Assembly: GCA_964019415.1 (NCBI GenBank)
Contig: OZ025882.1
Coordinates: forward strand, 2,830,427-2,894,426
Origin: Ianthella basta
Lineage: Eukaryota > Porifera > Demospongiae > Verongiida > Ianthellidae
Reading direction: 5' to 3'
DNA length: 64,000 nucleotides
The notes below the pieces were generated by a model, which saw nothing but the letters and a program-made list of their open reading frames with translations, ran no database searches and had not been told where the DNA came from. How positions within the stretch are numbered: the first letter of the stretch is position 1; each line of letters starts with the position of its first letter. Below, piece by piece: positions 1-64,000 of this stretch. The position numbers were made by a program, and so were the translations under genes.

Positions 1-32
1 GTCTACGAGTTTTAGAAACATCGCTTAGAACG

Positions 33-52
33 CCCGTTACCATGGTAACGGG
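33..52. promoter_or_regulatory. 20-bp perfect palindrome resembling an RFX X-box
   Basis: The 20 bases are their own reverse complement. The core at 36-49, GTTACCATGGTAAC, fits the known RFX X-box pattern of two GTNRCC half-sites two bases apart. The first ~55 bases do not align with the matching introns of copies 2 (around 15500) and 4 (around 48230), so the palindrome may belong to an inserted element end rather than a true regulatory site. Confidence 0.35.
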
Positions 53-167
53 ATCTATATTAAGATAGGCATTTCATCATTGAGGTCACTATACAGGCAA
101 TGCATGTGCAGCTGATTGCAGCATTTTAGTGGACCTCACAAGCACTGATTGAAATTTATTTCCTCAG

Positions 168-611
168 ACAATTTCCATGACTTCAACTGTGTACCACGTG
201 ACAGAGCAGATGATGGCTACCAGTACATAGCCCCCAACCTGACTTTCCCCTGTGATGGGGTTGTGACCAAGTGGAAGATTGGAACAGAGGATAGGAGGAA
301 TGAGGTGGTGTACCTCCAAATATGGCGACCTGATGGAACAGACTACAGTCGTGTAACTGAGACTGTTTATACCCACAGTGGTGGGGAAGCAATAGCAGAA
401 GTCTCCACAGACATGACTGTATCAGCAAGGGATGTTGTTGGGTTCTTTATGCAAACGTATAGGGAGGGGCTTAGATTGGCTTGGGCTTCAGTACCTGACC
501 ACACCCTCCTGCGAGGAAGTAGGAGTGCTCAAGGTGTCACTCCTGTAGCAACATTCAGTGACGTCTCTGCAGCTACCTTAAGTTCATCTCCTCTTGTGTC
601 AGTTGAATTTG
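168..611 (+). CDS. Copy 1 exon: extracellular domain D1a
   Basis: A 444-base phase 1-1 exon between a TCCTCAG acceptor and a GTAAGT donor. It encodes about 148 residues with alternating hydrophobic strands. Landmarks are the YQYIAPNLTFPCDG segment with an N-glycosylation site (NLT), the VYLQIWRPDGTDYSRV core, and a DVVGFF segment near residue 95. Two cysteines (CVP and FPCDG) could form a disulfide. The domain repeats as D1b and in every other copy. I do not recognise a named Pfam family; unnamed sponge and cnidarian surface proteins have a similar look. A beta-sandwich fold is my inference. Open frames on the opposite strand here are shadows. Confidence 0.8.
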
Positions 612-3600
612 GTAAGTGTACCATGACTGTGTGATTACATGTTGTGCTCTTGACTGCTCATGAGTTGTTATCTGTGTACCAGTTGTACAGTGTGAGCTGC
701 AGAGACTGCATGGCTACTGATTAAATTTAAGACTGCTTTATGATAATTGCTAAAGCTACCTAAATGCAAGCCTTTCCTTCCCTGCACATAATACACCATG
801 TTATACCACACCATCACTGAAGTTGGTCAAGACAGCATGGTGGTCAAAGCAGACAACCTGTTGTGCGACAATATGTGAATGGTTCAAGTGGTACTGTTGA
901 AATGGTGCCACTGCACAGGCTTGGCTGATGACAGTAGGATCACTGGGGTTTGTGCCACCTGTCTGCTACAGCACTTTGGTGTCACAACAAGGCAGGGGAG
1001 GGGGCATAGGCCCTATTAATTCACTGCCAGACCTTCCCCCGAACAGGCTACACAGACAGCTTTAATTTGTGCTGTACAGTGTAGTGTAAGTTTAAGTGGT
1101 GGATGGGATATCTGCTTCTTCTATATACATGTATTCATGCACCAAAGTTAAAACACTTGAATTTGATTTAAGCAGAAGTGGAAAATTAGGGAGGAGCATT
1201 AGTCTGGAACACAGCTGGACTAGGAGTCAGGTTTGTTCATGTGAGACCTTTCATTAACAGTCATTTAATAGGGCTAGTGTACGTCCTAATGTCATAATTT
1301 GAGACTTGACAGTGGCAAACCACTGCAAACGTCGCACCTAAACAAACCTGATGCCAGCCATCTTCCTGGCTAATGCTCCTTCTGAATTTATGCCATTTCT
1401 ATTGAAACGATAAGTGTTCTAACTTCAGTGGATACAAAGCAAAAGTAGCAGAAATCCTTTTCACGAACAATACATGCACCACAATGATGTGCCCCAGTCG
1501 GGTGCAACAGCTGTCTTTGGCTCTTCATCTCTATAGGATGTTAGGGGGAAGATCTGGCAACCCCCATGCAGCCTTGCTGGGACACCCACAGGTGTAGCTG
1601 GCTGGTGACATATATAACCCCAATGATTTTATTATCATTAATACTACTATAGTACTGTATACTTCACATGTGTGATTAACATGACTGAATATAGCAATGT
1701 CATACTTGGAATAATTTGAATAGCATTTGACTAGCAGATCATAATCACATACATGACATCGTCATAGTTTTTCTTACTCATTGTCAATTTCCTCTAAGAT
1801 CATAATTGCATAACACAATAAAACATACATAATAATAAACATAATAATGCATATAATAAAATATATGTAAATATGTAAATAAATGTAATAAAATATATGT
1901 AAATATACATAATCATAAAAAATGCATAACACATGACATGTACACTGTCATATAGTTTTGCCTACTCTATTTTCAATTTCCCTTACATATAGAACCAAGT
2001 GCTTCTTCCTGTTCTACACCCAACTCAAGTGGAAATGGTAAGTAGCTGCTGATCTAGTTTGCAATTCAGTGTAGAAGGGACTGTATATAGAGTGATTTTG
2101 GAAAATGTGACTCCATGGGAGCTTACCTGGTACTCTGTAACAATGTCTTTTCCTTGAGGAGACACTCTTGCAATGTGGCAATACAGTGTGTAATCTGGCC
2201 ATTGTATTGTATTATTGATTATATTTTGCCAAATGTTTGAATGGTGTTGCACCTTTTCACCTCATCTTACAGACTGTCTTGGTGCATTTGCTGATTTCAA
2301 TTTTGTTTGCGGTGATGAAGTCTCACGCAATGCCCAGTACATCATTCCACAACTCAACTTCTCCTGTAATGGTACTGTGACTCAGTGGAAGGTGGGACTG
2401 GAAGAGCGACGCATGCACAATAATCACGAATTGAACCTTCAGATATGGCGCTCAGTGGGCGAAGGAGAGTACAGCAGAGTGACTGAGGAGGTGTACACTA
2501 AAACAGTTTATGAGATATCTATAGCTACTGTTCCAGTGTCCATGTCAGTGATGGCAGGAGACATGGTTGGGTTCTATGTTTCTAGAGGAGAGCTGCAACT
2601 TCACACTGCACCTGATGTGGGCCTTACCATGTACACTACTAGGGGAAGTCCCGCCTTATCACTAGCTGCACTTGAGTCTGTTGTGGGACCATCTCCATAC
2701 ATCTCAGTTGTGTTTGGTGAGTGATTGTAGCTATAATGTAATGACACAATTCACTGCTACTTGTAAGCAGACCCTAATGTTCACAGGATAGTCTGCACCG
2801 TTATTTGTTATACACAATAAATTTGATCACATCAATCTGTATACTTACAAACTGTGCACACTATACACCACACACACCCATAGTACATTTGCAGCACAGA
2901 AGTGCAACATACATTTGGTGGCTTTATCATATACTCAACATAATTATGCAATTCTGTATGTTTGTTTGTGCAATAGTTAAGTTTTAATACTAATATCTGT
3001 TCATTCGTGATTCAAACAAACACTGCAATACAGAATGTTGCCTACCTCCAATGGATTATGGAAAACAGATTAGGAAGTGTCTACCACAGCTATAATATGA
3101 GTACACAAAAATGGTAGACCAAGTAGACCTCCATTATTATTTCCATTGCAAGAGATTCTGGATATTCAGAGAGTGTCTATAATAGGTAGTCTTGCAATTA
3201 GGATAATTGCTTCCTTTCCTATTAATGAATGCTTGGTTAAATGCGGTGTCCTGTGGCATGAAAATCAGCTACAATGGCAGCTGGGTGCACTGCCTAGAAT
3301 TGTGGTCCAATAGCTATGGGCTAAAGTCTTCCCCATGCAGTCTAATTAATAACGTCTGATACCTGAACAATAGGTGTATATTCAAACCATTCTCTTGATT
3401 TAAGTGGTGTGATAGCGGAACACTCTTTTATGAACTTTGTGATAATATTATTTGTAACGAATTATCATGATATTCGACATTACTGTGATAGCAGCAGCTG
3501 ACCATGAACACAACAAGTAAGAGATCATGATACAAAACAAAATACAAACCAATCCCAATAACTCTCAGACGTACCGCAGCAATGGGAAATGCTTTCTTAA

Positions 3601-6600
3601 ATCAAACGAAGGACACCTACTAATCTCTCTGTATTCCACTGGGTGAAGAGATCTGCACATATAATTAACAACTGAGGGGAATTAAGCATTGCAATCAGGG
3701 AGCTAGCAAGGTACTGCATATACGCACTGGATGATGCAAACATGCACTATTGCAGTGAGAAAGATCAAGAAGTGGCTGTCATGGGTCTCACAGGGAGTGA
3801 TACAACAACTATCAACTATCATCCCGATGCCATCAAAATTTCATTCATCTTGGAACTTCTCTACCAAGGCCAAACATCCCTAGCTTCCTACCAACTTTAT
3901 CGGTATCTCACATTTCAAGATGTCATGATCACTGATCTAGGAACTATACACACTAAAGAGTCCTTACTTAGGTGCTAAGGTGCCCCTACCATGCCACATT
4001 ACTCCTACAGATGAACAAAAACTCCATCCATGATTGGTTATATAGAGGCAGTTGACCAATCAGTGTGGAAATTGTACAGAGAAAATGGAGTTGGGACCTA
4101 GATTCACAAAACCAAACCTTCTAGACTTGCAACAGAAATTCAATGCTATTATAGAGCCAGAAGTCAACAGTAGGATGCGGGAGCAGACATAGGCAGGTCG
4201 CTCAGTTAGTAGGACAACTCTCCTTTTGTGAGAACAATTCAGAAGCTTGAACACCCTCAACCCCCCACCCCTTTCAGGTGAGGAACAATGAGAGTAGACT
4301 CCAGATGTCAATCCTGCCAGCTACCACCACTACTATACCTCATTGTGCAATGCATGTCCTGCTTGCCTGACCAACAAACATATGGCAGTGTGTTACACCT
4401 GGAGATGACCAAGCATGAAAATCTAGAGATGTTCCCTGATCTCGAAGGTCCATGTCTGGCATCAAGTCCCGACTGCTAGGAGCCTAAGTGCTGGCAGAGC
4501 TGCTTGCACGGTCTGGAAATCAAAACTGCAAATATCCCTCCTCCACCATACCCAATGGAGCCCTTGTCATTCTATTTACCCAGACACTGTGGCATCACTT
4601 TGTGGTGCTAACTGTGATATATACAACTTGCCAGAAAGCCTCACCGAATGCTGCAAGTAAATCAAGACCAACTGCCATCTAGTCTTGACTGAACTAGGCT
4701 CATCACCATAACAATTTGTAATTAGATCTCATTGTGAGCTTTTATCAATGCATGCCATAATAATACACTTGTATCTGTATATCACAATGCCACATAATTA
4801 TTTACTATGAAAATAATTGTAGATAAACCCAGGAGTGCATATTGTGCTAACTCCTGATCAAACACTAAATATGGCATTCACCCTTGCCATGCCTAATCCC
4901 ACTTTCACATTGTGCGCTTGAACCATGTGGCTAGATATTATGCTTGGGTGTTTAGTGTTCCTCAACCTTGGCTATGTCAGTTCTAATGCATGGTGTTTGT
5001 ATATGCCATCACAGCAAGGGTGTTTGTTCTTTGTTGTGCACATATATACTGTGAAGCTGTGCAGTATGCTTTAGTATAGCAGTTACTTGTATATATATTT
5101 ACTTTGTTCAGTGCCTGATGTCACAAGCACCTCAGTCTCATCAATGACATCAACTGCTCCACCTTCTCTAAGAACATCTGCTGCAGTCTCATCACTGACA
5201 GTAGCCACAAGTGTCTCACCTAGTACTGCAGATTTGTCCTACTTTTCATTCTCATCAGAAGAGCTCCCAATTGCTGTGGAGTCATCCACCCCACAGAGTA
5301 GTACTGTAATAGCTGTGGGTGGAGGGAGCAATGTTGGTCTCACCCTCTCAGGAAGTGGGTCTGCCGCTATCATTGGAGCAGTGGTGGCTGTGGTGGTCAT
5401 CCTCATTGTTGTGTCAGTCATTGTTGCTGCTGTGCTAATTGCATGGAGAGTGAGTAGGAGGGAAAAGAAAGCAGCTATAGGTGAGCAGAACGTAATATCT
5501 TTCCATGGGCTTGTATGAAGCTGGCCATATGTAATATGCACACCCCAGACCATCTATATACAGAGCCATCCACATGGACATCCTCCCCTTTTTATTTGTT
5601 TTCCATATGTGACCAACCCACCTGGCAGGCCACTTGAAGTATCATGCCAGACCAAGCTCCTTGGCATCAGCTAGAGACAGCCTTTAGATTGATGACTGCA
5701 ATGTAGGCTGCTCTGCTTCAGCTGTACATACATCTACTGCTGCCTCAGTATGGCTAGGTGGTCCACCAGACGGCACCCTTTTACTGCACCAATGTTTCAC
5801 TTACTACTCTCTGCTAGGATCTCAGTGTGAAACAGGGTTGGTAAGTACAAGGTGACATATATACGTAGCAGCAGGTTTCCCTCATCATTTGAGGAGAGTA
5901 ACTACCTCTGCAAGAATCCAACTAGTTGAGGTGGTGTCTGTGTTCGAGCGCTTTGAACCTGAAAAGGAATTGTGTGAAGTGAAACACCCCCCTCTGCCTA
6001 GTAGAGCTACCACTGTGATGTTGCGCAATGAATTCTACGTGCTTTGCGTTTCTCATATCCACAAACTATGTTGTAATCTTTCCTAGTGTATAGGTGGGAC
6101 TGGTGGGATAACTCCAATCTAAACCTTGGGGCACTCATGGTAGTGAAGGAAGTAGCCATCCTATTTGGGGTGTTAAGTTGTTGCTGTAGGCAGAAGAAAT
6201 GACTCTCAACTGCTTCCATCATTTACGAGCATTCCTTCCTGGTCATGAGCCCCAGGGACATGTGGTGTCCATTTTTAAAGTTCACTCAGCAGTTGTTTCA
6301 TGTCATCAGTTGCAAACACCTGGTCATCAAGTATAAGAGAGGAAAGGTTTACAGTGGCTAGGGTCACATTCTCCTCACTTTATGAGAAACTATAGTAATG
6401 ACACCATCTCCTGTTGGACAAGACTATTGTATGTGGAGTACTTTTAGCCATGTCTTTAACTTGTCACAAGTACTGTTAAGTTTGAGTGCATTCTGTAGAG
6501 TGATCACCATGCAAGAATATAATTATATGCAGAAGAACCTGGGAAGCAAACAGAGAGAGGAATATATATAATATTTTATTAATTTGGCATACTTGTACAG

Positions 6601-7377
6601 GCAACTCCGCATGTTTGGACACTAATATTCTCAGAAAGGGTTGGTTCTCTAATACCAGCTTCACAACAGGGTTGAAAACCTTGCCGACGTTTCGACCAGA
6701 TGCTCTGGTCTTTTTCACAGCGAAGATCTTCGCCATGAAGAAGACCAGAGCATCTGGTCGAAACGTCGGCAAGGTTTTCAACCCTGTTGTGAAGCTGGTA
6801 TTAGAGAACCAACCCTTTCTGATGCCTGAGCCAGCTGAGAAGCCCTCACTTCACTAATATTCTCATTTTATGATGTGAATGACACATCTGTCCAGCTGTA
6901 GGTCATCCCCTTTCAGAGGACAGTACTGTTATGAACATGGAGCACAGCCCATCCTACTGTGCAGTTCAAGGAGGACTGGTAATGGAAGCTAACCCTGCTT
7001 ATGAGCAAACTAGTGGTAAGTGACACAACTTATTCATCACAGTCTTGTGGTAGGCAATGTTTAACACCAGATGACATTTAATAGCTATGCTACAACTCAA
7101 AGTTTTCCAAATTGATCAAAGCACAATTAAACGGAAACAGGGCAGTTCATTCATTTCTAGACAAAGATCTAATTGTACATTTCTGTACATTTTAAGCAGA
7201 ACCTTCTCACATGATCACTTGTCAACTTCACTGTCCTACGTATATGCTGTAGGTCTTGCAGAAGAAAAAACAGTTGTGACTATGCAGGACAACCCATCCT
7301 ATGCTTCAATGGAAGGAGTGAAGCTGGAGCTAAACCCATGCTACTCAACCATGCAAGAAACATCTGACTGTATTTGA
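168..7377 (+). CDS. Family R receptor-like gene, copy 1 (5' end outside window)
   Basis: Type I membrane protein assembled from exons 168-611, 1993-2037, 2273-2716, 5112-5480, 6902-7015 and 7253-7377, all joined in phase 1. The signal-peptide exon is expected left of the window because copies 2 and 4 have it 2.2-2.6 kb before D1a. Order: D1a domain, Ser-rich linker, D1b domain, long Ser/Thr stalk with TM helix, tail exon A, and a hybrid B/C tail exon ending in TGA. The visible exons give 1541 bases, which with the phase-1 base from exon 1 is exactly 514 codons. No disabling mutation is seen. Function is unknown; a surface receptor or adhesion role is inferred from the stalk, TM and tyrosine tail. 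The stalk is 50 residues longer than in copies 2 and 4. Confidence 0.75.
940..1610. repeat. Long-inverted-repeat (foldback-like) element, copy 1
   Basis: The inner arms, about 1140-1245 and 1345-1440, are imperfect reverse complements; both carry the AGCAGAAGTGG / CCATTTCTATT type core and the CAGGTTTGTTCA / GAACAAACCTGATGCC stretch. Outer arms around 960-1040 and 1540-1610 also mirror each other (TTCCCCC near 1035, GGGGGAAGATCT near 1545). Related elements lie at 16535-17230, 17572-18122 and 49230-49920. There is no coding capacity, so this is a non-autonomous element. Confidence 0.65.
1993..2037 (+). CDS. Copy 1 exon: Ser-rich linker
   Basis: A 45-base phase 1-1 microexon between CATATAG and GTAAGT. 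It encodes a 15-residue Ser/Pro linker (E-PSASSCSTPNSSGN) with one cysteine and an NSS glycosylation site, joining D1a to D1b. It is conserved at 17415, 19090 and 50882, with a longer relative at 62540. It is too short for ordinary ORF searches; conserved splice sites and frame across copies support it. Confidence 0.75.
2273..2716 (+). CDS. Copy 1 exon: extracellular domain D1b
   Basis: A 444-base phase 1-1 exon (acceptor CTTACAG, donor GTGAGT). It encodes a second D1 domain, clearly paralogous to D1a: QYIIPQLNFSCNG matches QYIAPNLTFPCDG, LNLQIWRSVGEGEYSRV matches VYLQIWRPDGTDYSRV, and DMVGFY matches DVVGFF. It starts DCLGAFADFNF and has cysteines near residues 2, 13 and 27. The NFS and NGT motifs are possible N-glycosylation sites. 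Tandem D1 domains are the signature of this family. Confidence 0.8.
2717..5111 (+). other. Large intron between D1b and stalk/TM exon, copy 1
   Basis: No convincing exon. A degraded open stretch at 3742-3978 has relatives in copies 2, 3 and 4 (22100, 37486, 52790) in differing frames, so it is shared intron or an old repeat relic. TCAGTTC at 4977-4983 is the unoccupied site of a Penelope-like terminal element that fills the same place in copies 2, 3 and 4. Confidence 0.6.
5112..5480 (+). CDS. Copy 1 exon: Ser/Thr stalk plus transmembrane helix
   Basis: A 369-base phase 1-1 exon, acceptor TTGTTCAG, donor GTGAGC. The first 80 or so residues are a Ser/Thr/Val-rich stalk beginning VPDVTSTS, likely O-glycosylated. 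A hydrophobic helix of about 25-28 residues follows (AAIIGAVVAVVVILIVVSVI and on to VLIAW), then a basic stop-transfer RVSRREKK. The equivalent exons of copies 2 and 4 are 219 bases; the extra 150 bases lengthen the stalk. Confidence 0.85.
5481..6619 (+). other. Intron between TM exon and tail exon A, copy 1
   Basis: No exon detected. The stretch 5530-6500 is collinear with 39890-40780 (copy 3) and 54770-55720 (copy 4), so it is duplicated intron. Copy 2 has a shorter intron here. Confidence 0.5.
6620..6864. mobile_element. Penelope-like terminal-repeat pair (inverted pLTRs) with 13-bp target duplication
   Basis: The element, 6633-6851, is flanked by direct repeats CACTAATATTCTC at 6620-6632 and 6852-6864. 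It is a near-perfect inverted repeat centred near 6728 (AAGATCTT), with arms of about 90 bases. Both arms match the end of the Penelope-like element at 19564-20989. Each arm carries the stem GACCAGA-GCA-TCTGGTC followed by GAAAC, the stem II and GAAA part of a hammerhead-ribozyme-like motif, though the upstream CTGA core is mutated in both arms. Copies 3 and 4 lack the insertion at the matching intron position. Confidence 0.8.
6902..7015 (+). CDS. Copy 1 tail exon A
   Basis: A 114-base phase 1-1 exon (acceptor CTGTAG, donor GTAAGT). It encodes a cytoplasmic segment with two tyrosines 15 residues apart, in SPSYCAV and NPAYEQ. The NPxY form can bind PTB domains in known families; the YxxV motif resembles an SH2 or immunoreceptor half-motif. 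Exons A, B and C share the same two-tyrosine plan, suggesting they arose by exon duplication. Confidence 0.75.
7253..7377 (+). CDS. Copy 1 terminal tail exon (hybrid of B and C)
   Basis: Starts at 7253 in phase 1 after ATGCTGTAG and ends at TGA 7375-7377. It encodes DNPSYASM and NPCYSTM motifs. The upstream intron matches the one before exon B of copies 2-4, but the coding text (VVTMQDNPSY) matches exon C, so a deletion between B and C appears to have fused them. The end SDCI-stop arises because the frame differs from the related exons, which read on to an EPI/ELI-type end. Confidence 0.7.
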
Positions 7378-9399
7378 GCTGATTGATGGTATACATAGGA
7401 AAACATTAAGATATAGGCATTGAATATATATTTGAGTGTGCTTTGTACTGGTATATGGTTTCACATGCAGACACTTAGCTATTAATGGTTTGATATCCCT
7501 GCATAATTATATTGTTCAACAGGTCTAATTGCATAATACCTTAGGTTAACTTAAGCAACTTTGACAGCATGCATTTGGTGGATTAATACTGTAATAATTC
7601 GGGAAGGTGATAGTATAGTGGATAGAGAATCATCTCCTTAAACTGCTTCATCCTGACTGAGTGCAATGCCCTAGCTTCAGCTGAAACCCCTTAAGGGTAC
7701 AGAGGATGCTACAGAAGAGTATAACATTTTTATGTAATGTGTGTCAGTGTGTATGTTTAGAAGCTTAAAACTGAGATGCTGTAGTTTGCAATTATAAGCA
7801 AGTTTTAGATGCTATGCTACCTAATATAATTATGACTTGATGTTTTGCATACATGCAGCCATTAAAATTAATTATAGGAAGGGAACATAATATTATACTT
7901 AATCAGTGGTCTGCTTTGTGCCAATTTGTGTTTTGGTGAAGTAGAAGAGACACAATCATATATGTACCTGTGTTAGCTGTTTCATCATGCAATGGTGTGG
8001 TAGTAAAGATATGTACTATCCGTATTATGTACACAGATTGATAAGACTGTGAACATTCTCCTTTGAGCTGTGCTTTGTTTAGATTGATTTTGTATCCAAT
8101 GTATTGCTATTTTGTCATGCTGTCATGTACAAATGATGCATTTTATATCTTTCAGCAGCCTTATGTATTGGCGACTATTACTACATCTGATGAATTCATG
8201 ATACTCCTGCATGTGGTCTATATACACAAACTCTGTAGCCATGTTATAGCACACTTAGTTTTGCAGTACCAACATGTCTTATGATTCATGCAGTGTTTAT
8301 GCTTGTTGCAGAAGTAGATATTTGGTGTCCTGTTCTGAAGCTAGCTTGAATGCTAAATTTGTGTATAGCTGAAATGGGATAGAATTTGTATATGATTTTC
8401 TCTCTAAGCAGTACAAGAGGCTGCATGGGCACTGTGTACTATTTGGTGGCATCATTTGTAAGAGACACTGAATAACATTAGCATTCTAAGCGTACTGTAA
8501 TTGACTGCTCTCCAGGTGGACAATGCAGACCATCCATGACCATTGTCTGGTTCCAGTTGAGTGACACTGGCTGGATATACATAATTTTATAGTGCCAATA
8601 TTGGATGGCATTGACCTCTGCCATCCACATACATGCAAGTACATACTCACAAGTGTGCGTGCATGCAATGAAAATGATAAGATCTAGGACTGTCATCTTC
8701 AGCCAGCAAGGTAAAGCTGCTGCCAAGCAAGCTTTCCAGAGAATAGCTTACTTTACAGTAGAGAGAGGGTTTCAGCAGTCCAGAATGATGACAGCTGAAG
8801 CATCTGCCATAGCGAAACCAATAATATAAATGGAGCAACAGCAAACTTTCACATAAGTGCACAATACTCGGGAGAGCCAACCTGAGGAATGGAGAGTACC
8901 TTAAAATGTCTGGCTGCAAGGCACATGCATGCAGCCTGAGTGACCATGTAGTACATCGTAGTTGCACTGGAAAGCCAAGTAACAATGAGAGACAAAGTGG
9001 TATACCTGTACAGTACATGTGGGCCTGCAATAGTGATAATGCATTCATAGCAATTCATTGCTTGCCTAAAGTCAGGAGGGGGTCATGTGTATGTATACAG
9101 TTGGATGTACTGTATGTACTGTCACAGTTAATTCTGTTACATAGAGCATCTGGCTATAGCTACAGTATAGATGTTTGGGCATGTTTTATCATTGGCTGCT
9201 GAAGTTTGCTACAAATGAATTATGTCAAGCAGTCTCCATACCAAGGCAAGAGCTAAGGCTCTTTCCCACAGGTCATTATACATCACAACTGCACGTGCAC
9301 TGTTGGATTAACACAAGGTTGATCACATTATTCCAACAACATTTAACAAGAACTCTGCGATAGAGCGTAAGGACATCCTGGAGCATGTTTTATTTCTAG
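7378..9399 (+). other. Non-coding stretch after copy 1
   Basis: No gene seen. It is collinear with 24600-26060 (copy 2) and 56800-58520 (copy 4), including the CTCTCCAGGTGGACAATGCA block near 8508. The short frames in both strands are not conserved between copies. A tRNA-A-box-like TAGTATAGTGG at 7611-7621 lacks a B box. Confidence 0.5.
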
Positions 9400-9949
9400 A
9401 TCTCTCTACAGGGTGTACATGCCCCAGCAGCCCTTCACAATCCAGTGCCACCACACCAGGTGTGTCCACCAGACATAGGAATGTGACATGGAATTGAATG
9501 GTCTATAGCGACTCTGCATTATGTACCATTATGTGCATGCTTTTCACATCTAGGGTTTAAATTATATGGATTCAAAATTTGCACTGATTTACAGTTAATG
9601 CTGGATTCTGTATATTGCATACATAATGATGTCTAAATATTCACAGTTGGAATTTGACGATGGATGTTAATCCACAAAACCGCAAACATTGAAAGTCTAA
9701 AAACTAGAGTGCACATGATTTTCTGTAGGCCTCATAGCAGAAATCACTGCTGTTTGCTGTCTTTTCCTGTCATTGCTCTTCAGTGCTGCATCAGTTGTTG
9801 CAATGTTCCTCATCACCAGGAAGTATTACAGCAAATAGATAACTCAAGTGGGTCCATCTCTTGGAGAGAATAGCAAGCACTCCGCCAGTGTTGAGCCAGA
9901 CAGCCCAAAGTTGCAATCAAGCCCAGCATATGAGCCTGTGTACTTATAG
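9400..9949 (+). pseudogene. Family G (IgGFc-binding-end/TM/NPAY tail) copy 1, broken
   Basis: Linker exon 9400-9459 and TM/tail exon from 9729 are clear relatives of 27304-27363 and 27642-27862. The TM exon reads a hydrophobic helix (TAVCCLFLSLLFSAASVVAM) and RKYYSK, then meets an in-frame TAG at 9836-9838 where the other copies have CAG. The former end, after NPSL-region sequence encoding AYEPVYL, would be at 9949. The extracellular exon is gone: a deletion near 9374 joins GGACATCCTGGA of that exon directly to the following intron. A remnant, not an intact gene. Confidence 0.7.
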
Positions 9950-10620
9950 CGATTCAACCTGACATCACTGAGGAATTTCCTTTGTCTCTGCATGTAGTTT
10001 TCTTTTATTACTATACCTGCATGGTATTAAACGTATTTATACAGTATAATCATAAGCTATTAATGCATACAAGAGACATATCGCTCTTATACTTAGTTAT
10101 GCATGTATTTCATTGTGCATATGATTATATAAAGTGTTTGATCAAGATGTTTATATTAGTGAGTATGCACTGAATAACTACTTGCTCATGATGTGTGCTG
10201 ATGATGTTCATGTAGCTATATATGCCATAATCTAGGCAAGCCACCTCAGCCATGTAACAATGCTGGGTATAATTATGACATGCCTAACCACAGGGCAATG
10301 CTATCATGTCCCAGTCATAGTTGTTGGACTAATTTGTGTCCCATGAAGCCACAGGGCAAGCCACCCTGCTGCCCACAAAGGCACATGCAGTCAAGTTCAA
10401 AGGAGGTTGGCCAGCTGGTGGTGCAACAATATGAGTTGCCAGGAAACATAAGTAGCACTTACTATACAGGTCACACTGTAAAATGTTTTGTACTGTCTTC
10501 TGCACACCATAGCACTAGCTTTATCTATGAAATGATTCTAGCCCTCTCCATGGGTCAGTTACTCTATGTCACTAAGGTGGTAGATGAAGACTGTATTTCA
10601 AGTAATGTAATTGTTCTATA

Positions 10621-10935
10621 GACAATGTCACAACTAATACAACCAAGCCAATGCAACTGTGCACCAGTGTCCCCTAGATATATGCCTGTCACTGCATGTG
10701 GCTCTCACTTGTGAATGTCACTTCCTACTTAGACTCATTGGGAGTTCCATGTATGGCTATATGTATAGAGGATGGACCCTTTAAAGTATCAGCTGCACAT
10801 GTAAGTGTCCTAGAGAATGTCACAACTAATACAACCAAACCAATGCAACTGTGCACCAATGTCCCCTAGATGTATGCCTGTCACTGCATGTGGCTCACAC
10901 TAGCTTGTGAATGACACTTCCTACTTAAAACTCCC
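10621..10935. repeat. Local direct duplication, ~120 bp
   Basis: The segments 10621-10740 and 10813-10935 are direct repeats sharing AATGTCACAACTAATACAAC at the start and ATGCCTGTCACTGCATGTGG inside, with a few substitutions. No coding frame is maintained. Confidence 0.75.
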
Positions 10936-12854
10936 TGAGAGCTATATGTATATAATTATGGCTATATGTAACAGTACAGGAGATGGACACATTTGTAGGC
11001 CATGACCTTCATCAAACCATACACACAGTAAAAGGTGAGCTTCAAGAACAGATGCAGAGATAGCTTGCCTGACTGCCATATGAGCAAATGCATAATGCAT
11101 GCATAATGATTATTGCATTGATTAGTGCACTACACCTTACTGCATGCATAATGATACCTTTGTATGTATTGTACATGGCTAATCATTGGTACCAATGCAA
11201 TACCATAATTTTGATTGGTGTAAATCCAGACTCTGCTCATTTATGGTGTATACTTATACCAAATTAAGCCAGTCTTCAAAGTGTTAGCTGCATGAAGCCC
11301 TATATTTACATATATCCTAATCATTCAATTTGGGTTACCTCAATTATGCAAGAGTCATGCAGGCACCTCATGCAATCATGTCAGCATGCAGCTTTCACAC
11401 ATTGCTGATCTCACTTACTCTATTTGCATGGTGCGGCCCATGCCCCATACACTGACCCACGGGATCAGTACACAACAGAGTCATGATCAGCAACAGTAAG
11501 CATCCCATTGCACGAGAGCCACAATTTCCGATTACATGAATATGGGCTGCATATATGGGTATGGTTATTGAACACATCACCATTCATGTGCATTGAATCA
11601 CCAACAATACAGTAGGCAATAGGTAGGCAATAGGTAGCTATAGGAAACTGCCAGAAAGTACCTTCTTGTGGAGAACACTCAAAAGCAGAATATTGAACTA
11701 TACAGCAGCCACACTATATAAATATGGGATCGAACAATAACACCAGGTCTAGGGATTAGCATGTGCATTTCCATGTACCTTCAACTTCATACTACTTAGC
11801 AAGGCCTGTCATAGAACAGAAGGCAAGCTACACCCAATGCTTGCCAAACAGTAACACATGAACTATGGCACCATGCAAGCACTATACCATCAATGGTCAC
11901 TTCACACACAAGCACAGTGTGTGCAATGGTAGTGAACAGGTCCATTAGTCTCAGTACTACCTCACAGTGCACTCAGATTTCCTGCAAACCAAGCAGTGTT
12001 GACTTGAATTGCATGTAAGTAGATCAATAATCAAACTCAGCAAGGCATTAGAACATGGTATATACAGACTTTTGTCCTATTACTTCCTATTGTAATATAT
12101 AATCTGGACAGCTGCTCTTATTATACAGAACCTAGTCATTGTACGCAACATACCATTTGTTGGGTTTATCTGCTAGTGACACAGACTAGATCATGTTACC
12201 TTCAAACTACACAATTAGCATACTTATAGTCTGAGGAGCTACTTCCAACATAATACACAACATGCCAGGCCAAGCTCTGCCCATGCAGAGTATGAACTTG
12301 TTGAGGGAATTCATTGGAAATTTTGTTGAAACTATCATAAAAATATTATTACACAGAAACTGAACGTACTGAAACAGAAAGCAGCACAAGAATACACATC
12401 ATGCATGCTTCCTCTGACTTTAGTGTATTTGAACAGTCCATATCCCATTGTAAGTTCATACACTTGCCAGAATTTCCCTGAGGTATGTAATAGTACATAC
12501 ATCTCCCTTCTACTCCTGGCTCCAAGTGTGGGAGCATAGACAGTATGCACAGGAACTGTTAGTATGAATACTTCAAGTATATCAGTGCAGATGTTTTTAA
12601 TTAGTCAACCACTTCTTCTCTTTGACCAGGTTAACACCCGTAAGGCTCCAACTGCACACTGAAGTACGTAAATTGAAATAAATGTGCAGCCTTGCACATG
12701 CACATTCCTCTGGATATGCAGACAGTACTGGTAGAGGGAACTTATACGGATGTTATGCCAAGAAATTAGAAATGCACCTTTATGAATTTCGTCCTTAGCT
12801 GTAGAGAGCTTGTCCTGTCATGAGGGGACAGATCCATGAATGGATGGCAATAGT

Positions 12855-12873
12855 AGGTCCTCATGCAAATGAG
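12855..12873. promoter_or_regulatory. Octamer-containing palindrome upstream of copy 2
   Basis: TCCTCATGCAAATGAGGA holds the octamer ATGCAAAT recognised by POU factors, inside a near-palindrome about 500 bases before the copy 2 start codon. The equivalent place before copy 4 (about 44850) reads TCCTCAAATGAGGA and lacks the octamer. Regulatory use is inference only. Confidence 0.25.
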
Positions 12874-12919
12874 GATGAATGTGTTGACAGGAATAGGCTG
12901 AGCCATATGCATGATGTGA

Positions 12920-13365
12920 AACAAAATTATACTTCACCCATCCAGATTTACCATTAAACGCAATCTCTTATAATGTGTCACTCCATGTTTTGTAAGGCTG
13001 CACTGGATGTCTTTGTTGCTGCTGCTTGCTCTGCCTCACTTAGAGCATGCATTTAGTGCAATTAGAGCATTTAGTGCACTTAGAGGGACTTGGGGCTTCC
13101 CATCAAAGCACAGCACGTGCTGCATAGCCATAATACTAGCCTTGAAAAAGACCTCATGATCATGTAGCATTTGAGATGGTTTCACTATGGCGTACTAGTA
13201 GCAGTAGCGCAGAGAGCTCATCCACCACGCAGGCAAGCTCCCACTTGTGCGCATACTGCCGCTAGAATACCGAATGCGGACATACGAATGTGGCAGGCCG
13301 GAACCAGGCAATGCACTTATACATGCATCACGTAGTAAACTGTAATCCATATCCCGGTGGAAGTA
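12920..13365 (+). promoter_or_regulatory. Candidate promoter region, copy 2
   Basis: The sequence just upstream of the copy 2 start codon is collinear with 45287-45690 upstream of copy 4 (shared AAATTATACTTCACCCATCC and the block before the ATG). It is the natural place for the promoter and 5' UTR. No TATA box or initiator can be assigned with confidence. Confidence 0.4.
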
Positions 13366-13441
13366 ATGGCAGTGTGTTGGTGGCTGGCTGGCTGTAGTTT
13401 ACTCTTCGCATGGAGATCGGAGACAATTCTGGCACAAAGAG
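13366..13441 (+). CDS. Copy 2 exon 1: signal peptide
   Basis: ATG at 13366, 25 codons plus one base, donor GTAATA at 13442. It encodes MAVCWWLAG followed by a hydrophobic run and ETILAQ, a typical secretory signal with likely cleavage near the end of the exon. Phase 1 matches D1a. Homologous first exons lie at 45691 and, more diverged, at 61342. Confidence 0.65.
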
Positions 13442-16400
13442 GTAATAGCTAGTAGGACGCGGTAGGTACTTTCATCCTCGCGCGCGCTGTCTATTTATGA
13501 CATTGTAGCTGTAGTGTTAGCTACGTGGTTGTTCGCCTCTTTCCTAACCTGAGGAAACTCTATAGCATTCACGATTAGTAGCTAAGACCGTACGTTTAAC
13601 AAGTTTGGCGAACCTTTTCGAGTGTTATTTACATCTTAGCCAAATACATATCCCAGGGCTCTAACTAACTAGTTTGCGTCTTGCGATTTGTCTTGAGCGC
13701 ATTACTCCACACGATGAAGACTCACTAGACCATAATAGATCCTGTCTAGACTCCACGTCAAAAAGCTGATGGGCGAAGGGGGGCAAGTATTTAGGCCTAT
13801 ACGCCTACAGTGTCTAATGAGAATGTAAAGTTTTTATCTAATACATTCCCAAAAACAGCAGTGGCTAGCTGGTATAGAAGACACTAGAATGGATGTGTAA
13901 CAGGGTTGCAGGTGGAATAGTAGGTGCATGGGGTATTCCATCATCACATAGCTATTGTGACTATGCCCAAGTGTATCTGCTCTGCGCTACAGATTTGCTC
14001 AATACAATGTGCATCACAAATAGAACATTTTGGGACAATGTTGTTAGTGTTCCCAAATGTAGGTACATTGATATCTTCACTTTAACTTACTAGGTGTTAG
14101 GGCCCACTCAAGCACTGGTCATAGCAGCAGCTTTGAATGAAACAACTCTGTTGCCATCTAGCTCAAACAGTTGGCATTGCTATTGGAGTCACGGTGGGAT
14201 AGCTCATAAAGTTGTGCCCAAATATACTTTCTACTGCCATACATCTTTCTTGAGTGAGCTAGGCGTAATGCCTAGCAAGCAGATTGGAGAGATGCTTGTG
14301 TTTTGCAATGCAGCGTCTTGAAAAACATATTAATTGTGGCACTCCCAGAATCCATTGCTTAATCTATTGATTAAGCAACTCTGTGGGGGGAGCACTAATA
14401 AAGGTATCCAATGTTCTGCAGTCCGTTTGTTCACCATTCAGAGAGCCCTAAGGATAGAGTTATTCTAACTTACTATTAAAGTAGTAACACAGCACGGTAA
14501 TGGACAATAATTTGTGCAACATTGCGGCCACTGCTAAATGAAATATCTTGCCGCCTACCATTAAATGGCCTAAGAAATTGACATCACATCCTGTCGAGAT
14601 TTGCCTAGATTACCAACACACTACACCTGGTGACCTGGACCCACAGTGTGAAGTGTTGCACTATAGCATTATCGAGTTATCAGAATGCATTAGCTGTTGC
14701 TACGTAATGTAGTTCAGTATGATAAGTGTGAGATCAAGCTGTGACAAATCATAACTGATTTATTATTTGTCACATGAAAGATGACAAAACGATTTTATTT
14801 GTGACTCAGTTTGTGCTCACATGTGAGTAGGATATTGATAGTCTAAGAACTACCCCAGAATTGATCTGAGAACATCAAAATTTCATGGTGACCAGACCCC
14901 CAACCTCCTCAGTTGTATCCACTCTATAGTCCTGACCAGTTTCTGCACTATGGCCTCATGATGTTCATTGAATCGTGGCTGGACAGCACTATAGCTCACA
15001 GTCCCTAGTTCGTATAAAGCTTTATACCCATGGAGACTCTCATGCAAACACATCCACACTCCATCAAAGCTGCCCAAGACACAAAGTAGGAAGTGATGGT
15101 GTCACTTGCAAAGATGGTACACTAGTTAGACTGCAGAGGGTCAAGCAGTGAGCATGCCAACCTTGACCACCTTGAAGTGTTGAAATCGCCTCTAATAATT
15201 AATAGTTTACAGAGCATGAATTAACCAGAATGTAAATGACTTGATTGACATTTCTGGTTTCAAAGTGAACAATGCATACCTTTGTTTGTGGGCTAATCAT
15301 TTGCAACTATAGATAGGACAGTATGCTGACACAAATCAATACCACGCAAAGTTAGGAATGTTGTTCAGTGTTGTAAATGACATAATTATAGTTGCACTTC
15401 ACTTAAGCTTGTTTGTGGATGCTTGTCTTGTCAGGATCAACATGTGGAATAAGCTTGCATAGTTGATTCATAGTAAATAGAGTTAATTGCTGTGTGTTCC
15501 ACCCTGTGTTGTATTTGGATACAGGCATTTCATCACTGAGGCCACTATACAGGCAGTGCATGTATGCAGTTCATTGCAGCATTTTTAGTGGACCTCACAT
15601 GCAAGGATTGAAATTACATGTATGCATTTCCTTAGAGAACTTCCATGACTTCAGCTGTGTGCCAACTGGAGGAGGCAGTACAACACCTGACAGGTACCAG
15701 TACATAGTCCCCAACCTGACCTTCCCCTGTGATGGAGTTGTGACCAAGTGGAAGATTGGAACAGAGAATAAGACTAATGAAGTATACCTCCAGATATGGC
15801 GACCTGATGGAACAGGCTACAGCCGTGTAACTGAGACTGTTTATACCCACAGTGGTGGGGAAGCAATAGCACAAGTCTCCACAGACATGACTGTATCAGC
15901 AGGGGATGTTGTTGGATTCTTTATGAATGGAGGTGATGATGGGCTTAGAGTGGCTTGGGTTCCAGTTCCTGACTACACCATCCTGCGAGGAAGTAGGAGT
16001 GCTAGAGGTGTCACTCCTGTAGCAACATTCAGTGATGTCTCTACAACTATTTTAAGTTCATCTCCTCTTGTGTCAGTCAAATTTGGTAAGTAAACCATTA
16101 ATTGTGTGATTGCATGCTGAGCTCTTGACTGCAGGTCTTATTGCCAGTAGTACATTGCCATTAGTACGTAATATTTATGTACATCTCATGTTTATGATTA
16201 TATCATGAGTATGTATGCTGGGTTAGGGGTTAATACAAGTTACCCATGTACCTGTTGTACAGTGTGAGCTACAGAGATTGGCTGCTGATTACATTTAATG
16301 ATGATTTGTGATATTTGCTAAGTTCATGTTCATTCTTACTACTTTTCCAGCTAGTTATATACAAGGCTTTCCTTCCCTGCGCATAATACACCATACCACA

Positions 16401-19400
16401 CCATTCTACACCATGATCACTGGAGCTGATCAAGACAGTGTGGTGGCCAAAGCAGACAACCTATCGTGCGACAGTATGTAAACGGTCCAAGTGTTACTGT
16501 TGAAATGGTGTCACTGCACAGGCTTGGTTGATGACAGTAGGATCACTGGAGTTTGTGCCACCTCCTGCTACAGCATTGTCGGTGTCACAACAAGGCAGGG
16601 GAGGGGCAAAGGGCACTGTATTGTAATTCACTGTCAGACCTTCCCTCTAGCATACTATAAAAATGGAGAGCCAGCTTCATCCTATTCTGCACTCATCAAT
16701 GTAGCATAAGTTTGGTAAATAGGATGCATGTCTGCTTCTTCTACATGTATCCACCAAAGTTAAAACAATTAGGGTTTCAGCAGATGTGGCAAAAACATTA
16801 GAGAGGAGCATTAGCCTGGAAGACAGCTGGCATCAGGTTTGTTCATGGGAGACCTTTAAATTGTTTAACAGTCATTTAATAGGGCTACTGTTCTACTGTC
16901 ATAATTCAAGAGTTGGCAGTGGCAAACCATTGCATGCAAAGGTCCCACCTGCATGAACAAACCTGATGCCAGCCATCTTCTGGCTATTGCTCCTTTCTAA
17001 TTTGTGCCACTTCTGCTGAAACCATAAGTGTTCTAACTTTGGTGAATGCAAAACAGAAGTAGCAGAAATTCTATTCTCCAACAGTATGTACACCACAATG
17101 ATGTGCCCCAGTATAATTATAGGGGGGAACAGCTGTCTTTGGCTCACCATCTCCATAGGATGCTAGGGGGAAGATCTAGCAGCTCCCAGCCTTGCTGTGA
17201 CACTAATGACACTGGTGTAGCTGGCTGGTGACATAAACCCAACAATTTTATTGTCTTCACTGAAAATTAATTTACATGTATAATTAACATGACTGAATAC
17301 AGCAATGTCATACTTAGAATAATTTGAATAGTATCTGGCTAGCAGATCATAATCACTTACACATGACACTGTCATATAGTTTTGCTTGCTCCATTTTATT
17401 TCCTTTACATATAGAACCAAGTGCTTCTTCCTGTTCTACACCCAACTCAATTGGAAATGGTAGGTAGCTGCAGCTAGATCTGATTTGCAGTTTGTAGAAG
17501 AGGATACATAGTGATGTTGGAAAATGTGACTCCATGGGAACTTACTCTGTAACAATGTCTTGGCCTTGAGGAGACTGAAGATGGAGAGCCAGCTTCACCC
17601 TAATTTGCGCTAGCTAATCAGTGCAGCATAAGTTTGGTGATAAGGATGTCTGCCTCTTCTTCGTGCATCCACCGAAATTAAAACAGTTATGGTTTCAGCA
17701 GAAGTGGCAAGAATTAGCGAGGAGCATTAGCCTAGAAGACAGCTGGAGTCAGGTTTGTCCATGGGAGACCTTTTTTAACAGTCATTTAACAGGGCTACTG
17801 TCCTACTGTCATATTTCGAGACTTGGCAGTGGCAAACCACTGCATGCAAATGTGTCACTTGCAGGAACAAACCTGATGCCAGCCATCTTCTGGCTATTGC
17901 TCCTTCCTAATTTGTGCCACTTCTATTGAAACCATAAGTGTTCTACCTTTGGTGGATGCAAAACAGGAGTATAGCTGAAATCCTGTTCACGAACAGTATA
18001 CATGCCCCAGTATATAGGGTGAAAAAGTTGTATTTGGCTCACCATCTCTATAGGATGCTGGGTAAAGATCTAGCAGCCCAGCCTTGCTGTGGCACCAACA
18101 CTGGTGCAGCTGCCTGGTGACATAAACCCAACGATTTTATTGTCTTCACTATAAATTATTTCACATGTATAATTAACATGACTGAATACAGCAATGTCAT
18201 CTATATACAGTACAAGTTACAATATACTAAGGTGAAGCCGTACAATTAATGCACCCAAAATGCATATGGGGCAGCAGCGTGGGATGGCCTGGCGGAAATG
18301 TGCTTGCCATGATATTAAAGCTCTCATCATTTGGCACTTACCAAATATTCATTTTCCTGATTAGGCCTTTGTTTTTGTGGGAGGGGGGCTGAAAGATTGC
18401 ATATAAATGCCCATAGGAGAATACTGAATGTACTGTGCATTCATACTGAGACATAGTGATGCCTACTATTGGAAAAAGTGCCACATACAGTCATGAACCG
18501 TAGCAGCCATGGTTAGGCGGTCCATTTGACTTGTGCCATGGGCATGATTGTGCAATGCAGCTCATGTGACCCACACTATAGACAGGCAAACAGAGAAATA
18601 CTGTTTGAGTACCTGGGATGGCCTGGCGGTAAAGTGCACACTGCGATATTAAAGTGCACGGCATTTGCCGACATACATTTCTTTAGTTTTTTCTGCAGCA
18701 GGCCTTTGTTCTTGTGTACAGCGCTCTGAAAGTGCACATATAAATGTACATAGGAGAACACTGCAAGTACTGTGCATTTATATCGAGACAGTCATTTGTA
18801 GCATTCCAAACAACACCGGTGCATACCGTCACAAACTGTGGCAGACGTGCCCAGGTGGTCCAGCTGACCCATGGCATGGGTGCGATTGCTTAATGCACCT
18901 CAAGATGGCTGTGATAAAGTGGGATAAACTAATTATAGCACCAATCAGCACCAATTGGCAGGAATCAACACCTATGCAGTAATTAGAATAATTTGAATAG
19001 TATCTGCATGGCTAGCAGATCATAATCACATACACATGACACTGTCATATAGTTTTGCTTACTCCATTTTCAATTTCCCTTACATACAGAGCCAAGTGCT
19101 TCTTCATGTTATACACCCAGCTCAAGTGGAAATGGTAGGTAGCTGCAGCTACATAGGTCTGGTTTGCAGTTTGTATGTATATAGAAACGACTGCATTTTG
19201 GAGAATGTGACTCCATGGAGACTTACACTGTAGCAATGTCTTTGCCTTGAGGGGACTCTCTTGAAATGTGCCAATACAAGTTTGTAACCTGGCCATGGCT
19301 TACATATAAGAGCTCATATATGTATTATCTGTTTTATTTTGCCAAATGTATGGTTGGTGTTGCACTTTTGCCCCTCATCCTGCAGACTGTCTAGGTGCAT

Positions 19401-22400
19401 TTGGTTACTTCAATTTTGTCAACTTACACTAGTAGGGGAAGTCTCACCTCATCACTACCTGCACTTGAGTCTGTTGTGGGACCATCTCCATACATCTCAG
19501 TCGTGTTTAGTGAGCCTTACCATGTACTCTAGTAGGGTAAGTCCCAGCTCATCACTTATAATTGAAGTGAGGGCTTCTCAGCTGGCTCAGGCATCAGAAA
19601 GGGTTGGTTCTCTAATACCAGCTTCACAACAGGGTTGAAAACCTTGCCGACGTTTCGACCAGATGCTCTGGTCTTCTTCAGGGCGAAGATATGATAGCAC
19701 GAGCACTGATCATATTTATAGCCTAGCATCTCATCATGTGCTGTCACCGGAAGCCACATCAAGGGGTGTCACCGGAAGTTGCGGGATTGCCTTCCTCAAG
19801 GCGGCCATCCAACATCCAGGCAGCTCCAGCCCACCATCCCTGTTGAGGGAGGGGCGGTTCAGCCTGATGTGGATTGCCTCCTTGAGCATCAGTTCTTTGG
19901 GGGTCCTGGCTTGGTCGATCACTGTTGTCTCCTCCCATCTGATTGGATGGTGGTTCTCCCACGCACGTTCTGCAGGGGCTGACTTCTCCAGTGTCCCCTT
20001 CTGACAGGCATCCCGGTGCTCTTTCATTCTCGTCTCGAGCCTCCTCAGTGTCTCCCCAATGTAGGTCTCGCCACAGCTGCATGGGACTTGGTACACCACC
20101 TTGGATTTCTTCTCCAGCGCCAGTGTGTCCTTCACCTTGGTTAGCATGGAACGCAGAGACAGTCCAGACCTGAAGACAACCTTCATGCCCGAACTTCCTA
20201 CAGCCCCGCCTGATGTCCTCACTGACTCCTTCCGTGTAGGGAAGCATCACCAGTGGGGGTCTGCGTCCTTCCTCCGGCAGTGGCGCCTCAGTGGTCTCCA
20301 CATCTCGCCTGGAAGGAACGGATGAGGAGCGGATGAAGTTACTGGGGTAACCATTCTGTCTCAGCACCTCGGTGAGGTGACACTCTTCCTTCTGTAAGTT
20401 CTCCTGCCTGGTGGTGATGCTCCTTGCTCTGTCGTACAGACATCTGACCAGCCCTCTTTTGATGTGAGATGGATGGTGGGACCGGAAGTCCAGGTACCAG
20501 TCCGTGTGCGTGGGCTTCCTGTAGACAGTGACATCCAAGTTGCCATCATCTTTCCTCTGGAGCAGGGTGTCAAGAAAGCGGAGGCTCCCTTCCTTCCCCA
20601 CTTCCACAGTGAACCTGATGGATGGCCGCACACTGTTGAGGTGGCTCAGGAGTCCTTCCATTGTGCCCTTCTTCACGATGCAGCAGGTGTCATCCACGTA
20701 CCTCTTCCAGAGCCGGGGCTTGGTTGGGGCTGACCTGAGTGCCAGTTCTTCGAAGAACTCCATGTACAGGTTCGCCACAACTGCTGAGACAGGGGAACCC
20801 ATTGCTGCACCTTCCCGTTGCTCATAGAACTCTCCTACGTAGCAGAAATAGGTGGACTTCAAGCACATCTCAAGCAGTTCTGCAACCCTGTCAGGAGAGA
20901 GAGTGGTCCTGTTCACCAGCGTTTCATCCCTTCGCAGTCTGTCACGAATGACCTGAACCGCCTCGTCGATGGGCACGTTGGTGAACAGGACTTATAATTA
21001 GTGCACTAAACTCTGTGGGACCATCTCCATACATCTCAGTTGTGTTTGGAGAGTGATGTATAGAATAGCTAGTGGTCCAATGGCCAAAGGCTAAGGTCTT
21101 CCCCTGTCTAATTATTATTAATGCCCAATATACCTGAACTATAGGTATATATACATCCAAACCATACTCCATGGTTAGGCATGTGTGATAAGGATCTTCT
21201 TTGCACTTTGTGATATTCTTACTAATTCGTAATGATATTTGATATTATTGTGATAGCAGTAACTGACAGTGAAATCACATCATTTATGACATGATACAAA
21301 ACAAATTGCCAGCCAGTGCCAATAGCTCTCAGATTGTGGCAATGACAAAATTAATGCTTTTTCAACTGATGGAAGGACACCTACTAATATCTATGTAGTC
21401 CACTAAGTGAAAGATTTACAGATTTAATTAACATCCCATTATCCACCAATGACAGAGGAGGGTGGCCACGTATCATGTGACTGTGTCCGGGAAGCACGCG
21501 CGTAGCGAATTTATACACATACACACTGTAAATATTCTGTACTGTAGGGCGACCCTCGCTTTCTTGCTCGAGCTTGCAGGTATCCGCGTACTTTGCACAC
21601 CATTCAAAAGCGCTGCTGAAGCAGAATCTAAAATTGATTTTACCCCTCCCCTACCTCTATGTCGCTGAGGCTGTAGACGGCGGAGAAAAAGGGAGCTTCT
21701 TCACGTGCAAGCAAAGATAGCAGGAAGCACGAAGAAGGTATGCAAAACTGGTCACCCCTTCTGCAGGAATGACACATAAGAAACTGCCAACTTACTCCTT
21801 TCTTGGTCACTTGCAGCCATCGTGCAACATACTGTGTAGTATTATTCTTACGCGGTGACGTCATAAATGGGTTGCACAATCAGAATCATGGCCAACCTCC
21901 TCTGCACCAATGACTTCAGAAAGCACTCCAAACTTAACACAATTCTGCACAGAACAGGCACTGAATCCACCCCCCTCCTCCCATACACATGTGAGTGTCT
22001 CTGTAGCTGAGGGGAAATGAGCATTTGCAATTTGGGAGATAGTAAAGTACTGCATCTATCCTCTGGATGATGCAAGCAATTCAATTAGAAAGACAAGGAA
22101 GTGACCATCGTGGCCCATGCAAGTAGTGATACAACAGCTATCAACCATCCTCCAGATGCTGTCAAAACCCATCCATCTCAGAACTTCTCTACCAAGGTCA
22201 AACACCCGTTCCTAACAACTGTATCAGTATCTCAAGATGTCATGATCACTGAGCTAGGAACTATACTCTCTGAAGGGTCTGTGTTTGAATCAAATGTGAT
22301 ATATAGGGTATTGGGTGTTTAGTAATCCTCATCCCGGCAATGTCAGTTCGGAACAAATTGTAATTGCCAAAGTTTTGGGCAACTGCTCTGGCCTTCTTCA

Positions 22401-24578
22401 GGATGATTAGTGAAGAGACTAATACGGACACTGTCAATTTATAGGCATGCATACAATTACAATTAAGTGCCTGGCTGCTGGTTAGCTACCCTAAAGAGGA
22501 GGCAGGACGAGACAAACCGCAGCCAGACCTGAGCACGCGACATCCAGTGATGTCTTAGTCTCTTCACTATTAAATTCACCCTGAAAATGGCCAGAGCAGT
22601 TGGCTGAAATGCTGGCATTTTCAATTTGTTCACTAAAGTTCGTATCAAGAGAAGCATTTGTCCTAACATGCAAGAGCCAACTGAGAAGCACCCTCTCTAA
22701 TATCAGTTCTAATGCATAGTGTTTGTATATGCCATCACAGCGTGTTTGCGGGTGTTTGCTCTTTGTTGTGCACATGGATATTGTGAGGCTGTGCAGTATG
22801 CTTTAGTATAGCAGTTACTTGTATATTTACTTTGTGCAGTACCAGATGTCACTTCAGTCATATCATTGGCATCAACTGCTCCACTTTCTCTGGGAACATC
22901 AACCCAGCTTCCTGAAGGTGCTCCCTCAGGAAGTGGATCTGAGGCTATAATTGGAGCAGTGGTGGCTGTGGTGGTCATCCTCATTGTTGTGTCAGTCATT
23001 GTTGCTGCTGTACTGATTGCATGGAGAGTGAATAGGAGGGAAAAGAAAGCAGGTATAGGTGAGCAGAGCTTGTGAAGTATGTGTGTTAGTTAGCTTAGAC
23101 TGTTCCAAAGTTTTGGGGCTCACAAGTACTTGAACTGGTCAAGTAATAATGCATTGCTATACAGGTACATGCACAATGTAAACAAGGTAGACTATAGCAA
23201 TGACTGTACTCTTGTGCAACTTGTGGCTTGCATAAGAGTTGTAATTATTCAGAGCTACTGGTTGAGCTATCCATGGACTGCTGGAAAAGGTGTTGTCTTC
23301 AATCATTGCATTCCGTTTGTGTAATCTTCTGCATTTTGGCTTTAACATCCTTTGAGTTACTGTCATACAGGGCAAGAGCATACCTGTACTATGGGGTGCC
23401 ACCCATGGCCATTTTCAGCTAAATGTTGCTGTCTTTCTTGCCTCATGTTGGTGGTCACAATCAGCATTATTCTCTGTTGGTGATTATCGGCTTGGCTTCT
23501 TATGAGTCAACGGTGGATCATTCTTACCACACATATACCTGCATATCTCATGGCCTGTTGAGTTCATACATGGGATTGATGTACTGTGTGCATTCTGGTG
23601 GCCAGTCATCCGTTCTGCTGTAGGTCATCTCCCTCCAGAGGCCAGTACTGTCATGAACATGGAGCACAACCCATCCTACAGTGCAGTCCAAGGAGGACTG
23701 GTAATGGAGGCTAACCCTGCTTATGAACAACCTAGTGGTAAGTGACACAACAATTCATCACAGTCATGTGTTAGCCAATATATAACACTAGAAGATCTGA
23801 AGTTTAATGGATATGCTACAACTCCTAAATTGATCAAAGCATACTGATAGAAGGAAAACATGCCAAGCATCAGTTCACTTCTAGACAAATCTCTAATTGT
23901 ACTTTTCTGTACACCTTAAACAGTACCTTCCACACCTGATTACTTGTCAACTTTGCTATCCTCCATATGTGTCCTATATTATAATTTATGCTGTAGGTCA
24001 CTCAGAAGTAAACACAAATGTGAATATGCAGGACAGCCCATCCTATACTCCAATGGAAGATGGAGGGACACTGGAGCCAAACCCATGCAACTCAACCATG
24101 CAAACAGTCTCTGTCTATGAGCCAATCAATGACAAAGGAAAAGGTTGGTACACTACAATGTGTTTAGGCATTGATGAGCTGGTAGTTTTTGTCACGCAGA
24201 CATTTCTGAATATGGTGGACATCCCTAGTAACATCCCTTAATAACTGCTACAACTCACAAAGCTCAAAATCTATCATGGTGTCATTAAAAAGGAAACGCA
24301 AGTAGTCAAAGTTCAGTTTGTATAATTTTGGTTAATATAGATGTATATAATTATGCTATTTGTACCTTCTACACATGATTACCTGTCAATTTCACTAGCC
24401 TGTGTTCCCTACTGTAGACGTTCCTCTTTCAGAAGCAAGCACAGATGTGAACATGCAAGACAACCCATCTTATTCGCCAATGGAAGATAAAGTGACAGTG
24501 GAGCCAAACCCATGCTACTCAGCCATGCAAGCAAACACTGACAATGAGCCGATTGATGGTAAAAGAAAAGGTTGGTAG
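13366..24578 (+). CDS. Family R receptor-like gene, copy 2 (D1b lost)
   Basis: Exons: 13366-13441 signal peptide, 15636-16085 D1a, 17415-17459 linker, 19090-19134 second linker, 22840-23058 stalk/TM, 23624-23737 tail A, 23997-24143 tail B, 24418-24578 tail C with stop. All junctions are phase 1. Leaving out the damaged D1b exon (19386-19509), the exons total 1257 bases, 419 codons including stop, so a single-domain receptor could be made by skipping it. The gene carries two linker exons because intron and linker were duplicated along with a long-inverted-repeat element. A Penelope-like element (19564-20989) sits in the intron after the damaged exon. Whether the gene is expressed cannot be judged here. 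Confidence 0.65.
13442..15635 (+). other. Intron 1 of copy 2
   Basis: No exon visible. Parts match 45764-48352 of copy 4 (for example the CAGACCCCCA block at 14900 and 47700) and fragments at 35180-35620 of copy 3. CAATACAATGTG near 14000 is the empty site of a mariner-like element present in copy 4. Confidence 0.5.
15636..16085 (+). CDS. Copy 2 exon: domain D1a
   Basis: A 450-base phase 1-1 exon (acceptor CCTTAG, donor GTAAGT). It encodes the D1a domain with the same landmarks: NLTFPCDGVVTKWKIG, LQIWRPDGTGYSRV and DVVGFF. Relative to copy 1 it has a two-residue net gain, with local differences in the loop after CVP (TGGGSTTPD) and in the MNGGDDG loop. Open throughout. Confidence 0.8.
16535..17230. 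repeat. Long-inverted-repeat element in copy 2 (first)
   Basis: Inner arms at about 16745-16850 and 16950-17052 are reverse complements (AGCAGATGTGGC versus GCCACTTCTGCT; CATCAGGTTTGTTCATG versus CATGAACAAACCTGATG). Outer arms include CAACAAGGCAGGGGAGGGGC near 16590 and CAGCCTTGCTG near 17190. It occupies the same intron as the elements of copies 1 and 4, so it predates the gene duplications. Confidence 0.65.
17415..17459 (+). CDS. Copy 2 exon: first Ser-rich linker
   Basis: A 45-base phase 1-1 microexon, acceptor CATATAG, donor GTAGGT. It encodes a linker close to copy 1 (EPSASSCSTPNSIGN). The following sequence runs into a second long-inverted-repeat element. Confidence 0.65.
17572..18122. 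repeat. Long-inverted-repeat element in copy 2 (second)
   Basis: Direct relative of 49370-49920 in copy 4, with inner arms near 17645-17750 and 17850-17955. Its presence beside a second linker exon shows that the linker/intron block was tandemly duplicated within copy 2. Confidence 0.6.
18275..18910. repeat. Tandem pair of ~335-bp repeats
   Basis: Two diverged direct repeats begin at GGGATGGCCTGGCGG near 18281 and 18615. Each continues through a GATATTAAAG block, a TAGGCC/AGGCC TTTGTT block, an ATATAAATG block and a CATGGGC/CATGGCATGGG block. The same pair is at 50073-50715 in copy 4. No frame is conserved; an old repeat or non-coding element in the linker-D1b intron. Confidence 0.6.
19090..19134 (+). 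CDS. Copy 2 exon: second Ser-rich linker
   Basis: A 45-base phase 1-1 microexon, acceptor CATACAG, donor GTAGGT. It encodes EPSASSCYTPSSSGN and is closest to the copy 4 linker at 50882. Confidence 0.65.
19386..19509 (+). pseudogene. Copy 2 D1b exon with internal deletion
   Basis: The start (DCLGAFGYFNFV) and the end (ALESVVGP-type) of D1b remain, with intact acceptor and donor GTGAGC, but about 317 bases between them are missing relative to 51173-51613. At 124 bases the exon is out of frame, and TAG follows soon after the deletion point. Inclusion would truncate the protein; skipping preserves frame. Confidence 0.75.
19625..19688 (-). ncRNA. Hammerhead-ribozyme-like motif in Penelope terminal repeat
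   Basis: Read on the minus strand: CTGAAGA, one extra A, stem II GACCAGA-GCA-TCTGGTC (7 perfect pairs), then GAAAC and GTC. This matches the hammerhead core CUGANGA / stem II / GAAA with a very short stem III. Small hammerhead variants with minimal stem III are known from Penelope-like terminal repeats and can act as dimers. The extra A between CTGAAGA and stem II is unusual, so activity is uncertain. Confidence 0.5.
19759..20989 (-). pseudogene. Penelope-like RT plus GIY-YIG ORF, truncated and frameshifted
   Basis: The RT part shows LFTNVP at the truncated start, MGSPVSAVVANLYMEFFE, the catalytic YVDDT, then FLDTL and VYRKPTHTDWYLDFRSHHP, which are diagnostic of Penelope-like RTs. The frame shifts by one base near 20185-20200. 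In the next frame the endonuclease begins around VVYQVPCSCGETYIGET, with the conserved arginine and EH downstream (LETRMKEHRDAC). The motif A aspartate is lost by truncation. Known families of this type insert by target-primed reverse transcription; this copy cannot do so alone. Plus-strand frames across it are shadows. Confidence 0.85.
21000..22342 (+). other. Intron of copy 2 after the Penelope element
   Basis: No exon. Collinear with 51690-53016 of copy 4, including a block at 21440-21900 with the CTTGCTCGAGCTTGCAGG segment shared with 52250. Open frames here differ between copies and look accidental. Confidence 0.5.
22343..22709. mobile_element. Second Penelope-like terminal-repeat element, copy 2
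   Basis: Element 22350-22702 between TCAGTTC repeats (22343-22349, 22703-22709). Left arm 22350-22405 is inverted relative to the right arm near 22590-22640. The right arm reads CTGAAAATGGCCAGAGCAG..TTGGCTGAAAT and the left arm, on the minus strand, CCTGAAGAAGGCCAGAGCAG: degenerate hammerhead-like cores. Same element at the same site in copies 3 and 4; copy 1 has one TCAGTTC (4977-4983). Confidence 0.7.
22840..23058 (+). CDS. Copy 2 exon: stalk plus transmembrane helix
   Basis: A 219-base phase 1-1 exon, acceptor TTTGTGCAG, donor GTGAGC. It has a short Ser/Thr/Pro stalk (VPDVTSVISLASTAPLSL then GTSTQLPEGAPSGSGS), a TM helix nearly identical to copy 1, and basic WRVNRREKK. Confidence 0.8.
23624..23737 (+). 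CDS. Copy 2 tail exon A
   Basis: A 114-base phase 1-1 exon, acceptor CTGTAG, donor GTAAGT. Both tyrosine motifs are intact: NPSYSAV and NPAYEQ, 15 residues apart. This is the clearest version of exon A in the window. Confidence 0.75.
23997..24143 (+). CDS. Copy 2 tail exon B
   Basis: A 147-base phase 1-1 exon after ATGCTGTAG, ending at a weaker donor GTTGGT. Motifs: SPSYTPM and SVYEPI. The second tyrosine of NPCYSAM is replaced by Asn (NPCNSTM), unlike copies 3 and 4. If the donor is not used, the frame stays open to 24241 and would give an alternative C-terminus ending SNIP. Confidence 0.65.
24418..24578 (+). CDS. Copy 2 terminal tail exon C
   Basis: Starts after CTACTGTAG in phase 1 and ends at TAG 24576-24578 (KRKGW-stop). 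Motifs: NPSYSPM and NPCYSAM. Starting text (NMQDNPSY) marks it as a third copy of the two-tyrosine tail module. Confidence 0.65.
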
Positions 24579-26983
24579 ACCATGATATAGGCATTAATGA
24601 ATTGCGTCTTGCTCTGCACTGGTATATAGTTTATCATGCAGACACTAGCTGCAGCTGCAACCTAAGGGTACAGGGAATGCTACAGAAGTGTATGATCTTT
24701 GTGTTATTCGTCAGTGTGTATGTTTAGAAGGTTAAAACTGATCATGAGATGCTGTAGTTGTGCAATTACATATGTGCAAGTTCTAGATGTTATCAAATAC
24801 AATAATTATCATTATGACTTAATGTTTTGCATAAATGCAACCATTGAACTATAGAAAGGGAACATACTTAATCATTGGTCTGCTTGTGACAATTTGTGTT
24901 TTGGTGAAGTAGAAGAAACCCAATATCATATATGTAGCTGTGTTAGCTGATTCATCAGTGCAATGGTGTGGTAGTATAGTAAAGATATGTATATGCCCCT
25001 CCCACATTATGTACACAGATTGATAGGACTGTGACATTCTCCTGAATTTGAGCTGTGCTTTGTTTAAATTGACTTGTATCCAATGTATTGATACTTTGTC
25101 ATGCTGTCATGTACAAAATGATGCTTGCTATATACCTTTTCTGCAGCCCCATGTATTGACGGCTATTATTACATCTGATGAATTGATGAAACTCCTGCAT
25201 GTAGTCTATACACACAGACTCTGCAGCCTTGTTATAGCTAAGCACACTTAATTTTGCAGTACCAACATATCTTATGACTCAAGTAATACTTATGCTTTTG
25301 CAGAAGTAGATATTTGGTGTCCTGTTCTGAAGCTAGCTTGAGTGTTATGTATGTCTAAAGCTGAAATGGGATAGAATGTGTAAATGATGTTCCCTCCAAC
25401 CAGTACAAGAGCTAGCTTTCCAGGGCTATAGATTGCTTTGATATTGAGAGGGCTTTCAGCAGCCCAGAACAATGACAGCCAAAGTATCTACATAGCAAAA
25501 CAAAATTAAATACCCACCTGCGGGCTGCTGGAGCAACAGCAATCTACTGCTTAAGGGCACGATGCTCGGGAGACGAAACCTGAGGAATGCAGAGTGCCTC
25601 GGAGAATGCCTGGCTGCAAGGCACAAGCATGCAGCCGCAGTGGCCATGTAGTACATTGTAGTTGTACTGGAATGTCAGGTAACATAGAAAGACAAAGTGG
25701 TACTTGCGGGCCTGTAGACATGATAATGCATTCATAGCAATAAATAATACATTTCCTTGCTTACCCAAAGTCAAGAGGGGTCATGTGTATATATGCCATT
25801 CTCAACACTAAATTCTGTTCCATAAAGCATCATCATGCCCAGTATAGCTATAATATGTTTGGGCATTTTTCATTGTTTACTGATGTCTTATTGAATGTAA
25901 GTTTGCTACAATTGAATTGTGTTATGTCAAGCAGTCAAGAGCTATGGCTCCTTCCCACTGGTCATTATATAACATATGTATACATCACAACTGCACTCTT
26001 GGATGGTGCTAAAAACGGATTCATAATGAATTGCCACCATTTTCCCAGCAACATTTAAGAAGAACTCTGTGACAGAGTGTAAGTCCTAAGTTTGAGCCCA
26101 ATAGTCATGGCTAATTTTTACCTGTCGCCTCCTTTCCTTGAGCTGTGGAGTTTGATATCACAGCCACAACATTTAGGATATTAACATTGCTTCAAATTCA
26201 CATGCAGAGAGGTCCCGCAGTAGGCCTGCTTTCGTCATTCAGCACATATGCCATGCATGCTATATGATTACAGCAAAAGTGCATACCACTACAGTGAATC
26301 CTTGGTTATCCAAACCTTGATTAACCTGATCCTCTCTATTATCCAGAACACCAATTTACTGTAAATGTTACAGGTGGCTTACATAATAATCACATCTGCT
26401 CTTGTGATAGACCATGTTTTAAAGTGGTCCGCAAAGGAAGAGAGTTGGTCCCTATAGCAGAGAACTTTACTAATTGCTAAGAAAGTGAATGATGTATGTA
26501 TCAGAGTACATATTATTATATATAATAATAATTATAGCTAATTATGTGGACAATAATTATTATTTCTTATCCATACTTTTCACTCGGCAGGAAGAAATGT
26601 TCGTGGCATTTAACCAATGGGGCTCATACAACTGAGGATTCACTGTATGTAACTATACACTTGTTGGTGCTTGCAAATGGAAATATACAAGCTGAAATCA
26701 TAGCCTTTCTACTGTTCCCTGGTGCTCACAATGCATAATCTTAGCAAGTAGTGGTGCTAGCAATGTAAAATTGTAATACCTATTTATTAAAATTGGCTAG
26801 TTGGAATTAAAATCGTAGCATCATGAATAATACAGGCTATAAGATGCACTCATTTTCTCTAGGATGCTAGTCCATAGTTAGCTACCTATTGTCAACTAGC
26901 ACTGGTATGATCAATGCATACCATGCTATACAATAATGCGGACCAACTTGCATGGCTTCCTATGTACTTTATATTAACAGATT
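24579..26983 (+). other. Non-coding stretch between copy 2 and family G copy 2
   Basis: No gene. 24600-26060 is collinear with 7400-9360 and 56800-58520. A B-box-like GTTTGAGCCC near 26090 (also near 58540) could be a decayed tRNA-derived SINE but no full A box is evident. Confidence 0.45.
26290..26647. mobile_element. pogo/Tigger-like miniature element, copy 2
   Basis: Element 26292-26645 between TA dinucleotides. Terminal inverted repeats start CAGTGAATCC and end GGATTCACTG; inside lie TTGGTTATCC and CTATTATCCAGAAC, typical of pogo-group ends. Relative at 58746-59094; right half only near 42600-42657. Confidence 0.7.
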
Positions 26984-27862
26984 GATGTACTGATTGAGGA
27001 TCAGGTCATCCTCAACAGCAGGTCACTGAACAGCTACAGTCTTACCTTCACTGTCATTGAACAAGATGGAGATCCCCAAGTGTATGCAGCCCAGGTTGAC
27101 CTCACTGAAGGAGTGCACACCCTCTACCACAATGACACTGCAGCAACACTGGGAGTGATCATGTAAGAATTCACTCCAGCCAAATCCTATGGACATCCTG
27201 GAGGACTCCAGCTCGCTCAATTGCAAGGTGCATGCAGTGTTGCATTGGGCTGCACATTGCATGTATAATCTTTCATTTATTATATTGCATGTTTTATTTC
27301 TAGATCTCTCTACAGGGTGTGCATGCCCCAGCAGCCCTTCACAATCCAGTGCCACCACACCAGGTGAGTCCACCAGATAGGGATGTGACATGGAATTGAA
27401 TGGTCTATAGTGACTCTGCATTATGTACCATTATGTGCATGCTTTTCAAAACTAGGGTTTAAATTAGATGGATTCAAAATTTGCACAGATTTATAATGCT
27501 GGATTCTGTATATTGCATATGTACTAATGTCTAAATAATCCCAGATGGATGGAATTTGATGATGGATGTTGAGCCACAAAACCGCAAACATTGAAAGTCT
27601 GAAAACTAAAGTGCACATGGTATCTCTTCTTTTTTCTGTAGGCCTCATAGCAGGAATCACTGCTGTTTGCTGTCTTTTCCTGTCGTTGCTTTTCAATGCT
27701 GCATCAGTTGTTGCAGCGTTCCTCATCACCAGGAAGTATTACAGCAAACAGATAACTCAAGCGGGTCCATCTCCTGGAGAGAATAGCAAGCACTCTGCCA
27801 GTGTTGAGCCAGACAGCCCAAAGTTGCAATCAAACCCAGCATATGAGCCTGTGTACTTATAG
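26984..27862 (+). pseudogene. Family G copy 2: IgGFc-binding-type end, TM and NPAY tail
   Basis: First exon about 26984-27230, then linker exon 27304-27363 and TM/tail exon 27642-27862 (stop TAG). The first exon encodes SLTFTVIEQDG, QVYAAQVDLTEGVHTLYHND and GVIM, then TAA at 27164-27166 where copy 3 reads YGF; after that SYGHPGGLQL continues in frame. The pattern LYHND..LGVxxYGF..SYGHPGGL is characteristic of the C-terminal part of the IgGFc-binding N-terminal domain family. The TM exon (GITAVCCLFLSLLFNAAS, then RKYYSK) and the tail ending NPAYEPVYL are intact. The nonsense codon and lack of the N-terminal part indicate a pseudogene or an exon not translated in this form. Confidence 0.65.
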
Positions 27863-28065
27863 TGATTCAACCTGACATCACTGTGGAATTGGCTATGTCT
27901 CTGTATGTAGTTTTCTTTTATTACTATACCTGCATGGTATTAAACATATTTATACAGTAGAATTGTGCATATAAAGTGTTTGATCATGACATATATAATA
28001 GTGAGTATGCACCAAATAGCTATTTGCTCATGACGTGTGCTGCTGATATGTTCATGTAACCAGGG

Positions 28066-28210
28066 CAGGGCCTCACCCACCTCTGCTTCGTTCGCTCAAC
28101 CACTGATAACACTCGATTTGATCAAGTGCGAGTCTCCATGCTATACACCTATGACACAATGATGGACCAGTCAGCGCAGGCCACCTTCTCCACTTGTCTT
28201 TTTTCGGAGT
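28066..28210 (+). pseudogene. Partial duplicate of the EGF gene first exon
   Basis: About 145 bases match 29444-29590, sharing CTCTGCTTCGTTCGCTCAAC and ACCAGTCAGCGCAGGCCACC. It has no start codon, signal peptide or downstream EGF exons, and sequence diverges after TTTTTTCGGAGTT. It sits at the right edge of the copy 2 duplicated block. Confidence 0.75.
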
Positions 28211-29282
28211 TATATATGCGTGCTGCTAAAATCTAGGCAAGCCATGTACCAGTGCTGGGTATTATAACATGCCTAACCACAGGGCAATGTTAACATGTTC
28301 CAGCCATAGTTGCAGGGCTGACTTTGTGTCCCATGGAGTCACAGGGCAAGCCACCCTGCTGCCCACAAAGACACATGCAGTCAAGTTCAAAAAAGGTTGG
28401 CCAGCTGGTGGCGCAACATTAGGAGTTGCCAGGAAACATAAGTAGCACTTACTATACAGGCCACAATGTACAATGTCTAGTACTATTCCATCTTCTGCAC
28501 ACCATAGCCCATACACACTATTAACTACAGTAGTGATGCATAATTATGTGGACCTAATTAGCTAAGCTAGTTGTTCCATTATTCAAATCCACCTCTATTC
28601 TCTCTATCCAGCTGTATGCTGCAAATCAGTAGGATCTGATACCAATCCCAAACATTGGCAGGACGTGCCCATGTTACCAAATGCAGCTTATAGTGAAGTG
28701 ACCCAGTCTGCAACTGTTGGGGATGAGAAGAAAGAATGATGGTGGTGACAACCATGTTTATTAATCCGTACAAACAGAGCTAAATGTGCAACCCTGCTAA
28801 ATGAGCTTTCTTGTAGTAGATGTCTTTGGTAGGTTGTTTATAGGACCACATATTAGTAGTGAACGCACCATATACATTTGACGTTCTTGCATGAAAAATT
28901 AGTAACCACGTGGGTAACTTGCACTTGGGCACTATATGTGAACTGTGTTCTGCCCAAATTGCATACCTGTTGGTGCATCCTGCTCCAACTTATGCCGTTC
29001 GACGCATGGTGTACGTAGGTGTAGCTATATGTGCATGCAAGTGTATGACAATGCAAACAAGATCAGCACTATACCCAGGCAGTGTCACCCAAATGTTGAT
29101 GGATGGCCTGCGTTATACACTGGGTGACGCGACGCGGAGCGAGTGCGGCCGAAGGCCGTGCTTGCTCGTATATATTATACGTAAACTATGCACCTGACTA
29201 CTTGTCGGAAGCGAGCAACACCCTTTCCCGGAAACAGGGGTGGCTAGCGAGTTGCTGAGGTAGACGCGTCCCTTATGACAAA
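28211..29282 (+). other. Intergenic stretch before the EGF gene, with GC-rich hairpin
   Basis: 28225-28505 matches 10230-10500. At 29138-29168 a GC-rich inverted repeat (GAGCGAGTGCGGCC / GGCCGTGCTTGCTC) lies about 115 bases before the EGF start codon. It could be a small hairpin element or promoter feature. Confidence 0.4.
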
Positions 29283-29712
29283 ATGAAGACACAGAATCCC
29301 TTCTGTTTGGCTCTGTTGTTCCTCCTCCTCCTCCCTCTCTGCCATGCTCAATGTCCACTGGATGTTTCAGAGGGAGAAATGGTAAACGCTCTCAACAGTG
29401 CTGGCCTTATACCTGAAGGTGATCCGTCTAAGTTCACCCTGCAAGGCCTCACCTACCTCTGCTTCGTTCGCTCAACCACTGATAACACACGGTTCGATCA
29501 AGTGCGAGTCTCCATGCTGTACACCTACGACACAGCGACGGACCAGTCAGCGCAGGCCACCTTCTCCAGGTGTCTTTTTTCGGAGTTCAGGTTCAACAGG
29601 GCAGACGTCGGCGCCGTCACGCAATACACCCACTACACCTCGAACATGACGAGAGAGGATTGCCAAGACTGTCTGGACGCCGACCCATTCGCCAGTCCTA
29701 CCTTTTGCAGAC
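29283..29712 (+). CDS. EGF gene exon 1: signal peptide and N-terminal domain
   Basis: ATG at 29283, a clear signal peptide (LALLFLLLLPLCHA, cleavage before QCPLDV), then about 120 residues with cysteines in CFV, RCLF, DCQDC and FC, and an NMT glycosylation site. Donor GTGAGT at 29713. The N-terminal region is unrecognised. Confidence 0.8.
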
Positions 29713-32601
29713 GTGAGTGGTGACTGTTTTGCAGAGTGGATCCTCATGAGAGATGTGATGAGCACATTGCCCATTGGCATTGCCTTCTCTGCATGTCTTG
29801 TATACGCTAGCTGATAGTGTTAGTCCTGACTTTGCTCTATGCAGTGATTAGCCCCTGTGATGTAACCCCTTGTGCCAATGGTGGTACCTGCAGTCGTACT
29901 GGTCTGACTGACTTCTCATGTGCTTGTGATGGAAACTGGGGTGGAACAGTGTGTGATGGTGAGACACTTAGCTTTGTTACTGTTCATGCTACACATGCTA
30001 AATTACTACTGATGCTCACCTACCAACGTATACAGCACATCACACTCAACTTGTGGCTGTCAGTGTGCACAAAGAGCCTCGGACTTAGCAGTGATATGTA
30101 GACTCTTATGCACGTAACTTGCCCATGGTTGTGTATTTCATTAGTTTAACTTTCATATCAGATGCATGAGTGACTGGTTGTTTTCTGTAGTAGTTATAGT
30201 GGTTGTTGTAATTTTTAGTAAGAAATCTGATGAAATTCTGTAATGCCAAACTACAAATGTAAGGTGCAGGGAAATGCCATATAGAGTCATATTCCATGAC
30301 ATTGATGGAAGCAAAGCATTCAAGTGTGTCCATTTCCTACTTACGTATAAGGGTACCACATGCAATAATGAGTGACTGTGTATCAGTCAGTGGAAAACTG
30401 TACTATCATTCTCTTAGTGCACACGTCAGGCAATATGCTGCCTTCCTGTTGCCTGTCTGATTTCAAAGACAGCTCACCAGAATAGCAGTGTTATCGTAGA
30501 ACTGTCCAAACTGTCTGTTGCTTAACTGTTCAAAGATTGTTAAAATTTTGATTAAATGTATTGGCTGTGCTACCCAGCACAAGTCTGAAGCAGATCAGTA
30601 CAGTGGCCACCTTTACTCACATGTCTGATTGGCTAAAAGCTAGGTCATCCATTTAGCACAAAATACTAGAACACATTTGTTGGCTTCACCTGCTTTAGTG
30701 CACACTTGCAAGGTTCTGAAATGCATTCACTCCTGCTGTACTTGTGCATTTCACAACCTTAACCAGTATTGCATCATCCTGCTTTGCTTGCTTCCTGCTT
30801 TTTTTGTTTCAGCCTGTCCTCTTAGCTGTGACAATGGAGGGGCAGTCAATATAAGAACTTGTACTTGTAACTGTGTAGATGGATATAGTGGGACTACCTG
30901 TGCCAGTGAGTGCATTGCTATGTGTTCAACTACCTCAGTCCTGTTAACGTGATTATATAATGGAATGGTCTATAAATTTATTGTATTGATGATCCTGAGG
31001 CATGCTTATGCACATGCAGTGTGCACTGTGAATGGACAATTCCATTTATTGACTGAGTATATAGTTCATATCTGTCATGTCAGTAGCGCAGCTCATTTAG
31101 AGTAACCTCAATTGTGCTTCCCTTGCTCTGTTTTAGCCTGTAGTCGAACTTGCCTCAATAGAGGGACATTTGATATGGGAACCTGTACATGTGGTTGTGC
31201 AAACAGCTTTAGTGGGGATAACTGTGAAAGTGAGTTAGTTAGATCCAGAGATAATATTATGCCTTCTGATACATTTGTGAGCTGACTTGACAAAAGGGGC
31301 CACTTGTCACTATGTGTAAAGTGTCACTACGGACAAAAACACGCAACCGAGTGATGTTTTCAGTAAATTTGTTTTTTGTGTCTTTCGTACCTATGGTATC
31401 GTCCCAACACACTGGCCAAATTTGAAACCCGTAGTCCTTACCTGCGCTTCAAACTAGGAAGAATAGTTACGCTGTCACCATGGTTACGGATATAATAAGG
31501 GAAGGGTTATGGGCCGTTTTCTCATAATTGCACTGGGCATATTTTTGTGCTTTGAGTGAGTGTATCTTGGGAATGGGAGCAGCTATCAAAGGGCAGTAAA
31601 GTGCAATGAAAAGCTCATCTACTGTGCTTCCACCCAGTACCACTAACTCAAACTTGACAAATAGCGTCAAGTGGGCCCTTTTGTCAAATCTGCTCACATT
31701 TGGGTTGAGTACACATTATTCTATTCTCTTTGTACTTGCACAATACCCTTTATACTGTATATATGGTATGTATGTCATAAGTGTAGTGCACCCATGTGTA
31801 TATAGAGTGCTGAGATGAAAGTATTATATTCCCCCTGGTTTTCAGCCTGTCCTCTTAGCTGTGCAAATGGAGGGACAGTCAATACAGGAACTTGTACATG
31901 TAACTGTGCAGACGGCTATAGTGGGACAACCTGTGGAAGTGAGTGTGCTACATTGATAGGGTGTTAAGGCTCTGTTGTAGTGGGTGTCAAAATGGAATGT
32001 ACTGATGCCCATTAAGCTAGCATGTGTGATGTACATACAGTATGCTGTATGTATGTACTGTACATGTAGAATGAATAGCTTCAAACACCGTAGAAGCTAT
32101 ACTTACTTATTACATAATTATGATATGTAACTCAATTTGCTCGACTTAGCTTGTACTCAGACTTGCCTCAATGGAGGGGTACTGAATATGGGAACCTGTA
32201 CCTGTAGCTGCGCAGACGGCTTTAGTGGGGATACCTGTGGAAGTAAGTTACAGAGATATGCATGATTTCTCCTGTGTATGGGTTGTGTATACTACATTAT
32301 TCTGATAAGTACTAGAAATACTAAAAATTCTCTGCAAAAATAGTAAGGATTTAGGGATGGCACAAAAAGTACAGAAACAAGTAAAGGCTGTTACACAGTG
32401 GAGCATTAACCATAGTCCCTACATGCAAGACCGTCACACCTTATGGTCCTACATCCTTGAATTGTAGGGACCATGGGTAGCTACATCCAAGGTGGTGCCA
32501 ACGTCAAATCCATCACAGACTACCCATTTGCTACCATCATGCAAGTTGTTGCAGGCATCCAAAGCATTGTCAATACTATAAATCAGAACCTAAAAAGATG
32601 A
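29283..32601 (+). CDS. Secreted multi-EGF-repeat protein gene
   Basis: Exons 29283-29712, 29845-29958, 30813-30905, 31137-31229, 31846-31938 and 32150-32242; a possible last exon is 32468-32601. All joints are phase 1. It encodes a signal peptide, a ~120-residue Cys-containing N-terminal region I do not recognise, one classical EGF domain and four short EGF-like repeats of 31 residues, one per exon. No TM helix is seen, so a secreted matrix or adhesive protein is likely if the last exon is right. It is not part of the repeated array and lies between copies 2 and 3 on the same strand. Confidence 0.75.
29845..29958 (+). CDS. EGF gene exon 2: EGF domain
   Basis: A 114-base phase 1-1 exon. It encodes PCDVTPCANGGTCSRTG..FSCACDGNWGGTVC, with the six-cysteine EGF pattern C-x4-C-x5-C-x9-C-x-C-x8-C. 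Acceptor TATGCAG, donor GTGAGA. Confidence 0.85.
30813..30905 (+). CDS. EGF gene exon 3: short EGF repeat
   Basis: A 93-base phase 1-1 exon (acceptor TTTCAG, donor GTGAGT). It reads CPLSCDNGGAVN then CTCNCVDGYSGTTC, a compact EGF-like repeat. Confidence 0.8.
31137..31229 (+). CDS. EGF gene exon 4: short EGF repeat
   Basis: A 93-base phase 1-1 exon, acceptor TTTTAG, donor GTGAGT. It reads CSRTCLNRGTFD then CTCGCANSFSGDNC. GG is replaced by RG at the usual glycine pair. Confidence 0.8.
31287..31687. mobile_element. Miniature inverted-repeat element in EGF gene intron
   Basis: Left end TTGACAAAAGGGGCCACTTG and the reverse complement of the right end TTGACAAAAGGGCCCACTTG match in 19 of 20 bases, spanning about 400 bases. 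Interior has no useful frame. It contains GTCACCATGGTTAC near 31475, a weaker X-box-like palindrome. No clear target duplication was found. Confidence 0.65.
31846..31938 (+). CDS. EGF gene exon 5: short EGF repeat
   Basis: A 93-base phase 1-1 exon, acceptor TTTCAG, donor GTGAGT. It reads CPLSCANGGTVN then CTCNCADGYSGTTC and is close to exon 3, suggesting recent duplication of the exon pair 3-4 to give 5-6. Confidence 0.8.
32150..32242 (+). CDS. EGF gene exon 6: short EGF repeat
   Basis: A 93-base phase 1-1 exon, acceptor GACTTAG, donor GTAAGT. It reads CTQTCLNGGVLN then CTCSCADGFSGDTC, closest to exon 4. Confidence 0.8.
32468..32601 (+). CDS. Possible terminal exon of the EGF gene
   Basis: After AATTGTAG, 134 bases remain open in the required phase 1 to TGA 32599-32601, reading TMGSYIQGGANVKSITDYPF, then a helix-like IMQVVAGIQSIVNTINQNLK. 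The neighbouring frame upstream (ending ILEL-stop at 32464-32466) is also open, so an unrelated decayed ORF is an alternative. Confidence 0.3.
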
Positions 32602-33174
32602 AGTATTGTTCTTACTGCAAAGGCTTTGCAAATCTGCGAATCGGTAACATTTCATTATAGAGTCTCGTTTTTGTGAAGTAGATGTTGCAGTGAAATTGTA
32701 GCACACGCTACAAGCTGCTCAGAAATTTTGTGCTGTATTTCTGCGATGGTGCATAGCTAGCCCAAACGTTTTACATGGACATATTCGCTAAAGGCTAGAC
32801 CTAAGTAGCTACCCTGAAATATAAAGGTGTTTGGTTGAACGTGCGTGTTCCCTTTTCCCGCGTTCTGTTTTACTCTGCTTTACCTTAAATTGGGAAGTCA
32901 GCTCGCATTTAACAAAGAATGGTGCAAATCGCCTGGTAATCACAACCAAGCCCAGTATACAACGATTCCCAGCGTGCAAAATCTTTGGTACAAGACGTTG
33001 GTACTAAATACAGGGTTATCAGGAAATTTACGGGAATTGTCAGCTTAAGGTATACACTGGAAACTCACCTTTGCAAAAATCAGATCTTAATAGCTGATTT
33101 CCTGAGGTAGCACACACAATAAGGGAGGCTTGGTGCAAAAGAGCCAAGCAGCGTTCCAAACATTTATGGGGTTA

Positions 33175-33240
33175 GTTGAAATATTTCATTCATAAATGGA
33201 AGTATTTCGACCAAGGGATGATCTTCAAATCATCCCTAAC
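33175..33240 (-). mobile_element. Penelope-like terminal fragment with hammerhead-like core
   Basis: On the minus strand: TTGAAGA, a possible stem GATCA...TGGTC, then GAAATACTTCCATTTATGAA. The layout resembles the other terminal repeats in the window but the first core base is T rather than C and the stem is weaker. Confidence 0.35.
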
Positions 33241-34678
33241 ATGTGTGACAAGTGCAACTCACAGTATCGCTAATGTTTCGTAGCTCAGAAGGAAATCCTA
33301 GAATTCGAAGGTGTGGTAGTGTCCGGTGTTACTCTAACTTATAGAAACTGAATGCACTCATCATTTTTAGAGCATTGCAGTGACTCAATTTCACCTATTG
33401 AAGTTCATTTATTACACTTAACTGAAAAACAATGGTACTTACATACTGCTTCAGTGAATATCTGTTATTAGGCCCAGTATGCACTTAGTAAAGGGGTATG
33501 ACGAGAATGGACCCCCCTGAAATTGTTCCCCAGTCCAAATATTCTGAAATATTTGGACCCCCAGTTCCAAAATATTCGAAATACTCAAACCCCCGAGAAC
33601 TATTCGGAAATATGCTGAAATGGTAGGACCTCCCTTGAAATAATTTGACCTCCTGTTCTGTATCTGCATTGCATGCGCTTGGGGGGGGGAGAGCCATTGC
33701 AATTAGCTATGCAAGACAATAGGGAGAGAATAAAACCTAAAGCCTATTACCACAATTGTGACAGGCGTGGGCTTGGCAAGACAAGTGACACAGTTACACA
33801 GTGAGGGGTAACATGATGGTAGCTAGTTATAGCATGGTTTAGCTATAAGACAAGAACAAAAGTTGTAGGAACTAATGCATAAAAATCTGAGTTTCATGGC
33901 TACAAGTGAAATACATACAGTGGACAAGCAGACTTGCAAGCAGCACGGTATATACCATCCTCTGCCAAATCGAAACTGGTGGATGTTAGGTCTGAATGAC
34001 AGGCTGGGTAAAGGTTTTACTTTCACTCTCCCACTGAATGAAGACTTTTCCCTAATTCTCTATTGTTAGCACTGCAGCTCTCTTCCGAACTGCGTACTCT
34101 AAGACTAATAAACTAAGAGTGACAGTGAGTAGTCACATCTACCTGGCCTGCCATTCAGATGCACTATCAAGACTGGGAGATCGCGCGCACATTTAGTAGC
34201 GTACTCCAAGACACCATCTTCTTTGCTGCTGACTTCTTCATGACTATTTGTCTACCTGTTCATCTCTATCAATTTTTCCTGAAGATTCTCTTCTCTCTTT
34301 ATTGGCTATTCATTTGATAGGTGAGATGCCCTTTCTTTCCATGTTAGCTGCCATCTTTATGTAGGAGTAAAGGGTGGAACTATTATGTCAAGGGTGGTCC
34401 AAATATTTTGAAATATGTGGACTGGGGGTACCATTCTTCAAGGGGGTCCATATTTAATGTGACAGGTCCACATATTTCAAAATAATTAGACTGGGGGAAT
34501 GGTTTTAGTGGATCCAAATTTATCATGACAGCCACACAAAATAGACCCTGTAATTATTATAACATTGAGAGGTCAGTTCATTGCAGTAAGCCACTGCAAC
34601 GGCCAGGCTGGGCTAGGTTGAACAACGGCTAAACACTAAATATTACCAACCTTCTACACCGTAGTGTTTGAGGAGGCT

Positions 34679-34704
34679 GGGGGGTGGGGGGGGTGGGGGG
34701 GTGG
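34679..34704 (+). repeat. G-run with quadruplex potential
   Basis: A run of G tracts of 6-8 bases separated by single T. It satisfies the four-tract G-quadruplex pattern. It lies between the direct repeats at 34560 and 34935. Confidence 0.6.
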
Positions 34705-35841
34705 TAGAGCCCTATTGATGGCAACCAGTGATCACCTTCCCCCGCTAGTCATCCTACAAGGTGAAAGAACCACAGACAGCCGTTTTGCCCTGATTGGGGC
34801 TCATCAGTGTGGCGTACTGATGGAATGCAGGTGACTAGCTACTCTTGTATCCATCACCAGTGAAACACTTGTGGTTTCAACCAGAGTGAATATTAATGGG
34901 AAAAGGCTAAGTCATGAGCGTGACTTGTGCGAGATTGTTGAGAGGTCGGTTCATTGCAGTAAGCCACTGCAACAGCCAGGCCAGGCTAGGTTGAACAAGG
35001 GATAATCACTGGATATTACGCCTACCAGCCTACACCCACTAGAAATTTTGGGATCCAAATATTTTAAAATAATTGGACTGGGGTTCAAATGAATTATCTT
35101 GAAAGTTTTGGACTAGTGGAATGTTTCAGTGGGTCCAAATTTATCATGACAGCCACGTGTACCCTATTATTATTATGGCATTGTAGCTACAGTGTAAGTT
35201 GTTTGTATCTTTCCTTAACCTGAGGAAACTCTATAGCATTCATCATTGGTAAGACTGTTTAACTGATTTGGCTAATCACTTTGACTGTTGTAATAGATTA
35301 CATACATTCCAGGACATCAAACTAGTTTGCGTCTTACGTATTGTTCTGAGCGCATTAGTGTCTATTGCTCCGCGCGTTAAGGACTCACTAGACTGTATCC
35401 TGTCTAGACTTCACGTCAAATAGCTGATGGGTGAAGTGGGACAATTATGTAGGCCTTTATGCCTACCTACCTATCTAACAAGAATAAAAGGTTGTTGGCT
35501 AAAACATTCCCCAAACAGCAGTGGATGCAAGGCTGGTTAATAAGGCACTGGAATAGATGTGAAACAGGGGTGCAAGTGGAATAGTAAGTGGGGTATTCCA
35601 TCATCACATAGCTATTGTGACTGTATCTGCTAACCAATGCATATGCCTGGGGGGAGGGGGAAAGGGCCCTAGCTATTACTTCACTACCAGACCTTCCTCC
35701 TAGCATATGCATACCATAACAAGTATTTCGAGTTAAAAACTCGTGGGGCTGCCGCCCCAACTCGAAATACTTGCTCCCTTCGGTCGCAGCTCTGTCACTC
35801 ACAATAGGTAAACATGACATTGTGTCATATCTCAGTAACTT

Positions 35842-36197
<356 letters not shown>

Positions 36198-36464
36198 CCA
36201 CAACACATGCAGAGAAATCTCCAGCAAAGACAGACACATGACTGCTTATAGCACATGCATTTACAGTGAGTAATTACAGAAACATAATGTACCAAGGAAC
36301 CCACAGTCGCCAGAGTAGCTAGTGGTCTGTGGTGGCAAAAGCTACGTACGTTTGCTACAGCGCAGTACGCGTGGGCCAGGTTCTGAAGAGCATTTAGAAG
36401 GGCAACCGTGCGAGTTAAGCTTTTCAACGCTAGAAACGGTTGAAGAACGTTAGCGTGTACATAT

Positions 36465-36752
36465 CACGGCGCTCACCAGTTTCTACGTTACTCCTGTCAT
36501 GTGTTCCAGGCGGCGGAGTGAAGTCCTCCGAGACGGCGCGGCCATTATCGAAGAAGGCGCGGGGCGAAGTCGATGACCTGTTGGGCGCTGTCTCGAAGCT
36601 GTGTCTTTGCCCGTCGGCCAGAAGTGCTGTAAGAGTCTGTTCCAGGATCAGAGGCTGAAGAAAACGTCCAAAGTTCGCTAAGACGTCGCTTAGAAGCCGG
36701 TTTTCAAAGTCCCTTGGCCTCGCACACGGTCCACTTCCGGCCGAATAAAATG
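36465..36752 (-). CDS. CpG-rich exon-like ORF on minus strand
   Basis: Minus strand open through DFENRLLSDVLANFGRFLQP, LILEQTLTALLADGQ, and SEDFTPPPGTHDRSNVET, ending at a GTGAGC donor near 36475. GC and CpG content is far above the surroundings, and the amphipathic helix pattern looks protein-like. No start codon or upstream acceptor is certain. It could be a captured host exon inside the insertion at 35721-36923. Not recognised; the plus-strand frame over it is also open for 72 codons. Confidence 0.3.
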
Positions 36753-36976
36753 GCCGACAATATAAATTCCCTATACCCAATACTTCGCCTAATACATTCA
36801 ATATAAATGTAAGCATTGACGTACAACCGTAGGTTGGCGTATTATATATATATATCCGTAACATGAAGCCATATGAAAACGTCAATTTGAAAACAATATA
36901 GGGGCTGCCTGCGGCAGCCCCTAAAAATGGAGAGCCAGCTTCACCCTAATTTGCACTCATCAGTGTAGCATAAGTT

Positions 36977-37224
36977 TGTCCTGTGATGGTACTGTGACTC
37001 AGTGGAAGGTAGGGTTAGCGTACGGGGGCAATAATCAAAGAGTGCACCTTCAAATATGGCGCTCAGTGGGTGTAGGAGAGTACAGCAGAGTGACTGAGAT
37101 GGTGTACATCAAAGCAGTTAATGAGAGGATAGCTACAGTTCCAGTGTCCATGTCAGTGATGGCAAGAGACATGGTCGGGTTCTATGTTCCTAATGGACAG
37201 CTGCGACTTCACACAGCACCTGAT
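36977..37224 (+). pseudogene. Copy 3 D1b exon, truncated at both ends
   Basis: Begins inside D1b at SCDGTVTQWKVG, directly joined to long-inverted-repeat sequence (about 36924-36976), and includes LQIWRSVGVGEYSRV and DMVGFYVPNGQLRLHTAPD. It stops at 37224 where a retrotransposon fragment begins. Acceptor and donor are both missing. Confidence 0.75.
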
Positions 37225-37422
37225 AGCTAGGTTTCTCTCCATATCCTCCTTCATTTTAGTACATACAATTATGTCATCTGCAAATAGTAGCATCTCAACC
37301 AGTGTAGTAGTGAGCTGTACACCACCTTGTAGCCTTTCCTTCACCTCTCTCATAATTCTATCCATGAATATATTAAACAACCATGGTGACAGCACGCAAC
37401 CCTGCCTCACTCCCTGACTGCA
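37225..37422 (-). mobile_element. Non-LTR retrotransposon RT fragment
   Basis: On the minus strand it encodes GVRQGCVLSPWLFNIFMDR and LLFADDIIV, the RQGC-LSP and catalytic FADD motifs of LINE-type reverse transcriptases. Only about 66 codons remain. It bridges a deletion that removed the end of D1b and roughly 1.1 kb of the following intron. Confidence 0.8.
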
Positions 37423-37729
37423 TGCAACCTCTAGATGATGCAAGTAATTACAATTAAAAAGACAAGGAAGTGACTGTCGTGGCCCATGCAACAAGTGATA
37501 CAACAGCTATCAACCATCTTCCTGATGCTATCAATATCCCATCCATCTCAGAACTTGTCCACCAAGGCCAAACACCCTTTCCTAACAGCAAAATCAGTAT
37601 CTCAAGATGTCATGATCACTGAGCTAGGAACTATACTCTCTGAAGAGTCCTTACTTAGGTGCCAGGAGTCTGTGTTTGAACCAAATGTGATAGGGTATTG
37701 GGTGTTTAGTAATCCTCCACCCGGCAATA

Positions 37730-38135
37730 TCAGTTCAGAACAAATTGAAATTGCCAGTGTTTTGGCCAACTGCTCTGGCTCTCTTCTGGACAATAATAAT
37801 AGTGAAGAGTCAATTTATAGGCATGCGTACAATTACAATTAAGTGCCTGGCTGGCTGCTGGTTAGCTACCCTAAAGAGGAGGCAGGACAAGACAAACCGC
37901 GGCCAGACCTGAGCACGTGACATCCAGTGATGTCTAACACCATTTAATTGTATGCATGCCTATAAATTGACAGTGCCTGTACTAGTCTCTTCACTATTCG
38001 CCCTGAACATGGCCAGAGCAGTTGGCTGAAACATTGGCAGTTTCAATTTGTTCATTAAAATTGGTATCAAGAGAAGTGTTTGTCCTAACATGCAAGAGCC
38101 AACTACACGAGAAGCACCCTCTCCAATGTCAGTTC
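37730..38135. mobile_element. Second Penelope-like terminal element, copy 3
   Basis: Element 37737-38128 between TCAGTTC repeats (37730-37736, 38129-38135), orthologous by position to 22350-22702 and 53024-53400. The right arm contains CTGAACATGGCCAGAGCAG then TTGGCTGAAAC, a degenerate hammerhead-like core. Confidence 0.65.
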
Positions 38136-38259
38136 TAATGCATAGTGTTTGTATATGCCGTCACAGCAAGGGTGTTTGCTCTTTGTTGTGCACATGTATA
38201 CTGTGAGGATGTGCAGTATGCTTTAGTATAGCAGCTACTTGTGCATTTACTTTGTGCAG

Positions 38260-38471
38260 TACCAGATGTCACAAGCACATCAGTCATACCAATGACATCA
38301 ACTGCTCCACTTTCTCTAGGAACATCAACCCGGCCTGGAAGTGGGTCTGCAGCTATCATTGGAGCAGTGGTGGCTGTGGTGCACGTGGTCATCCTCATTG
38401 CTGTGTTAGTCATTGTTGCTGCAGTACTGATTGGATGGAGAGTGAAAGGAGGGAAAAGAAAGCAGGTACTG
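38260..38471 (+). pseudogene. Copy 3 stalk/TM exon, frameshifted
   Basis: Acceptor TTGTGCAG and donor GTAAGC remain. The stalk and TM are readable, with a 6-base gain adding HV within the TM helix. The exon is 212 bases, not a multiple of three; the shift occurs at GTGAAAGGAGGG versus GTGAATAGGAGGG of copies 2 and 4, so tail exons would be read out of frame. Confidence 0.7.
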
Positions 38472-40910
38472 GTAAGCAGAGCTTGTGTTTGAGGTATGCG
38501 TGTTGGCATAATTTTGTGTTCTATGTATGTGACAATTATAGAACACATTAGGCTGGCCTTATGCTAGACCTGATGCGGAGTGTATGGACGTTGAGAGTAC
38601 TGTTGCCTTATCAGAGAGCTAGTACTTGTTTCCTGAACATTTCAAAGTTGATATGTGACCTCCATGTACCCACTAATATTATGCACAATGAATAAAGCAT
38701 AAATTTCTCAACAAAGTAATACAGTACTATAGCGATATAATGATTCAGTTTAGATTCTTTACAATTATTTGTGCATCCTCTATGAATTGCCAATCCAGTT
38801 GTTATTTAATTTTGAATGACACTTCATGAGAAATTTTATTGATTGCCAGCTAAGATAAGTTGATGTTCACTTAATTCATAATGCACATTATGCACAAAGA
38901 TGCAACACATCATGGCATCAGATGTACAAACATGGTTAGCTTGTACTGTTGCAAAGTTTTGGGGCTCACAAGTACTTGAACTGGTCAAGTAATAATGCAT
39001 TGCTATATATGTACATGCACAATGTAAACAAGGTAGAGTATAGCAATGACTGTACTCTGGTGCAACTTGTGGCTTGCATTAGGAGTTGTAATTATTCAGA
39101 GCTATGGTTGAGCTATCCATGGACTGCTGGTAAGGTGTTGTCTTCAACCATTACATTCCGTTTGTGTAATCTTCTGCATTTTGGCTTCAACATCCTTTGA
39201 ATTACTGCCATGCATGACATGAGCATACCTGTGCTATGGGGTGCCACCCTTGGCCATTTTTGCTAAATGTTGCTGTCTTTCTTGCAAGCATGTTGGTGGT
39301 CACAATCAGCATTATCCTCTTTTGATGATTGTGGGCTTGCCTTCATGTGGGTCAACAGTGTATCATTCTTACCACATATATACCTGCATATCTCGTGGCC
39401 TGTGAGTTCATACATACATGAGATTGTTGTACTGTCTTACCTATAGGCTATAGTCTTCATACAGCATCATGGCCAAATATGCCCAGCTTATCCTGTTCAG
39501 TAGGTCCATTTCACTGCATTGAACATTTCTGCAGAGTATAAGCAACATGTTTGAGCTGAAAAGGGCGATCTTGGTAGTGCAGGCAATCACATAACACATT
39601 TGACTCAATCAAGGTCTGTATTGTTAGTGGCAAGGCATTGATCAAAGTTCATCCTCTTGCTACCAATGCATGGCAATTGGACATATGCCCAAGTACTTGA
39701 ACTGTTGGATGTGGCTGGCACTTTCTCCACATAGCCTCATGTACCATGTAGCACTTCTGCTTTGATAAGGGGATGACATGGACCAACCACTCAGTCTTTC
39801 AGTTCAACTCCATCCCTTCATTCATGATGAATGTCTAATAGGGTTGGCATGCTCTTCTGTGGGCTTGTTTGAAGCCAGTTACATGTTAAGTATGTGCATA
39901 CCCCAGACTGTCTATATACAGAGCCATCCACATGGTCACCCCAGGCCTCTCCTTTCCATTTGTGACCAACCTACCTGTCAGGCCACTTGAAATATAATGC
40001 CAGACCAAGCTCCTTGGCATCAGCTAGAGACAACCTTTGGATTGAAGACTGCAATGTAGGCTGCCCTGCTTCAGCTGTACATACATCCACTGCTGCCTCA
40101 GTATGGCTAGGTGGTCTACCAGACTGCACCCTTTTACTGCACCAATTGCAATGTTCTATATATTCTCTGCTGCAATCTCAATGTGGAACAGGATTGGTAC
40201 AAGGTACGTAAGGTAACAGCAGACTTCCCTCATCAATTGAGGAGACTAACCACCTCACCAAGAATCCAGCTATAGTTGGGGTGGAGTCTGTGTTCCAGCT
40301 TCCACCGTGATCATGTGCTATGAATTCTACCTGCTCGCCTTTCCTCATATCCACAAACTCTGATGTAATCTTCCCTAGTAAAGGTGGGGCTGGTGGGATG
40401 GCTCCACTCTAAACCTTGGGACACTCATCCCACCGAGGAAAGTACTCACCCTATTTGGGGATGTTGAATTGTTGCTGCTGGTGGAAGGCATGATTCTCAA
40501 CCACTTCCATACTTTACAAGCCTTTCTTCATGAACCCCAGGAACATGCGGTGCTCATTTTTAAAGCTTGTTCAGCAGTTGCATCATGTTATCATCTGCAA
40601 CCAACTGTCCCTCACGCAGGAGAAGGAAGGGTTTACAGTGTGTAGGGGCAAATCCTGCCACTCACCTCGCTTTGTAGGAAACTTTATTAGTGCCACCATC
40701 TAGATCTCCTGTTGTACAAGACCATTATTTGTGGAGTACTGTTATTACAAAGTTATAGAGTGCATTCTATGAGAATGCGCAGAAGAGCGTGGGAAGCAAA
40801 CAGAGAGAGCAATTATAAAATTTTTATTATGCCTACTGGTACAGGCAACTCCACTTGTTTGAATGACTTCCTCATTTTAGGACATGTATGGCACATTTGT
40901 CCTGCTGTAG
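38472..40910 (+). other. Intron between TM exon and tail A, copy 3
   Basis: No exon. 38950-39420 matches 23110-23580 and 53790-54270; 39440-40870 matches 54310-55810. A copy-specific AT-rich stretch lies at 38560-38930. Confidence 0.5.
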
Positions 40911-41024
40911 GTCATCCCCCTCCAGAGGCCAGTACTGTCATGAACATGCAGCACAACCCATCCTACTGTGCAGTCCAAGGAGGACTGATAATGGAGGCTA
41001 ACTCTGCTTATGAGCAAACTAGTG
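40911..41024 (+). pseudogene. Copy 3 tail exon A
   Basis: A 114-base phase 1-1 exon with intact splice sites, encoding NPSYCAV and NSAYEQ. The Pro of the second NPxY motif is replaced by Ser. It lies downstream of the frameshifted TM exon. Confidence 0.65.
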
Positions 41025-41261
41025 GTAAGTGACACAACAATTCATCACAGTCATGTGGTAGGCAATGTATAGCACCAGATGACATTTAATGGCTATGCTA
41101 CAACTCACAGTGCCCCAAATCAGTCAAAGCACAATTAAAGGGGAACTCGGCACACTAATTATTTCTAGACAAGGTTCTAACTCTACATTTCCGTACATCA
41201 TAAACAGAACCTTTCACAAATGATTACTTGTCAACTTCACTGTCCTATGTATATGCTGTAG

Positions 41262-41408
41262 GTCTTTCAGAAGCAAACACAGTTGTGAATATGCAGGCCA
41301 ACCCATCCTATACTCCAATGGAAGATGGAGTGACACTGGAGCCAAACCCATGCTACTCAGCCATGCAAACAGTCTCTGTCTATGAGCCAATCAATGACAA
41401 AGGAAAAG
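41262..41408 (+). pseudogene. Copy 3 tail exon B
   Basis: A 147-base exon with full motifs NPSYTPM, NPCYSAM and SVYEPI. Tyrosines two and three form YSAM-x5-YEPI, close to the immunoreceptor YxxL/I-x6-8-YxxL/I pattern but one residue short. Confidence 0.65.
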
Positions 41409-41683
41409 GTTGGTACACTACAATGTGTCTAGGCATTGATGAACTGGTAGTTTTTGCCTTGCAGACACTTCTGAATATGATTAGACATCCCTAGTAACAT
41501 CCCTTAACAACTGTGCTACAACTCACAATGTTGAAAGCCAATCATGGTGCCATTAAAAAGAAATAATACTAGTCAAAGTTCAGTTTGTTCCTTCTCAGTC
41601 TACACATGATAATGCAATTTGTACCTCTTGCATTGTGATTGTTATTATTTGTCAATTTCATTAGCCTGTGCGCCCTTTTGTAG

Positions 41684-41817
41684 GTGTTCCTCCTTCAGAA
41701 GCAAACACAACTGTGACTATGCAGGACAACCCATCCTATTTGCCAATGGAAGATGAAGTGACAATGGAGCCAAACCCATGCTACTCAGCCATACAAGGAA
41801 ACTCTGACTATATATGA
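41684..41817 (+). pseudogene. Copy 3 tail exon C
   Basis: Starts after TTTTGTAG. Motifs NPSYLPM and NPCYSAI. A short insertion near 41811 gives SDYI-stop (TGA 41815-41817), where copies 2 and 4 read on for about ten residues. Confidence 0.6.
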
Positions 41818-43640
41818 GCCAATTGATGGTAAAGGATAACATTGGCAGACCATGATATAGGTATTGATGAATTGGGTCTGCTTCGTACTGGTGTGTCATG
41901 CAGACACTTAGCTATAATGGTTGGATATCCGTGCATATATTGTTTAACAGGTGTAATTACGTTCTTGCCTGAGGTTAAGCAACTTTGACAGCATACGCTC
42001 AGTGGATTCTGGAAGGTGACATGGGATGGAATGTGTGAATGATGTTCGCTCCAAACAGTACAAGAAGCTGCATGGGTGTACACTGTGTACTATTTGGTAG
42101 CATCATTTGCAAGAGATATAATATTATACAAACTGATGTTTTTGGAGGAAACATTTTTACACACCTATATTATACAAACTGATGGACATTTAACATTATA
42201 AGCACATTGCAATTGGCTATTCGCCTGGTGGACAATGCAGATCATCCATGACCATTGTCTGGTTCCAGTTGAGTGACACTGGCTGGATATACGTATAGTG
42301 CCAATATTGGATGGCATAGACCTCTGCCATCCACATACATACATGCACATAGCAATACTCACAAGTGTGTGTGTAATTGAAATGATTATCTTCAGCCAAC
42401 AAATTTAAGGTAGTGCTACTGCCAAGCAGGGTTTCCATGACAATAGCTTGCTCCACAGTAGAGAGAAGACTTTCAACAGCCCAGAATGATGACAGCCTAA
42501 GTATCTACGTACCAAAACGAAAGTTCAGATACCCACCTGTGGGCAGCATTATATATGTGTACAATATGTTGTATCTTACTCATCTGTACTTTTCACTTAT
42601 CTGAATGAGATTTCATGACAATAGACTACTGGGGTTGAGATAACTGAGGATTCACTAGTACTGTAGTGTCCTTGTTTGTGCCTGCAGTTGGAAATATGCA
42701 AGCAGAAATCTTCTGGGACCACTGTGCCTTTGGTCATCATTCAATTCTATGCTAGTACATGTTCTGTCAGTCACCCTTACTACCAGGTGGATAGATGTTT
42801 GTATGGTATAAATATTCTGAAGCACAAGTTAGTCACAAAAGATGCATTATACAGAGGGTGCATAGCTATGCAGTTGTTCACAGCAGTATAGGGCATATGG
42901 TGCACTGCACCTCAGTTGTAGACTGTACATAAGATTTTGCTTAGACTAACCTGTAGAATGAGTATGCAGTGTTGTATAGATAGCCAGTTTCCTGTGTGCT
43001 CTGTCATATGTGGCCTGAGACCTTATCTTGAATGTGGGGCATGACGTGCATGTGGTCTCAGATTCATTGTGGCTCAGAGCACCCTATGGACTAATATGGA
43101 TGCATCCTGGTGGCTGGCCAGTTGTTTGCTCCTGTTTATGAGGGAATGAAGAGAACTCTGTGACAAGAAAGCAGCGTGACTGACACAAGTTAATGTGTGT
43201 CTGTATATGTTGCATGACAGTACTAGTTGTGTTTAGCTATGGGTATTAAACTATCACAGATTGGTGGTATGATTAATTGAAGTACTGCACACATGCAGTT
43301 CAGTAACGGTTATATTCAATACCTAAAACGTTATGTTATTATTTCTACACATAATACCAACTGAATGTGGTGCTCTCAATGTAAAAACTTAGCAAGTAGT
43401 GGTGCCAGCAACGTAAAATCTAATTAATGTATATGATATTAATACGGGCTGTTCAGAATTTAAAATTGTAGCAGCATGAATAATGCAAGCTACAAGATGC
43501 ACTCATTAGCATAGTTAGCTAAATATGGAATAAATAAGATTCCAAACTAAATTAGCTACCTATTGTGAACTAGTGCTGGTATGATCAATGCATGATTATG
43601 ACCAAGTTGCATGGCTTCCTATGTACCTTATATGAACAGT
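41818..43640 (+). other. Non-coding stretch between copy 3 and family G copy 3
   Basis: No gene. Collinear in part with 8460-8600, 57650-57830 and 59040-59880. The right half of the pogo-like element remains at about 42600-42657. Confidence 0.5.
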
Positions 43641-44492
43641 CAACAACAGGTCACTGAACAGCTAAAGTCTTACCTTCACTGTCATTGAACAAGATGGACC
43701 TCCTCAAGTGTATGCAGCCCAGGTTGACCTCACTGAAGGAGTGCACACCCTCTACCACAATGACACTGCAGCAACACTGGGAGTGATCATGTATGGATTC
43801 ACTCCAGCCAAATCCTATGGACATCCTGGAGGACTCCAGCTCACTCAGTTGCAAGGTGCATGCAGTGTTGCATTGTGCTGCACATTACATGTATAATCTG
43901 TCATTTATTATATTGCATGTTTTATTTCTAGATCTCTCTACAGGGTGTGCATGCCCCAGCAGCCCTTCACAATCTAGTGCCACCACACCAGGTGCGTCCA
44001 CCAGATAGGAAGGTGACATGAAATTGAATGGTCTATAGTGACCTGCATTATGTACCATTATGTGCATGCTTTTCACATCTAGGGTTTAAATTAGATGGAT
44101 TCAAAATTTGCACAGATTTATAATGCTGGATTCTGTATATTGCGTATGTACTGATGTCTAAATATTCACAGATGGATGGAATTTGATGATGGATATTGAG
44201 CCACAAAACCGCAAATATTGAAAGTCTAAAAACTAAAGTGCACATGGTATCTCTTCTTTTTTCTGTAGGCTTCATAGCAGGAATCACTGCTGTTTGCTGT
44301 CTTTTCCTGTTGTTGCTCTTCAGTGCTGCATCAGTTGTTGCAACATTCCTCATGACCAGGAAGTATTACAGCAAACAGATAACTCAAGCGGGTCCATCTC
44401 CTGGAGAGAATAGCAAGCACTCCAGTGTTGAGCCAGATCTAGACAGCCCAAAGTTGCAATCAAACCCAGCATATGAGCCTGTGTACTTATAG
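43641..44492 (+). pseudogene. Family G copy 3: IgGFc-binding-type end, TM and NPAY tail
   Basis: First exon about 43641-43854, linker 43932-43991, TM/tail 44269-44492 with TAG stop. The first exon is cleaner than in copy 2 at the family signature (HTLYHNDTAATLGVIMYGF, then SYGHPGGLQLTQLQ), but carries TAA at 43664-43666 in place of TAC (SLNS-stop), and its 5' end is truncated. The TM exon reads VCCLFLLLLFSAASVVATFL, RKYYSKQ, and the tail ends NPAYEPVYL. The lesions of copies 2 and 3 differ, so each was damaged independently. Confidence 0.65.
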
Positions 44493-45690
44493 TGATTCAA
44501 CCTGACATCACTGTGGAATTGGCTGTGTCTCTATATATGTATGTAGCTTTCTTTTATTACTATACCTGCATGGTATTAAACGTATTTATACAGTATATAT
44601 AATTGTGCATATAAAGTAAGGCTGAAACTGCACATTTGTAGTAAAATATGAAAGTACAATATAATCAGCATTCCTTGGGTTATATTCACTGTCAGTAGTA
44701 CTAGTAGAGGTACATCTATTGTATAATTATTATACATGTCAAGAAGATAGATTTACACCTTTAGCTTATGTACTTCATCCATGGCTGAAGGAACCCTATC
44801 CTTTCACTAGGGGTCAACAGATCAATGGGTGACATGTACATTAGTTGGTCCTCAAATGAGGATGTGCTGACAGGAATAGCCATTCTGTTAATTATAGAGA
44901 GGGGAGCGGTTGCTTGTAGTTAGCAACAGCAGAGGCAATAGATTGAAAGCCAATCACTGGATATGAGCATCTGATCTATTGCCTCTGCAGGGGCTAGTTA
45001 ACTGCAAGCTGCCTCTCAGCAATGTTGAAACTATATGTGTTTAACTTGTGGTGGATTCAGAAGCTGCCACACATATAACATCAGCCGTCGGTATGCCACA
45101 CTGATGAGCCCTGATCAGGGCAAAACAGCTGTCTGTGGCCCTTCAATCATTGTTGGATGACTAGGGAAGGCGATCACTGGTTGCCAACTCAACAGAGTTT
45201 GCCACCACCCCAGCAACTGAGACACTGATACTGCTGTAGTTGGTATAGGTTTGGCACAGTACCCGGTGATCATACAGCAATCGATGTAAATTATACTTCA
45301 CCCATCCAGGTGTTCATGGGACATGAAACTCTTATAATGCTTTATTCTACAGTGCACTGTATGTCCATATTGCTACTGCTTAAGGCAACATGCACCTCAC
45401 TTATTGCATGCAATGAGTGCAATTAGAGGTATTTGGAACTTCCTATGAAAACACAGCACTCCATGGGCAAAATTTTAGCCTTGACAAGAACTCTCCTCGT
45501 GTAGCGCATATGAGGTTGTTTCACACTGGCGTGCTGGTGGTAGCAGCTAATCCAGCATGCATCTGGCAACTGCCCACTTGCACGCATAGCAGCTGGAATA
45601 CGGAAATCCAAATGTGGCATGACAAGGGTGTTATGTTTAGCCTGCGTGCGTCACGTGAAGTACACCGTAATTCATATCACGGTAGAGGAA
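44493..45690. other. Intergenic and candidate promoter, copy 4, with palindromic repeat
   Basis: 44914-45012 is a mirrored repeat (GCAGAGGCAATAGAT versus ATCTATTGCCTCTGC). 45090-45215 resembles, inverted, 34710-34830. 45287-45690 aligns with the region before copy 2 and is the likely promoter. Confidence 0.5.
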
Positions 45691-45763
45691 ATGGCAGTGT
45701 GTTGGTGGCTGGCTGGCAGTATATTCCTCTTCGCGTGGAGACTGGAGACAATTCAGGCAAGAG
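45691..45763 (+). CDS. Copy 4 exon 1: signal peptide
   Basis: ATG at 45691, 24 codons plus one base; encodes MAVCWWLAGSIFLFAWRLET then IQAR. The donor is GTAGCT, weaker than the GTAATA of copy 2. Start chosen by homology with 13366 and the hydrophobic leader. Confidence 0.6.
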
Positions 45764-48700
45764 GTAGCTAAATGTAGAACATGGTACAAAGGTACCTTAA
45801 TTTGTCATCGCGATGTATAGCGACTTGCCCTCAAACATATAATTATACTATCGGGACATCACACAATGCCATCGAGTTTCGCGACAGGTAGCCTAAAGGC
45901 TAACGGGAACGGTGGTACGGGGCTAAAGCCAGGGCTTCGAAGGCGGGCTCTGCAGCTAGTAATACATGAATACATTCCAGGGCTTCAAACTACGTAGTTC
46001 ACGTCTTGCAAATTGTCTTGAGAGCACTAGACCGTATAATATAGAATCTATCTAGACTCCACGTCGAAGAACTGATGGGCGAAGGGGGACAAATATCTAG
46101 GCCTATAGTTATGCCTGCACGGTGTCTAACGAGAATAGAAAGCACTGGAATAGATATGAAACAAGGGTACAGGTGAAATGTAAGTGGGGCATTCCATCAT
46201 CACATAGCTATTATGACTGTGCCCAAGTGTATCTGTTCCCCTCGCCACAGGCTCGATCCATACAGCCAATTTCAGAATGGTTGTCCAAAAGGTAAATGGC
46301 AAATGGCTGACGTCATAGCAAATGGCAATACTGTACAATAGGGGTGACATAAAGGCAATCAGTTAAACTAATAGTGACGTAACGCCACTTGATCGTTCTG
46401 CCATTTGCCATTTTGGCCAACCGTTCTGAAATCGACTGTACAATGTGCATCACAGTCTGGGATTATGGTATGTAGTTTGGGGACAATGGCACCACTGTCA
46501 CAGTTTATTCAATCACCCTAGCTGACTTTGTATCCCCTAGGGAAAACAAACTAGGATACTTTATCTCCTGAGTACTTCTTGACTCTTTTTGGTGTCTTCC
46601 ACTTGAAGGGGTTATTGTGACATCCATCAAGCCTGCTGCGATCAGCAGTTGCTAAGAGTTGGACTGTTTCATCCTCCTCAGATGCTCACGCTGTAGCGTC
46701 AATGTACTTGCACATCGATGTCCACCAGTTTGCAACTGCTACTCAAACACTTCTGCTCGATGTAGTAGTGCTCTATGACATTCTCCTAGAATCCAGGGGA
46801 GTATACAAACATCCTGGCCATGGTACAAGGACAAAAACTTCACTGAAATTGTCAGTTAACAAAGTTGACATCATCGCTTAACAGTCTCTTCTGGTAGTGG
46901 TAAGCCTCGTCCTGTAGTATCGTGCTTTTTACTTGCTTCTATAGGCATTTCTGCATCATTTAGTCATCCTTTGGTTCCCTGGGGGATACTTTATATGAGA
47001 GATAAAATATGCTGTGACACCAGCATTGCAAATGTAGGCACATTGATATCTTCACTTTCACTTGCTAGGCATTAGGTCCATCTCAAGCACTGGTCATAGC
47101 AGCAGTTTTGAATGAAATTATTCTTTGCTACCACCTAGCTCAAACAGTAGGCGATGCAATTGGAGTGATGATGGGATAGCTCATAAAGTCATAGCTCATA
47201 CTTTCTACTTGTCATACATCTTTCTTGAGAGAGCTAACCCTAATGCCTAGCAAGATGTGAGATACTCGTGCTTTGCAATGTCTCTTGGAAAACATAATTA
47301 CACCATTCCCAGAATGCATAGAGCAAATTCATGCACATTGGGGTGGGTGGGTGGGGGTGGGGGGGGGGGAGCACTAACAAAATTTACCCAATGTACTCAG
47401 TGTACCCTAAAGACAGAGTTTTCCAACTTACTAAGAAACACATGCAGCACAGTAATGGACAATAAATTTTGTGCTACATGGTGGCCATCTTTTATATGGC
47501 CTTTGTTTGTGGGCTAATCATTTACAGCTACAGACAGGTCAGTATGCTGACACAGATCAATACCATAATTTGGAATGTTATAATTATAGAATAGTTAGGA
47601 ATGTTGTTAAGTGTGGTAAATGGCTTATAGATGCACTTCACTTAAGCTTGCTTGTGGAATCAGAATTCATCTGAGAGCATCAAAATTTCCTGATGACCAG
47701 ACCCCCAGTCTCCTCAGCTGTGTCCGTCACTCTATAGTCCTGACCAGTTTTTGCACTATGGCCCTGTGATGTTCATTGAATCGTGGCTGGATAGCACTAG
47801 CTGAACCGTGATCACCATGCAAACATATCCACACTCCATCGAAACTGCCCAAGACACAAAGATGGTGTCACTTGCAAAGACGGTACACTAGTTAGACTGC
47901 AGAGGGTCAAGCAGTGAGCTTGCCAACCTTGACCACCTTGAGGCGTTGAATGTAAAAGACTTGATACGACATTTCTGGTTTCAAAGTGAACAATGCATAC
48001 CTTTGTTACTGCATGGGTTAATCATTTGCAGCTATAGATAGTCAGTATGCTGACACAGATCAATACCACACATAGTTAGGAATGTTGTTCAGTGTTGTAA
48101 ATGACATAATTATAGTTACACTTCACTAAAGCTTGTTTGTGAATTATTGTCTTGTCAGGATCAACATGTGGAATAAACTTGCACAGTTGATTCACAGTAA
48201 AAAGAGTTAATTGCTGTGTGTTCCACCCTGCATTAGTATTAAGGATATAGTTTCATCACTGAGGCCACTATGCAGGCAGTGCATGTGTGCAGTTGATTGC
48301 AGCATTTTAGTACATGGACCTCACAAGCACTGATTGAAATTTATTTCCTCAGACAATTTCCATGACTTCAACTGTGTGCCAGATGACAGAGTTGATGATA
48401 GGTACCAGTACATAGCCCCCAACCTGACCTTCCCCTGTGATGGAGTTGTGACCAAGTGGAAGATTGGAACAGAGAATGAGAACAATGCTGTAGTATACCT
48501 CCAGATATGGCGACCTAATGGAACAGACTACAGCCGTGTAACTGAGACTGTTTATACCCACAGTGGTGGGGAAGCAATAGCAGCAGTCTCCACAGACATG
48601 ACTGTATCAGCAGGGGATGTTGTTGGATTCTTTATGCAAGAAGGTGGTGATGGGCTTAGAGTGGCTTGGGCTCCAGTTCCTGACCACACCATCCTGCGAG

Positions 48701-51700
48701 GAAGGGAGAGTGCTGGAGGTGTCACTCCTGTAGCAACATTCAGTGACGTCTCTACAACTATTTTAAGTTCATCTCCTCTTGTGTCAGTCGAATTTAGTAA
48801 GTATGCCATTAATTGTGTGATTGCATGTTGAGCTGTTGACTGTAGGTCTTAATGCCAGTAGTATGTACATCTCATGTCTGATCATTATATCATGACTATG
48901 TATGTATGGTGGGTTAGGGGTTAATACATGTTACCCATGTACGAGTTGTTCAGTATGAGCTACAGAGATTGACTGCTGATTAAATTTAATGCTGCTTAAT
49001 GATATTAATTTTGCTCAAGTTAAAGCTCATTCCTACTTTCCAGCTAGTTATATACAAGCCTTTCCTTTCCTGCGCAAAATACACCATGCTGGTATACCAC
49101 AACATTCTACACCATCACTGGAGTTGGTCAACACAGCATGGTGGCCAATTAAAGCAGACAACCTGTCGTGCCGGACAAAATGTGAACGGTTCAAGTGGCA
49201 CCGTTGAAATGGTGTCACTGCACAGGCTTGGTTGATGACAGTAGGATCACTGGGGTTTGTGCTACTTGCCTGCTACAGCATTGTCACAACAAGGCAAGGG
49301 GGCAAAGGTTATTAATTCACTACCAGATCTTCCCCCTAGCATATGCATACTATGAAGATGGAGAGCCAGCTTCACCCTAATTTGCACTAGCTCATCAGTG
49401 CAGCATAAGTTTGGTGATAAGGATGTCTGCCTCTTCTTCGTGCATCCACCGAAGTTAAAACAGTTATGGTTTCAGCAGAAGTGGCAAGAATTAGCGAGGA
49501 GCATTAGCCTAGAAGACAGCTGGAGTCAGGTTCGTTCATGGGAGACCTTTTTTAACAGTCATTTACTAGGGCTACTGTCCTACTGTCATATTTCGAGACT
49601 TGGCAGTGGCAAACCATTGCATGCAAATGTGTCACTTGCATGAACAAACCTGATGCCAGCCATCTACTGGCTATTGCTCCTTCCTAATTTGTGCCACTTC
49701 TATTGAAACCATAACTGTTCTAACTTTGGTGGATGCAAAACAGGAGTAGAGCTGAAATCCTCTTCATGAACAATATACATGCCACAATGATGAGCCCCAG
49801 TATATTGGGTGAAACAGCTGTCTGGCTCACCATCTCTATAGGATGCTAGGGGGAAGATCTAGCAGCCCCCAGCCTTGCTGTGACCTGATGACATTGGTGT
49901 AGCTGCCTGGTGACATAAACCCAATGATTTTATTGTCTTCATTATAAATTATTCCACATGTATAATTAACATGACTGAATACAGCAATATCATCTATATA
50001 CAGTACAAGTTACAATATACTAGGGTGAAGTCGTACAAAGAATGCACCCAAAATGGGTATGGGGCAGCAGCGTGGGATGGCCTGGCAGAAATGTGCTTGC
50101 CATGATATTAAAGCTCTCATCATTTGGCACTTATCAAGTATTCATTTTTCCTGATTAGGCCTTTGTTTCTGTGGGAGGGGGGCTGAAAGACTGCATATAA
50201 ATGCCCATAGGAGAATACTGAATGTACTGTGCATTCATACTGAGACATAGTGAAGCCTACTATTGAAAAAAAGTGCCACATACAGTCATGAACTGTAGCA
50301 GCCATGGCCAGGCGGTCCATCTGACTTGTGCCATGGGTATGATTGTGCAACGTGGCTCATGCGACCCACACTATAGACAGGCAAACAGAGAAATACTGTC
50401 TTCCTGTTTGAGTACCTGGAATGGCCTGGCGGTAAAAAGCACATTGCGATATTAAAGTGCACGGCATTTTCCGGCATACATTTCCTTAGTTTTTGCAGCA
50501 GGCCTTTGTTCTCGTGTACAGCGCTCTGAAAGTGCACATATAAATGTACATAGGAGAACACTGCAAGTACTGTGCATTTATATCGAGACACAGTCATTTG
50601 TAGCATTCCAAACAACACCAGTGCATACCGTCACAAACCGTGGCAGCCGTGCCCAGGTGGTCCAGCTGACCCATGGCATGGGTGCGATTGCTTAATGCGC
50701 CTCAAGATGGCTGCAATAAAGTGGGGTAATCTAATTATAGCACCAATCAGCACCAATTGGTGGGAATCAACACCTATGCAGTATTTAGAATAATTTGAAT
50801 AGTATCTGCATGGCTAGCAGATCATAATCACATACACATGACAGTTTTGCTTACTCCATTTTGAATTTCCCTTACATACAGGACCACATGCTTCTTCATG
50901 TTCTACACCCAGCTCAAGTGGAAATGGTAGGTAGCTGCAGCTAGGTCTGGTTTGCAGTTTGTATGTATGTAGAAGCCACTGCATTTTGGAGAATGTGACT
51001 CCATGGAGACTTACACTGTAGCAATGTCTTTGCCTTGAGGGGACTCTCTTGAAATGTGCCAATACAGTTTGTAACCTGGCCATGGCTTACATATAAGAGC
51101 TCATATATGTATTATCTGTTTTATTTTGCCAAATGTATGGTTGGTGTTGCACTTTTGCCCCTCATCCTGCAGACTGTCTAGGTGCATTTGGTGACTTCAA
51201 TTTTGTCTCTTGTGGTAAGGTAGTACCAGACAATACCCAGTACATCATACCTGAACTCAACTTCTCATGCAACGGTATTGTGACTGAGTGGAAGGTGGGA
51301 CTGGATGAAACTGGCATTGATGAAGAAGTGAATCTTCAGATATGGCACTCAGTGGGTGCAGAAGAATACAGCAGAGTGACTGAAGTGGTGTATACTAAAA
51401 CGGACAGAGATGAGAGGATAGCTACTGTTCCAGTGTCCATGTCAGTGATGGCAGGAGACATGGTTGGGTTCTATGTTCCTGATGGACAGCTGCGACTTCA
51501 CACTGCACTTGATGTGGGCCTTACCATGTACACTACTAGGGGAAGTCCCACCTCATCACTAGCTGCACTTGAGTCCGTTGTGGGACCATCTCCATACATC
51601 TCAGTTGTGTTTGGTGAGTGATTTACAGCTAACATGTGAGCCTTACCATGTACTCTATTAGGGTAAGTCCCACCTCATCACTTATAATTGGGGCACTAAA

Positions 51701-54700
51701 CTCTGTGGGACCATCTCCATTCATCTCAGTTGTGTTTGGAGAGTGATGTATAGAATAGCTAGTGGTTTAATGGCCAAAGGCTAAAGTCTTCACTAGTCTA
51801 ATTATTATTAATGCCCGATATACCTGAACTATAGGTGTATATATCCAAACCATACTCCATGGTTAGGCATGTGTGATAATGATCTTCTTTGCACTTTGTG
51901 ATATTCTTACTGATTCATCATGATATTTGATATTATTGTAATAGCAGCAACTGACAGTGAAATCACATTAATTATGACATGATACAAAACAAATAGCCAG
52001 CCAATTTCAATAGCTCTCAGATTGTGGCAATGACAAATGCTTTTTCAACTGATGGAAGGACACCTACTAATCTTTATGTAGTCCACTGAGTGAAAAGATT
52101 TGCAGATTTAATTAACATCCAATTATCCACCAATGACAGAGGAGGGTGGCCATGTATCACGTGACTGTGTCAGGGAAGCACGCGCGTAGTAAATTTATAC
52201 ACATACACACTATAAATATTCTGTACTGTAGGGCGACCCTTTTTTGCTTTCTTGCTCGAGCTTGCAGGTATCCGCATACTTTGCACACCATTCAAAAACG
52301 CTGCTGAAGCAGAATCTAAAATTGATTCTACCCCGCTAAGCCGGTAGACGGCGGAGAAAAAGGGAGCTTCTTCACGTGCAAGCGAAGATAGCAGGAAGCA
52401 CGAAGAAGGTATGCAAAACTGGTCACCCCTTCTGCAAGAATGACACATAAGAAACTGCCAACTTACTCCTTTCTTGGTCACTTGCAGCCATCGTGCAACA
52501 TACTGTGTAGTATTATTCTTACGCGGTGACGTCATAGATGGGTTGTGCAATCAGAATCATGGCCAACCTCCTCTGCACCAATGACTTCAGAAGGCACTCC
52601 AAACTTAACACAATTCTGCACAGAACAGGCACTGAATCCACCCCCCCTCCTCTCACACGCATGTGAGTGTCTCTGTAGTTGAGGGGAAATAAGCATTTGC
52701 AATTTGGGAGATAGTAAAGTACTGCATCCAACCTTTGGATGATGCAAGCAATTACAATTAGAAAGACAAGGAAGTGACCATCGTGGCCCATGCAAGTAGT
52801 GATACAACAACTATCAACCATCCTCCTGATGCTGTCAAAATCCCATCCATCTCAGAACGTCTCTACCAAGGCCAAACACCCTTTCCTAACAACAGTATCA
52901 GTATCTCAAGATGTCATGATCACTGGGCTAGGAACTATACTCTCTAAAGAGTCTGTGTTTGAATCAAATGTGATATATAGGGTATTGGGTGTTTAGTAAT
53001 CCTCATCCCGGCAATGTCAGTTCGGAACAAATTGTAATTGCCAAAGTTTTGGCCAACTGCTCTGGCCTTCTTCAGGATGATTAGTGAAGAGACTAATACG
53101 GCCACTGTCAATTTATAGGCATGCATACAGTTACATTTAAGTGCCTGGCTGCTGGTTAGCTACTCTAAAAAGGAGGCAGGACAAGACAAACCGCAGCCAG
53201 ACCTTGGCATGTGACATCCAGTGATGTCTAACGCCATTTGATGCATGCCTATAAATTCTATTAACTATTAGATTCACCCTGAACATGGCCAGAGCAGTTG
53301 GCTGAAACGTTGGCAATTTCAATTTGTTCACTAAAGTTCATATCAAGAGAAGCATTTGTCCTAACATGCAAGAGCCAACTGAGAAGCACCCTCTCTAATG
53401 TCAGTTCTATAGCATGGTGTTTGTATATGCCATCACAGCAAGGGTGTTTGCTCTTTGTCATGTATACTGTGAGGCTGTGCAGTATGCTTTAGTATAGCAG
53501 TTACTTGTATATTTACTTTGTGCAGTACCAGATGTCACTTCAGTCATATCATTGACATCAACTGCTCCACTTTCTCTGGGAACATCAACCCAGCTTCCTG
53601 AAGGTGCTCCCTCAGGAAGTGGATCTGAGGCTATAGTTGGAGCAGTGGTGGCTGTGGTGGTCATCCTCATTGTTGTGTCAGTCATTGTTGCTGCTGTACT
53701 GATTGCACGGAGAGTGAATAGGAGGGAAAAGAAAGCAGGTATAGGTGAGCAGAGCTTGTGTTTGAAGTATGTGTGTTAGTTAGCTTAGACTGTTCCAAAG
53801 TTTTGGGGCTCACAAGTACTTGATCATGAACTGGTCAAGTAATAATGCATTGCTATACATGTACATGCACAATGTAAACAAGGTAGACTATAGCAATGAC
53901 TGTATACGTGCAACTTGTGGCTTGCATAAGAGTTGTAATCATTCAGAGCTACATGGTTGAGCTATCCATGGACTGCTGGAAAAGGTGGTGTCTTCAACCA
54001 TTGCATTTCATTTGTGTAATCTTCTGCATTTTGGCTTCAACATCCTTTGAGTTACTGTCATGCATGACATGAGCATACCTATACTATGGGGTACTACCCA
54101 TGACCATTTTTAATTAAATTTTGCTGTCTTTCTTGCCTCATGTTGGTGGTCACAATCAGCATTATTCTCTGTTGGTGACTATCGGCTTGGCTTCTTATGA
54201 GTCAACGGTGGATCATTCTTACCACACACATACCTGCATATCTCATGGCCTGTTGAGTTCATACATGGGATTGATGTGCTGTGTGCATTCTGGTTGTCAG
54301 TTGCTCACTACTGCATGATGGTGCTAGCTATAGGTTTTAGTCATCATACAGCAAACCACTGGATGTGATGGCCAAATATGCCCAGCTTATCCTGCTCAGT
54401 AGTTCCATTTCACTGCATTGAACATTACTGCAGAGTATAAGCAACATGTTTGAGTTGAAGGGGGTGATCTTGTAAGTGCAGGCACTCGCATCACACATTT
54501 GACTCCACCAAGTCCTATATTATTGTTAGAGGCAAGGCATTGATCAAAGTTCATCCTCTTGCTATACCAATGGATGGCAATTGGACATATGCCCAAGTAC
54601 TTAAACTGTTGGATGTGGCTGACATTTCCTCCACATAAACTCAGGTACCATGTAGTACTTCTGCTTTGGTAGGGAATGACATGGACCAACCACTCAGTCT

Positions 54701-56791
54701 TTCAGTTCAACTCCATCCTTTCATTCATGACGAATTTCTAACAGGGTTGGCATACCTTTCTGTGCATGGGCTTGCATGGTCATATGTTATGTGCACACCT
54801 CAGACCATCTATATACAGAGCCATCCACATGGTCACCCTCCCCTTTCCACATGTGACCAACCCACATGTCAGGCCACCTGAAATATCATGCTAGACCAAG
54901 CTCCTTGGCATCAGCTAGAGACAACCTTTAGATTGATGACTGCAATGTAGGCTGCTCTGCTTCAGCTGTACATACATCCACTGCTGCCTCAGTGTATGGC
55001 TAGGTGGTCCACCAGACTGCACCCTTTCAGTACACCATTATTTGACTTTCTACTCTCTGCTGGGATGTCAGAGTGGCACAGGGTTGGTACAAAGCGACAT
55101 AGGTAGCAGCAGGCATTTCTCATTATTTGAGAAGAGAACCACTTCTGCAAGAATCCTGCTAGTTGGGGCAGTGTCTGTGTTTCAACACTTTGACCCTAAA
55201 AAGGGATTGTATAGGAGTTAAGCCCCCCTCCCCCCTCCCTCTGGCTAGTAGGGCTTCCACTATCATGTGCTATGAATTCTACCTACTCTGTTCTCTTCAT
55301 ATCCTCAAACTGTGTTGAAATCTTCCCTAGTAAACATGGGGCTGGTGGGATGGCTTTGATCTAAACCTTGGGGTACTCATCCCACGGAAAGAAGTAGCCA
55401 GCCTTTTCTGGGCTGTTGAGTTGTTGCTGTAGGTGGGAAGCATGATTCTCAGCCACTTCCATGATTTACAAGCCTTAATTCCTTCCCAGTCATGAACCTC
55501 AGTGACATGTGGTGCTCATTTTTATAGAGTTCATTTAGCAGTTGCTTCATGTCATCAGTTGCAACCACCTGTCCCTCACGCAGAAGAGGGAAGGGTTTAC
55601 AGTGTCTAGTCACATCCTGCCACTTCCCAGTGCCACCATCTCCTGTTGGGCAATACTATTATTTGTGGAGTGCTGTTATAGTTAGAGTGATCACTATGTG
55701 AGAATATGCAGAAGAACATGGGCAGCAAACAGGGAGAGCAGTTATATAATTATATTTAATTAGACCTACTGGTACAGGCAACTCCACTTGTTTCAACTGA
55801 TAGTTCCCTCACTTTAGGACATGTATGGCACATTCGTCCTGCTGTAGGTCATCCCCCTCCAGAGGCCAGTACTGTCATGAACATGGAGCACAACCCACCC
55901 CACAGTGCAGTGCAAGGAGGACTGGTAATGGAGGCTAATCTTGCTTATGAACAACCTAGTGGTAAGTGACACAACAATTCCTCACAGTCATGTGGTAGCC
56001 AATGTATAGAAGATTTGAAGTTTTGATAGATTATGCTACAACTCCTAAATTGATCAAAGCATAATAGAAAGGAAAGATGTCAAGCATCATTTCATTTCTA
56101 GACAAAACTCTAATTGTACTTTTTTGTACACCTTAAACAGTACTTTCCACACCTGATTACTTGTCAACTTTGCTATCCTTGCATATATACCCTATCTATA
56201 ATTTATGCTGTAGGCCATTCGGAAGTAAACACAAATGTGAATATGCAGGCTAACCCATCCTATACTCCAATGGAAGATGGAGTGACACTGGAGCCAAACC
56301 CATGCTACTCAGCCATGCAAACAGTCTCTGTCTATGAGCCAATCAATGACAAAGGAAAAGGTTGGTACACAGCGATGTGTCTAGGCATTGATGAATGGGT
56401 AACTTTTGTCATGCAGACACTTCTAAATAAATTGTGGTTGGACATTCCTAGTAACATCCCTTAATCACTGCTATAACTCACAATTAAAGCTGAAAATCAA
56501 TCATGGTGGCATTAAAAGGAAAAACAACTAGTCAAAGTTCAGTTTGTATATTTCTGGCCAGTCATATAATTATGCTATTTGTACCTTCAACACATGATTA
56601 CTAGTCAATTTCACTGGCCTGCATGCCCTACTGTTCCTCTTTCAGAAGTAAACACAGTTGTGACTATGCAGGACAACCCATCTTATTTGCCAATGGAAGA
56701 TGGAGTGACACTGGAGCCAAACCCATGCTACTCAGCCATGCAAGCAAACACTGACAATGAGCTGATCAATGGTAAAGGAAAAGGTTGGTAG
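45691..56791 (+). CDS. Family R receptor-like gene, copy 4 (complete)
   Basis: Exons: 45691-45763 signal peptide; 48353-48796 D1a; 50882-50926 linker; 51173-51613 D1b; 53526-53744 stalk/TM; 55848-55961 tail A; 56214-56360 tail B; 56646-56791 tail C. Every junction is phase 1 and the sum is 1629 bases, 543 codons with stop. Predicted protein: signal peptide about 24 residues, D1a about 148, linker 15, D1b about 147, short stalk, one TM helix, basic stop-transfer, tail about 135 residues with five tyrosine motifs remaining. The most convincing intact member. Odd points: tail A has lost its first tyrosine, and the exon C acceptor has moved. A cell-surface recognition role is inferred from architecture. 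Confidence 0.75.
46261..46440. mobile_element. mariner-like miniature element with TA duplication
   Basis: Element 46263-46438 (176 bases) between TA pairs. Ends CAGCCAATTTCAGAATGGTT and, reverse-complemented, CAGTCGATTTCAGAACGGTT match in 17 of 20. Copy 2 has one TA at the same place (GCTCAATACAATGTG near 14000), a paralogous empty site. Confidence 0.8.
47340..47369 (+). repeat. G-run with quadruplex potential
   Basis: A stretch of G tracts of 3-10 bases with single T or A spacers within intron 1 of copy 4. It meets the four-tract quadruplex pattern and is absent from the same intron of copy 2. Confidence 0.6.
48353..48796 (+). CDS. Copy 4 exon: domain D1a
   Basis: A 444-base phase 1-1 exon, acceptor TCCTCAG, donor GTAAGT. 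Landmarks: CVPDDRVDDRYQYIAPNLTF, VYLQIWRPNGTDYSRV, DVVGFFMQEGGDGLRVAW. It is closer to copy 2 in the C-terminal half and to copy 1 near the start, which may reflect gene conversion between copies. Confidence 0.8.
49230..49920. repeat. Long-inverted-repeat element, copy 4
   Basis: Inner arms 49438-49545 and 49640-49745 are reverse complements with about 100 bases of spacer. Outer arms share CTAGATCTTCCCCCTAGCAT in one orientation near 49325 and its complement near 49850. About 690 bases, no coding frame. Confidence 0.65.
50073..50715. repeat. Tandem pair of ~345-bp repeats, copy 4
   Basis: Counterpart of 18275-18910, with units starting near 50073 and 50418. Preserved in both duplicated genes, with no conserved reading frame. 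Confidence 0.6.
50882..50926 (+). CDS. Copy 4 exon: Ser-rich linker
   Basis: A 45-base phase 1-1 microexon, acceptor CATACAG, donor GTAGGT. It encodes PHASSCSTPSSSGN preceded by a split codon. Confidence 0.7.
51173..51613 (+). CDS. Copy 4 exon: domain D1b
   Basis: A 441-base phase 1-1 exon, acceptor CCTGCAG, donor GTGAGT. Reads DCLGAFGDFNFVSCGKV, QYIIPELNFSCNGIVTEWKV, LQIWHSVGAEEYSRV, DMVGFYVPDGQLRLHT. One residue shorter than copy 1. Intact. Confidence 0.8.
51614..53016 (+). other. Intron after D1b, copy 4
   Basis: No exon. ACTTATAATT at 51680-51689 is the empty target of the Penelope-like element present in copy 2. 51655-51750 is a partial echo of the D1b exon end (GGGACCATCTCCAT, CATCTCAGTTGTGTTTGG), also seen at 21020 in copy 2. 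Confidence 0.55.
53017..53407. mobile_element. Second Penelope-like terminal element, copy 4
   Basis: Element 53024-53400 between TCAGTTC repeats. Same position as in copies 2 and 3. Left arm on the minus strand has CCTGAAGAAGGCCAGAGCAG; right arm has CTGAACATGGCCAGAGCAG then TTGGCTGAAAC. Confidence 0.65.
53526..53744 (+). CDS. Copy 4 exon: stalk plus transmembrane helix
   Basis: A 219-base phase 1-1 exon nearly identical to copy 2: VPDVTSVISLTSTAPLSL, then the GAPSGSGS stalk, TM (IVGAVVAVVVILIVVSVIVA), and RRVNRREKK. The TM-end Trp of other copies is Arg here. Confidence 0.8.
53745..55847 (+). other. Intron between TM exon and tail A, copy 4
   Basis: No exon. Collinear with the intron of copy 3 and, for its first half, copy 2. 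Small frames here are not conserved. Confidence 0.5.
55848..55961 (+). CDS. Copy 4 tail exon A (first tyrosine lost)
   Basis: A 114-base phase 1-1 exon with intact splice sites. Where other copies read NPSY, this reads NPPH, and the second motif is NLAYEQ rather than NPAYEQ. The module is open but both NPxY motifs are altered, unlike tail B and C of the same gene. Confidence 0.7.
56214..56360 (+). CDS. Copy 4 tail exon B
   Basis: A 147-base phase 1-1 exon after ATGCTGTAG with donor GTTGGT. Full motif set: NPSYTPM, NPCYSAM, SVYEPI. The frame stays open to 56464 if the donor is ignored, so an alternative C-terminus ending SNIP, as in copy 2, is possible. Confidence 0.7.
56646..56791 (+). CDS. 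Copy 4 terminal tail exon C with shifted acceptor
   Basis: The TGTAG acceptor used by copies 2 and 3 is missing here because a few bases are deleted. The next AG, CTCTTTCAG ending at 56645, keeps phase 1 and removes about five codons. The exon then reads VVTMQDNPSYLPM and NPCYSAM and ends KGW-stop (TAG 56789-56791). Confidence 0.6.
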
Positions 56792-59700
56792 ACCATGATA
56801 TAGGCATTAATGAATTGCGTCTTGCTCTGCACTGGTATGTAGTTTATCATGCAGACACTAGCTGCAGCTGCAACCTAAGGGTACAGGGAATGCTACAGAA
56901 GTGAATGATCTATGTGCTATGTGTCAGTGTGTATATATGTTTAGAAGGTAAAACTGAGATGCTGTAGTTGTGCAATTATGTTTTGCATAAATGCAACCAT
57001 TGAACAGTACAGAGGGAACATGTACATAATCATTGGTCTGCTTGTGACAATTTGTGTTTTGGTGAAGTTGAAGAAACCCAATCATATTATGTAGCTGCGT
57101 TAGCTGATTCATCAGTGTAATGGTGTGGTAGTATTGTATATAAAGATATGTATATGCCCCTCCCACATTATGCACACAGATTGATAGGATTGTGAACATT
57201 CTCCGTAATTTGAGCTTGTTTAAATTGATCTGTATCCAATGTATTTATACTTTGTTATGCTGTCATGTACAAAATGATGCTTGTTATATACCTTTTCTGC
57301 AGCCCCATGTATTGACGACTATTATTATATCTGATGAATTCATGAAACTCCTGCATGTAGTCTGTATACACAAACTCTGTAGCCTTGTTATAGCTAAGCG
57401 CAATTAATTTTGCAGTACCAACATGTCTTATGATCCATGAAATATTCTGCATGTTGTAGAAGTAGATATTTGGTGTCCTGCAGCTGTTCTGAAGCTAGCT
57501 TGAGTGTTAAGTATGTGCAAGCTGAAAAGGACTGAATGTGTAAATGATGTTCCCTCCAACCAGTACAAGAGGCTGCATGGGCTAAATGGCATACTATTTG
57601 ATGGCATCATTTGTAAAAGAAACTTATGTTCATTAGCATTCTATAAGCACATTGCAATTGACTGCTCTCCAGGTGGACAATGCAGAGTATCCATGACCAT
57701 TATCTGGTCCCAGTTGAGTGACACTGGCTGGATACAGGGCCAATATTGTTTGCACAGGCATACGTAAACCTCTGTCACCCACATACGCACATGCACATAG
57801 CTATACTCACAATGTGTGTGCAATGGAAATGATCAGATCTAGAAACTGTCATATTCAGCCAGCAAGGCATTATAATACGTACTTCTGCCAAGCAAGCTTT
57901 CTGGGGCTATAGATTGCTTCAAAGTGGTGAGAGGGCTTTCAGCAGCCCAGAACAATGACAGCCAAAGTATCTACATAAGAAAACAAGATTAAAATACCCA
58001 CCTGCGGGCTGCTGGAGCAACTGTTACAGCAATCTACTGCTTAAGTGCACAATGCTCGGGAGACCCAACTTGAGGAATGCAGAGTGCATGGCCATGTAGT
58101 ACATTGTAGTTGCACCGGAAAGCCAGGTAACAAAGAAAGACGAAGTGGTACTTGCGGGCCTGCAGTAGTGATAGTGCATTCATAGCAATATATAATACAT
58201 TTAATTGCTTGCCCAAAGTCAGGAGGAGGTCATTTGTAATTCCCAACCGTTGGACGTACAGGAAGTCACAATTTTGTTACGTAAAGCATATGGTATGCCT
58301 AGTAATGCTATACAGATGTTTGGGCATTTTTCATTGTTGACTGCTGAATGTAAGTTTGCTACATATGAATTGTGTTATGTCAAGCAGTCTCCATACCAAG
58401 GCAAGAGCTATGGCTCCTTCCCACTGGTCGTTATACATAACTGCACACTTGGATGGTGCTAAGAAATGGATTCACAATGAATTGCCATCCTTTTTCCAAC
58501 AACATTTAAGAAGAACTCTGTGATCGAGTGTAAGTCCCAAGTTTGAGCCCAATTGTCATGGCTAATGTTTCGCCTGTCACCTCCTTTCCTTGAGCTGAGG
58601 TGTTTGATATCACTACTTTAACATTAAGGATATCAGCATTGCGTCAAATTCACATGCAGAGAGGTTCCACAGTAGGCCTGCTTTCTTTATGTATTCTGCA
58701 TATGCCATGCATGTTATATGATCACAGCAAAAGTACATACCAGTACAGTGAATCCTTGGTTGTCCAAACCTTGAGTAACCTAATCCTCTCTATTATCAGG
58801 AACATGAAATTACTGTAAATGTTATAGGTGGCTTGCATAATAATCATGTCTGTGCATGTGATAGTCCATGTTTTACAATGGTCAGCAAAGGAGGAGAGTT
58901 GACAGCAGAGAACCTACTAATTGCTAAGAAAGTGAATGCTGTATAATTATGTATGAGGGTGTACATGTACATACATATTATATATGTTTACAAAAACTTG
59001 TATTTTATTTACATTGTATCTGTATTTTTCACTTATCTGAATGAAATTTCAGGACAATAGACCGCTGGGGTTCAGATAACTGAGGATTCACTAGTACGGT
59101 AGTGTGCTTGTTTGTGCTTGCAATTGGAAATATGCAAGCTGAAACTATAGCCTTTCCACTGTGCCTCTGCCCATCATTCAATTCTATACCAGTACAATGT
59201 CAAGCTCTGTCAGTCACTAGGTAGACAGATGTTTGGATGCTATAAGGTTTTCGAAGGCACAAGTTAGTCACAGAAGGTGCATTGTACAGAGAGTGCATAA
59301 TTTTACAGCTGTTCACAGCAGCATAATTTATAGTGCAACGCACCTCAGTTGTAGACTGTATGTAAGCTTTTGCTTAGACCTACCTGCAGAAGGAGTATGC
59401 AGTCTCGTGTAGATAGGCAACTTCCTGTGTGTGGTGCCATACGTGGCCTAAGACCTTATCTCGAATGCAGGTGTGCGGGAGTGCATGTGGTCTAGTTCAA
59501 TTCATTGTGGCTCAGAGCACCCTATGGACTAATATGGATGCATCCTGGTGGCTGGCCAGTTGTTTGCTCCTGTTTATGAGGGAATGAAGAAGACTCTGTG
59601 ACAAGAAAGCAGCATGACTGACACAAGTTAATATGTGCCTACATATGTTGTATGACAGTACTTAGCTACCAACTGAACATGGTGCTCACAATGAAAAAAC

Positions 59701-61341
59701 TTAGCAAGTAGTGGCGCTGGCAATGTAAAATACAATTAATACCTATATTAATACTGGCTAGTTGGAATTACAATTGTAGCATCATGAATAATACAGGCTA
59801 TAAGATGCACTCGTTAGCATAGTTAGCTACCTATTGTGAACTAGTGCTGGTATGATCAATGCATGCAATATTAATGTTATAATATTATGAGGACCAACTT
59901 GCATGGCTTCTTATGTATCAAATGTGTACAGATTTGAGGTTGAACCTTGTTACCAACTTACTCTATACAGCACTGTCAATGTACTAGCACATTATTTTAG
60001 CAAGGCATCATTTGCCATAAACATAGCTTTGGTAATATGCTGTAGTTGAATTCAATATACATACAGGAACAGCTCACTTCTTCACATCCAGTACATACGT
60101 AGGAAGCTGAATCATGATCAGCAACAGTAAGCATCCCATTGCACGAGAGCCACAATTTCCGTTTACATGAATATGGGCTGCACACATGGGTATGGTTATT
60201 GAACACATCACCATTCATGTGTGCAAAGTTACCATGTCAACAATACAGTAGGCAATGGGTAGCTATAGGAACCACCAGAAAGTACCTTCTTGTGGAGAAC
60301 AGTCAGAACTGAAGCATTGAACTATACAGCAACCACAATGTATATGGAATTGAGTGAGAGCAACAGGCCTAGGGTTAGCATGTGCATTTCATTGTACCTT
60401 TCATCCTTCTTTGCACGTCCTATTGTAGAACAGAGTGATTAAGGCAAACTATACAGTCAATGCCTGCCCAAACCAATTGGCAACACTTAAACTGTAATAT
60501 GCATGACTCCACGTGCCAAGCCTTCAAGGGTCACTTCACAGCGTACTGTGTGCAATGGACCAGGTGGTAAAGAGACCTCATTATAGTCACAGCATTACAG
60601 TATGTACGTAACTCTCAGTCTAATTGGATTCCTTGTATGCATGTGCAAAGTCAGAGGGCAACTTGAAATGAACATCACGCTGAGAGTAGCAGATGTTATG
60701 TTCACTCAAAGAATAAAAACATGCAAATGAGCAAGATCATCCTAAGTTAAGCACAGAGTATTAATACAAATTCATGGCTGCTGCAGAACAATCTGTGTAC
60801 ATGTTCAATGACTTGTCATTCTTGTAACTAAACAGTGTTTTGCTGGTTTTCTTTATTATTATATGGTTATTTCAACATGGATCTGTGTATTGTCACTAGA
60901 AATATGCAGGGGGGTGGGGATGTACACAGATACCATGTGTGTTGTTACACTAAGGAAAATTCGTTTTAATAATCACCGTTATTCAGGTTAGTTTTTAAGA
61001 GGGATCACTGTTCGGGGCCGGGATTGCTGCATGGTGTCTCTAGTCATACGTACCTTAAAATGGACTGCAGGTTATATTCTTGTACTAAGTCTTAGAATGT
61101 ACCTAACAAGGGACTGATCATAATGGGAACAGGATGATACATTCTTCAAGGCTGACTGCATACCCATGCAGGGGCCTTCCTTCCTTTATGGTATCAATGG
61201 AATGAAAGAAAACTTGACATGTACACTATTCAGTAAAAGTTTCTTACATGTTCTGAAAACGTAAAGAATCCATTTAGATAGAATTGCTATAATTATGGAC
61301 TTACCAATTCCCCCTTACCAATCTTTCATTTGCTACCCAGG
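56792..61341 (+). other. Intergenic stretch between copies 4 and 5
   Basis: No gene seen. 56800-59880 parallels the stretch after copy 2 and the pre-family-G part of copy 3, but stops near 59880 before any family G exon. 60110-60330 matches 11480-11720. The remainder to 61341 is unique. Confidence 0.5.
58744..59096. mobile_element. pogo/Tigger-like miniature element, copy 4
   Basis: Element 58746-59094 between TA pairs, ends CAGTGAATCC and GGATTCACTA. Same position as 26292-26645 relative to the surrounding duplicated block, so it predates duplication of copies 2 and 4. Confidence 0.65.
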
Positions 61342-61396
61342 ATGGCTGTGGTGTGGCTGGTTGTGTGGATCCTGAAGGCAGCTCTGGCACAAGGAG
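61342..61396 (+). CDS. Copy 5 exon 1: signal peptide
   Basis: ATG at 61342; MAVVWLVVWILKAALAQG, a clean hydrophobic leader with an ALA-Q cleavage motif. Donor GTAATT. CCCAG just upstream could also be an acceptor from a 5' UTR exon. Confidence 0.65.
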
Positions 61397-63668
61397 GTAA
61401 TTGGCAAGCTACTGTCATGGGTGTGCATATTTTGGAGATAGCCTTCTCTTTACTGAAAGATGCTGACAGGTAGATTATAAACTACCAATCAAACTACTTC
61501 AGTTATGAAACATCTTTTTGGATCCATTGGAGGGGAGTGGCACCCTATTAGCTCTATAACGTACTGAAATTAAAGTTGTATGCACAGAAAGTGTGTGTTT
61601 TCAGATAGTATATTACTGGTTAACTATGGTTGGACCCTTTTATCTATGGTTGGACTATGATTGTATCATCAGTGGCATTACAGTTCCTTCACTGTCTCCA
61701 AGTATCTTTGTTGTTACCCCATCAGGGAAAGTAGGTAGAAACACATATCTCAACTAGACCTTCTAAATAGAACGCATGTCCCATCCTGCAGCCTCACCCG
61801 ACCTGCTGCTCACTGCTGCTATGGAATCGTTTACCCCAACTATCGGTGGCACCCGTTCCACTTTCAGTTCATCCCCTCAGTCAGTTGGTAAGTATGATGA
61901 TGTGATTGTACAAATGTACCATGTATTATGCGGGGTATTGTGCAGCACATGGCTATATTATTTCTATTCACTGTGTGCCGCACATGCAACGCATACAAGT
62001 AGTTGTGTTACAACAAACTCTGCATGCGCTTGATTTGCATGGAAATTACGTTACACTTGCAAGTGTATTCATAGCCTGTTTTCTTAGCTTAATCACCCTG
62101 TGCAAGAGGATATAATGTTTTGCATTTTAGACTGATACATGTCAAGTCATAGGGTCTGAGGAACAGATTGAACCACAATAATATTACATACACTCAATGC
62201 CTTGCTGCATTAACACATGCACGCATGCCTATGATTCCATGAATAAGAAAGCTGCCACCGCCCTAAGACTCTAGCTGCCCACTCTCAGAATATTCAAACT
62301 ATAACTGTTACAAATAGTGTATTTTCAGTCTACTGTATAGTCTCGTATAGCCATTCTCTTTCCACAGCTTCTACTTTGCACTAAACTCCTCTGTGGGGAG
62401 TCATAGTGCAATATATAGTGGAAGTGTAGGATAGATTTAGTCAGGTGAGATTAGGTACATCATAATATCATGTATGTTGGGGCTCATTCATTTTAAATTC
62501 CTACACATTCACAAAACAGCCCAATGCCCTTCCCAATAGAACCATGTGCTCCCACCTGTGCCAATGCCAGTGCTACTGCAGCTAGATCTGTTTCCAATAA
62601 GTATGGTAAGCTAACTGTCTGGTTCAGCTGTGCTTTTGCCTTTTGTATTAGAAATTCTAAGAATGTACTTACTAAGTAAGTGCAAATTGTTCTGAGCATA
62701 ATTTGTGTGTACCTGTTATACATACCTATAAATTGGCATTTAGTTCATAGGTTTAACGAGATATGGTTATGAAGTGATGGCCTAGAATTATCACTGTATG
62801 TCAGTCAGTTTGCCAAATTGATAAATAGTAACAGTTATGGGGTTAACGTTGGACTGCATACTGTATCTTTGTACCTCTCCTTGCAGGTTGCCTGCGTACA
62901 TTTGCTGACTTCACATTTGTCAATGGTAGCAGAGCAAACGATAGCACTCAATACATCATACCACAACTTAACTTCTCCTGTAATGGCACTGTGACTCAGT
63001 GGAAGGTAGGACTGCAGAGTGGTAGAAATTATCTACTGGATCTTTACCTTCAGACAGGGGCGTAGGAACACTTTCAAAACTAAGGGGGCCAAACATACAG
63101 AGCGGCAGGATATTATATTCATATTTAGGTCACGGGTCGATTGCGCAATCCGTAAAATGGCTTCCAGATGCAAGTCTCTAACCAGAAACTTAAACAACAG
63201 GTTTTGTTGAATGTAGCTTCGAACGAAAATGCTGTGGACTCACTCTGTATACTTTTGAGAGATGGCCTGAGTACTTGCTAGCCAAATTATAGATTACAGA
63301 AGTGAGACAAGACTAAAAATCTATGGGGGCCAGGTCCCCCTCTTTTGAAATCTGGGGGGGGCCATGGCCCCCCTGGCCCCCATGGTTCCTACGCCTATGC
63401 CTTCAGATATGGCGCTCAGCAGCCCCAGGACAATACACCTTGGTCAATGACACAACCTATACCAAAACAGCTAATGAGAGGATAGCTACCGTTCCAGTGT
63501 CCATGTCAGTGATGGCAGGAGACATGGTTGGGTTCTATGGCCTGTGGCGACTTCATTTTACATCTGATGCTAGCTTTACCATGTATTTGGCTACAGGTAC
63601 TACCACCTCACTACTGCGTCCTCTTCGCTCTGTTGTGAGATTATCTCCATACATCTCAATTGTGTTCA
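61342..63668 (+). CDS. Family R copy 5, diverged single-D1 member (continues past window)
   Basis: Exons: 61342-61396 signal peptide, 61792-61887 Ser/Thr stretch, 62540-62605 Cys/Ala/Ser linker, 62887-63668 D1 domain interrupted by a transposon. Phase 1 throughout. No D1a lies between signal peptide and linker, so this subfamily has one D1 or acquires more downstream. The D1 exon minus the insertion and one target copy is 429 bases, divisible by three, so the ancestral exon was open. With the insertion in place the exon has stops; as seen here it is disrupted. Confidence 0.6.
61792..61887 (+). CDS. Copy 5 exon 2: Ser/Thr segment
   Basis: A 96-base phase 1-1 exon, acceptor CCTGCAG, donor GTAAGT, encoding SPDLLLTAAMESFTPTIGG then TRSTFSSSPQSV. 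No counterpart was found in copies 1-4. Confidence 0.55.
62540..62605 (+). CDS. Copy 5 exon 3: linker
   Basis: A 66-base phase 1-1 exon after CCCAATAG, donor GTAAGC. It reads EPCAPTCANASATAARSVSN, related in position and composition to the 45-base linkers of other copies. An earlier AG (CAAAACAG) is rejected because TAG follows in frame. Confidence 0.5.
62887..63668 (+). pseudogene. Copy 5 D1 exon split by a hAT-like insertion
   Basis: Acceptor TTGCAG at 62886, donor GTAAGT at 63669. Before the insertion: GCLRTFADFTFVN, QYIIPQLNFSCNGTVTQWKV, LLDLYLQ. After it: IWRSAAPGQYTLV, DMVGFYGLWRLHFT, LSPYISIVF. The insertion (63055-63399) breaks the domain within the conserved LQIWR motif. Confidence 0.75.
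63047..63407. mobile_element. hAT-like miniature element with 8-bp target duplication
   Basis: Element 63055-63399 (345 bases) between CCTTCAGA at 63047-63054 and 63400-63407. Ends CAGGGGCGTAGGAAC and, reverse-complemented, CATAGGCGTAGGAAC. CAGGGGCG-type termini and 8-bp duplications are features of the hAT superfamily. It has no transposase. Confidence 0.85.
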
Positions 63669-64000
63669 GTAAGTCAATATTCAACTACTACCCAAAGTGC
63701 GCACATTCCTAAGTGTACATCACCAAGTCTATGCACACTAATGTATACCCAGTCTTCATACAGAGTTTCTAGTGAAAGAATTGTAGCCCCATGATTGTAT
63801 GATAAATATTTTGTTTAGACCATTTTTTGTATAATAACACCGACCTGTGTATAATAATCATTGTGCTTTACACATCTGCTTGTGCTCTGAAACTTCAAAG
63901 TCAAGTGGAGACAGTAAGAGCCAGTTGGATTTCTAGAAATATGTGACTGTACAATCCAAACTCAACATGCGGGCTTACCATTTGACAGCAAAAGTTCAAG

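Follow-up and report, generated by a model that had tools for sequence, protein, structure and literature searches.

Candidate paired receptors in the sponge Ianthella basta: a clustered single-pass family in which one ectodomain precedes either a tyrosine kinase or a kinase-less NPxY/YxxM tail

In the ErbB2/ErbB3 pair the kinase is contributed by one partner, and kinase-deficient ErbB3 supplies many YxxM docking sites. The paired receptors of vertebrates (KIR, PIR) are encoded by clustered genes with similar ectodomains, the split being between an ITIM tail and pairing with an adaptor. As for the tyrosine motifs which recur below, NPxY binds PTB domains and phosphorylated YxxM binds the SH2 domain of p85.

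Receptor tyrosine kinases (RTKs) are reported as a lineage-specific Eph expansion in sponges (PMC6485061), as families in choanoflagellates (PMC4054682) and, as cited in PMC12018476, as a Geodia cydonium receptor with an Ig-like ectodomain. The Hydractinia allorecognition complex comprises 41 Alr genes (PMC11999971), whose ectodomains are Ig-like, and sponges are documented to recognize self and non-self specifically (PMC5450542). No established receptor locus for sponge self/non-self surfaced in the literature searched, the aggregation factor being a discussed candidate. The arrangement reported here was not described in the literature found on sponge RTK expansions, NPXY tails, or tyrosine kinases with allorecognition, a search that covered mostly freely accessible journal papers.

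The window, that is, the whole stretch of 64,000 nucleotides analysed (C15:2830427-2894426, + strand; C15 is OZ025882.1, one of the 96 contigs, numbered here with a C, of a 209 Mb genome), is part of a one-strand array of receptor genes of about 616 kb, which share an ectodomain that we call D1. In this genome a silicatein probe matched cathepsin-like sequences, CGSCW being the one active site that could be read among them, and innexin returned two weak matches over the cut-off. The first D1 exon, used as a query, located 78 places at E<=1e-3 in the 209 Mb (92 of 92 candidates scored), and since all 78 lie on C15 their clustering is above chance. The matches of the main array fall at 2.750–3.367 Mb, all on the + strand; a second, more distant group (cluster 2), on both strands, lies at 4.289–4.442 Mb, and there is a single further match at 2.368 Mb. 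A query taken from cluster 2 found 83 places at E<=0.01 (112 of 112 candidates scored), of which 81 are on C15 and two, both weak, are on C4 and C8. The rapid copy turnover proposed in the first-pass annotation, which was made by reading the window alone, is borne out: long pieces of C15:2748694-2777240 recur 79–81 kb further on at 95–98% identity (the longest, of 8–9 kb, at 96–98%), so that the window is in part made up of recent copies of sequence lying upstream of it.

Exons were joined by splice signals, phase and recurrence, the genes being read from DNA alone, and signal-peptide exons were located by a wide scan and a motif search. The deduced order is signal peptide, D1a, D1b, stalk/transmembrane (TM), tail 1, tail 2 and tail 3, with two or three tail exons per gene (Table 1). 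Across 12 aligned D1a exons the AG acceptor and the GTAAG donor are conserved, both in phase 1, and in copy 1 the exons for D1b, stalk/TM and tail follow the same splice pattern, in phase 1 wherever this could be read. D1 exons are repeatedly preceded by the signal-peptide exon, which consists of MAVCWWLAGCSLLFAWRSETILAQR and one further base and has a phase-1 donor.

The five head-to-tail copies first recognized in the window all proved to contain D1 exons on the + strand, and the number of these exons varies from copy to copy, as had been stated. The pairing of D1 domains attributed to the family is a feature of copies 1 and 4, in which both exons are whole (two of five); copies 2, 3 and 5 are damaged, and no D1a match was found for copy 3 or copy 5. 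A signal peptide was said to be shared, and exons for it occur at 13366, 45691 and 61342 and, in the case of copy 1, outside the window, while none was found for copy 3. Stalk/TM exons (at 5111, 22926, 38259 and 53612) and tail exons were located in copies 1–4 as described. Copy 5 is indeed tail-less within the window, because the window ends there; its tail exons follow at C15:2895392. A linker exon finds no support: the corresponding stretches of several other copies are interrupted by stops, and nothing matching it was seen at C15:2922093-2923251, where D1b and TM adjoin, or in the kinase gene at C15:3226876-3228747. Retroelement-like reading frames occur just downstream of the D1b remnant of copy 2.

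Table 1. Exons assigned to the five copies (window positions unless a contig is given).
Feature	Position	Strand	Remarks
Copy 1 signal-peptide exon	C15:2828106		2.3 kb outside window
Copy 1 D1a exon	~168..611	+	phase 1-1; 12-copy alignment, conserved splice sites
Copy 1 D1b exon	~2273..2716	+	phase 1-1
Copy 1 Ser/Thr-rich stalk + transmembrane exon	~5112..5480	+	phase 1-1
Copy 1 tail exon 1	6896..7015	+	SPSYCAV, NPAYEQ; possible alternative acceptor a few bases downstream
Copy 1 tail exon 2 with stop	7253..7377	+	NPSYASM, NPCYSTM; in-frame stop at 7375
Copy 2 signal-peptide exon	13366..13441	+	MAVCWWLAGCSLLFAWRSETILAQR + one base; phase-1 donor
Copy 2 D1a exon	~15636..16085	+	
Copy 2 D1b remnant	19416..19508	+	C-terminal part only
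Copy 2 stalk/TM exon, TM portion	22926..23058	+	upstream exon start not fixed
Copy 2 three tail exons	23617..24542	+	at 23617, 23990, 24411
Copy 3 broken D1b exon	36961..37227	+	lacks its N-terminal part; stop follows LHTAPDS
Copy 3 shortened stalk/TM exon	38259..38462	+	
Copy 3 three tail exons	40904..41817	+	at 40904, 41255, 41680
Copy 4 signal-peptide exon	45691..45760	+	end approximate
Copy 4 D1a exon	~48353..48796	+	
Copy 4 D1b exon	~51173..51613	+	
Copy 4 stalk/TM exon, TM portion	53612..53744	+	
Copy 4 three tail exons	55841..56755	+	at 55841 (first tyrosine lost), 56207, 56636
Copy 5 signal-peptide exon, second type	61342..61396	+	MAVVWLVVWILKAALAQG
Copy 5 D1b in two pieces	62889..63670	+	62889-63050 and 63392-63670

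D1 genes ending in juxtamembrane and tyrosine-kinase exons are here termed K, and those ending in NPxY/YxxM tail exons T. A Pfam kinase search (130 of 2397 candidates scored) detected a kinase at C15:3232423-3233715, within the array, its exons carrying VAIK, HRDLAARN and DFG in order; the gene to which it belongs has D1b, stalk/TM, juxtamembrane tyrosines and kinase exons in order. With a kinase-exon query (150 of 342 candidates scored) at least 21 kinase exons were found in the main array, from 2.965 Mb onward, and at least 11 in cluster 2. The main-array kinases (20 of 21) lie a median of 3.7 kb downstream of D1, a distance as low being given by 86 of 5000 sets of random places. EGFR, Eph receptors and FAK or MET were among the nearest PDB matches of the two kinase exons tested. 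Other groups of related kinases are present on C22, on C8 and elsewhere on C15.

Among the matches listed no kinase exon lies at C15 2.74–2.965 Mb, the first beyond the window being at C15:2965017, and six kinase-exon queries against the 200 kb around the window (C15:2.73–2.93 Mb) returned one match at E<0.5, of 25 aa at 0.058. Judged by the order, strand and frame of the exons in the gene of the kinase at C15:3232423-3233715 and in the head-to-head pair described below, the family taken as a whole combines within a gene the parts which define an RTK, namely an ectodomain, one TM segment and a tyrosine kinase; for the window's own copies no kinase domain was found in these 200 kb. The window would appear to be the kinase-less arm of a clustered single-pass receptor family. 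The first-pass annotation had put forward a candidate for an undescribed system, and the family is receptor-like as claimed, though it belongs to an RTK family and does not stand by itself; RTK genes with the same ectodomain and TM lie outside the window and were thus missed when it was read alone.

How far the two kinds of end exclude each other was assessed by ordering the exons of both clusters: 81 D1 places, two D1b remnants among them (77 on the + strand, 4 on the -), 33 places with a kinase exon and 53 with a tail exon (51 + and 2 -). Left out were 22 of 75 tail rows (on C22, C11, and C15 outside the clusters) and the kinase and D1 rows outside the clusters. On the + strand, where D1 exons within 6.5 kb were counted as one gene and ends were accepted within 12 kb, the count comes to 57 genes, of which 30 are K, 23 T, two have both ends and two have neither, K counts being lower bounds. 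The - strand has two T genes, with two D1 fragments lumped with them, under a rule which closes a unit only at an end exon and so cannot show an end-less one. Both clusters and both strands together contain 59 D1 genes, of which 30 are K (a lower bound), 25 T, two both and two neither. The two end-less genes (a broken group at 2805604-2810748 and a stop-ridden one at 3330226) are damaged, and the distance rule leaves five T exons and one K exon without a gene. Two of the 17 + strand genes with at least two end exons are mixed, a number to which label shuffles (mean 9.6) fell in 2 of 5000 cases; the Fisher p of 3.5e-14, calculated under the end-exon-closing rule, is inflated, being partly forced by that rule. 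Since the exclusivity of the ends is kept and both end-less genes are damaged, recounting by distance leaves our estimates for the readings given below unchanged.

D1 and the stalk/TM exon are common to K and T genes, which means that the two forms diverge within the intron that follows the TM exon. This is well illustrated by a head-to-head pair in C15:4285501-4293500, whose + gene has a D1' receptor, TM, juxtamembrane region and N-lobe kinase exon and whose - gene has a D1' receptor, TM and NPxY tail; the two D1' are identical at 149 of 155 residues (96%). In a second such pair (4308105-, 4309081+) D1' identity is 134/155 (86%). T genes of the main array occur in blocks, and adjacent K–T pairing is clear mainly in cluster 2.

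A quick D1 tree of 53 intact exons (28 K, 25 T), in which 26 of 50 inner branches are weak and the long D1b and D1' branches meet, requires 17 K/T changes, with a shuffled mean of 17.7 (219 of 500 as low). Careful trees for each class, counted without shuffles, require four changes in D1a (18 rows), nine in D1b (24) and five in D1' (11), and in cluster 2 neighbouring K and T genes group together (4322251/4329704, 4337696/4342982 and 4289401/4289901). A single T clade is rejected (p-AU 7e-50). The interleaving of K and T labels on the D1 tree indicates that ectodomain and signalling end have recombined repeatedly; phase-1 exons would allow such exchange by conversion or crossover. A shared ectodomain, two signalling ends and one cluster, the attributes of paired receptors, are thus all found here, and we consider it probable that the family comprises RTKs and kinase-less docking co-receptors whose ectodomains have been repeatedly exchanged.

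At somewhat less than even chances, one may instead be dealing with an ordinary lineage-specific RTK expansion which serves developmental or environmental sensing and has no self/non-self or immune role. The related kinase groups on C22, C8 and elsewhere on C15 fit such an origin, as do an overall D1 dN/dS below 1 and the Eph expansion reported for sponges (PMC6485061); by analogy, however, the decoupling of ectodomain from signalling form, the similar head-to-head pairs and the recent block duplications would be more typical of recognition loci.

By sequence D1 has no family match in Pfam or PDB (best E 0.038), so that its assignment to a named family was dropped, the best hits being to unrelated names. 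The first-pass annotation could likewise name no family, and a match to a known non-receptor family, one of the results singled out beforehand as speaking against a receptor, did not arise. Prokaryotic or viral relatives were also rejected (46 and 18 pattern matches, none confirmed). Both structural models of D1, which are of moderate confidence (pLDDT 64 and 72), are beta-sandwiches for which polymer- or carbohydrate-binding jelly rolls ranked first; Foldseek with the first model gave a best E of 0.036 and no matches at E<=0.001. There is no Pfam Ig match to D1, and the jelly-roll ranking of the models leaves room for an Ig fold. The dN/dS (ratio of means) is 0.70 for D1a (18 sequences), 0.59 for D1b (24) and 0.63 for D1' (11), with windows as low as 0.1–0.3 in the core and 1.0–1.6 in some loops, and dN exceeds dS in 33 of 152 D1a pairs. 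Judged from these rates the D1 genes show coding constraint, the loops being apparently freer. They do not establish strong positive or diversifying selection on D1, overall ratios being below 1 and only some loop windows at or above it.

The resemblance of the models to carbohydrate- and polymer-binding jelly rolls suggests that the family might recognize microbial or symbiont surface glycans and not allogeneic cells. We regard this as possible, though somewhat less likely than an ordinary expansion, for a shared fold shows no function and the models are of the moderate confidence given above. An immune or allorecognition role as such, in line with the recognition or immune receptor cluster suggested by the first-pass annotation, is plausible, at best about as likely, and we suggest it tentatively.

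The tails, described from the outset as carrying tyrosine motifs, do so far beyond chance. The 31 tail exons at C15:2.73–2.93 Mb (1351 residues, 77 tyrosines) contain 47 NPxY, 34 YxxM and 27 NPxYxxM motifs, against shuffle means of 0.6, 5.0 and 0.04, and successive [NS]PxY motifs are 15 residues apart in 19 of 23 instances. An ITIM-like pattern occurs seven times in these exons, which is not above chance (shuffle mean 2.9, maximum 9), and an interpretation as ITIM-tail receptors was set aside, NPxY and YxxM being dominant. Nor did derivation of the tail exons from the RTK juxtamembrane region hold up: in the best of nine comparisons 16 of 300 shuffles scored as high, and in the others 48 to 293. 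The tail type extends beyond both clusters, with seven exons among kinases at C15 0.73–0.81 Mb, eight at C11 4.56–4.80 Mb and a few elsewhere. The dN/dS is 0.73 for TM (6 sequences), 0.48 for tail 1 (11) and 0.86 for tail 2 (17), and dN exceeds dS in 57 of 131 tail 2 pairs; some of the tail sequence may be weakly constrained.

The value for tail 2, the damage to copies 2, 3 and 5, and the loss of some tyrosines (as in tail 1 of copy 4) are what one would expect if T genes were degenerate or decoy RTKs which have lost the kinase, with tails devoid of a signalling role, and which act at most as ligand sinks. We believe this to be unlikely, given the abundance and regular spacing of NPxY and YxxM, the ratio for tail 1 and the recurrence of the tail type among kinases in another array (C15 0.73–0.81 Mb); moreover, tail exons without clear similarity to kinase juxtamembrane regions do not look like the product of simple truncation. 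That splicing selects between K and T as alternative 3' ends within single genes is highly improbable: the exon phase at the switch point is the same, two genes carry both ends and K genes lie downstream of some T genes, but 55 of 59 D1 genes have a single kind of end within reach, the copy 1 tail has its in-frame stop at 7375 and there is no credible kinase exon in the 200 kb around the window.

If K and T genes do encode paired receptors, the D1 jelly rolls would presumably bind a glycan, a polymer, a protein surface ligand or each other. Contact of D1 with a neighbouring cell, a microbe or the matrix would then cluster the receptors and bring K and T together, whereupon K would phosphorylate its own tails and, in trans, those of T. 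The latter might recruit PTB/SH2 adaptors, for example PI3K via YxxM, and T would so amplify, divert or damp the signal, much as kinase-deficient ErbB3 acts for ErbB2. Turnover of copies, together with variation in the D1 loops, would broaden the range of specificities, as happens in clusters of recognition receptors.

Carried to its end, this model would make the locus a major recognition complex built on RTKs, with dozens of genes clustered on a single chromosome, in which D1 is a new jelly-roll family, every kind of ectodomain exists in an RTK and a kinase-less NPxY/YxxM form acting as a pair, and ectodomains are continually exchanged between these. We think that rather unlikely; if true, the paired-receptor principle would have been invented here independently, and the locus would be a candidate for the one that governs allorecognition in sponges. 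Irrespective of what D1 binds, ectodomains repeatedly uncoupled from their signalling ends would amount to a paired-receptor architecture on tyrosine kinases, and a clustered, fast-evolving family with the same ectodomain on a kinase or a docking tail provides one defined locus to genotype and test.

With Hydractinia Alr the family shares its nature as a receptor gene cluster in an early-branching animal; unlike Alr, which is Ig-like and for which allorecognition is established, D1 is not detectably Ig, and a role of the family in allorecognition would be putative.

The RTKs of early animals and choanoflagellates are likewise single-pass receptors with a tyrosine kinase, but here the ectodomain is D1, which no Pfam model matched, and nearly half of the D1 genes are kinase-free with an NPxY/YxxM tail. 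KIR and PIR are similar in having clustered genes, shared ectodomains and differing signalling ends; in the sponge none of the Ig or C-type lectin models searched matched D1, and the split is between a kinase and an NPxY/YxxM tail. The proposed division between a kinase partner and a docking partner resembles that of ErbB2/ErbB3. Whereas ErbB3 keeps a pseudokinase, however, the T genes have tail exons in place of the kinase and belong to a family of dozens of clustered genes.

C15, the contig that carries the window, shows one duplication and signs of a second. The first is recent and involves C15:2748694-2777240 and C15:2827885-2858385, a duplicated block whose pieces are 95-98% identical, the latter interval taking in receptor copies 1 and 2. 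The second would lie in the cluster of receptors bearing D1', the more distant form of the outer domain D1. Here the kinase exons at C15:4293072 and C15:4311606 both match the 72-residue kinase-exon query at 100% identity, and each of their genes is arranged head to head with a partner that lacks a kinase. This suggests that the pair was duplicated very recently, though the D1' domains diverge more.

Several other features accompany the receptor copies (see table). The second module may be a gene in its own right or a remnant; its tail ends, after the transmembrane segment (TM), in ...PAYEPVYL. Its TM at 27632 is represented by eight array copies (84-100% identical), two of which contain a stop, and relatives also occur on C4, C16 and C1, other contigs of this genome. 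The first exon of the EGF-like-repeat gene has relatives on C18, C11, C8, C2 and C1, and a further one at C15:2898396. The longer reverse-transcriptase-like frame, which we take to belong to a Penelope-like element, adjoins the D1b remnant of copy 2; the shorter adjoins the broken copy 3.

Additional features of the window
Feature	Position	Strand	Location or basis
Second module (exons B1, B2, TM + tail)	9400-9950, 27023-27860, 43651-44490		3' of receptor copies 1-3
Reverse-transcriptase-like frame with GIY-YIG-like stretch	19734-20991	-	reading frames
Gene distinct from receptors: signal peptide and unnamed domain, then EGF-like repeats	29283-29720 and 30812-32250
Short reverse-transcriptase-like frame (QGCVLSPWLFNIFMDRIM)	37153-37506	-	reading frames

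Eight tail-like exons lie at C11 4.56-4.80 Mb (-), and no kinase on C11 was among the matches listed by the kinase-exon query, which scored 150 of 342 candidates. A further kinase group, with weak D1 matches only, occupies C15 0.70-0.94 Mb (-). Because NPxY tail exons are scattered there between the kinase exons, kinases and tails may be paired as a rule throughout this genome.
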